DNA of 64,000 nt. Source: Crossaster papposus. Taxonomy: Eukaryota > Echinodermata > Asteroidea > Velatida > Solasteridae. Below, piece by piece: positions 1-64,000 of this stretch. The notes beneath the pieces are model-generated. The model made no database searches. It saw nothing but the letters and a program-made list of their open reading frames with translations, and was not told the DNA's origin. The position numbers were made by a program, and so were the translations under genes. The stretch lies in the NCBI GenBank assembly GCA_037893245.1, contig JBAIAA010000650.1, positions 62,001-126,000 on the forward strand, read 5' to 3'. Position 1 is the first letter of the stretch, and every line of letters begins with the position of its first letter.

Positions 1-509
1 CTTCTTCAACAAATCACGAGGTAGTTTATATACAAGGGAGTTGAGAAACCGAAGTAAACTATAGCCCCGAAGTTTCATTTTCGAAGGTGTGATGCCGGCA
101 ACTTAATTACAGAATATAAATACCCCGTGGGTTTTGGTTTCCAAGACTTGGATTTTAGAAACGCCGGACCGAGTAACTGAACGCGACTGCAATTACGCTG
201 CCTGATCCCACAGAAAGCTGTTTTGTCAATGCATAATGTATCCGCGGGTTTTACTCAGTAGTTATGCAACTCAATTTGCTGTAGTTCAAAAAAGGGCTCG
301 GCGGTTGACAACTATATCAGCCATAAACTATATAGGCCTAGGCCTTGAAAACTATCTCAGTGATCGATATTAGATTTATTTTCAAAAACAACAGAGCTGC
401 GCACACCGTGATCTGTTATTCCAAAACAGACTCAGTGATGAGTCGCACGGTAATATTTCACAGGTTCTTCTTTTGATCTAGTATTTATAGGTACCCAAGG
501 GCAGTTTAT
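1..509. other. Intergenic, nothing recognised
   Basis: AT-rich DNA without a supported gene or repeat. It includes one of several TATAGGCCTA words that recur through the window. Confidence 0.5.
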
Positions 510-748
510 TATGGTAGCCCTGAACGGACAAAACCGGTCGTGAATAATTTTTTTGCGACCGCGACTAGTCGTGAATATTTGTTTGTGACGTCGTGAATAA
601 TTATGTTTGCGACGTCGTGATAGTTATGTTCGCGACGTCGTGAATATTTTTACGACTAGCTGTGAACTAAATTCACGTCGTAGCAAAATGTATTCACGAG
701 GTTGCCAAAAATATTCACGACCGGCTATGTCCCTTCAGGGCCACCATA
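510..748. mobile_element. Foldback element with GACGTCGTGAATA sub-repeats
   Basis: Terminal inverted repeats start TATGGTRGCCCTGAA and continue into GGACA and CCGGTCGTGAATA. The right end at 728-748 is the reverse complement. The interior has short repeats of GCGACGTCGTGAAT in both orientations. Looks like a 239-bp non-autonomous DNA transposon (MITE). No coding capacity. Confidence 0.7.
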
Positions 749-2544
749 GTTTACCCATTCCTATAGGGTGGTTTTTGACGGGTGATAAAACTCCAACTAA
801 ACACGTGTTTGCATAAAATAGGGACTCCTATATAAAATCTGCCCCCTTTTAGCCTTTTATTGGTTGAACCGTCACTCGGCATGCGCAGTAGAAATATTGG
901 TCTGAATTTGGCTTCGGCCATTATCACCGCTATGCCCTAGCTCAGCCGGCTTTAAAGGTGCTTGTTTAAAACTCGCCCAGTGCATAATTATTCCCTTTAT
1001 AGCAACGAATTCACAACAGATGTGCTCATCTCTTTAATAATTGATTATAATTGGGCGATATATAACTATTGCTCGTGTCACATTGTCTTACACCCAATTA
1101 AGACAGGCGTTCCAGAGTTGCACCGAACCAAACTAGAATCAAGTCGATTCCGAGTCGTGCTGTCGACTCAGACTCGAGTAGTCGATCTTTTTGATATCGG
1201 ACTTTTGGCGGATTCAATTCACTCATTTGGGTCGGGTTCGACTTTAAAACTCCTGTCTAAACCGGTATTAACATATTAGGGCTATGTGACAATTTCATAT
1301 CACACACTGTCTTGATACATTATCGCAACAGAACTCATAACAGCCGTCAAATGTAATGAATTATTTCCCCGATACAAGTGGTCTGGTACATGGTATTAAA
1401 GAGAGGAAAATGTTACAAATCATTGCTCCGTTTGATTAAGTGCAGCGGACAGGTCGCCAGCTGGCCATTGTTTTAATTACATTACTTCGAGAATTCACGA
1501 CGCCAGAAGGCAAATATAATTAGAGCAATGGAAAGATGCTTCAGGTATTAGCTGGAGAGACAAGAAAATACACGTGCCGCGCAGTGACTATATCGCATGA
1601 ATGGGGTTTGTGCCTTCCATAGCGCTGGGCGTTTTGGTGCTGGACTCACTTTGACCTATGAACCTTTATAGTATACCATTGCCAGTTGTGCATTTTGATC
1701 GTTTCAAGCAGCAAAACTACTCAGAATTTGAAGAACGGTGCTGGACGAAATGTTAGTTCTGTGAATGCTGTATATATTCCAAGAAAATTAAATCTGATGT
1801 CGTATTGGTTAAATCACGGAGGAATACCTCCGTGGTTAAATGAACTAAAACTATTGCGCTTCCCTCGCGGCCGGGCTCACGTTTGCCGTGCCGTTTCCGG
1901 CAGGATTTGATGGATTAGCTGTGTACGTGACACGTCGGCTATACATGCACCGTACTCCGGAAAACGATAGGGTTCGTTGGTGCGGCTGCTTCGGTTGACT
2001 GTCTCTTTGTGTTCAGACTGTCAGAAACTGTTTATGGTTTGCCTTCATTTTGATTCAAAGTATTTATTTATTATAAGGAATTGACAAAAATCTTAATTGA
2101 CCGTAAGAGCATTCACGAGTGATAAACTAATTAAGCATTGTCGATGACATGAACCATTTTTAATATACGACGACTTTAATTGTTTTGAGAAGATAGAGTT
2201 GACGTATATAGTTACATGTGTAGTATTTGCTTATATATTTCTGTCACTGCAACAAACCAATCTCGGTCCATCCCTAATTTGACAAAGATTTTCCAGTAAA
2301 ATAGATGTATCTATAATGATGACCTTAGGATTTTACGGTCGAACGTCGTACAGCAAATAGTACCACAATTCTACCGTGTTTTTTTTACGGCTGGTCGAGT
2401 CACACCAAAATACTGATTTGATATCCGTACAGAATACTTAGGCGGTTAATGTTACATCTTCTGTTACACTACCGGCAATTCACTTCTTATATCAAATGTT
2501 GAAATATATAATGTAAGACTGAGGAAATTATAACGCAAAACGGC
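749..2544. other. Intergenic, nothing recognised
   Basis: No ORF here matches a family I recognise. The longest (962-1279, 105 codons) has no visible domain and an AT-rich, noncoding look. Confidence 0.5.
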
Positions 2545-3154
2545 GTACGTATCCCGTACGCGTATCAAATTTAATGGTCCCTAATATATTTTTGATGCCC
2601 TCACGTCACACGAGTTTAATCATTGTGGAACTGAGATCGCGAAAAACACCAGCACAGTCGCCAAATCCATCACGCTGTCATGTTTGTTCGCAGCGTTTGG
2701 CATCATTAAACCAAAGTCACTCAAAGGTCTCGATGGCTTTCATGATTTTCGCCGCCCGTCGGTTTTCATTCCGATTGTCATGTCTATATTGACACTGCTA
2801 TTCAAATGTCGTTAAAATGTCGTCAAAATGCCATTTTTGTTATCGCTGGTAAATGATTTGATATCATCATCCTGAGCTAACCATCGACTGAGTTATGTAT
2901 TGGCCTGAAGTTGTGAATAACCGTATTATCGATTTGGAGTCAATTCAGCGATGGAGTGTTTGGATGGCTTAGATGAATGTAGCAGCCACTGAGCTTCAAG
3001 GCCTGTTTGACTGCCATATTTTTCATGTGTTATAGCAGTGGGTGCTATAGTTACGGATGACGCGATAGAAGCACTGTCTGAATATCAGATTATCGAGGTC
3101 AAGATGCGATAAACTGTGCTGCCAAGTATCTGTTCGGCAAGATGTATTTATTAG

Positions 3155-3395
3155 GGATCATTAGATTTGATACGCACACGAGATACGCATATGCGGCATG
3201 AGAAAAGAATCGCCTATTAAATCGCCATTTTGTGTGATAATTTCATCAGTTTTACATTGTACATTTCAACATTTTGAGATGAGATGTAAATTGAAGACAG
3301 TGTACAAGATGACAAATAACGCAAAATGGTAATTTAATAGACGGTTTTTTTCGAGCCGCATCCCGTACGCGTATCAACATCGAATGGTCCATATT
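3155..3395. mobile_element. Foldback element with CCCGTACGCGTATC ends; half copy at 2545-2585
   Basis: The right end reads GCATCCCGTACGCGTATCAA followed by CGAATGGTCC, and the left end at 3158-3200 is its diverged reverse complement. A second copy of the same end in direct orientation lies at 2549-2585. Inside, GCCTATTAAATCGCCATTTT and its inverted partner form a further stem. Probably a small DNA transposon plus a fragment. Confidence 0.55.
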
Positions 3396-4390
3396 CTTAC
3401 ACTTAAATCCTCTCTCGTCTGTCCGTCTAAATGTATGACAGGGGAAATAACTGTTATATTAATTTATACGAGTTTGACCCGTTCGTAATAAGAGAAATAC
3501 TCGGTCCTCCATCTTCACTGTCAGTAGTAAATCTTCATGCAGCAATTTATTCCGCCTGTCTTCCATAACGACGTGCTGTTCCCTTTCCAGTGGGAATGGT
3601 ACAAAAGGGTAGGTCTATTTCTTTTACAGTGTAACATAAATACCCTGTTCATTTTAACTATACTCCGGAACATCTCATATCTCTTTTTTTATTCTGATGT
3701 TAGTATACATTTTGTTATTCATTTTATTGCAAGATTTATTTCAATTCGTATAATCTGCAAAGACGTAGCGCTAAAGTTACCACATATTTGTCTCTGACAT
3801 ATACGCAGATATTCATTACGCTTGGACGAAGGTTCGGCATAATTATGTAGCACGAAGGGTTGGAGCATTAGCTTCGATAATCTCGCCATTTTTTCTCAAA
3901 ACGTTCATTTCACCATCGGTATGCATGATGCACCATGCTAGCTCCACGTTCACCAATTTGAGGAAAAGCATATAAAAGGGCGCCCCCTATTGCCGAATTG
4001 CTAATGGCCGTCGCCACCGGTTAGTGGTTCCTTGGCCCCTAATAAACCGTTCGCCGCGCCTGCAGGATGGCTAGTTTTGTCTAAGTAACCATGGTCTAAC
4101 TGTAAACAATTCTCTCCTTTCGGCTTTGCCCGTACCCAATCAGCCAAGCCCTCTATAGTTGCCGATATGTATCGCAACGAAGCGATCGGTTAATGCAAAG
4201 GGAGATATATACGAGGATTCCAAACAAGCTCCGTAAGAATTAGCGATGCTAATTCGGAACGACAGCCCGATGGATCGAGCTAATTCGCCCGCCTGTCGGA
4301 CGGCATGCGCCGGGCCCCCGTACTGATTGAATTAATAAGGAAAGACCAATATATCGCTCTGCGTGGATTCGCTGAGGGGATTGAGTGAGT
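3396..4390. other. Intergenic, nothing recognised
   Basis: No gene or repeat that I can support. Confidence 0.45.
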
Positions 4391-4645
4391 GGCCGGCTTG
4401 GGACGGGCTCGGGCTTGCTCTGTGACCGATGCCCCCCAGGGTCAATGTTCCACTTGGAAGGTATCCAGCTTGCTTGCGTGCCACAGGTTGGTGGGTGGTA
4501 TGGTGGTGAATACCCCCAGCGAATGCACTCCGTGTGATGGCCGGGGTTCGAGTCCCAGTGCTTGCTATAGTCAGTTAGGGTACACACTGCGACTCGACCT
4601 TCTTGACCTAATGACTCGACTCGACTCGAGTAAACAAATCCAGTG
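4391..4645 (+). mobile_element. SINE-like sequence with tRNA box B and ACTCG tail
   Basis: GGGGTTCGAGTCCC at 4543-4557 matches a pol III B box, and the sequence ends in an ACTCG-rich simple tail (GACTCGACTCGACTCGAG). An A box is not convincing, so this may be a 5'-truncated SINE. It may also be a fragment of a larger repeat. Confidence 0.4.
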
Positions 4646-4671
4646 AGTCATTACAAATCTATATCATTATG

Positions 4672-4801
4672 ATACACTGTCGACATATATTAGTCAAAAT
4701 AACGTAAATTAGCCATGAGGCATCATTTTAACTAATGTCTGTTCAAATGATGCCTCAAATGACTAATTCACGGTATTTTGACTAACATGTTGACAGTGTA
4801 T
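4672..4801. mobile_element. Short palindromic MITE (ACACTGTC ends); half copy at 32935-33022
   Basis: The left end ATACACTGTCGACATATATT and right end TGTTGACAGTGTAT are inverted repeats. The stem includes TTAGTCAAAATA and GATGCCTCA in both orientations. The second, half copy ends TGTTGACAGTGTATAG near 33022. About 130 bp, no coding capacity. Confidence 0.7.
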
Positions 4802-5944
4802 ACATACATGTACAATCTCCGACGGCACGGGCAGATAGATCAGTCTATAAACATGGCATAAGTATAGGGCAATAATAAGTATATACATGTACCATCTCAT
4901 TATGCCAGGCCAATATACATCATAGTACCACAGCCTATACCATCCTCCCGATAATATAACAATATTAGGGCGTCCCTTTTTATTTCTGCGGTTCTCATTT
5001 CAGACCGACCCTATTCTGGCCTTCCCGACCTAAGACAATCTGGAACCCCTATTCACACAAAAAATAGCAAATAATAAAAACATTAATAGTAAATTCACAA
5101 AATCCGGCTCTGTGTTATTTGAAAGCTGATGGGTACAACAATACAACAACATATGGAATCTCAGAAGATGAAAAGATGCATTTTGTCGCCTGTCATCATA
5201 GGTGTCTATAGTATACCTTCATTACTGCCACTACAGCTACAACGTTCGTGTGCCGCTACGGACAGATATAACCCAAGTCAACTGCATCTTGTCAAAAATG
5301 GTTTATTTGTCTGCAGTGAAATCCGGGAGTGATATCAAATCATAATAAACTCACAATAAACAAAACTAGAGATAATACACACTTCTCATCATTTTAATTT
5401 AGCCATCTATTCAGGTGGAACCGCAATTTTTTGATTCGTTCACGTTTTTACTTTGGTTTTGACCCACCTGCCCAACTACAAGCCGGCACAAAAATATGAG
5501 AACCATATAGAAATAGGCCATAATGCCTTGATCGTAAAACCCATAGGCGTACGGTTAAAATAATTGGTGGTAATGATCAGCACGTCTGCTTCAATACTAT
5601 CCGCCATTATCCCCCAAAATGTTCGTGGAGAGTATTTTTAGCAAGTCAATTGAACATCTTCCTTACGGTGCTGACCAAGGATAAGTGCAAAGTAATTTAA
5701 AAAACAGTAGCGATTCAGATATGGTATTTGGCCGAGTATGGGCTTTATTCACGAGTCAACCATATTATATTGAAAATGAGGTAAAAATATTCATTTTTGG
5801 AACTTGAGAATACAAATGAAAGCAATGACCTAAAGTTAATTAGAAATTATTACCAGTCTTATAATGGTGAATAATTTAAAATTTGTGATTAAACATGTTA
5901 TTAAAAGTGAGGATAGAATGCAAAACAAGTCTGGCATCATCTCA

Positions 5945-6150
5945 TTCAACAGTTTGCTTAGCAGAAGAAAAAAAATTGCTCAGTAAAAACAGATTACCAG
6001 CCAAATCTCCATGCTTTTCATGCTAAGTAAAAACCAGCTGAATACCACTTACAAACAATACACCTGAACATTTGGTTTGTGAGTAAGTTTTGGGCAAGAA
6101 ATAATTTTCTTGCTAAGCAAAAGTTGTGTGCTTAGCAGCTCATAATTTCT
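5945..6150. mobile_element. CTTAGCAGC-type MITE, copy 1
   Basis: Related to 8925-9153 throughout (shared ATTACCAGCCAAA, TGCTAAG, AAAACCAGCTG, ACATTTGGTTTGT, GCTTAGCAGCTC). Left end more diverged. The interior alternates TGCTTAG and CTAAGCA words, giving many alternative hairpins. Confidence 0.65.
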
Positions 6151-6250
6151 AAAATACATTTAGGGAATACAACCAAAAACGGCTTCCTCTTGAATATAGT
6201 CCAAGAGGTACGACGAAAAAATATACATGTAATTGGTTTTGTAATAACCT

Positions 6251-6269
6251 GGGGGGGGGGGGGGGGGGG
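6251..6269. repeat. Poly-G run, 19 bases
   Basis: Homopolymer of G. Length may be unreliable in an assembly. Similar runs are at 29910-29934 and 51070-51091. Confidence 0.9.
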
Positions 6270-6305
6270 TTGCAGTTAAGATGGGATGGTAGTTGAAGAA
6301 CTGTT

Positions 6306-6482
6306 ATGTGACCCAGCACGAGTAAATGAGACACTTTGAGGCAAAAATGAAAATTGAGATTTTTATTTCATCATTTAAAGCTTGTTTATCATTTAAAGCT
6401 TGTTTAGCTTTAAATGATGAAATCAAAATCTCTATTTTCATTTTTGTCTCAAAGTGTCTCATTTACTCGTGCTGGGTCACAT
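6306..6482. mobile_element. Near-perfect palindrome GTGACCCAGCACGAG, copy 1
   Basis: Arms start GTGACCCAGCACGAGTAAAT and meet at repeated ATTTAAAGCTTGTTT. The right arm is the reverse complement with few differences. The same element occurs at 31358-31513. As RNA it would form a hairpin of about 80 base pairs. Foldback transposon, no coding capacity. Confidence 0.8.
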
Positions 6483-6925
6483 ATTCTTCGTGAGCAAGAG
6501 TTTGTAATGTGTCGTATGCAGTTCTGGTCCAGCTTGTTTCAAAATTGAAAAAAATCTTAAATGCTTTTGACAAAGAAGCTTTTTGATGCGTACCTACCGA
6601 TGTGCTGGGAACAATGCTGTGAAAACACAACCTGTGTAAAGCACGGCGTCTGTTATTGCTCAGCGTTCTACCATAATTGTTTTATATTCAATTTTCTGCC
6701 GGTGTTGGCGCCGGCTGAACTAATATTTCCGTTGTTTTGTCGCGGCAGTTGTGCCATTTAACGCGCAGAGTTTAGACGGATGTTATACACGGAGATTAAT
6801 TTAAGAGCTAGGACCTTTTTTTTGGAGAGTTACATATAAATCCACACAGTTTTTGTTCTTCTCATAACTTGTCTAAATTAACGACATAATAGGAAGCTTT
6901 GTATGCCAATCGTTATATTATTTAA

Positions 6926-7204
6926 AGGGATCGTATACGTTAGGTAATTACTCCAAAAATTAATGGCAATACAAACTTACTCGGTAAGAAGTACAGCAGC
7001 TTTGGATAGTATAATGCATTTTTAGAAACTGTTCACTTCGAAGTACTGCGGTTATGGGAAAAGATATTACTTTTTATCCCCAAAAAAATTGAATCTGAGA
7101 AGCGTTACTGTAGTGACGTTTCTCAGATTGTGTATTCCAATGCAGATTATTCTTCCTGCGTAGACATAACCCCTCCAGATTTTCGGCAATATCTCAAAAT
7201 CGCT
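6926..7204. mobile_element. TTAA-flanked MITE family A, truncated copy
   Basis: Starts TTAA|AGGGATCGTATACGTTAGG and is closely related to 17738-18133 until CTCAAAATCGCT, where similarity stops. The right end is missing. TTAA target and AGGG-type ends suggest a piggyBac-like non-autonomous element. Confidence 0.75.
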
Positions 7205-8924
7205 CGCAAACGCTGTTGACAGTATTTTGTTCAAGTGGGAAAGACCCGCGTAACCCACAGATCAACTTATGATGAACGCGGATGATGAGCGTTCCTTGCT
7301 TCACGCACCGTCGCTCGTGGTTAACTGTGATATAAGGGAAGAACGGTTGCGGCAGACCGCTTTGTAAGTCAATTTCTCTCGGGACCGGCCGAGCGAGGAT
7401 GAAATCTCTATAAAACTACGGACTCCATGCATGGACACACCATTAGATGATGATGATGAAAAACGAAGAAGTCTTAGGGTACACTGACTTGCCACGACCC
7501 GCTTAAAAGATTCCCAGAAGGAACGCATGGTAGTTAGACCGTGAGGCGAAACCACCAGGGTTGATTAAGATCATAAGATGTATAGCTACGGTGACAGGTA
7601 CATCAGAACTTAATGAAAAATTGTGTTTTAATAGAAAAAGAAGAAGGATATGGCAGGTTAATGCTAACATGCTGTGCGGTTGGGTGGCGCGGGGACATGT
7701 ACGTACATAGATATAGATGCCAATGATACTAAGGCAGGTGGCACGGCACGCCTGACATCTGACCGGTCGGTCCGGGACAGCGCTGGTCAATCTTGCCATG
7801 GAAGGCTGAAATTAAGAAGGGCAGCCTATCAGGAAAGAGGGGAAAAAAGCTCTCCAACCAAACGGTGATGAACCACCGAGTACATGTACTCTTGCAATAG
7901 TGCATGATCTGGTCCGTCTAGTCACCTTCGGTCTGCACCAGCGAAAAATAAAAAGTTCGGTGGCTCGACCAAAAACAACCAACTGTAGATTTTGAAATTG
8001 TATAGCATGCTCATTTTCCCCTTCGAATGGCGAAACAAAAAGGCGAGCTGCAATTAATTGCGAAACAGTCTCTTCTGGCGTCGTCACTACGTACAATAGC
8101 CCGTAGGTTTGAATGAATTCAACAAGAACATTCACGTTTCCAAAGCTTGCAAATTTAATCTCCCTATATAAAGCTTTCTGCGCCAAAAGCATTAAAAAAG
8201 AAATCACAATCTATACGGATTGTTGTTGACTATACGGTCATAAACCTTCATTCAAGCAAGGTTGTTTTCATCACCTATTTTTTGTTACTTGCAAATATTA
8301 CAATACAAAATTTAGTCCGCTGTTCCATTAGCAGTTTTGTTGACATAAAAATGAAAGGAAAACAAATTCCATATATTTGGCAAGTAGACTTCAGACATGT
8401 ATAACAGCATAGCAATACCCATGTACCGAGCTTCTGAAATTATACTGGTTGCTGTGTTGTTTTTTCCGACGATTTTACCTCACCAGGCTGCAAGAATCTC
8501 GCTGGCCTATTTTGCAAGCAGAGTAGACCTAGTATTTAAATTAGTTAACCATGTAACGCCATGAGTGCACCGACACATTCCACGGGCATATGACTCTGCA
8601 TATACCCTTAATGCGATATTCGGGCAGTGTTTAATGGCAGCCGAGGTGAAGTCTTGAATTATTGACGTAAAAGAATGTGCTCGCCAATATAATGAGCTCG
8701 GAGCGAAATGCCTCCTCGTGAAATTTAACCCACGCTGTTCACCTTTAAAAATGGATATGTCAGAGGACCCGAGGGTAAGAGATTCTAGTTTTTTCCCCTC
8801 TCTGGGGTAAGCTTCTTTGCATAGAAACCAATCGTGTGTGTTGGCATGATCCAGCCGGTTTATAAAGTATCGAGTTCTCTATCGGGCCATCCTGCGTTAC
8901 CTATCCATTTCACAGTATCGCTGG
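7205..8924. other. Intergenic, nothing recognised
   Basis: Several ORFs of 60-131 codons on both strands, none recognisable. The largest, minus 7812-8207, has no domain I know and no flanking gene signals. Confidence 0.4.
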
Positions 8925-9153
8925 GGCCATTCCATAGAGCTGCCAAGCACACCTCAAGCAGAAAACAAGTATTGTTCAGTAAGAACAAGTTACCAGCCAA
9001 AACCTCAAGTGCTTTTGATGCTAAGCAAAAACCAGCTGTATACCATTTACAAACAATATACATGAACATTTGGTTTGTTAGTAAGTTTTGGCCAAGAAAT
9101 AAATGTTCGTGCTATAGGCAAATTTGTGTGCTTAGCAGCGCCATGAAATTGGC
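8925..9153. mobile_element. CTTAGCAGC-type MITE, copy 2
   Basis: Ends GGCCATTCCATAGAGCTGCC and GCTTAGCAGCGCCATGAAAT are inverted repeats. The interior matches 5945-6150. Related pieces: 17098-17145 (one end) and 26836-27093 (diverged full element). Confidence 0.7.
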
Positions 9154-10562
9154 ACTATAGCTAACCACCAAGTCCCTTCCCGACTGTACACCTTGTGTAC
9201 ACTGCCGCCGCATTCATCGATCCCCGTAAACATAATATGCCCAGGGATACCTGCGAGAGGTCCAGCATCAACATTGTCTCCAAGTCTTCGTAATTGGCCC
9301 GATCTGTTTCTCTCTTCTCGTTTGCTTTCTTGGTCCCCCCCCCCCTCCCTTGCGGGCCTTGTATGCATCTGAACTGTCTGCAATATAAACGAAGCGGACA
9401 GTGAACCACGCAGCTAATACCGACTCTACAATTTGAGATGAAGATTTAGATATCAGCTCTTCTTCTTATCACAATGATTTCTGAATTCCAATCCAATGTT
9501 CTAAACAGACTCTGGTAGCTAGTGACGCAAGTCAAAAATTGTCAGACAGACTTGTCCAAGGGGAATTTTTAAAACCTTTGCTTCGTCTTCGGCTTCGCCT
9601 CCGATTTCTGAATCACTGAGAAAACAAAATAGAAATTGAAGCCCGTTGTACTTTCAAAAACATTCAATCGATTGATATGAACCAACAAGTTGTTTTATTT
9701 CTATTATTTTCTTCACTTAATTTAGTGCAATCTGTTGCAAAGAGTTATCATCATTGGAGACATTTGTGTTAACGTTTGCAAAGCTTGCCCCAAAACTGTT
9801 CCTCCATCTTGAAACCGTGACGTAAACTCGCGACGGTGACTAAGAAACCATAAGCCGGGGCTAGGTTGATCCAGTTAGACTAGCTAGTCAAACCACATAG
9901 CGTTCGAGTGACAACTAGAGCGTTCGAGTGACAATATAGATAATGGTATGGTTAAGTCTAGTCGATCTAGTTGCCCAAACGAACATGCTCAATGTTGGCA
10001 TACATATTGGTCGAAGGAGCATGGAGCGCGCTTGCTACCTAAGCGTGACACGGGCGCGCGAGGTTGGTGCCCCTGCTGAAAATGACTGCCGCCAGATGAT
10101 AAGTCAACCGCCAACGTCAATTTCTTTTTACCGTTAGCTCATAGTACATACAAGAAGACAACTGGTTAAGGTTAAGGTAATGCGACACCAAGCACGCTAC
10201 TGACATTCTCTTCTTGTTGAGTGTTCACCTAGTCAATAAACGATCGAGTTCGAGTGAAGCAGGAGACTTTATCTCCGCCGTTCAAGTCCTCCTGTAAGTT
10301 GTGGTCCAGTCCCTTGACCCGTGGTTTGGAATTTCAGTGCCGGAGACGACAGCCGGCGCGCGCGATGCATGCAACAAGCATTAGTAATTCCAGCGCTACA
10401 CTCTGATGGATGTTGTATTATGCATGCGCTGATTTTCACCCAGTGTCGTTATATATGAATTCCGCTATCTTGCATAATGAACTTGCTTACCGATGGTCCA
10501 ATTCATCATAAACCTTAAACGAAATAATGTCCCCTAAAAGTTGACACCGACGAAGCAGTATT
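9154..10562. other. Intergenic, nothing recognised
   Basis: No supported gene or repeat. Includes two adjacent GCGTTCGAGTGACAA words near 9901 and 9920. Confidence 0.4.
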
Positions 10563-10694
10563 CGACCGTAGTTGTAATTACCGATAAACCGTATTTTGTA
10601 CGGTGAAAAGACTGTCAACTATGCCACTCTACAGTCTAACCTTTCACCGTAAAAAAAATACGCGTTATCGGTAAATACAACTGCGGTCCGACCG
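10563..10694. mobile_element. Inverted repeat with CGACCGTAGTTG ends
   Basis: Left arm CGACCGTAGTTGTAATTACC and right arm ending ACTGCGGTCCGACCG are reverse complements over about 50 bases with a central ACTGTCAAC region. Small foldback element. Confidence 0.6.
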
Positions 10695-11372
10695 TAAAAA
10701 AAACCCCACAAAACAGTCGAATTCTAGCATCTCGCTGCACGGCAACTTTCTGTCGATCGTAGTTACGGAATTTATTTTACCGTGCATGTAACAACACCCT
10801 TACTCGTTAATTGAGAGAAAAAAACCTAAAATCAAATCAGCTATACATTCCAATCTACCGTTGAATTCCAAATGACTGCAAACCTTAAAACTATACTACA
10901 AAACTATACTACAGTTAGTGAATAATTTTTTTTTTTTAAAGTCGAATCTTTTTGATTGCAGAAAACAGACAAAGATTATTTCGTCTTTCGCTGCTAGGAT
11001 AACCCTGCTAAATGCGGCGGGAGCCAGGCTGGCTGCAGTGAATATTAAACTCTAATCCCCATCAACTAACACACGACCGTTGTATTACTTTTATTATTTT
11101 ATATAGGTTTTTAAAATCAGGGTAGTTATAAGGCACGCTGCAACCGTTTATTCAAACATCTACACTATAGAGACTCCGAACAAATACTAATTTGGCCTTA
11201 TACCATATTTTATTCATAGCCTTTGTTTTTATACATCTACATTCAGGTCATTGCTATTGTCACAATTTGTTTTAGAGGCGAGCTGGCTATAAATATATCC
11301 TGATGAATTACTTAGAGGTTTTGTGGTCATTCAAGCGCATGCAGCGGCTTTCGTAAAAAATACTCGGCTTAA

Positions 11373-11696
11373 AGGTCGTATAATACAATATTGGTAATTG
11401 CTTGAATTACCAGAAATGGGTTGTATTTTACAGTAAATATCGTCTAACCGACCTGTCTGAACTTGTATGGATGCCCCCAAAAAGCAAAAAAGAACGGCGT
11501 TCGTTTTCAACCGGCGTCGGGCAGTTGTTTTTCTTGTTCCTGTTTTTTCGCATTTTTTTAATTTTTATTTAATTTAACAGGATATGCAATCATTCTGGAT
11601 GCCTAGAATCATTATTTACTTTCAAATAAGTAAAACATTTCTTAATAATTTGGTAGTAAAAAAGAAGAAGATATCTGCAAATGGTGTATCCTACCT
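11373..11696. mobile_element. TTAA-flanked MITE family B, copy 1
   Basis: TTAA on both sides (11369-11372 and 11697-11700), with ends AGGTCGTATAATACAATATT and GGTGTATCCTACCT as imperfect inverted repeats. Shares AATGGTGTATCCT, GGATGCCTAGA and TTCAAATAAGTAA with 13576-13937. Non-autonomous, piggyBac-like by target site. Confidence 0.75.
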
Positions 11697-11859
11697 TTAA
11701 GAATGTAATGTGTTGTGTCTAAGATCTCAGAGTATCGTTTAATTTATGTTTTTTAGCGGCAACATCTTATCACAAATTCTCCAGAAAAGTCGTAGTTAAT
11801 TTAGCTGTATGCATTTGAAACGAGGAGAAAAAAATCTTGCAATCGATGTTATCTTGAGT

Positions 11860-12720
11860 TTAGAGAAACCCATATAGCGCCCTCTTTGCTGAAAGCTCAA
11901 AACAGGTGGTCGATCTTAATAATAACCGCGCGCACTTTTTGGGTGGGTATACTACTTCACGATTTCTCCACGGCTGGGCGGGACCTGCATCATATCCATG
12001 CACGGAAGCACACGCATCTGGCAACGAATTTCCACAAGGTCGGCCGTCAGTGCAATATCTACAGCAAAACTCGGTTTCTCTTAATTTCATTTCTGTCTCC
12101 GGTACCGTGCTTAAAACAACAGAATTCTGGACGGAGAACCATCTGTTAGAAATACGGTATTCATACGCTCTCTCTTGTGCCGCTGTGCGGTCGACGAATC
12201 CAAACGAAACACGGTTTCGTTTCATTTCGTCCGTTTGTCACGAAGTTCATCACTCGTGTTTGCTATCGTCTATAGTGTAATATGCCTTCAACGAATTTGG
12301 CATTCGGCGTTTCATTTTAAACCCTCTGTTATGCGTCAAACGCTTTGTAATGGACCAACGGTTTGGGAGGAAGATTTGTTCAGCAACTCTCCGGACTTCT
12401 GATAGATCATAGCGAGATGGCCACAGTGTGTGTTTAAACGTACAAGGATCGTTCGGCACAGTTGCGTATGAATCACAATCACAATCGATTATCTTTTCTG
12501 AAGGGGGAAAGAACTCGACGAATGTGGACGAAACGGATGTTCGCAGTGTCCTATTTGCGTCCCCTTCTGAACTTTCTGGTTTTATTTTAGGCACAGTTAG
12601 GGCCTACCGGAAAACTAAACACAACGACGCTACTGAGATTTCCACTGAGAAAGACCCAAATGACGATCGGAGTGGGTTAATCAAAAACGCAGATAGAGTC
12701 TAAATTTGAGGAAGGACTCG
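11860..12720. other. Unresolved region with overlapping ORFs on both strands
   Basis: Frames of 75-124 codons overlap on both strands across 860 bases (for example minus 12250-12594 and 11860-12225, plus 11906-12280 and 12428-12703). None resembles a family I know. The stretch is less AT-rich than its surroundings and sits 320 bases before the receptor start codon. It could be an unrecognised exon pair on the minus strand, an untranslated exon, or a transposon remnant. I do not call a gene here. Confidence 0.3.
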
Positions 12721-13039
12721 ATAATTTGTCTCATTTTTTTAAAGTTTTCCTCGACCGCTTGAACTCGTTTTAATGGTTTCGACGTCTCCACTCACCTATA
12801 CTAACAATCCCGGGCATCCGATACTTACGATCGATGGTGCTGTGAGATATCGGATCCGCGCCGTGGAAGGAAATTAGTAGAAATTTCGCAGGTATAACGA
12901 GTGGGTAAACATCGGTAACATAATTGCCTTGCGAAGAATCCTGCAACAGAGACATCAAAAGAAAGACAGTTGTTTTGCGGGGCACGGGATTGACGAGTGA
13001 TCGGGATCTGTTTACCCCAGCCGGGGTCTGTGAGGTGCG
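12721..13039 (+). promoter_or_regulatory. Probable 5' UTR and promoter region of the receptor gene
   Basis: Sequence immediately before the start codon. No upstream ATG-led frame of note overlaps the start, and I could not identify a clear TATA box or initiator. An additional non-coding first exon further upstream cannot be excluded. Confidence 0.3.
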
Positions 13040-13103
13040 ATGACGATGGAACGAAGGGTTGCTGTACTGTTATTTAGTCTGACGGCACTGCGGTTTATCG
13101 CAG
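13040..13103 (+). CDS. Exon 1: start codon and signal peptide
   Basis: ATG at 13040 followed by a second in-frame ATG at 13046. The peptide has a short basic n-region (MTMERR), a hydrophobic core (VAVLFSLTAL) and small residues near the end (IAG), typical of a secretory signal peptide. The second ATG has the stronger context (A at -3, G at +4), so translation may start there. The exon ends CAG|GTAAGT in phase 1, matching exon 2. Upstream untranslated sequence and the transcription start were not resolved. Confidence 0.78.
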
Positions 13104-16100
13104 GTAAGTCTAATTCACACATTTCTTGCTTTTTCAAAAAAATAGTATTTTGTAAAAACAAAACAATTATTCATAAACCCGTCCGAATCCACCTGATGCA
13201 GATGTAGTTGCTAGCGTTTATACGAGTGTTTTCCAAAGTATAAATTCGTTTGATTTTCTTTCAACACCCTGTAGAAGTCATTAAGGTTTCAATGGAGTGT
13301 TCCAATGTCTTGCTAAGGTTTCAAGGGAGTGTTCAAATGTGTTCAAAAAAACCCACACAGTTACATTAACCATAGAGAAAGGCTGTTCCTTTCTCTATGC
13401 ATTAACAGACAAAAAGCTCGTCCTATTTATGTATAATAGAAAGTAATAAGCACTAATATTACACAAATTAACAATCGTTACACTCTCTGTAGACAATCCT
13501 TGAATTATACAGAGAAATCCGGCGAACGTCTATACTGCCAGTATGAATTTCAACAAAACGCGGTTACCCTCTTAAAGGTATAATACACCATTGGTAAATG
13601 CTTGAATTATCAGGAATGGGTGGATTTGGGGGTAGTATTTTATAGTAAATATCGTTTAACTGACCTGTCCAAAGTTTTACAATCATGATGTTGAGAAAAA
13701 AACTAGAAAAATTTGTTTTTAACTGGCGTCTGGCAGTTGTTTTCGGTCTCCTTGGTTTTTTTTCGCGATCGCCGTTTGGCGATCCTGTCATTTTTTTTTA
13801 CAATTACAGGATATCCAGCGCAATCATTTTGCTGGATGCCTAGATAGAATCATTATTTACTTTCAAATAAGTAAGATATTTCTTAATAATACGGCTGCAA
13901 AACAAATTCGATATCTGCAAATGGTGTATCCTGACCTCTAAGCTCAACAGCGCAATAACGGCTTCGGAGGAAACGTATCCATAAACTCACAAATCTACCT
14001 AAAGTGCAAAAGCATGAACAATCTAATATAAACAACCACTTTAATTTAATCAAATCGAATTGGAATTGAGCTCAAAAAGCCAAATATGAACAGACTTGTA
14101 TAAAAAAAGCAAATCACAGCAGGCAATTATTATACTCTCAGTATATCATCGGGATTTCTTTAAAGATCATATAGCAAGACTTGATCGAGCAGTAATATGA
14201 ACAGACTTGTATAAAAAAAAGAATCACACCCGGCAATTTGAATCTTGTTATACTCTCAGTATCATCGGGATTTCTTTAAAGATCACCATAGCAAGACTTG
14301 ATCGAGCAGCTGGCCGAGTTCGTATATTAGGCCGTGTCCGAAACGGGCTTCCAGAGCTACGGCTACGTCTATTGTCAGCCTGCTCACGTGTATTTGTAAT
14401 GGTCGAGCACCAAGACATTAGCCATAGACAAGAGATTCGGACGCGGCCTCACTATTAGGAGACGATTTTAGCATGGTGCTCTAAATCACAGAATTACCAG
14501 CCTAACAACTTCGTGGCAAGTGTATACCAATTAGGTGCACATTTCTACATGGTCGTTATACCTTATCGGGCTTTCAACTGGGGGTCATTTTTATAGATTC
14601 CTTGTCACTACTACTTCTAAACATAACCATACATACACCTTCGGGACTCCTAAAAATAAAACAAAGGTGATCACGCTGTCACATCCTAATTAATCCCGTA
14701 TAAACTAAACAAGAGTTGGCACATCGAAGAGGCAATAAACGCATTGATAAATGGCCTGATTTTCGTCTAAGAGCTTTGGAGGTCATTATTATTATATATA
14801 TATATCTTAATTAGCGCGTGTACATCAGCTTTCTGAACATTTAGGTGTGGATTTAAAGTGCAGATGTATGGATGAAGACCTATTTTTACATGTACCTACA
14901 CCATGTAGAAACATATTGGTTACAAATAACTAATTGATTGGTATGTGTTCAACCAATATTATTGGTAAATTTGTAACCGAAATATTGGTTATTTTGAATT
15001 GATTGGTATGTTTCCAACCAATAATATTGGTAATTTTTTTCCGAAATATTGGTTATTTTGACCAATATTATTTGTTATACTAATTCTTCCAAATAGGCAC
15101 TTTGGGAGACAAATTAGCGATAGTTTTGATTCACTTGGGAGACAGTGGCACTTAGGGAGACATTTCAGTGTCTCCCTAAGTGTCTAGCTACCCCACAAAA
15201 CGATATTTGGGAGTTATTTTTGCTCGGAGAAGACAGATTTGGGTCTAAATAGCATAAATATGAAATTTCGTGGAAAAAGCTCCAGGTAAAAACGGGTTAG
15301 GTTACAATAAAGATTGTGCACGACTCTATGAGATTGTCTCCCAAAGTGCCCATTTGAATTACTAACATCATTAGCTATTTTGACCATTATTTTTGTTAAA
15401 ATGGACCAATATCATTGGTTGAACACATATCTACCAATCAGTTGGTTAGTTCAACCAATCTGTTTTTAGGGTGTATATTGTTCATGTTACGCGCATTGCA
15501 AAAGTCATGGCGTATAGAGGTGTCTTTTTGGAGAATCTGCGATTCTGCGTAGCGCGCGAAGGCGCGTTTATCTACACGTACAGAAAGCGGCGCCCTTCCC
15601 CACGACCCAATTTGATGACGTCATTGTGTTCCACAGGTCACCGTGAAAATCGATACCCACTGTACTATCTTCCCCTCTCTATTATCTTTCTATCCGGGTA
15701 CATGAACTATATTACATGTATGATGTAAAGAATAAAACCCCTCGGGTAAATCTGTAGACGCGAAACGCTTTCCAAATAGACCTTAACACTTTGTGCAATT
15801 ACCTACAGCATATCATGTTATAACCAACAGAGTATTTACTCTTCACAACAGAATATAAGCGAAACTGGAACACGACCTGTAAACGGAAATGTTGGGCGCC
15901 CGAATGTACTTCAGTAACGTATCATTGTTTGCATTGACACTGGTGAAAGGCAGCCTGCGGTAAAAAGGCGTTTTGGAAACAGAAGTTTGAATGAGTGGTT
16001 TGCAACATTGGCCGTTATATACAGAAAAATACAGGGGAAGAGTTAAAAAGTCTCTCGTATACCACATCGCACATCGTTTACGCGGTTTTTATATAACACG

Positions 16101-19100
16101 CTAATATTACCCCAGGGGTAGATTGGTCCGCAATTTCTCAAATCGCTCAGTGGCTAGACTCTTCTTATCCAGCCGGATGTATTATCGAAAACTGTTGACA
16201 GCAGAAAGCAATTTCACAGATGGGAGCGGATCTAGTTCGAAACAAGAGGAAATAAACGGTGAAAATAGCCTCTTTTTGGCTGGCAATAACGGCTACATAA
16301 TTTTTAAAATTAATGCGACGTAATAGTCACGCAATTGAAGGTCTTTTTGAAGGCAGCAAGGCGACCGCCTGGCGCCTGCGGACACTTCGTTTTCGAGTGA
16401 AATCGGTTATCGCACTAAGCTTTATATATTATGGTATAAAACGTCTTGGCTATAGTTCCAAGCCAAATTTGAACAAATTCGGCAATAAATTGGGTGCAAA
16501 ATTCCCAACTTAGTTAACATATAAATCAAACATCAAATTTGTAAAATTCAGTCATAATAAGATTTACCTCATTAGGACTATACACGTGTCATTATAAGAC
16601 ACAAGAATACAAATGCAGCAGATAACGGCGATCGTCTATTTTTGAAATTATAGGCATTGTTGAAATAAGAGCATTTGGTAATTACATTTTGCAAAGATGG
16701 GTTTGAACCTTCGACCTCCTGCTAATCGTATACCGGCGGTCTACCAAATGTGCTATCCATAATAACCGGCAGTCTACCAACAGTGTGCTGTACATTATAC
16801 CGGTGGTCTATACAAATTGTGCTTTCCAATCAAAAAAATGTATTAATCTGGCCAGATGTTTTCGTTTAGACCGCACGAAGCTCTACAGCCGCGAAATAAA
16901 GCAGCGAGGAATCACCAGTACGAAACGGCTAATTACCTAATGGCATTAATAGATCTTCAGCACAAAATAATCAAGATGTTTTAACCTGCCCTTCACCTTT
17001 GATTTAGCTGCTTAATTGTCCAAGTTGCACAAGTCAAATTACACGGTATTCTTCATAGCTCAAACTGGACCGTGACTTCTCTAATTGACATACCACCTGA
17101 GGCCTATTTCATGGAGCTGCTAAGCACAACAAAATTGCTTAACATGAAACGTCTTCCTTGGCCCCAGATGGTCGACCAAAAAAATGTCTACCTTAAAATA
17201 GAATCAAGAGACTGCGATATTGTTTTGTGACTAATTTAATTGATGGCAGATGTAGCTTGGACCTAAAAAAAAAAGAGAGTTAATTTGACTGACGAGGAAA
17301 TCGTCACGCTATTGAGGGTCCTTTTTGAAGACAGCAAGGCGACCGCCTGCCGACACTTGTAACCCCGGTGCGTGTCTGGAACGTCTCGCACCGTCGAGTC
17401 TATTAATTAAGATTTGTCGACCTGACACGAACCTTCTAAGCATGGCCATGATTTCCGAGCGGTTTTGGTTTTGCTGTCTATTTTCCCCTTCCCTCGAGCG
17501 CATGGCCTTTGGCTCTTGCATGCCTCAAAGGAATGGTAACATTTTTGAAGTACATTCATCGATGAGAGTGGTCGCTCTGGGACCTTTGGTATAAAAAAGC
17601 TGGATCGGTCAATGGAAGGGGTCTGTAAACTGTCAATCACGCGTGCGCCGGTCCCTTGAGGAAAAGGCCATTTTTGGCGTCCGGTTCTAAATAATGATGG
17701 GCAACATCGATTCTGAATCGACCAACTACAACGTTAAAGGGATCATATACATTTGGTTATTACTCAAAAAATTAATGGCAATAAAAACTTAATTGGTAAG
17801 AAGTATAACAGCAGCTTTGGATGGTATAATGCATTTTTTTAGAAACCTTTCACTTCGAAGTACTACGGTTATGGGAAACGATATCACTTTTTATCCCCCA
17901 AAAATTTGAATATAAGAAGCGTTTACTGCAGTGACGTTTCTCAGATTGTGTATTCCAATGCAGATTATTCTTCCTGCGTGGACAAAACCGCTCCAGAATT
18001 TCGGCAATATCTCAAAATCGCTATATACCACCTTTTGAAATGAAATTTTTACAGGTTAGTTTTATGGTATATATCTATAACTATAGGATTGAAACAAACA
18101 GTGGGTTCAAATTACCAAACGTATACGATCCCTTTAAGGTTTTACAGTCTATTTAAAAACATTTTTCATTCAAATTTACCAACTCTCACATTCAATTTCG
18201 TCCGAAAACAAAATTCACCCGCTTTTACCAAAACCAATTTATAGTAATTTATTATTCAATTTCAACGTTTGGTAACTCTATTGAAACAATGGCTGAGGGA
18301 ATATTCGTCATTACAGATCAAATTCGTCTAAGCTGTTGCCGAATGGCATTACCGTCCTACATCAATCATGTTACAACTTATGTAAAATAGATTAGTCTGA
18401 TGTGTGTTTGATCAAGCACATCAGACTAATGTATTTAACATAAGTTTTACATTGATTGACATAAGAGGAATTCGATCTCTAAATATTGTTTTCGGCAACA
18501 CGCAGCTTAGACGAATTTGATCTGTAATGACGAATATTATCTAGCCAAAAAATGAATAAGTTGGTATGGTAAAAGCGGTATTTTTTCCGGACGAAATTGA
18601 ATGTTAGAGTGGGTGAATTTGCATGTCTATAATTCCTGGTCTATAGCCGGGAAAACCTATAGTAATTTCTTTGGTATAGGCCTATATATCTTTGGTAACA
18701 CAACGCAAGTCTATATGGATTATGTCACATGCGATATAAAAACGTGAATAATGAACGCTATCTAATCATAAAAGGCACTGGTGTGTATGTGAACACTATG
18801 CGCACGATATACAAAACCTGTAGGCGAAATTTCGCCTATTTTTAAGAATTTTCATGATGAAGATGTTAAACAAACAATATTTTACAGCTACGAAACATAA
18901 TGTAAACATGATTTGGATACGTTGGGCTTGGGTAAAATATTGTGGATATTATAACCACCGGCTTTTTCGCTCAAAAAATATTGGTTCGCCGCCCATGCAT
19001 GCATGTGCTTGTTTCCTTTTGCGATCGAGGATCGAAAATCAAAAGAAAACAAAGGGAACAAAAGATCCTCGAAGGACGGTTTCTTTGTCCTCGATCGCCA

Positions 19101-22100
19101 GGATAAGCGCAAAGCAATGGGGTTAGGTTTCAGTAAAGGAATAAAGGAAAACACAATAGGGGATCCTCGGTCGTAATGGCAATTCACGAACTACAGGGCC
19201 ACTACGTGAACACATGAGTGAAGTGATATGGCGTACATAATGAAATTCTAGATACAATGTAATAACAAATATATAACAATGTAAATTCCATATTAAAAAA
19301 AAAGGATGAAATTCAAAATCTAAAAGAGTTTCTGAGTGACCAATTCGTAACATTTCCGCTGCGAGTCGCAGGCAACGACTATACGCTGCACCTCGAATCG
19401 ACGGCACCTGTCCCCAAGATTCAGTGTCGTTTGAATAAAGGCTGTCACGGCCGTTCGAGAAAACCTGAAATTCTAGGAGCAGGAAACAGCAAGAAAGAGG
19501 GGGGACAAGTGCCGGATTGTGGTGAAAGCTGATCACGAAAATGTGCGATTTCTTGCGCCTAAACGATAAAAATAGCGTCGTGAAGGACTGTGTTTCCAAT
19601 ATACAACCACGGTACATTACAGAATGCACGTTTCAGATGCTTCAACCCTTTTACTAGACTCTTGTGCTCCGATTTTGTATACCTTGGCCGATAACGCGTG
19701 GCGTATACGTTCCTTAACCACGCGTACCGAACGAGCTGCACGTTTGAAAACACTCGAAGAGAGGAAAAGCGCGTCACGTTTAAGGTGTTGATTCTAAACG
19801 CACATTAGCTTATGGAAGTGTGTGGAGTGGGTTTTTTGTATTCTCTGTGCGCATTTGGGAGTTTGTGATAACAACTGTTTGTTGGTTTGGAAGGGATGCT
19901 CGTCTGTTCTTGGTTAATGGGGTAGAATTTGGCTCTTAACTTTAACGTGGGTGTTTCTGGGAACGAGCGCATCAAAACGAACCACTTTAATTGGTCAAAG
20001 ATTTATTGGGTTCATATCTGGTTACCAAACTATCCTGCGGTCCGCTGGTTACGGTGGTCGATACGTGCGACGCGGGTTTGAACCCTTCTTGGGCAAGACA
20101 GTTTACTACAACTGCTTCTCCCCACCCACGAGTACATAAAAACGAGGGTGTCCCCAAATTGACGACCGTATAACCATAACTTGAAATCGCCTATCTCCTT
20201 TTATGTGTTCAGTTTCCACCGAAAATCGTTTATTAAAGCTCAGTATGTCAAGGAAGTTTTTCTTCATTTGTAAAAAACTGTTGCTGCCCTAATTCCGCAA
20301 AAAAATGCACAACTGACAAGGTAGATTATCCCTTTAAATGCTGTGTTGTCCTCATTCAGCGACAGGAGGTATACTGTGCAGGGAATCTTGAGTCGTCAGC
20401 TCGTGGTATTGAGTGGCAGTAATCGATGGCGCATGTACAAAGCTTAAATATGACTATTGTAATGTGATAACAGTGTAGAAATCTGATGGGACCTTTATCG
20501 TGTGCATCTATTATGTGTGTTATATACATGACTTCTAATTATAATGGTCGAGTTGGTCCCTAACGACCTATAGGCTCCAGTCCAAGGGCTGTAGCCGAAT
20601 CAAGTGGGACTGATTTGCAGCCAAATTGTCGGATACTAAACCCAGACAGTGTCTTCATCAGACGTCAGATATTGTTTCATTCAAGTTCGAGTGGCCCAAT
20701 TTCCGGACGCCTCATTTCCGGAATCTTGCTACAACATGATGCCACCGATATCTTTAATATATTCCAGTGACGTAAAACACCTGGGAGTGTGTGTGAGTTT
20801 GTTTTTGATTGAAATAGGGGACGTATGACAAAGGGAACAATGGGGTCCCCTATTCCGCAAAGGTCCCCGATTCAGACTCGTGTGCAAATCCTATGGCGAT
20901 CATCCGAAAACGTTAGAGTACAAACAAAAGAGGGAAGACGGTCGGACAATGCCCCGTCCCCTATTGACGGCATTTACCCACTGTTGTGTGTGTGTGTTTG
21001 TTTAACAAATGATGCATACTTTCTTAAGATACTGTGACTTCAGTCTGTAGAAAAAAACGAATCCGGCTTTAAGACAACCCGCGTGACACTTGAACATGCC
21101 GTTTAAATAATGCATGGTAATACTGGAAACTATGTACAGGCGAAAGCTCGTTAAAATGCGAATAAATGTGTCCCATCACTTGAACGTGCCACTTCTATTT
21201 GGAGTATCTGCAAAGGATACACGCAGACAGAATACATTATGATAGGTAGGTACGACTAACTTTGAAAAGTCACTGTTACATGTACTTCAAATTGTGGTTT
21301 TCGATACAGTACACGTGTAACGAGGGGTTACAGGATCCATCATTCGCAATTTGCGTCGAGTGCAGTGGCGAAAAGTTGCTCCGAGACCAAACAATGTGCG
21401 ACTGCTGAACGACTTTTGACTCTTATATTAAGTAACTTGGGCATATGATCCATTTTGGAGGTCTTCTGTGTATGACGTTACAGCGTGATGGATTGAAACA
21501 CACGACTGGCTATCGCATAATGATGGATCGGGGTTGTACTTTTGTATTTCCGATAAAGAAATGTTATGCCTTGCTTTGGAAAACTTGTTATCATTCTATG
21601 AACATACATTTTTGTTAACTTCTGCAAAGAAATAGAATAAAACAAATTTTCGCCCATTACACGTAAGCACGCTGATAATATACATAACCGTAGTCCTTGA
21701 CACGGCTTAGACTAGAGAGATAAATACATTTTTGATGAATGTCCAAAGTATTATTGACGTGCTTTTGTTTTGACCAGGTCAGTGGGATTGCTACGACCCG
21801 GACCGGCGAGAGTACGAGGGTACAGTGTCGACGGCGTGTCGGACGACGAGCGCCGACTGGGCGGAGTGTGTGGAGTGCATGCAGTGGCAGAATGCGATGG
21901 ACATGCTAGGACACCTTCCCTTCAATCAATCTGCAGGTAGGTGCATAGTTTACTATAACCCTTCAATCAATCTGTCGGTAGGTGCATAGTTTACTATAAC
22001 CCTTCAACCAATCTGTCGGTAGGTGCATAGTTTACTATAACCCTTCAATCAATCTGTCGGTAGGTGCATAGTTTACTATAACCCTTCAACCAATCTGTCG

Positions 22101-25100
22101 GTAGGTGCATAGTTTACTATAACCCTTCAACCAATCTGTCGGTAGGTGCATAGTTTACTATAACCCTTCAATCAATCTGTCGGTAGGTGCATAGTTTACT
22201 ATAACCCTTCAATCAATCTGTTGGTATAGGTCCGTAGTTTACTATAACCCTTCAATCAATCTGTCGGTAGGTGCATAGTTTACTATAACCCTTCAATCAA
22301 TCTGTCGGTAGGTGCATAGTTTACTATAACCCTTCAACCAATCTGTCGGTAGGTGCATAGTTTACTATAACCCTTCAATCAATCTGTCGGTAGGTGCATA
22401 GTTTACTATAACCCTTCAACCAATCTGTCGGTAGGTGCATAGTTTACTATAACCCTTCAACCAATCTGTCGGTAGGTGCATAGTTTACTATAACCCTTCA
22501 ATCAATCTGTTGGTATAGGTCCATAGTTTACAAATATAACATGGTTTGAGGGTGGGTCAAAACTCTAAAGGATGAAAACTTCACTCTAAAAAGAGTGAAA
22601 CCTCAAATAGGGATACAGTGTATCTATGTCATATAGATATGTCTATTACGGGATTCGGGTGCACCACGAAGTGTCGTATTATGATACTTTTCTCGCACCA
22701 CGAAGTGACGGTTCTTCCATTGGTTTTGTGCACACGGTACGTCACTTCGTGGTGCGGCAAATATACATTATACATTGTACGTCACTTCGTGGTGCGACCG
22801 ACGTGCTAACTGTAGCGATGTTTCCTCTATTTTTTCTTAACTGGAATTCACAGTCCGGTTTCTTTCAACTCCGAACAGACCTGCATGTGTTATACACACG
22901 GCTTGTTTTCGTCAATGGTAGGGCACTTCATCACAAGTGACATAAACAAAGGGGCAATACAGATTTGCAGATGATATAGAACCGTAAATATTCCCAAAAC
23001 GACGATCGTTCTTCATTCTGCGTCCCTTGTCCATTAATAACGAGCCCGCGGTTCAACGACGTATAGCGCGCCGTTTCGTCCCAGTGTATATACGCGCAGC
23101 AGATTAGCCGTACGTGCGTCATCAAAATCGGCCGGCATATTTTCTTTTGATCGAAAAAAGAAGACTTGTCCCGGCCAATAGAGAGTAAACTAGGTCTTCT
23201 TCACACACCTCGGGGTTGCCCTAAATGCGATATTTTGTTACCACTTCCTTCGCGACATTGAGAGAAAAATAGTGCTGTCCGATACCTCACCAAAAAAAAC
23301 AAAACGAGTGAAAAAGGGGGCCTGAAGTAAACTTTACATCGCGATGAATTATGTTACCCCAAATCTTCCCGACCACAATCTATCATGTCGGGCAATGATC
23401 GATAATCCCACGGTAACTTCCAAACGTCTCTGCGATACAGTTTAAATGAATTAACGATGACATCCGTATAGAGCTCCAAGGCGAATACGTGCAAAATTCG
23501 GGGAGAGCAAAACCTAGCATTGTCCTCGGAAACATTCTTCTGGTCATTCGCAAGTTGTTGGATTTTTTTCTCGTAATTTTTTGTTTGTAATATAGGCATG
23601 TACCCTGAAGTACATTTAACAGTAAATATGTACAAAGGAATATAACACATTAATCATCACATAGATGTGGTTCTCTCATGTAAGATTCATGCGGATATCC
23701 CTTTGGGTAAAAACCTAGTTGGGGGAAATCTAGGGATTATATCATTTTGTTAGGACCTCAACTTTTCGAAGTTTTCGAATTTTGTTTTCAAAGATTGATG
23801 GAAATGTTTATGTTAAGCTACATTTAAGTGGTACATACATGGCGTTCACAAATTAACCCTCAGTCTTAAATCCTTCACCGAACCAAATTCATAGATAAAT
23901 AACAGTTCTCAAAACGTATTTGTTTAAAAGTCTGAGCAGTGGCCTTTTTATTAATTGTGTGATGAACTACTTTAATGCAAGTTTGCCCGCTTAACACCGT
24001 TTCTATAGAGTATCTGTTCCTTTGGGAAAATTGTGCGACTCCTGTTGCCCCATCCAAACGAAATTCACTGGGGGAACGTTCTGCTCAAGCAACCCTTGGC
24101 AGTTCAGGCTTCGATCAGCCCCGCGCTCAGCTCTCTCGTCATGATAATCTCGTCAAAAGAAGACGGACGCGACGAGCCGTGGGCGTGAGTTCATGCATTC
24201 GTATATAAACACAACACAAAAGAACGTTCTTGAGGGAAGATTTAATGCGAGGGCAACATTTCGATCTCTTAGCCTGAATTCCGTGTTCTCATGTTTCACG
24301 TTGCTGGTGGGCACGCCTGGATTCCGTATTGCTTCGGATTTCAGTCATGCACAGATTCCACGAGTGGGCACGAACAATTAAGATCGAGGAATCAAATAAT
24401 TTCTGCTTGGAGTTTATTTATTTTATACAATGTTGTCGCAGGTTGTTTCGAAGAGCGCGCGTGCTGTGTGACAATTAAGGCGGTGCGAACGCCGAAGGCC
24501 TGCATGTTGTGCCAAATAAATCGGATTTGAAATCTGACTGCGCATTCGATGGTTTATGTGTGATATTAGACTCGGCAAAACAGTTTTAAATGTCTTCGCG
24601 TAAACTCCTTTGGCTTTGCCAAAACTGCGCTGTTGCATGAAACAGACGCGTACGAAACAACGATTACTAGCGCTCATTGGCTGAAAGTATGGCAGATAGG
24701 TGACGGGGTTGTGTCTTTGATAATACAAGCATGAAAACTGGCACACAAGTCCGAGTATATCATTAGAAAGATATTTAGATACAGGGCCACTGCAGATTTG
24801 TCCTTACATTTTTTTAAAAACTTTTTCAAAATGGCTGCTATTGCTTGTTATTCTACCTACATTTTCAAAAGGACAAATCTTGTCTAGGGAGCTATTCAGC
24901 GATCACAGAACGGCGGTTGTACGCGCAACAGGCACTACGCCTACGCACGAAATTCCTTTGGGAAGCAGCGATAAGTAGATATGCCACACAGGCCCGCGCG
25001 TCTGCTGAATGGGTAGTTGACTGCGTGAAGCCGCTTTGCGTATTGAAAATACATAGTCGAATTTTGTATGAAAATAAATAATTAAAATAAATAAGTCTAT

Positions 25101-28100
25101 TGTCCCATCTCGCCGCTAGGAAAGGAACGAAAACACCGTTATGTCAGGGTGGCTGGGAGATGACAACCTTCACACGGGCCACCCTGTTTCCACTCATGTC
25201 ATCAAACCGATGTATGCAGTAACAAGTTAAGCTGTTCATCATACAAAAGAAGAAGACCGTTGTGTCGACCACCCTAGTGGCCCCTGACCATGAGTCCACT
25301 TAAAGATGATCTAATGCCGCCATATGGAAATCATCTATATATACCTTGGTATTCATTGCAACCGTCAGAAAAAAAATCTTACATAAAACAGGACAAAGCA
25401 CTTTCTTGCATGTCCTTGTCAAAACCTATTTAAAAACAAGAGCGGCCCTATGTCAACTATCTTTTAAAATGCACTTCTTGTGCGAGGCTGATAAAGCAAC
25501 AAGCAAAATAGTGTTCAATGGCAAACCGATTTATTTCTCTACGAGCGCGATTCGCATTTCGATTCGCAATTCGCAATTCCTTTCGGACTCAAAATTTGTA
25601 AAAAAAAAAAATTCAAAATCAAATCGGGTACAAATCAGGAATCGGGTCTACCAAAGAGCTTAACGGAACAAGGGTGGTAACTTTGGGACGACGGCAAGGT
25701 GCCTATGCGGAAGTTGAGGAAAGTGTTCTACGTCTTCGGCAGTGAACAATATCGCCGCGTTCGCATTGGACTTGTTTTGGTAAAACCTACAGAGAACTTA
25801 ACCAAATTAAATCCAATGCGGACAGGGGGTAACATTGTCAAATTGTCCATTTTACTCTCCGCAACCGTAAAATCTACAGGCCCAAGCTTCTAGCGGAGGA
25901 TTTAACACCGTTAACTTTGACAATCACGTACTGTAACATTTGACAATATTAAGTCCAATGCGAACGCGGCTTTTGAAAGTCAACCGCACCAATAATGTAT
26001 ATAATCGGCCGCCTGGCTTCGAGTGCTCGCTAAATTTGAACAACTAACGTGAGCCGTCAGGGAAGTACGTACACAAATTCATGGGTAAATATCAAATGTT
26101 TCGTTTGCGTGCCGGTATATGATCAGGTATTAGGAGTCACCTGAAGTATTGTCTTTTAAACATGACTCTTTGCTCTGTCCAAATTATCATGAAAGTGTAA
26201 GGTTTTCCCGGCCATTTTAAACGAATTTTCTAAGCAACAGCTCAGAAGAATTTGATCTGCAATGACAAATATTTTCGCGACACTGTTTAAATAGAGTGAC
26301 CAACATTTAAAAATAAATGGCAAATGACTAAATTGGTTTGGTGAAAGCATAAAGAAAGGAAGTTTGGTGAAAGCGCGGGAGAGTTTGTGAATTTGAATAA
26401 TAGGTTTTTTTAGTAAATAGCCGGGGAAACTTATCACGTACAGAGACACTTCTCGAGATCGTTATTTGTTTCCCCTGGGGAAAAATTCTTTGGCGTTGAC
26501 TGGAATATTCAAGAATCTAATCAAGGAAATATAAATCTCCCGGCGTCGCAAATACGAAAAGGAAATGCCATCGTATCATCGTATCGGCTCCAAGGCGCGG
26601 GCTTAATATGTTGTTTGCTATCGATTCCCTCGTGCATGCGACCTCACTCAATAGCATTATGCATTCAAGGTGAACGATGTCTCGACCTATCGAATTAAGA
26701 CCCGTCCGAGGTTTTGTCAGACGGCGAGATGGGGATACTAGGAGCAGAAAGAGGATGAAATCGGAATCTGGACAAAGAGGACGTCTGAAAATGAATCACA
26801 GCATCTCATGTGATAGAAGATGCGCAGTAGACCAGGGTCCAATTTCAGGGCTCTGTTAACTACAGAATTCCTCGCCTACGGTCACCATTTTCCGCTAACC
26901 GCGCTAGCAGAAAAATTATGTGCTTACAGTGTAAGTAAAGCAAAGAATCCTTAGTTACGGGTTGTACGCATGCTCAGATACCAAAATTCCTCGCTAACGC
27001 GTGAAATATGTTTACAGTAAGCACCGAATGTTCTGCTATAGTAAGCAAGGATTTTTCGCTAACAGTAAGCAGAGCCAAGAAATTGGGCCCTGTACAGCTG
27101 TTCAATGGTGTAATTGCCGTATTGTCTCAGCGTACGTGTCTAACGAAGTTTATATTTTGTTATAAAATGAAGACAAGAATAGGCAGACAAGGGCAGAACA
27201 AACTGTGGAAGGAAACATCGGTATATGTATCTTCTGATCAATTACCTTCCGCTAGATTTAGTTCACAGATATTTAGATTATTTTCAGTTGTTCATGTTGT
27301 TTTAAACTTTTTTACCAAAACATTACACTTGACGAGACAATTTTAACAATGATTATAGAAAGTCCAATTCTTTCTGTAAATCTTGACCAAATTTTACCCG
27401 ATATGGTTCACTTGGTACGACTGTGCATTATAGGGGGCCTGCCATAATACAAGGAAATTACATCTTTCACGGAAGAAACATTCCTTTTCCAAGGGAATTA
27501 TTCCATCCTTTTATTGTTAGGTGTGTTGCACACTAATGGCTTATTTGACAAAACTTTGGATACTGTAACAAATCTGGTTTGTGAGTTTCAATAAGGTTCT
27601 AACCAGAACTTGGCCAATTATGTTCATTTTGCCCTTCTTTTGCACATTTTTAAAAATACAAACTGCAGTCAGTGATATCATGGACAAGAATTACTGCCGG
27701 TTCGTAGATAGTACTGATGTGACCAACTCGGCACCAATATGTTTCCACAATAATCAGGAACAAAACGCCGCTATCTTGATGACGTGCGACATACCTCCAT
27801 GCGACGGTAAGTGCCGCTTGTTAAATTTGGGATCATCTTCATCCTCGATCGAGTGGAGATTTGTTAGGACCCGATTTATGGCCAATATGGTTTGGTCTGC
27901 GAAACACTGTACCAAAGAATCGAGGTCAACGCTTGGAGAATTCCCATCTGATTCTAAGTCCCAGGCTCCAACCTTATTTTAGAACCAAAGATGAAGCCGG
28001 AATTGGAGACATAGCCGAAATAAAAATAAAAAAAACTTTAAACAATATTGTGATTAGCTTTCTTATATACGGCGTGCCATTTGTTTATATCTACATTCAA

Positions 28101-31100
28101 ATGTGCCCGGCGGTATGCGCACGCAATGCTTTGCATAAATTTGGTTAGGAGATGACATAAGAGGTCACATGAATCAAAAGTCGATCAAACGTCACTCCTT
28201 AATCAAATTTGTATGCAAAACACGATGCGTGCGCATACCGCCGGGCACATGTGTATTGCTGTAAACAGAGACATATACTTGTCTTGTCTTGTTAATCTCA
28301 CCGTCTTAAAATACAATTTTAGATTTTGTTTGGTCCCATTTAACGAATATTTGATCTGATTTTTGTTAAATTCAGCTCACGCTGGTTGCATGAAGCACGC
28401 GGATAGCAGTGACTACCGCGACGCCGCCATGTTCACGGCGAGCGGCTACCGGTGTCTTCGGTGGGAAGATGTGAATGACATTAAACCCGTCAATCCTCGG
28501 ACGTTTCCAAATGCAGGTGGGTTAAAAAAAAATTTTTTAAAAAGAGTGATGTATCACGAAAAAATAATAATCTCTATTTCAGTTTGATATTCTGAGGAGA
28601 GGGTATTTATTTTGTGTAGTCAAGGAGCAAAGTCCAGGAATGTAGTCGAGTCCATCACAAGTCCCTGCAAATCCCTGTAAGTCCCTGTAAGTCCCTGTAA
28701 GTCCATCACAAGTCCTCCAGTTCCCATTCACATCACACGCTATTCAAATGAGCTTTGACAAAAGCATTCCTTTGTCATTGTTCATCCAGTTACTTGTGAC
28801 TGCCTTTATGAAGGGACTTGTGACTGGCTTCACGAAAGGACTTGTAAAAGGACTTGCAGGGACTCGACTACAACCAAAACCCTCTAAATAATGAGTGGGT
28901 GCAACACCCACTACATCTAAGGTTTGACTGTATGGAATGGTAGAGTAAACTCCCTGGTACACATTATAGGTAGTATGTGGGCTCAAATTGTGGTATGTAG
29001 TCTTGAGTTTATAATACAGCGCTAATTAATGTTTTCCCGTAGGAACGTGCAGTATATAATTCTGTACTATATATAGACGAATGTATTTTGAGATAAGATT
29101 AGGCATAATGTTCATAGTTTGTAAAGGTAGTTATATAAAAAAAATAAAACAATTCTGCACTAAATTGTCTTAATGATATGTCTCAATATAAGCAAACGTG
29201 ATTGTAATCATTGTTGGATCCATGGAGAAAAGGGGTTATTTGAGAATTGAGCTTCATATATCTGGCTGTATCTCTATGGTGCCGAGTTGGCAAGGTGCCG
29301 AAGTGGCTGGATACTCTTTCCACACATGCAGCCAATAACACTAAACAAATCCTGGGCGGTTATTACATTCGGGATTGTTGGAACGTATGTATAGAACTTT
29401 ATCGTAAAAAAACATCTGAGTTTCTATTGTAAATTGATTTGGGTCGACAGTTATCAGAGTAGTTTTAATTACTTTGGGTATATAACTGCTGCTGAGTGTG
29501 CACCTGTCCGGTTTACGGTCCACCTGTCAATATGTTTGGTTACTGATAGGCAGTCACTAGTGATTCATAATAATATATGAAGACTTCTGTAGGTTTCCAA
29601 ATGGGTCGAATTTGCTTCCAAGTACGAAAATGTATATTTGCTATAAGCAGAATCAGCCGAGAAGTCGTTACTGCACATAATTTACATTGCATGACATTTC
29701 GAGCTGTAAAGTGTTTTCGCTTTGGTATACAAATTATGTGACCGAATATTTTAGTGTTTAGTTATTTGTTTATCACATGCAAGTAGAAAAAACATGCATT
29801 TGCTCTTTATTTTGGTACATCACTGAGGCGACCGAGATAGACTGACACCAAAGCGGTGCATTTAAACAAGATTGTTTGGTATTTTGAGGGGTTCTCGCAA
29901 CAATAATACGGGGGGAGGGGGGGGGGGGGGGGGGTGTCATCCAATGGCCCACCCCACGGTCAACAGGTGAGGGGGTGATATATATCAATCAATAATTACC
30001 CCAGCGATTTGTTTTTAATACGTATACGTGGCATTTAATATGGATATGAAGATGTTTCGTATACAGTGCATGACTGAGGTTCAAGCGATATGTTATCCAA
30101 AACTAATTTCGTACCAAGCCGTTTGTCGTGTAAGCATTATTTTGTATATTAAGGTAATTGGTACTAGAATTAAGTGCACATTTATGTACATGTAACAGTG
30201 AGGGTGATATAACAGATACGCATGTTCTTTTGGTTCCCCCCTATAAAAAATGATTAGATCTTGTGGAGAATTATTGTCGAAACCCCAACAACAGAACCAA
30301 GCCCTGGTGCTACTATCGCGACCAAGATAACGACACCACGTGGGATTACTGCAGCATACCATTCTGTAAGTCAACCCAAACGATGGTAACTAGACAACCA
30401 TTTCATGTCTTAATTTGTCGTTACTTTGCAACTCAATATACGATTCTGATGGAGAATTTATACACGGCGAGGATTGGAAATTGACATTAATGAGCTGGTT
30501 ATAATAGGGAGAATACAGTTGTGTAGGGTATGTCTAGGGTCGCAGAATTTGAGATCAGGATGTAAAAATAGAAACATTCATTAGTTTTCTTCAACAGAAT
30601 GGAAGCTTCCAGCTGCGTTTATTTTGCATAATTTTTGCCACGACGTACGGATTTAGGCGTAACCTCTTAACTCGATTTAAATTATGCGTGATCTCGCCTA
30701 ATGAACTTGCACTTTCAATCGCCATAAAGGTAATGCGGCGGCTTTCATTTCAAGCCGTGCACTTTTATCTATACCGGCCCAACGGGACTTCAAAGATTAC
30801 AATATTATTACTATATAGGTTGGTAAACTGGGATACCATTAGGGCTATTCAATTACCGACATATTATTGATATCAGAGATAATGAATTTTTACCTTGATA
30901 TCGGCTGTAGGCCAATTGGCCTTTACTTTAAAACAAATTGACATGAAGTACCTTTTTTACTATAGCGAGCTAGAAATAGGCCCCATAGTTTCGAAGCACA
31001 CCAAATTATGACTAGGCCTATCTAACAAAGAAAAACGGTGCACTAACAAAGTCCATTGTTACTTGGCACTGAATCTATTGTTACTTGATCACAGTGTAAA

Positions 31101-34100
31101 AGTAATTTGTAATTTCGCTTGTTTCAGATGCACCATAAAAACAGATTTGTTAAAAATAACCAATTGATTGGTAGATTTGTATCCAACCAATAGGCCTATA
31201 TTGGTCAATTTCAACCAAAATATTTGTTATTTGTACAATTGTGTTTGTTAAAATGACCAATATCATTGGTTATTTCGACCACTATTTTTGTTAAAATTGA
31301 CTAATATCATTGGTCGGACACATATCTACGAATCAGTTGGTTATTTCAAGCAAATTTGTGACCCAGCACGAGTAAATGAGACACTTTGAGGCAAAAATTA
31401 AAATTGAGATTTTGATTTCATCATTTAAAGCTTGTTTAGCTTTATATAATGAAATCAAAATCTCAATTTTTATTTTTGCCTCAAAGTGTCTCATTTACTC
31501 GTGCTGGGTCACATTTGTTTTCAGGGTGTGTGATTCACGACATGTGTTTTGTTTTTCCTTCTGTTTTGTGTATAAGAACATTTTATGCATAGTGTTGTTT
31601 GCAGTGCATTTTCATTGGCCTTTATGCTATATACGCATACATTTTTTACCTGTCATAAGACAATCATATCACAGTGATTTGGCTTACCTTTTATGGTAGT
31701 AGTACGTTGGCGTCAGTTAAAAGGAGGGGACATGCATGCGATCGTCGCGTCAATAAAATTACCGATTTATAGTTCCACCATTCTGTTCTTCGGTTACGCA
31801 TGGCGCGCGGACGAAATTCACCTGTTGGGGAAATACGAAATACGAACTGTGGAAACTGAAATCTTGAAACTCTACACTTAAACAAAACAATGTTGTTGGT
31901 TGTCCACTTGGTATAGGACACCAAGCAATCAAAATGTTTATCAAGTAGATAAGGTATATAATCCACCATGTTGTTTTTGTAGTAAAACAATTTTTTTTAA
32001 AGAGTGGAAGTCAATGGAACTTGTTTTCTGAATCCATCTGAATGTTTATCTTTCTTATTTCTGTGTCATTATTGTTTTACACAAGCAAACATACACAATT
32101 AAAGGATAATTTTTGTAAAAAAAAAAAAAATAGAGTACGTGACTTTTTTTGTTTTACAACATACGGTGGTAACTTTTCAAGATACATTTCATTCCAAGGC
32201 AGCGGTCGCTGTTACGGTTATCGACACCCATGTGCCACACGAGAGAAAATCGTTAATCATCACATTTTTCTACAGGGAACGGTTTGCAGCTGTGCGTGTT
32301 TTAAATATTCCTACTCGACGACTGTTTCCTTATAGACTTTATTTTCTCTATTATCGAATGCTAATTGGAAAACCGAAACAGGGTTTCTGCTTGAAAAAAA
32401 GAAGAAGTGATATATGGAACACGTATGTTGTTCTACTCTGAAATGGTTTATAAATTTAATTACAAAATCATGAAGGTCCGACGGTAAATTATAAACATTT
32501 AGCAATAAATATCCATGATATACGACAAGCGGACCCAGTGATAAGGAAAGAGAGAAAGTAACAAGGGACTTAACTCTTTTATCATAAAGGCGCCAAATCT
32601 GTAAGGACGTGAGAGGGGTTGTATCAAGTTGTGTTTTCGTAATCGATTCATAGGTATCTAGGTAACGTTTTAAAAGCATTTTGCCGTTGGGATGAAGGGG
32701 ATTTGGACACCGGCTTTTAATAGTTCACTCACGAACGTTTCGAAGCAGCGTATACAATTACATTGGTTACGATAACTAATATTATTAGACGGTTTCCCAT
32801 CAATTTAAGGGTAGATATTGTGTCGAACCACGTTTTGGGTCGAAAGTACCAACAGACGGTTAGTTAGCAAACACGCAGTTTTGTTGATAAATTAAACCGT
32901 ATAAAATTGGTTATTTCAAACATGCAGTGTTTTTTATAGAAATAGTCACGTGTTATTGTAATCAAAATGATGCCTTATGACTAATTTACATTATTTTGAT
33001 TAATATATGTTGACAGTGTATAGTGTAGCGGATTAAAATATGAACAATGGATATTTTTCCATCCTCAATGGATATTTTTCCATCCTCCATGGATAGACCT
33101 TATGGATAGACCAATGGACCGATCCGGCCTGTCAATCACTACGCGCGCATTGACCAATAAGATTACGAGTTTTGTTCAGGCAACTTAGCAACGGTTGCTA
33201 CAGGCGTGGTCCGCCATTAGCTCGGTCAAACTATCACATGTGGTTACAAACGTGTACACAAACAAATGGCTTCGGTACGAAAAAGCACCGTATTTGTCAA
33301 TCAAAATACGGCTCGGTATTGAGTTTTAAAAATTGTCAAAAATATGCATGAAATGGTCATGAAATATGTAAATAACACGCTGGTACTCGGATTACGACAT
33401 CATTTTTCCCCGTTAAATTCCAAAACAAATTCCCGAAAATGAGAATTACCGTTGAACTCGATCGTGTGACGTGAACGGTGGGAATGTCAAGAAGATAAAC
33501 AAGCCACAAGGTCAAGGACAGTGCAGTCTAAGGTAGGATAGGGGCCTAAAGTATGTAGAGTTAATAGTAATGCTCTACATGTATAGCAGTCTATTAATTA
33601 GGCTATGGTTTAATCCTGTTGTGACAAAATACGCGATTTATTCCAGTAGCGGTAGTGACTTACCAAGCAACACTTACATTTACACCGTCCATATAAATTG
33701 ACATGCATGCATGCTTCATTTCCCCCAACTGCAACTTAACCATCCTCCATGTACTGTTCATACCGTTCCTTAAAATAATGGTCATCCTTAGTTCGCCCGC
33801 TAACTTACTGATAGTAATTTTGTCCCCGCCTAAAGTTTAAATCAATATTTTCGTTGTACGTGTTCTACGCCTAGCCTACACGTACATGTACATGTACATG
33901 TACATGTACCATCATACGTATACATGTTCACGCGTGTGCAACTTGACCGAGGTAATGGCGTCGCCAGGGGGGGGCGGAGGGGGGGCCCAACAAAGTGCGC
34001 CACCAACGTTGAAATGTATCTCATTCATTCTTCCACGCTCATGAGCCACACATCTCACACAGTTATACGTATAGATCGCTACCGCGAAGCGCACCATTGA

Positions 34101-37100
34101 AACACGTACAAATTTTCTCCGCGCTCGCTACCCGATTTCAGTGATTCATGCAACGTCCGCAAAGCCAGGTACACAGGCACGATCTACACGAATTTTTGTT
34201 GGGGCGATGTCATTTTCTGCTATTTTCGTTCGAAAACAACACAATAAAACGCAAGGGGTTCACAGGCAGATTTTTTTTAAAATTCAGTATATCACTGCTA
34301 CATCCTTTTTTAACGTATCAATGGAAAAAAATGAGTGGGTTCGAAGCACGATTTTTCACAATTTATCGATTATTATTGCCCTTTTTAGGGGAGGTATTTG
34401 TCAACGTCGTTTGAGTATTTGTGCACAATCTCTACGTGCATCAACGGTACGTCAACGTAAAAATTTTTCGACTGCTTTTTTTCATTTTCAATACAAATGT
34501 TGTCATTGGATGATAAAAATTAAGGTAAATAACAACGTTGTACAACTACAAAAGACAAGATGTTAAGATTGGATGCCAAAAACTCTTAATTTTTCCCGTG
34601 AGAAAATTGTTCCCCCTATTTTGAGAATGGACGGTACCCCAGCGTTTCGCAATCACAGCCTCGAAGGGCCCCCCCTCCGCCCCCCCCCTGGGCGTCGCCA
34701 TGCCGTTGCTAAGGTGGGCGGGGCTTATGGTCAAATCCGGATCGGTCCATTAGGCGGCACCCAGCTCGCACGTGACGCGCTCGTACGCACGCACTGTGGG
34801 CTCTTTCCACCAATAGGGTTACCAATATGTGCGCGCGCGCGTCAACTGTGAGAACGCGCGCGGCGAGCAAGCGCGCGTGACACCACCGCAGTTTTTGCTT
34901 CTAATTTTGTTGGACGAATTCCTGATGTATAACTGCTTATGGTCACTCAAGTAGTACTTTAACACTGCTAATCTTTAAAGTTCATGTACGTGCAGAATAC
35001 TGAAGGAGGTAAGTTAAGTAAACAGTCAAATACACTTATTACATGCGGCGGTTTAATTATCCTTGAAGCCCACGCAAACACACGAACTGAATACAAACAA
35101 GGCGACAGGGGGAAAAGTACGTGTTGCTTATCGTGGCCTCTGATGGCAATTATCACAAAACGAAGATCAACTTGTCAGCCGAGTCATTAACATACAAATT
35201 TAAACAGTATAAACATCTTTCTATAATATCAAATGCAAACTTACTGCATGGAAACGAAATGTGAATTTTTATTTTAGTTAGACCAAGTTCAAGCATATAG
35301 GTACAATTAACTTGTTCCTGGCTGACGAACTAATATACGTGCGTGCTTTGCTGGTCAATACATCCATCTACGTGGAATCTTTATTTTGCCTTAAAAGAAA
35401 TCAGTTGCCTACGTTTCGTATCAGTTGTGCCACATCAGCTTTGTCGAATCAATGTGATAATGTAATTATGAAATGTATGAAACAACAAAATAAGTAACCA
35501 AGCTACAAGGACTGCGGCAGCCCGCTTTCGAGTTAAAAAAAAAATCCAAGAATTTTAGTAAAGTTCATTTGTCAGTACCAATCAATGTAGCAGAAATTAC
35601 GGAATATAAGGGCAGTAGGCGGCTGGTTTTCTTTACAAAAGATCTAGACAAGCGGGCCAACGGGTTGTCCGAACTTATCAATTGCGGTCCGATTGCCAAT
35701 TCGTCTTAACAGCCACCTTTTTTGGGTAACTTCTTCATCAATTATCAGGTAACTCGGACAGCTTGTCCCACTTCAACCGCACGGTCTCCGCTACCATGGA
35801 TTTGAGCCTCGGCCTACTGGGAGCCCAGCCGTCCATCAGTAATGCCGAGGACTGCGCTAGACAGTGCCTGGATGAGAGCGATTTCACCTGTCGTTCCTTT
35901 ATCTTTAACGAGGTATTTATGTAAACCCCTTAATTGGTATCTAAAATCGTTTGTCTGTTTGTTGGCTTTATACGCAGGAACATTATTATGACACGTTATC
36001 TCTGTAGAAGCGCAAAAACGATGTAATACTCCATTAGCGTGTATACACGTTATCCGACGCCAACTTGTGTAAACGCGCTTGTCACACCGAAATCGCCAAC
36101 TGCAGTTTGTAAATGAATTTGTTGTGAACGTTTTATAGTTGTTAGTCTAGGACACGTATACGAAACAAGGTTTTGTAACTGGGTTGCAAGCCTGGAATGT
36201 CTTGTTACTGGTAAAACTGTTTAACTACAGAAGAAAACATTAACCTATAAAACTATTACCTGCACTTTTCACTTTTCCTGTTGATCTTTATTCAAGTAAC
36301 ATGGAAAAATGTAATATATAAATAAAAACCAGGTACAACTAGAGAAATTATAAAATAAGTACATAATAAACACAGAAATTACAAAAAAAGACACAATAAC
36401 ATGTTTTTCGAAATTATAAAACATGTGAATGAATGATGATTTATTGCATACCTTTAAAACCTTTTTTTTTTTTTTTTTTGGGGGGGGAGGGTTGAAAGTA
36501 AATAAGATTATCTTTTTTCTTCAAATTGATCACTTTTAAAAGATCAATCTCTGTTTCCTCTCGACGACTGTTTCCCTCATCATACTAGGGCCTCATTCTT
36601 TGGCGAGTCAATCGCGGAATATATAGGAGACACTCGATCCACCATTCTTACATTTCAAGGCTAGGATTTCCCCTTCAATTTCCGGGGGGCAACATTCGAT
36701 TAATACGATGTCAGTACCGTTATATAAACCTCACCTCTTTGTTTCTACATAGAAATCGCGCCTGAGAATTCTTTTTTTAAATATGACCCCCATTCATAAT
36801 GATGTTTAAAGAAACTGCAGTGTCTTCTTTCAAAATAATCAGATTATTGTTTCTTCACTCTTGTGATCATTAACCACGGCTGCGCCAGATTAAAACCAAA
36901 ATTCTCCAGAGGTTTTATATTTTTTAGTCAAGGTTTAATGTTTGTGATGGCCTTTCGAAGAATCGTGGACACGTCTAGAAAAGAAAGTCGAGGAAATAAA
37001 AAAAGAGCATGAATCGAGGAATTGTTTTACTTCTGAAAGGACGAACAAAGTCGCTTCCCCCGTGGGTTGGGAAAGTACTTTAATCCCCCCCCCCCCAAAA

Positions 37101-40100
37101 AAAAAAAAAAGAAGAAGAAGATGTCCTTGAATGCTAAGACTCGCTAGAATCCACTATTGAAATTAGAGAAATTGTCGACCATTAATCAAATCAATCAAGT
37201 CAAGTTAAACAAAAAAATGCTTGGTAAACATGGTTTCGGAAGATGCGAGGTTTATTCGGAAAGAACAGGTCCCCACCCCAGGGGTTATGAGTTGCTGCAG
37301 GTTTGTTTTCCCGGAGGGTGGAAGGTAAATGTATTCAACCGTAGGTTTGGGAGTTATAGGTGTGACACATTTTGTCCGGACAATTTTAAGTCCTGCAGGT
37401 TTTTTTGTCATTTCTCTATTTCCTTTTCATTACTGAAAAAGTGCATTTGAAGTGTTGTGGAAATATTAAAGGATAATACATTAACCCTAACACTCCTTAA
37501 TCCTCCAAAATCAATATGATTTTGCACACACCCTTGGGAGTTAGGGTTAAAAGGAAAATGGTATTACTTCGGGGGTTTGGGGACATCTTTTCATCAGTTT
37601 GCACCAACGCGTATAGTGCAGACGATTTCCATTTAACTTGAAATTGTACTCATGTTTGTTTTTTTGGGGGGATTAGATTTAAGTTTTTAAAGTTCAGATT
37701 AAGTTTGTGAGGCAATACGACTTAGTACAAAAGAGTATACTAATTAATATATTGTTAATTCACACATAATACACGGAGGCTATAACATGACTGATATAAC
37801 AGGGATGCAGTTGAATCTATCACAAGCTTCTGTATAAGTCCATCACAAGTCCTCCAGACCCAATACAAATCAGCTTTGACAAAGGCGTTTCTTTATTATA
37901 ACTTGCTGTTAGTTAGTCCATTGTTACTTGCGACTGGACTTATAAATGGACTTGTGAATTTACATGTGAATAAATTTGTAACTTGACATGCCATTGACCA
38001 AATACTTACAAACTATAGCAATTGCTTTTTGAATTTTTTTCTTACATTTTTATAAAAAAAAAAAAATTGCTTACAAAAAGCTTATACTTTTAAGCAAAAC
38101 AAAAGCTTGTTTCTTGCAAGCAAATGCTTTCCAGATTAGCAATTGCTTAATAACGTATACATAAAAAACCCTTTGCTTTTGTCATTATAAGCAGTTAGTG
38201 CCATTGCTCAGAACCTAAGCGTTTGCTAGATAAGCTTAAGAAAAAGCTGTTATAGTCAAAGCAAATAGTTATGTATGTGCTTCTAAGCAATTGCTTTTGT
38301 TTCTGCTTGATAAACTTTTGCTTCATGCTTGCTTTAAGCAACTGCTTGGTTTTTTTTTACCAGGCCCATTGACACGACTATATCCATGACGTGTGAATAC
38401 GGAAATAGGTTAGCAAGTACTACACGGAAAGATATATAATTGTCCTTATATGTTTTTTATATAGGCCTATAAGAAAGCTTTTGCTGGCTCTGAACTATGC
38501 CGGTGATGAGAATGTGATCTCGGGATATCTCGGATAAAATAAATATATTTCATTGATGTACCCGCAAACTTCCTTCCTAACTTACCAAATCGACATCGCA
38601 AAGCTTCATCAACACTGAATTATGTATTTATATACAGTGTAGTAGAATACATTTCAAAGCGCCCGACAGATTACATAGTTCAGGAAAGGATCTTAGCTTT
38701 AAGGTTAAGGAACAGGGGGTGAGTGAAGGCGCGTTGCAGGATAGAAGTGGGTCTGGGGCATGCCCCCGGAAATGTATCCACCTATGATGTATTTCTCTTG
38801 CATTCTAAGCCAATTTGAGAATAAATTTTGGAACTTTATTATTCCATCTATCACGTTTGGCCCTATTTTATTTATAGCGCCATAACATTAGTGAACACGG
38901 CGATGGTGCTTGCAACCCCCTCACAGATCAGTTAATGGAGCGAAGTAATGTAAATATTTACCCGTCTTCTTTCCTTCAAGTAGCGTTGGCTTTCACTCGA
39001 ACAAGCAAACGTGAACCAACTCAACAAGATGCGTCACAAATTGCCGGAACTAATTTTGAGTAATTGCCTTAGGGACAAGAATTGTTCACACTAGAAATCC
39101 ATTGGAACCTAGTTTTATTCACCCACATTCAAAAAATATCAGAGTACACTTTGGTAGATATAGTTCACGATAATCGAAATGACACTAGCAAACCGTGTGC
39201 TTATTGGTGCATGAGAAGTAAGCTGTTGAGCAGGGTTTTGGTTGGTTGCTTTTGTTTTGGTTGATTGCTTTTTAGCCAACCAACCCACACCGACAGATAC
39301 CTTCACAGCAGTTATTTCCATCACCGTAAGATTAAGACTTCCATCAACCAGGCCCTCGTCCGCAGAAAAAAAACATCTGTGATAAAGAACATCTCTCCCA
39401 GGAACTCCGGCCAACACATCACCACAGCGCTGCAACGCAACGGAAACAAGGCCGCGCCAGCCAAATCAAGACACAAGACCCCAGACCCAATCCCGACCGA
39501 AGGGTCACATAAAATTATACCCAAAGCCGACTAGTTAGGGCCCCTATATGTCCATTATTCTCCCCTGCCTAGGTAGTACTTCACAGTAGGTAGTACTCTT
39601 GGACCGGCCAGGCACAGAGCGCAGACCAGGAGATACACGATCCCCTGCCAATGTGGCAAAGTGTACATCGACAAGACTGGCAGGGACCTCCACACCAGAC
39701 TCAATGAACACAAAGCCCATTACAGAAAGGGAGACTTTGACAAATCATCAATTTTTAAGCTCTTCAACATCGAAGACCATCAGTTCAACTGGAATCAGTC
39801 TGAAGTCATCACCAGCATCGTAAGCTGGTACCTTCGCCGCATCAGAGAAGCCATCGAAATCATCAAGCACAACACGCGGTTCCCCAAGACATCGGTTTCT
39901 ACATCAGCGACATCTGGCGCCTCCTATACCCTAGGACATTTATTTATCTAGGACACTTATTTCTCCGTATGGGTCACCTACAATAAGTTATAGCCTACAA
40001 CCTTGGCAACCTTCCCCTTCCCCTTCCTTTACACTGACGTCAGTCTCCTGACGACGGGCAGAGCATACTGTCCGAAACGTTGAGTTCCATCCGGTTCTTT

Positions 40101-43100
40101 TCAGAAACCACACATCTCACTAAAGAGTAATACTATGGTGTTACCGCAAACTACTTATATTATATCCTTTTCGCCATGCAAACCTTCAAATCTCATCTGC
40201 TTTTTAGCTGCAAAAAGGTATACTTCATAGCTTTAAGCCTCATTTCGTGCGATCCGGTCACACGTGTGTATTTTTTCCCCAACAGATTCAGAAGCACGTA
40301 CACCATCCGGAGGGACACTGTTACCTCACTAACCTCAGCGTATACATGTTGGAGATGTACCCTGAACGAAAGGGCTCCAAGCACTATGATCTCTTCACCA
40401 GACTCGACACGGGTCAGTAGACAGTCAAGCCCTGTTGAATTCTCTATACATATTTTCTTTTGACGCCTGGGGGGAAATGCGAGTCACATTAACTTTAAGC
40501 ACCTGATGCTTAAGTGTACATTGCCAGTCATAATTTTACATGTACCTGCCACAATCATGTACATGAATAAAGTAACTTTTTTTACGGTCGGCCTTTACAA
40601 AACAACGAGTGTGTATCTGATGGGAAAATGTGTTACCTCATAAGAAACAGTATTCAAAAAACATTCTACGAGAGATTTCTATACCTCCAAATGAAAACTT
40701 ACGCTAATTTGTCTCCCCAAATGCCGATTTGGAAGAATTTTTAAACGCATGAAGATAATGCAAATGGTTGTAAATTGTTATTGTTTTAGCTTGTAAAGAT
40801 ACTGTTTGGTTTCATTTCTTAGTTTGTGACGCATACGAAGAGAACAGTTATCCGGGTACGTATAAACGCTTTTCACGGGTTTATAAGAATATTTGTATAA
40901 CCTATATTGTGAATCTGGCTGTATGCCAATCACTACAATGAATGGGAACAACTGTGGGCATAATTCTTCAAGCGGGGCGTTATTTTGTTCGATAATAAAT
41001 AAATAATAAATAATAACAGGTAATTTTTTATAGAGCGCATAGGTTTACCAAGATAGGCCTCAAGGCGTTGTGCCATTGTTATCTTTGCTCATTGGGACCA
41101 CGAAACATTCAAGTGCCATCTCAGTTCCCTGGGGAGTATACAGCTTAATGCTGCCGTTTTCGGCGCAAAGCAGCTATGCCAACCATATTCGCCCTCACAG
41201 GTATCCATTTCACTCCTGGGTGGGGAGAAGCAATGAGTGACAAAGTGCCTTTACCCAAGGGCGCACGCACCATAGTCCCAGGCCGGACTAGAACCCACAA
41301 CCTACAGCTTTACCCACATACGGCGAATTCAATGCTTCATGCAGAAAGGAAGAAACGGGTGTCCAGTTAAATTGTGTATTGTTTAAAAAAAACAGCCTCA
41401 TGTCCGCTGCCACTGGGCATGGCATCTGGCGACATCGCCAACGCCCAGCTCTTGGCCTCCTCCTACATGGACATAAACCACACGGCGGACCACGCCCGAA
41501 TCGGCCAATCCACCTCCTGGCGACCACTCCCCTATGACACGGACCCTTGGCTGGAGATAGACTTCCTGCAGCGCATGCTGATCACGGGTCTGCTGGTGCA
41601 GGGCGGAGGAAGAGAGCACAGTTGGGTCAAGACCCTCACCTTACGATTCAGCAACGACCTGGCCCGGCCGCCCGTGTTCTGGAACTACGACGAGTACAAG
41701 AGATTAGAAATCAAATCAATCGTGAGTTTTACGTTCTGCTGAATTTGGATGAAAAAAAAAGTTCGTTGTGTACAGTATTCCCCGTATATTGTTTTTAATA
41801 TTGTTGAACATTACTGGATTATTACCCAATGGAAATGAGGAAGGAGGGCAAGGAAGGTTCGCCAACCAGTTTGACAAGCTTGTGACAGGAGTATCTCTGG
41901 TCCGTTTAGGTTATCAAAGCCAACGGTGAGCCGAAGTGTGTCAAGCCTATCTACCTGAACCCTCCCATCAAGGCTAGGTATCTAGAGATTAACCCGCGAG
42001 AGTCGTACGGGGGAGTAGCTTTGCGACTAGAGGTACTTGGATGCCGAGACAATGGTGAGTACACAAGAACAAAACACACTCCCTTTATACAAAAAATTAG
42101 AAAACCAAAGGTGTTCAGAGCTCCATGAGAAGTTTAATTATGCAATAGCCTTCTGTTTCATTATCAAACTGAACCTCATACCAAAAGTGATACATGCTAG
42201 TCTATTACGTCGGCGTACAAGTTTAGGTATACATTGAAAAAAAGGGAATGTCCTTTGAGTTACCTAAATGAGTTATATACCTAAATACTTCGTATCAATA
42301 TTAAACTAATTATTTTGTTGGGCACCTTTTTAGATTTACACGTATTAACTCAAATTACCCTAATGAAGATGGTTACAGAACGATAATCTGAGAAGAGTAT
42401 GGGTCTCATGGCACCGAATGGTAGGATACAGCGTGCAATGTCAAAACACAAGGCAATGCTTCAGCTTCAAGAACCCGAGATGGAATATCGACCCGATCGC
42501 GAGCGAGCCTCTTACACCGAAAGGCAAAGTCCCGATTAGCCATTATCTGCTTTGTTTCTCTTCGGTTTACTTGCTGCAGACTGTGACTTCGCCGCCGGGA
42601 TAGCACGGGGAGATATTCACAGCGTTGATATCACGGCCTCGTCAAGCGTGGGGGACGAGAAAGGAATACACGGCCCGGCTAACGCCCGGCTCGACCCGTT
42701 CGGCGTTCCCAAATCGGGTAGGGCTTCCAATCAATCTAAACAAACCTAGGGCCATATAACTTCGTGCCCTACTCAGTCGGTTTTTTAAGGATGTTTTGCA
42801 GTAAAGTAGCTGTTGAGTGTATTTGTTTTGATTGTATGTAGGTCGCTCGTCCCCTGGCAAAAGAACCGTCCTATACCCAAACCCTCTTCTATTTGATTTG
42901 ACGAACCTTGATTTTAATGGGATTTTTGTTGTATGTAGGAAACTACAGTATGTAAACTGTCATGCGATCATTAGAAAAGAAAATGTATTGAGTATTGAAA
43001 TGAGTATTGAAGATATCGCCTTTTATGCTACTGTTCCATTTATAAATTAGTGTTTTTTTGTCTATAGCTGTTATTATTATTAATTCTTTCTGGTAATGAA

Positions 43101-46100
43101 ACCAAGGATCCCTCAAAAGCGCTCTAGCCACTGTAGCTTGCAAGCCTGAAGAAACCTGTAGAGGGAAGACACTGAGAAGAAGGTACATTTTAAGAGGTGG
43201 GATGAAAACCCTAGTAGAATATCCTGGGGAAAACCCACAGAGTGTCAATCATTTTGTCCTTTTTTTGTCAGGTTGGATGCCGTCCATGTCAGACAGCGAG
43301 CCTTGGCTTCAAGTGTACCTCCCCAGCGTTTACCAGATCTCCGGGGTGGTCACTCAGGGCTGCGGTAATTTGGACAGGTGGGCCGCGCGCTATACCATCC
43401 GGTACTCTGCCGATAGGAGCTTAAAAGATCTGCTAGACTACCGCCGTCTCGGACAAGTACAGGTGGGTGCGTTGACTTAGCGTCAGCGGGCAGACGCCCA
43501 GGCCAAATTTGCTGGTTGTGCGTGTACACATTAGCAGTGTACATTTCTTGTCTTTCTATTGGCACAGCTGGTTTGTTTTCCCTCGGAATCCTTTGGGCCG
43601 CTCTTTTCTCCAGAGAGAGAGAGAGAGTCAGTCTTCATGCTAGAAAAATGACAGCTCTTTTTGATGTGCGTTAATTTGGTGCATTGTGTATACGGATTTA
43701 TGGCCGTGGTTTGTACTCCAAATACAGGTTCTATATGTTAAGGAAAATTGATGTTGACGCAAGGAGATGTAGTCTCTGTTGAAGAAATATTAAACACAAA
43801 TATGAGTAGTAATACGATAACAAACAATAGTCTGACTGACGATACCGTGTGGAATAAATTATGTTTTGTGATCTTAGTATTTCTGGTATATTTGTATTGC
43901 CCGCACTGACTCAATGTGAAAATCCTTACCAACATCTTCCAGTCCATGCAACTTATAATATTTTGTCAACCCTCGTATGTCATTTAAACAAATTTCTTCT
44001 GCCGTTTTATTTTTGCTTGTTTCCTTTTTGTAGTTTCAGGGTATCCACAGAAATCTGTAAACCAAATTCCAGGACTTTTCCAGGACTTTTCAGGACTAAA
44101 ATATGATAATTACCATGATATTTAACGCCATTTTGCAGAGAAAAGTTATTTGCAATCATGATACTGATGAACCGCTGATGATGGGCTAACCATTTGTTAG
44201 CTTTTGAAAATAAGTTTTATTTAATAACGGCCTCTTCATCCCCTTACAGCCATCCAATCCACCCACTTTAATCAAAAATAACTTTAATAACCCTTGCATG
44301 ATTTTGATTTCTATGACTTTTTTTTTGACGTCACTTATAGATTGTATAATGTAATATAGAAACAAATTGTATGTACACATTAAGTTACATGACACATGAC
44401 AATCAGAACTTGTCATGTGTTCCAAACAAATCATCACATTTAAATGACGCCATGATGACGTCACAGAATCAAACTGCATTTGGAAAACAGGTGTTCGTAG
44501 GAAACAACGATCGCAACACCCTCAAGAGTAACGACTTAGACCCGCCCATCCAAGCGGAGGTATTCAGGATCTATCCCCAGACCGCCCCGGACGCGCACGT
44601 GGACTCCTGTCTGAGATTCGAATTAGTTGGGTGCAAATATCGAGGTGAGTTGCCGGGTTACCACTGTACGTATTGGACTTGTTTTAATTCAACTAGTCAA
44701 AAGTACCCGTGGGTGTAATATATGACCGGAAGAAGGGAAGTTGGGGATGGGGTGACGTACCCGTACCCGTAAGTTTGGGCGAGATCGGACCAAGGACTTG
44801 GGAGGAGTAGCGAAAAACGAACATTTGACCTTTGACCTTTGACCCCAGTGACCTTGACATATGACCGGAAGAAGGGAAGTTGGGGATGGGGTGACGTACC
44901 CGTACCCGTAAGTTTGGGCGAGATCGGACCAAGGACTTGGGAGGAGTAGCGAAAAACGAACATTTGACCTTTGACCTTTGACCCCAGTGACCTTGACATA
45001 TGACCGGAAGAAGGGAAGTTGGGGATGGGGTGACGTACCCGTACCCGTAAGTTTGGGCGAGATCGGACCAAGGACTTGGGAGGAGTAGCGAAAAACGAAC
45101 ATTTGACCTTTGACCTTTGACCCCAGTGACCTTGACATATGACCGGAAGAAGGGAAGTTGGGGATGGGGTGACGTACCCGTACCCGTAAGTTTGGGCGAG
45201 ATCGGACCAAGGACTTGGGAGGAGTAGCGAAAAACGAACATTTGACCTTTGACCCCAGTGACCTTGACCTTTCCAAAAATGAACCCCTCAAGGGCAATTC
45301 TGGGGTGAACTTACATCCACCCACCAAGTTTGGGCGAGATCGGACCAAGGACTTGGGAGGAGTAGCGAAACAAACAGACAAACAGACAAACAGACAGACA
45401 AACGTTGCTCGAATTATAGTATGATGATGATTCTCATCGCTGTCTTTTACGTTATATACATGCGTGACATATTGGAGAAAAAACCTCCCAGATGTTGCAG
45501 CTTGTTTGGTGCGTGTCCTTTCTGAATGAAATTAAGAATGGGGAAAGTACAGGCGCCTGCGGTGCGTAGGCACATAGTACCAACCGTCTAATTAGATCCT
45601 TTTCCCCGTCTAAATTAAATGCTATTCGTGTAATATTTTGTACGATTTGCAATATTTTGTAAATCTCAAAATTGTGGGCAAACTTACCAACATTTTTTTT
45701 TACCACTTAAAAAAAAGAACACTTGTTGTTCTTATTATGATTTGTTTGACTCCATCAGCAATTATCTTAAGATTGAGATTTGATTCCTTGCAACAACGGT
45801 GATTTATTAGAGTTAGTTAGCATAGGACCTACAAGTATTTATAGTTTTATTGTAGTTGGCGCCAACAGATTTGTGAACCTATTACGGGGTCTTTGTGATG
45901 ATAGGCTTGGTGCCAGTTGTGTGCGATGTGTTTATCCCAATATGTCAACTATACACAAACAGAATGTTATTTTATGATTTTATTTTCCCAAAGCTACGTT
46001 CCTTAAAGAGTACGCTCCATAATTAATAAGTTTACACTGACTGTGTCGTGGGTTGCAATTTACGACGGAAAAGAAGAAGGCGGGAAGATATTTCCCCGTC

Positions 46101-49100
46101 AGTGTGCCGCCAGAATAATTGTAACATTCCCTAAGGCAAACGTTATTAGCGAGAAACTACGGCAGCCAAGCAGTGCTCGTATAAAGATCATAACAAGCAT
46201 AACGTGATACAAATTAGTTTCCGCATTTGCGACATTCACTATACCTGTGTGTTCAGTGTGTTAAAAGAAAACACCACATATTCTTTTGGTACATAGCGTT
46301 ATGGTGACAACCCATAGGGTTTGTGTGTAAACTGAAATCTCTCTAATCTCAAACTCAGAACACTCAACAATTCTACAATTTTCAGCATCACCCTAATTTG
46401 TCCTCTTCTACATTTTCTTTCATTATACCCTAACCCGATTTTACTTTGTTCTACCTTTACTGAACACCCAACGCGCTACGGGGTCTCGAAAATGTCCCCA
46501 CTACTCGGTCTGTCTTTTCCAAACAAAAGAGCCTGTCCCCCTAACGCGGTGAGTGCCTACCCACACGTTTTGCTGAGGACCACTACCTTTAAGAAATAGT
46601 CTATCGCCTTAAAAAGAAATATAACAAAAATGGTTTGTAACCACCCTGTCTTGTTTTAATTCAGCTTGTGGGCGTCGGCTTGGGATAGAGACCGGCCAGA
46701 TCTCCTCCTCGCAGATCAGCGAGTCTTCGGAATACGCCGGTCAGGACGGCGACGTGGGCCGCCTGCATCACATAGCTTGCTGGAAACCGAACGGGATGGG
46801 AAACAGCCACTGGATACAGGTTAGAACTCCTGAAGTTGAAATAAAATCCACTTCGTTCTGGTAATTGGCAAGTTCCTCAAAAGGCACTTTAGATCGCAAG
46901 CCGAGAAAACAAGCAAAAACAGGAACAAATACACTTTGGAACAAACATGTACCCGACATGCAGGTGTGTAAACATTTGATTTGTGTGTCATATCATTATC
47001 ATGTGTCATATCCTAAAAGGAAAGCTTTCGCGTGCGTTTGAAATCAAAACATCGCCAGCATGCCGTTACTTTTCCAGGTAGACCTGCTGGAACTTTACAC
47101 AATTACCGGCCTGATAACTCAGGGAGGCTACAACGCTTTCTTAGGGGACCAGGAGGTGTTTTATTGGCCTGATAGCTACAGGGTCCTGTATACCAGCTGG
47201 AAAGACAACAGCGAGTGGAGGACGTACTTTAACCTGGAAGGAGATATTATGGTAAAGATACTATTTGGTTTGAACTTGGGTTTTAAGAATTGCAAGCGAC
47301 CGAAAGTAGCTATTTAGAGAGATTTGCATCATTCCTGTTAAATAAATCAACCTTTAACGGAATGAACTTGAAGGATAAATGAACATGTTCTTTGAATAAT
47401 TTTGGTATCCTTTCTAGACTTATAAAAAAAATGCAAATAATTTTAGGTTTTAGAATTAAATTCGTCCAACAAATCGGCCTAGCAAACTTTAAACAGTTTT
47501 AGAAGTTAGGTTTACCTTTATAAAAACTAAAATTGAAACTTAAAATAAAACTCAAATATTGTTTGTGTAGGGCTGCTTAAGTATTATCTGATTCAGAATA
47601 AAACAAAAATTTTATTGTGAAGAGCCGGATTTGTTTTCCCGCCAGGATTTTCCGGCTTATCCCGACCCACACACAGAGATGAGGCAAGATTTTGACCGGC
47701 CGTTCATCACCAGAACGCTGCGCGTCATACCGAGATCCTGGCGAGGCTACTGCCTGAGAATGGAGATCATTGGATGTAGGCTCTCCGGTAGGTACAATTA
47801 ACTATAGGCACCTGTAGAGTTTAGGTTTACCTTTATAAAAACTTGATTTCCGCAAGGCCTTCGACACGGTGCAAAGATGAAAAATGATACATATCCTATA
47901 CGTGCATATGGTGTCCCAGATAAGATGGTCCAGGCAGTGCAGCTGGTTACAAGGGCAAATTGGATACTGGCAAATTGGCCCATAACATTAAAATACAAAC
48001 TACACAGTGTGAATGTTACAACAAAAGTTTCGCCACAGCAAAACTATAAAAGCGCATATTCTAAATTTCCCACGGGAATATAAAGTGGCAATTGTATTTT
48101 CCGGTTTGCTGCTATTATCCATGACCATTTTGGCTGATAACAGCAAACGTAGATCTCTCGGATGCGCCGGGCAATTCTCAATCCGACTTGACAAGTCCCG
48201 GAGTCGAATGATCAAGATGTGTTGCCCTGGTAATACTTGTACTGCAGTCATTGGTGGATCAAAAGTCCTTCAAAGTTCATCATATCACAGGTGGTCATTC
48301 ACAAACCATTCAGTCCCTGGTCCACTCAAATTAAAGCTCTTCAAATGACACAGGCAATTCCTTGGTATTGATCAAAGTGTCCCTTGTGATTGGACAATGT
48401 TGACTTGTAATATTTGCTTGTGATTTGTGACAAGAATATTATTGTCACAAAAGTCACGAATTCCTCGCAGGTCCATCCCATTTTTTGTTGTTCAGAATTT
48501 AACAATGAAATTGATTGGAGCGGGGTTCCAACCTGCCACCACCGGATTACCGTTTTGGTGCTCTACCATTCCGATGCTCTACCATTGCAACTGAGCTATA
48601 AATCCCTATGTTGGTGGGCCCCAACATTTGTTAATACCTCCCTTCAGGCCTGGGGGCGCTAATCAGAAGCCACAAACCTTACCCCATGTTACAAGGGATC
48701 ACACCCAAAGTCGACATGATACTAGCCACATTTACCTCTCGTTCAAGCGTTCAAGCCTTCAATCGATATGGGACTGCCTTAATTCTGTTTGAACTGAATT
48801 TAACAGTGTGTCGCCGAAATTCAGGAGATTTAGAATATAAGGAGACTTGTCAATTACAAGTCATGGAGTCTTCTCGGCTGCAAAGGCCACAACAAAAATT
48901 GCCAAAATTGTCCATTGACTATATTCGTTTTATGTTTTTTCTTCATCTTGGGGACAGAGGGTCAAGTTTGTGGGGAGGCGTCCCTTCTCTATGACGGCTT
49001 CTGTGTCGGCTCGGTCAACACCCAGTCCAGCGGGGCGTGTGATGACATCTTCGCCGAGGCCAGCCAGCCGCTGACCATCAACTCCCTGGCGACACAGCAG

Positions 49101-52100
49101 TGGCTTAGGCTCCAACGGAACGAGATTAAAGGTAAATTTTGACAGGATTTCGACTTTTTTTGTAATTTTGTTAAATATATAGGCGAACATAGAAGCTTGT
49201 TTGTTTGTGTCAATATGTAAAACGGGAATCGTTTGCGACCGTCAAAGTCCAGCTCGCCAAATTTATTTTGCCAAAAATCGTAGAACCAACAGTCAAAAGT
49301 TCATACCTAATTACTGGCTTTGAAGTCGAGCGATCGTTGGAAATGGTACAAATTCTTCCTTTCTTGAAGATAACAGTACACAAGGTGCTACAGTTTCAAG
49401 GGATGCGAAAAAAATACTACATGTATTGTTAAACTTACAGCCAAGAAAACTAGATTTCATAATAATTTGTCAATTTCGAATTTGTTTTATTTCATATTTT
49501 TGGCAAATAAATACTTGTAGTCAACGACAGGCATTACCAGTATAAAGTCGGCCTGAAGACCCTCCAGAGCGGGGAGGAGTTCGCGTGGGCAGACGGCACA
49601 CCTATGACCTACGATAACTTCCGGTGGCCTACCAACATCACGGACAACAGTACCGAGTGGTGCGTGTACATTGACATGAACGACGACCTGCGATGGAGAG
49701 AGTTCCAGTGCAGAAACGATGCTGTGCCCAGGGCAACCATTTGCCAGCTAGGTACGATACTGATAGTCGCATGTTAATTATATAGCTTTATGGGAAACGG
49801 AGATACAGAAAAATTACAAACATTGTAAACAAAGGATATGGAAAACGGATATATTTATACGCACGTGGGTAACCAGTTCGCGGAGGACGTGTTTACACAC
49901 AAAGGTTTATTTTCCGGAATTCCAAACGGATGACGGATAAGCACGTCACGAGCAAAACTGAAAAGATCTGTCAGCGACAGACTTGCAACAAGCGAAGCCG
50001 TAAATAGCAGAGTGTGCTACCCACGGATGCCAGCCTGAACCCGTCTCGGATCGAGGTTCGTGAAAAACAATCCGGCGCCTGTGCCCGGTCGATGTCAGAA
50101 TAATCCCAGCGCGAACTAGCTTTGGAATTTTGTGAGGATGCTAATCTTTTCAGATTTTTTTCTGGCAACGGAGAAATAAGTCAGATTGTTAATTTACACA
50201 GTACAACATGCATTGCCACCAAGCTTAATAATCCGAATATTCTTTTTCTGTCGATGTTGTAGATGTGGATGAATGCACGACTACCGAGCACCGCTGCTCC
50301 CACACCTGTTTCAATTTCCCAGGTGGATTTCAGTGCCTTTGCCCGAGGGGATACCGCCTGAACGGCATGGAAGACACCGCCTGTACAAGTAAGACATGCA
50401 CACGGCCTTGCCCTTCCATATTTAAGTATAGATTGATAACAAGAGAAAATAAAGCCGCGTCCGAATTTGTTTGGCTACGGATTGAATTAACACACGGGTC
50501 TATGGGATGTGGCTGCAGCCGCATCCGCAGCCGCAGCCGTACAGGCGTATGTATATTTTCCAGCCTTTAAGATTCGGTTTGGTAATATTGGAGAAACATC
50601 AGCACTTGCATGATGATTGCTTCACGCGACAAAAGGAGCAGTTGCGTTAAGACGTTAATTACATGTACAATTATTTTCTAACACATAAAAGTTAGGCCTA
50701 ATTTCTGCCTAAACATACCAACATATAGTTACTACAAATGTACAAATCATCGATGTACATGTACGTGTCTACGTGTCTACGTGACTACATGGTTTCAAGC
50801 GATATATATCTGCCCTGTAGATGCAAAGAACTTGGTCCTAAAGTGTTTCTCGAAACATTCCATGTCGTTCACCTCACCAGGCCAATGTATTATTCACAGG
50901 TAGAATTTTAAATCGAACAGTATAAATGTGCACCTGCATTTTGTACAAACACATTTTATGTTGGCCAGTGTGTTCCCGAAATCTCAGAAATTCCTTTTTA
51001 AGTTTTAAGGGTGTGTGTGTTATAGGTAACAACATTATGACGTGTGTATAGGGTATAGGGACAATAAGGTGGGTGGGGGGGGGGGGGGGGGCACCCCTTA
51101 GTCACATATCGTACTGAATATAATCTTTCTACAATGGCACAGAAAATAACAGGTAATTGTTTTGTTATATGTCGGAGTCGTGAATAAAATGTTCAATATT
51201 CGCTAATGCTGTAATGGTTGCATATTCCCAGGCGGTCGACAACCCGAGTTTACATTCACATAATTCGTTGCAAGACTAAAGACTATTTGTAAAAAATATG
51301 TACGCAGCAATAACCCTCCTAATACATGTATTATAAAACAAATTGGCTAAAAGCTTCAAAACGTTGGCCTATGTACTTAATTAATTAATTACAGTACTCT
51401 CTGCAGAACACGTGTTGTTTTAGAATCCATGTGAAAAATGAATTGACAAATATTGAGCATCTCTAATTTGACACAGTGCACGTTGAAATATTTATAATGC
51501 GAAGAAAATATTGGGTTTGGCCCATACAAAAACTTAACAAAAACCTCTATGGAAAGGGGTTTGTTGCATATTAAGAAAATGTCCGCTCCGGCCGAATATC
51601 ATCTTCTAGTAGCTGATAATATTATAAACAAAACCGAGGTCCTATTAAAACAAAAGTGGGTCTTGCAAACAAACATGTAAAAGGAGTGTCGTTACCTGCT
51701 TTTTGTTCTTCTTTTCCAGCGTTATGCAATGACAAAACAACCCCACAAGACTTGTTTCGAAATACATCGACTGACTGTCTATCCAATCCGTACGGCCAGG
51801 GCTGCCTGGATTTCACTATCCCCGATATCGACATCGGGTGGCCCGGCTTTAGCGACCAATGGCCCGGGGAGAACTACGACCAGGGTTCCGGCAGCGCCCC
51901 TTCCCTGCTGGCAGAGAGCAAGTGCATTGGTGAGACTTTAAAAAACGAACCATGCCGATTGTATCAAGCGCTATGTCGCCGGAATAAATTACTGAAGACT
52001 TTGCCCAAAACGGTGTTCATTGGTGTGAAGAACTATCCAGCGGCACGTTGGAATTCCATTTGAGAAGAAATGATTCGGCTTATTATGAGAAGGCTTTGAT

Positions 52101-55100
52101 CTGTATAAACGTCTTCGGGTGAAAGGAATACTGTAGGCTCTACTGAACACGTGTTCGTCGTGTGGCTGCATTTTAAGCAAAGCCCTTTAGGCGAGCGGAC
52201 ACAGAATTAGAGAAACAGTGTCAAGCATGGTGAAACATTCATTGGGAAGAAGAGTTGACGTTATCAAGCTACTCCCTAGAGTAGCTTATCATCCTTATGG
52301 GAATACAATTTGACGGTGTTTTTAACATTACCAAGACAGTTATAAGGGGTGAAATTCACAAAAGATGGAACATTTTAGAGGACAGGCTAAACACCAAACG
52401 TCTTATTTATATAATACAATATCATCATCGGCTATTATTGGTATATTATTCTGCGTTAGGTATAGACTTCATTACAAGTCGTGCGTTTACTCATCGTTTT
52501 AATTAGATGAAGCTGACGTCAGATGCGAAGAGATGTGGGCGCGGAATGTCGACTTGGAATACGTCTACTCCAAGCACGGCTACATCCATTCGCTCAGTTT
52601 TCCTCCGTGGTACAACCAGGGTTCCACGTGCCAAATCAACATTCAGCTGCCGCCTGGAAACTTCGTCCGGTGGGCCGAGTCATTTATGATTTTTGTTTTC
52701 TTAGAAGAATTTTTTAATCAGTTATACAAAAGTTATTCCTTTATTTGTCCAGGGTAAACCCGAACAGCAACAAGCTTGTTTTTATTAGGGTTCTGCATTA
52801 ATGACAAATTAATTACAAATTAATGAAAAAGACTTAACAATTTTACTCTTTAAACAATTATTATTAAAAAACAATGAAAGGATCTGCACTGAACTAAAAA
52901 AACAATTCACAATTTAAGTAAATTACATCATTACAATACCTAAAATAAACACGAAAGCAAACAAAAAACACGTTAAAAATAACAACAATATTACAATGAT
53001 AATATAAATAAATAATACATTTTATAATTCAGAAAATTAGGCCGCGTTTGAATATCTTGTCTAGGGCTATTGTCTAGGTATGTTGTCAAGGTGTTCGCCA
53101 ATTACAATTACACCTGGACAGGCTGACAATAGACGTAGCTGTAGGTCTTGAAGCCCGTTTCGGACACGCCCTTATTGCTTATTTATTTTGATTTTCAGGT
53201 TGGTTATCCACGAGATGGCTCTACGCCGTAAGCCGCGCACCGCCCGCTGCATCGATGTCTTGAACGTCACCGACCACCTGACACCTTACCACGCCATGTC
53301 ACGCGGGTCATTCTGCGGGAAACTGCGAGACTTGGTGGTCACGTGCCGCTCCAACAACGTCACGCTGAGACTGGATATCGGCGCCATCGGCCAGGACATG
53401 CCCAAGAAGCTGGGCTTCGTGGCGTCCTATAGCATGACCGGTGAGGTACCTTTCAAATTTTAGGATTAAAAGGAAATATGATCAAGGAATCAATGTGCGA
53501 TACATTATTAGTGATCAAATCATTACAGCAACTTCACTACTAGTATTGTTGCGACTGCTTTACAATGAAATGTATCGATTTGTGTTCCTTTGTTGATTAA
53601 GAACACGGCAGTCAGTGATTTAAATTTGCACCACAAAATTTTTATTTTCCATGGGTACTTTTTGTTGACAGTTTGAACCAAAGTATACCTTTTGGTGTCT
53701 TCACACCGCAAAAGTGCCTTCGATTGCCAAGAAACAGCATGACCTAATATGAGGCATACATCTTGCACACAAAACACAGTACATCCCAGAACGGTACATC
53801 TCAGAACAAATGAAACACGAATCGTACATAGAAATGGCATCCTCCAATATTATAACCAACAGGCTACTAGATTCCTTGTGGAAGAGAGAAAGAGTTTTTG
53901 AGACATGTTGTAGGGGAAAACTGGCCTACAGATCTGTTGCATCTTTGTCGGGCGCATCGGTGCTCAAGTATCCGTATTTTCTCACTTAATTGGTCAACTT
54001 GAGAGGGCATTTGTTAACCGAGTCGTTTTGGGTCTTGGTTGTTTGGTTTTCTCAGATTGCACGGGATCGACAGCCGAGTGCGACCCGGGATGCGGCAAGA
54101 AGGACGTCTTGACGGCGTCCAAGGGAAACTTCTCCACGACCGCTTTTCCGTCTGAGCTGCCTCCGTTCTCCATCTGTGCCTGGAATATCAGCCTGCCGGT
54201 CGGCTCTTACATCGTCCTTAACTTCACCGATTTTCTGATTGCCGAGGACGAGGATAGCTCCGAGTGCGTCGACTTCGTTCAGGTATACATCGGTTTAGAT
54301 GCGTTTTTAACTGCATACCTATATTGACCGGTTTCCATAAAAAAAATAAAAGGAAAGGTGGGTGGTGAAGAAAACACACACATCGTTTGTTTTAGCTTGC
54401 GACAAAATCCCAACTGCAGGATATGATAGATTGTCCTGTGTAACTAGGATTCCTGGCTACATGTATAAATGTATTGTAAATTGCAATCAAGCTAAACCTA
54501 CCAAACAAACAAACCCAAGTATGTATACAGAATGTTTTGAAATTTCCACCCTCAGCCCTACAAGAACTATTGGTGGCGCTGTGTAGCCCCCACAAAACTA
54601 TTGGCGGCGCTGTGTAGCCCTCAATGAGTCTATCGGTTTTTTCGCAATGGCAATGTTCTAATCACGGGTAATCGCTGTACAGATATTTCTGAGCGGTGAT
54701 GACGGGGGACCCAACGAAGACGCCCCAGCAGGCCAGCCTATGTGTGGTTCCACACCGTCTCTCATCGTTTCCAACTCGTCTTCCATCCAAGTCGTGTTCA
54801 GGACCGGACTAGACTCCAAATCGTTGGGCTTCATCGCCAAATACGAAAGCACAGGTATCTGTTTTACTGTAGTAATAAGCCAGTTCTTGGTGGTTTTCCT
54901 TTTGAGGGAAAAAAATTCACCGTTTGAGTGCAATTTAAACGGTTTATTACATAGCTTTATTTAAGTTGTCGATCTGAAACGAACTCAACTTCCAAAAACC
55001 TTTGGAACGTGCCGTATTTCAATATCGTGCTCCAACCTTCGTGCAGTATTAAAACTGCGCTACAATTTACCTTTTTTTTATTGCACTCCTTTGCATACCT

Positions 55101-58100
55101 TTGCATTAAACGACCTGTGTAGATTTTGTTGCAATTATATTGCATATGCACAGTTGAAGTCCCGAATGGGCACTACACAAAACAAATAACTACTGGCAGG
55201 CAGATCCTGGAAGGTAGAATATTCGCTGAGAACATGGTTTTACTATTTTTCCTCCAAGATATCCCTGGTTGTGGCATCGGTTTCTACAATGGTGAGGGGA
55301 TCCAACACTGCGACATGTCCGAGGCCGCCATCGCGTCAGTCAACTACCCACGACACTACCATCCAGGTACCTCCTCGGCCTGGCACATCACCACGCAGAC
55401 TGGCACTTTCATCGAGCTGGAGTTCGTCACCTTCGACGTGCCGGATCCTTATGGCATCTCCTCGTTCGTGCAGATCAACGACGGGGCGCCAGACGACAGG
55501 GGAGGCATGCTGCTGGCCAAGCTGACCAATAGGCTCCCGCCACGTGGGCCAATCAGATCCAGTTTCAACGAGATGACGGTGCGCTTCCGCGGTGACGGCT
55601 CTGTGCCCGGAAATGGGTTTTATGCCGAGTACAGAGCTGCAGTATTCACACCAAAAGTGGATTTAACTGAGGATAGTACAAACAGTGAACACACAGGTAT
55701 TTTTGATGACTTTTACTTAGACAGTTTACGATACAATTCTTTGGAGCCGCGTAGCTTAACCAACGATAAGCACTGAATTTGCCAAACAAAACAGGCAAAA
55801 CCCACAAGTTATCACACAATGTACATTACTCCTCCTTCAAATGCTTTTCACACAAAAAAAATGCACTTGGCAGTTTCATGAAATTCATCGCCCACAAAAC
55901 TGCAACAGTCATCATCACTCCCTTTCACAAAACTGCACTATTTGCATAAACTCTGACCCTTGTTTACTTGAACTCAGATACAGTCTGCCAATCAGATTGG
56001 AGGTACTATAACGGCCAGTGTTACGCGTTCCGAGAGGCCAATATTTCAATCCGATGGACGGACGCTCAGCGTCTGTGCGCCAACGGGGGCGCTAACCTAA
56101 TCAGCATCAACGACTTCGCGGAAATGAACTTCATCCACCGCTTGATGACATCTGATTGGTTGACCAATAATTCCAAAACGTACATAGGTGAGAGCGGATT
56201 GTAAACTGTTGCCGAGTTAGGTTAGATTAACCATTCACGTCACCCAATACTACAAATTACTACTTGACTAAACTACAATACTCTTACTACACTGACTTCT
56301 GATAATCGAGTAGTATTTTGTAGTACATGTACTGTGTACTGTACCTCAAAATTGTCGTGTTAGGGTTAACATTGGAATAATTTGTATATTGGGGGATGGA
56401 TTATACGGTCAGATTTTATTTTAAGAATGTTAGGAGTCAGGAAACAAATATTGTTCTCTCATCCCTGCACGGTATGTGTTATTTAAATAGTGAATATTTG
56501 AAAATGTATCGATGTTTTCTTTCCTGACCATCGATTAAAATGTATTCCAGGTTTAAGATATCACCATCAGCTTCAGCAACATCGGTGGCAAGACGAGAGC
56601 CCAATGAGCTATGCGGATTGGTTTGTACCAAGAAGAATCGAAGACGGTCTTCTGTAAGTTCGAATTCAGTAATCGAACATCATGTCTTACGTGTAATTGT
56701 TTAATATCAGATATCGTTGGATATCGGGTATCGAATGTATTTTGTTCCGACCGTACAATCTTAATTGTAAAGTATCGTGTTCGAATGAGATTAGGATTGG
56801 TACCATTTCGGGCGATTCACAATGCAGTGCGCCACCAAGCGTTTGACTCAAAAGAGCCACTTTTAAACTTTACGGTCGACTACTTCCGTACATCATACTG
56901 TAGTGAAATATCTATTCTTCATTGTTCACGCGAGGTACAACACAAACATAAATGTATCCGGAAGCGTCGTTGATTAAAACATTGTTATTTGCAGAAAAAA
57001 AATTGGAACTTTAATCGTGCGCGTCCAAAAAGACGTAAAAACTGATGAGGTCATGCAAAATGAATACCGTTTTTCAAACTGATGCCGACTTTTTCCCATG
57101 ATGCACTGCGGGTATAGCAGGATTTGCGCCTCCAACGGCAGCTTCTATGTATTGTGAATCGCTCGAATTTAATGTTATCAAATTTCCGTTTGTTTTAATG
57201 TCAGGTCGACATCACTCGTGATGAATGGAGCTCCTCAGCCAGATGGTGGCGCCCTTGAACGGTGCTCCCAGATAATTCTACGTAATCTCCACTCCACAAG
57301 CCACTGGCATGACGTGCCGTGCGCGTCTAAAAACTCCAACCAGTATATATGCGAGAAATCCAAACTCCAAGGTAGACGCAGTTATGATGCTATGTTCGTT
57401 ATCTTTTTGTCATTATTTGTGTAATTTAGTGTAATTTTAACTCGAAAAAAACTCGCAATGGGTTGTTGTGTTTTATATCTTTTTAAACCGATACTGTATT
57501 TTCATCACGTTCTTTGGGATTGAATTTTCTTTTATTGGCAGATTCCATTTCAATTTTCCCGACAGATTCGTGTGCATAACAGTGACTGTGTTAATGCCGA
57601 TGTACAAATTATCAAATCTTGACGTTTAGTTTGAATAACAACTGGCTTATTTTGTGTTCGTTTGTTTAAGGGCATTTACCGCTAACATCTCCTGAAGGTC
57701 TAGTAAAGTTGTCAAGTGCAGGTACGTTGTGCACGTAAACATTTGCTTCGTTGTGCCAATTATAATTTTAAAGTGAACAAAGAAATCGGGGAGGCGGGAC
57801 TCGAACCTGCGACCACCGGACCGGCGCTCCACCAGCTGAGCAATCTTGCCCTATGTCAGTATCTTTGTTCGAGGGCGCTAATCGGAAGTCATAAACACCA
57901 GAATACCGTGTGGCCAGGGATCACGCCCAAATTTTGGTTAAACTAGTGAAGGCAGTAAAAACAGGTTTACCACAGTTTGCTTTTCATTCTACCAGCAGTT
58001 TGCGATGATAAGTGGACGCTGGTACACAACCACTATTGCGTCAAACTACTACTAAACAGGAGTACCGCCTTCCTGAACCGGTGCCCGGCCAACTCAAGAC

Positions 58101-61100
58101 TGGCGACATCTATACACCCGAATATCACCGAGAAGCTGCCTTACTTGATCGAGTACGTCTGGGGACTAGATCCCAGCACCGATATGAGGTTTCTGATTGG
58201 TCCACGCGGAGAGGGCGCAGACCAGGCGTATGACGTCATGACATACTTCGACGGTCATTGGAGGAAAGAGCACGAGCGGGTTGCTAGAGGAGTCGACGGG
58301 GCTATTTGCGCCACGGAGGCAACAGGTGGTGAAATCAAGTGAAAATATCACAATTTGTATTCTTAAAAAAGAAAATGGGAAACAGTTTCTTTTTAGATTG
58401 TTGAATAGTTCAGAACACGGGAGTTAATACAATCAGATCAACTTTTATTCGGCGTCAATTATTGTTATATTTCATAATACAAATTCAACAAATCACCTCA
58501 AATATTCATGCTTGAAATTGTACGAATAAGAGTGGGCATGTTTTTGCTGTTATCTTTTCAGTGGAAGTTCCCGGGTGTCCTACTAATATGTTCACATGTG
58601 GATCTGGGGAGTGCATTCACCGCGTGTTTATCTGTGATCACCGCAGAGACTGCATGGACAACAGTGACGAGAATTCGTGCAGCAATGGTGCGTTTTAACT
58701 CGAAATGCAGCGAATGTGTTTGCTGCCACCAAGAGGCTCGAACCCCCTTGAGTTATCATTGTTTACTGTTCTCATTCCTTAGGTGTAGCAATTGCTGACA
58801 GTGTATGCACTGATACCAGCTTTCACTGTGGGTCCGGTGAATGCATCTCTCTGTCGTTCTACTGCGATTTCTATCCGCACTGCCAGGATGCGTCTGACGA
58901 AACTAACTGCAGTAAGTGCGTAACAAATATTATGCTTAAATGTGTGTCAATAATGGTGAAAATGTATATTTATGACATATAGCATCAGAAGAAAACTAGG
59001 TTACGAAAACTCGAACACATATTATAATTGTTAACAATTTGTTCAAACGTCATTTCCTATTACGCCCGGAGCTCTATTGGAATAGGCTTAAATGACAAAG
59101 ACTTGTGTAAAGGTAAAAATTTCGTGTATGCTACAAGTTATTGTTGACAGGTTGTATGAAATATACACACTAACGGACTAATGTACTTTCCAAAATTTAT
59201 TTTGCAGGTATTGTGACATGTACCGACTTAGAATTCCGCTGTGATAGCAGACAGTGTATTAACAAAGAGCTATATTGTAACTTAGTGGAAGACTGCGTTG
59301 ATGGATCAGACGAGCAGAATTGTGGTAAATAAATATTTGGTTCAAGTTTGCTGTGGTTTTTTTTATTTGCAAATAAACGGTTTGCTGAAAGGATTTAGAA
59401 AATGTTAGACAAATTGCGTTGTTAAACGTACCTATCACAACTGAAAGCAGTAACTCGAATTCGTTCCAAATTAAAACATCCCTGCCGTGTCCCCTGATCC
59501 CGACTTCAAATCACTGAGAGCCATAAACCGCTCAGCCAGTTGCCTCTTCAGCTTGTAGATCCTCTCATCTCTAGGCGTGTAGAAGACAGGTGGGCTCTTG
59601 TTGATGCCGCAACTTTTCACCCAAGACCACGACGGCGTGGTGTCTGCAGACTCGCTGACCGGCCGGGTGGATTTCGTCTCTGGTGTGCCGCGGTACAGCC
59701 ACGGGCAAGCAGGCAGGTCGGCGCTGGTAGTACTGCTGCTGTCATCGTCGCTCGCGTCATCGTCGTAATGCGTTGACGAGCCGGAGCGAGGCTGCGGCAG
59801 GAAGTCGCCGCTCGATGAAGCGCTGAGACGGCGTCGCTTGTAGGCTGTCTCGTCAGACCGCGGAGTGGACGGGGTTGTATCAGTTTCAGAGTCGCATCCG
59901 TCATCGCAACGATCCTGGTATTTGTCCCCACCGATCGGGGATAAAGTAGGTAGCGGTGGCATCCATTGCAGGTTTGTCTCGTTGCTTTTATCTCCGCTGG
60001 AACGTTTCTCGTACGGTGACTGAACATTGGCGTTATCCGACGCCTCATCTACGCAAGCTGAATCAGCACCACTTCGTTGCCTCTCTGAGGTCGTTGTCGG
60101 CGTTAATGTTGTCGAACTCCTGTGTTGGTTGTTCTCTTCCGAAGCATCACAGTCGCTTCCGTTTTCAGAACAGTGTGCAACGGGGATGTCTCCTGAGGGA
60201 GCAGCCTTAAACGGGATATATGGCCGGCATCTCGAACACAAGTCCCTAACCGAGTCTTGTGAACTTCGTTTCCTTTCCAAGCGCACTTTCGACCGTGTTG
60301 TGGTTTCGTCCCTGAACATTTGTAAACAGTCGCTCCCTCGTCCGTACTGCTTCCTTCCCATTTCACTTTCTGCTTGGTCATAAGGTAAACTGGTGTCGTC
60401 AGGCTCTGATTTGATGCTCCCCGTTGATGGAATGGTGTCCACGATTCTCCAGGAAGACTTGCCATCATGAGTGTTGTTGTCTTGACGGGCGAGACTTATC
60501 TTAATGTGCGGCTTTCCACCTCTCAAATTCTCGACTTCCTCATCCTCCAAGCCCTCACTGAGAGACTCCATTTTGATTCTCATGGCGTCGTAGTCTTCCT
60601 TTGTGATGGATTTAACGTCAGAGATGACCAAATCCAACTCTTCAGATCTCTCGGCTGTGGTAGACCTAATTCTCTCGCACTCACCCGTGGAGTCGGTTTG
60701 GGTGTAGCTGTCCCGTTCACCGTTTCTACTGTCTTGTTTCCGAGAGGTGACTGCGGGGTTAGCAACTGCGCCCCTAGAGCGCCCGGTCATACCCATGGCT
60801 TGTCGTAACACACTGTACGATATCATCTTCACCGACGTTTTGCCGTTTTTGACAAGTAGCAGTGGGACAACCGTGTTCGTTCGACGGGGCTGTTTTGCGT
60901 TAGCATTGAGCCCCACCATACCGGTCATTAAATTCCGTTTCATGTCTGACGTTGCTGTCGAGGAGAAGTTGTTTGGTAAAGAGAAGTGGAATAACGCCTT
61001 GCTAGATTCAAGAAAAGGGAAACGGTTTTTATGCTAGGGATTACTTCGCAAGACGTCTCTGTTTACAAACAGAATGTTGCTATGATAACTTTGCAACAAC

Positions 61101-64000: not shown

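Follow-up and report, generated by a model that had tools for sequence, protein, structure and literature searches.

The front 36 exons of a putative mosaic gene in the sea star Crossaster papposus, with a front of kringle, PAN, discoidin, lectin, EGF and CUB modules before an LDLa array and a likely LRR cap

Introduction

Do the many extracellular modules strung along one strand of a contig of Crossaster papposus belong to a single receptor and, if they do, to what kind of receptor? The window, by which we mean the whole stretch of 64,000 nucleotides that was analysed, had been given a preliminary description as 36 exons in one phase chain, encoding eight extracellular module types ahead of an LRR cap and forming, if they make one protein, an LDLa/LRR receptor with a possible G-protein output.

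Several receptor families share parts of such a layout. GRL101 is built of LDLa, LRR and 7TM regions, with twelve LDLa and six LRR in Lymnaea, and each ambulacrarian species was found to have one orthologue, depicted with the LDLa, LRR and 7TM parts (PMC8286064); six LDLa motifs are reported for GRL101 of the crown-of-thorns (PMC6267866). Relaxin receptors carry a single LDLa before the LRRs, although in some sea stars the orthologue of the dilp7 receptor has two (PMC8286064). PMC4079206 deals with the type C1 and C2 LGRs.

Results

Between 13040 and 64000 of the plus strand a chain of 36 exons could be rebuilt. Its 6031 coding bases make 2010 codons without a stop, 111 of them for cysteine, and its junctions are phase-consistent throughout. 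The exon number, start, end and phase chain of the preliminary description thus stand, as does its module order, and the chain appears to be a coherent, unusually long mosaic gene. A single protein would fit the phase and the open frame. The exons are as follows.

13040-13103, plus strand: exon 1, signal peptide of 21 residues with the start codon (second ATG at 13046)
21778-21936 and 27669-27806, plus strand: exons 2-3, kringle 1, divergent (Pfam Kringle E 5.3e-5, scanned alone)
28376-28516 and 30258-30365, plus strand: exons 4-5, kringle 2 (Pfam Kringle E 1.5e-18), aligning with plasminogen and HGF kringles
35749-35912 and 40286-40412, plus strand: exons 6-7, PAN domain (PAN_1 E 1.1e-6, 28.8 bits against a cut-off of 21.4)
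41396-41721 and 41910-42054, plus strand: exons 8-9, F5/8C (discoidin) domain 1 (Pfam F5_F8_type_C)
42580-42717, 43272-43462 and 44491-44644, plus strand: exons 10-12, F5/8C domain 2 (same family)
46665-46819, 47078-47251 and 47646-47787, plus strand: exons 13-15, F5/8C domain 3 (same family)
48958-49131 and 49521-49751, plus strand: exons 16-17, C-type lectin domain 1 (Lectin_C E 3.5e-6, 28.1 bits against a cut-off of 22.6)
50263-50388, plus strand: exon 18, calcium-binding EGF (EGF_CA E 1.3e-11, 45 bits)
51720-51929, plus strand: exon 19, cysteine-containing segment of 70 residues (exon score 47.7)
52507-52669 and 53199-53440, plus strand: exons 20-21, CUB 1 (alone, CUB E 3.9e-11)
54056-54282 and 54683-54854, plus strand: exons 22-23, CUB 2 (Pfam CUB)
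55259-55696, plus strand: exon 24, CUB 3 (Pfam CUB)
55978-56187, 56551-56653 and 57205-57371, plus strand: exons 25-27, C-type lectin domain 2 (Lectin_C E 5.5e-15, 56.5 bits)
57996-58325, plus strand: exon 28, module of 110 residues (exon score 50.1), lectin-like by eye only
58562-58687, 58783-58911, 59208-59324, 61691-61810, 62025-62168, 62479-62595 and 63501-63617, plus strand: exons 29-35, seven LDLa repeats (Ldl_recept_a)
63959-64000, plus strand: exon 36, LRR-N-cap-like start (14 residues, the first from the junction), cut by the window edge

These exons were picked by homology or module continuity, splice sites and phase, with prior knowledge of what had been claimed for the locus. Both strands were scored for exons; the splice matrices were generic, and the codon table had been self-trained on the plus strand, which biases the scores towards that strand. 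At 17 bits or more the whole window gave 43 plus-strand and 18 minus-strand candidates, and two of the minus-strand ones lie in one long open frame at 59474-61033. Of the 41 plus-strand candidates within 12000-64000, 32 overlap an exon that is in the final chain and nine do not; all chain exons except 1, 5, 26 and 36 (32/36) overlap a candidate. An unguided chain search did not recover the 36 exons by itself and held 105 exons, many of them low-scoring, in its last training round. In each of the 35 introns, reading on through the donor runs into a stop in frame before the following exon is reached. The acceptors of exons 3 (-1.7), 5 (-5.2), 8 and 17 score below zero in the matrix used, so that the placement of these exons rests on module continuity and phase; with exon 5 joined, the alignment of kringle 2 to plasminogen kringle 4 is gapless across the junction.

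Phase 1 is found at all 22 module borders (modules as drawn here), at 27 of the 35 introns overall and at five of the 13 introns within modules. Phase-1 module borders are the pattern of exon-shuffled extracellular proteins, and taken alone they fit one gene or two adjoining shuffled genes equally.

Exon 1 is the only initial exon in 10000-21700 that has a donor of at least 4, phase 1 and hydropathy of at least 2. The same loose criteria returned 18 rows on the whole plus strand, several being one start with differing ends, and five on the minus strand; the exon 1 donor (12.6), which is close to perfect, is the best of the 18. Starts at 32042, 34984 and 45421 exceed exon 1 in hydropathy, with donors of only 6.0-6.1 against its 12.6. 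Together with a candidate at 40506, these three make a split between the front and the back of the chain possible.

A Pfam search of the spliced protein, the check proposed with the preliminary description, recognises seven module types; of the eighth, the LRR, the window holds only a start of 14 residues. On the spliced pieces the Kringle family scores 76.3 bits in two stretches. Kringle 1 alone reaches 23.9 bits, under the gathering score of 34.3, and has PIC where PWC is expected. In kringle 2 a ten-residue segment is aligned opposite NPDADKGPWC of plasminogen kringle 4. Functional lysine-binding kringles have an acidic pair in the NPDxD segment; kringle 2 is without this acidic pair of the canonical lysine site.

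The introns and exon ends around the kringle and PAN modules hold two further features. A 41-bp tandem array (21918-22531, 14.9 copies, 95% match) starts inside exon 2, the 3' end and 5' splice site of which form its first unit, and within intron 2 the donor-like CTGTCG/GTAGGT recurs at mostly 41-base steps, scoring 6.9 against 10.4 for the first; it is possible that this array causes variable splicing of kringle 1. In intron 6, an open frame at 39577-39948 matches GIY-YIG below threshold (E 0.057; 14.1 bits, where 22.6 are required) and is possibly a retroelement remnant.

The F5/8C domains are matched in three stretches (E 2.2e-55, 186.7 bits). By PDB sequence search domain 3 is related to factors VIII and V and to neuropilins, the top match being the factor VIII light chain (whole-sequence E 8.9e-27). 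When domain 3 was searched against prokaryote genome contigs, none of 20 pattern matches was confirmed, an absence that says little. Intron 12 contains a 139-bp repeat (44720-45254, 3.8 copies, 100% matches).

Sugar-binding C-type lectins carry EPN or QPD plus WND motifs. Lectin domain 1 has neither canonical motif, and domain 2 has QPD, E and WHD; in PDB, domain 2 matches PLA2R, LY75 and mannose receptors, the alignments covering mainly its first two thirds. CUB is matched in three stretches (E 7.2e-41, 139.4 bits), and exon 19, scanned singly, matches no Pfam family. Exon 28 had been taken for a third C-type lectin, a reading that we do not uphold. Pfam gave it no lectin match, its sole match being to an unrelated family at chance level (E 0.2), and a PDB sequence search gave three matches, all to galectin-4 and judged to be chance (best E 0.097). 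Shuffled sequences reached its pairwise score in 768 of 1000 cases against lectin domain 2 and in 171 of 1000 against domain 1, compared with none of 1000 when the two lectin domains were set against each other as a control. An AlphaFold model of exon 28 made without an alignment was unusable (mean pLDDT 40.8).

The seven LDLa exons give six stretches of Ldl_recept_a (E 1.9e-48, 162.8 bits). LDLa 5 (exon 33) has no Pfam match, and LDLa 4 scanned alone falls just under the cut-off (23.1 against 24.1). The acidic calcium signature of LDLa repeats is retained in LDLa 1 and 3 and is missing from LDLa 4 and 5. In a PDB sequence search the array is related to LRP2, VLDLR and LDLR; a search of LDLa 1-3 against virus contigs gave five pattern matches and no confirmed one, in a viral collection where absence says little. 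Antisense in intron 31, between LDLa 3 and 4, lies the minus-strand open frame at 59474-61033, which is intronless, 520 residues long and without a match to any Pfam family at E up to 10.

Exon 36 follows LDLa 7 directly in frame (acceptor 5.6, phase 1) and reads 13 residues up to the window end. Its CPxxCxC is the single occurrence in the six-frame translation of the window. With a query of 22 residues, PDB returned five matches, all below significance (best E 0.4), of which three are LRR proteins (VLR9, VLR2 and LRRC4B), the VLR alignments running partly over an apparent expression tag, and two are unrelated (fibrinogen alpha and a pollen allergen). From these 14 residues, cut by the window edge, exon 36 is likely to be an LRR N-cap. 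The window contains no LRR repeat and no 7TM, and the chain is still open at 64000. The proposed LDLa/LRR receptor with a possible G-protein output has behind it the order of an LDLa array followed by an LRR-N-cap-like start of 14 residues, and its LRRs and 7TM would lie beyond the window.

Elsewhere in the window, ARAGORN reports a tRNA-Phe at 4472-4566, perhaps a tRNA-derived repeat, which Rfam does not report at gathering score; Rfam has no matches at gathering scores in the window.

Discussion

We favour, at a probability of roughly 55%, one large gene for a mosaic surface receptor that continues into LRRs and most likely into a rhodopsin-type 7TM region, as in GRL101 and the type C2 LGRs, where this region is close to that of the relaxin and glycoprotein hormone receptors. 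For a one-gene receptor, the signal-peptide exon with the strongest donor sits where it should, at the front. The predicted N-terminus would run from the signal peptide through two kringles, PAN, three F5/8C domains, a C-type lectin, EGF, exon 19, three CUB domains, a second C-type lectin, exon 28 and seven LDLa repeats to the LRR cap. We infer a single transcript leading to LRRs and a 7TM, and a GPCR end of the gene is a reasonable expectation. The product would be a GRL101-like type-C LGR bearing a shuffled capture front, in which the front modules may take hold of a multivalent target, such as matrix, a clot or the surface of a microbe or cell, and present it or a peptide bound with it to the LDLa-LRR-7TM core; calcium-loaded LDLa repeats and the LRRs could then relay binding to G proteins. 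Judged by sequence, the modules have their relatives in proteins with surfaces or large ligands as binding partners, and their kinds suggest that sugar, phospholipid and protein might be sensed. The ligand of GRL101-type receptors is itself a matter of proposal (IGF, PMC8286064).

The same modules would also suit one large mosaic protein that is not a GPCR, with LDLa and LRRs followed by one membrane helix or an enzyme domain, or with a secreted C-terminal part, and with a scavenger or adhesion role. We hold this to be possible, if improbable. The window has no 7TM and the chain ends at 64000, and the PDB relatives of the tested modules are secreted, scavenger or single-pass proteins (plasminogen/HGF, PLA2R and mannose receptors, factor VIII and neuropilin, LRP2 and LDLR), but LDLa followed by an LRR-cap-like exon is the order described for GRL101 and the relaxin receptors (PMC8286064). 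An adhesion GPCR of the amphioxus kind, in which the N-terminus is a mosaic, would account for the front modules, as kringle, C-type lectin, CUB, LDLa and discoidin occur on various amphioxus members (PMC2246102), and LRRs can occur on adhesion receptors (PMC12716839, Table 1). We consider it very improbable. The chain ends LRR-cap-like right after seven LDLa exons, in the order described for GRL101. A GAIN domain with GPS would lie beyond the window, and none is among the Pfam matches of the visible part.

Two tandem genes, with exons 1-7 coding for a secreted protein of two kringles and PAN and exon 8 onwards for a receptor that runs from discoidin to LRR, or a later split, seem unlikely. 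The first six introns include four long ones (8674, 5732, 5383 and 4373 bp; the median of the 35 is 551 bp), read-through of exon 7 stops after two codons at 40418 with polyA-like hexamers downstream, and the candidate start exons include 40506-40608 (donor 4.6) and 45421-45508 (donor 6.1). The stop behind exon 7 is no signal, however, because seven of the 35 exons have a stop within three codons and a fraction of 0.1975 of 2000 random positions does likewise; exon 7 as a last exon was rejected on this ground. The polyA-like hexamers occur at 1.5 per kb, the 40506 start is only 88 bases from the stop, and exon 7 has a good donor (7.2) that joins exon 8 in phase, though the acceptor of exon 8 is weak (-2.3). 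A pseudogene, or a misassembly joining unrelated exons, is scarcely credible: the two long intronic tandem arrays are places prone to assembly error, but 2010 codons are free of stops, the junctions are in phase and domain matches span them.

The single receptor that we prefer agrees with GRL101 and the type C2 LGRs in its multi-LDLa ectodomain array (six recognised stretches in seven exons), which is followed by LRRs in GRL101 and, in the visible part of the present gene, by no more than an LRR-cap-like start. It differs in its front, as the words kringle, discoidin and lectin do not occur in the main text of PMC8286064. Seven LDLa exons, with six stretches recognised, also set it apart from the relaxin receptors (RXFP, type C1 LGR) and their single LDLa. 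The closest parallel for the front comes from Biomphalaria sudanica, where GRL101-like receptors in the schistosome-resistance locus SudRes2 have an N-terminal C-type lectin ahead of LDL, LRR and 7TM regions (PMC12297450). There the lectin is one module, called unique to those genes by the authors, and the main text makes no mention of CUB, discoidin or kringle; because the top variants of the locus fall within an adjacent RING/IAP gene, position alone ties the receptors to resistance (PMC12297450). The amphioxus receptors are GPCRs with kringle, C-type lectin, CUB, LDLa and discoidin modules, as found in the present gene, but they are of the adhesion family, and we found no mention there of a receptor with all of these modules or of an LDLa array followed by LRRs (PMC2246102). 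Fourteen Ciona receptors, the LDLRR-GPCRs, have one or 2-10 LDLa with relaxin-receptor-like TM regions, but they are without LRRs, and we found no mention of front modules for them (PMC2396169). In a choanoflagellate survey LRR and LDLa are listed with rhodopsin-type receptors, whereas the adhesion-type ones are listed with LRR, Kringle and CUB (PMC12716839), and a considerable number of Xenoturbella-specific proteins have C-type lectin, PAN and kringle domains (PMC11521371).

Outside the receptors, the kringle is shared with plasminogen and HGF and the F5/8C domain with factors V and VIII and the neuropilins. PAN and CUB are also common to this group of proteins, which to our knowledge have no LDLa-LRR core and a different module order. 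Neuropilins have the order CUB-CUB-F5/8C-F5/8C-MAM, whereas here the F5/8C domains precede the CUBs and Pfam gives no MAM match. No LGR bearing kringle, PAN and F5/8C was found in the literature searched, a search that did not extend to subscription papers, preprints or protein databases. NCBI or UniProt may contain predicted proteins of the GRL101 kind that have additional modules.

More tentatively, a single-gene LGR that unites the seven recognised module types with an LRR region would place clotting-type units (kringle, PAN and F5/8C) and lectin, CUB and LDLa units on one G-protein-coupled core, as a direct-signalling sensor of clots, matrix or microbes. The gene model gives defined exons for cDNA and binding assays. 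If the gene is a GRL101-type member with a far larger capture front, it would suggest that this branch of the LGRs has been refitted by phase-1 exon shuffling for the recognition of surfaces.
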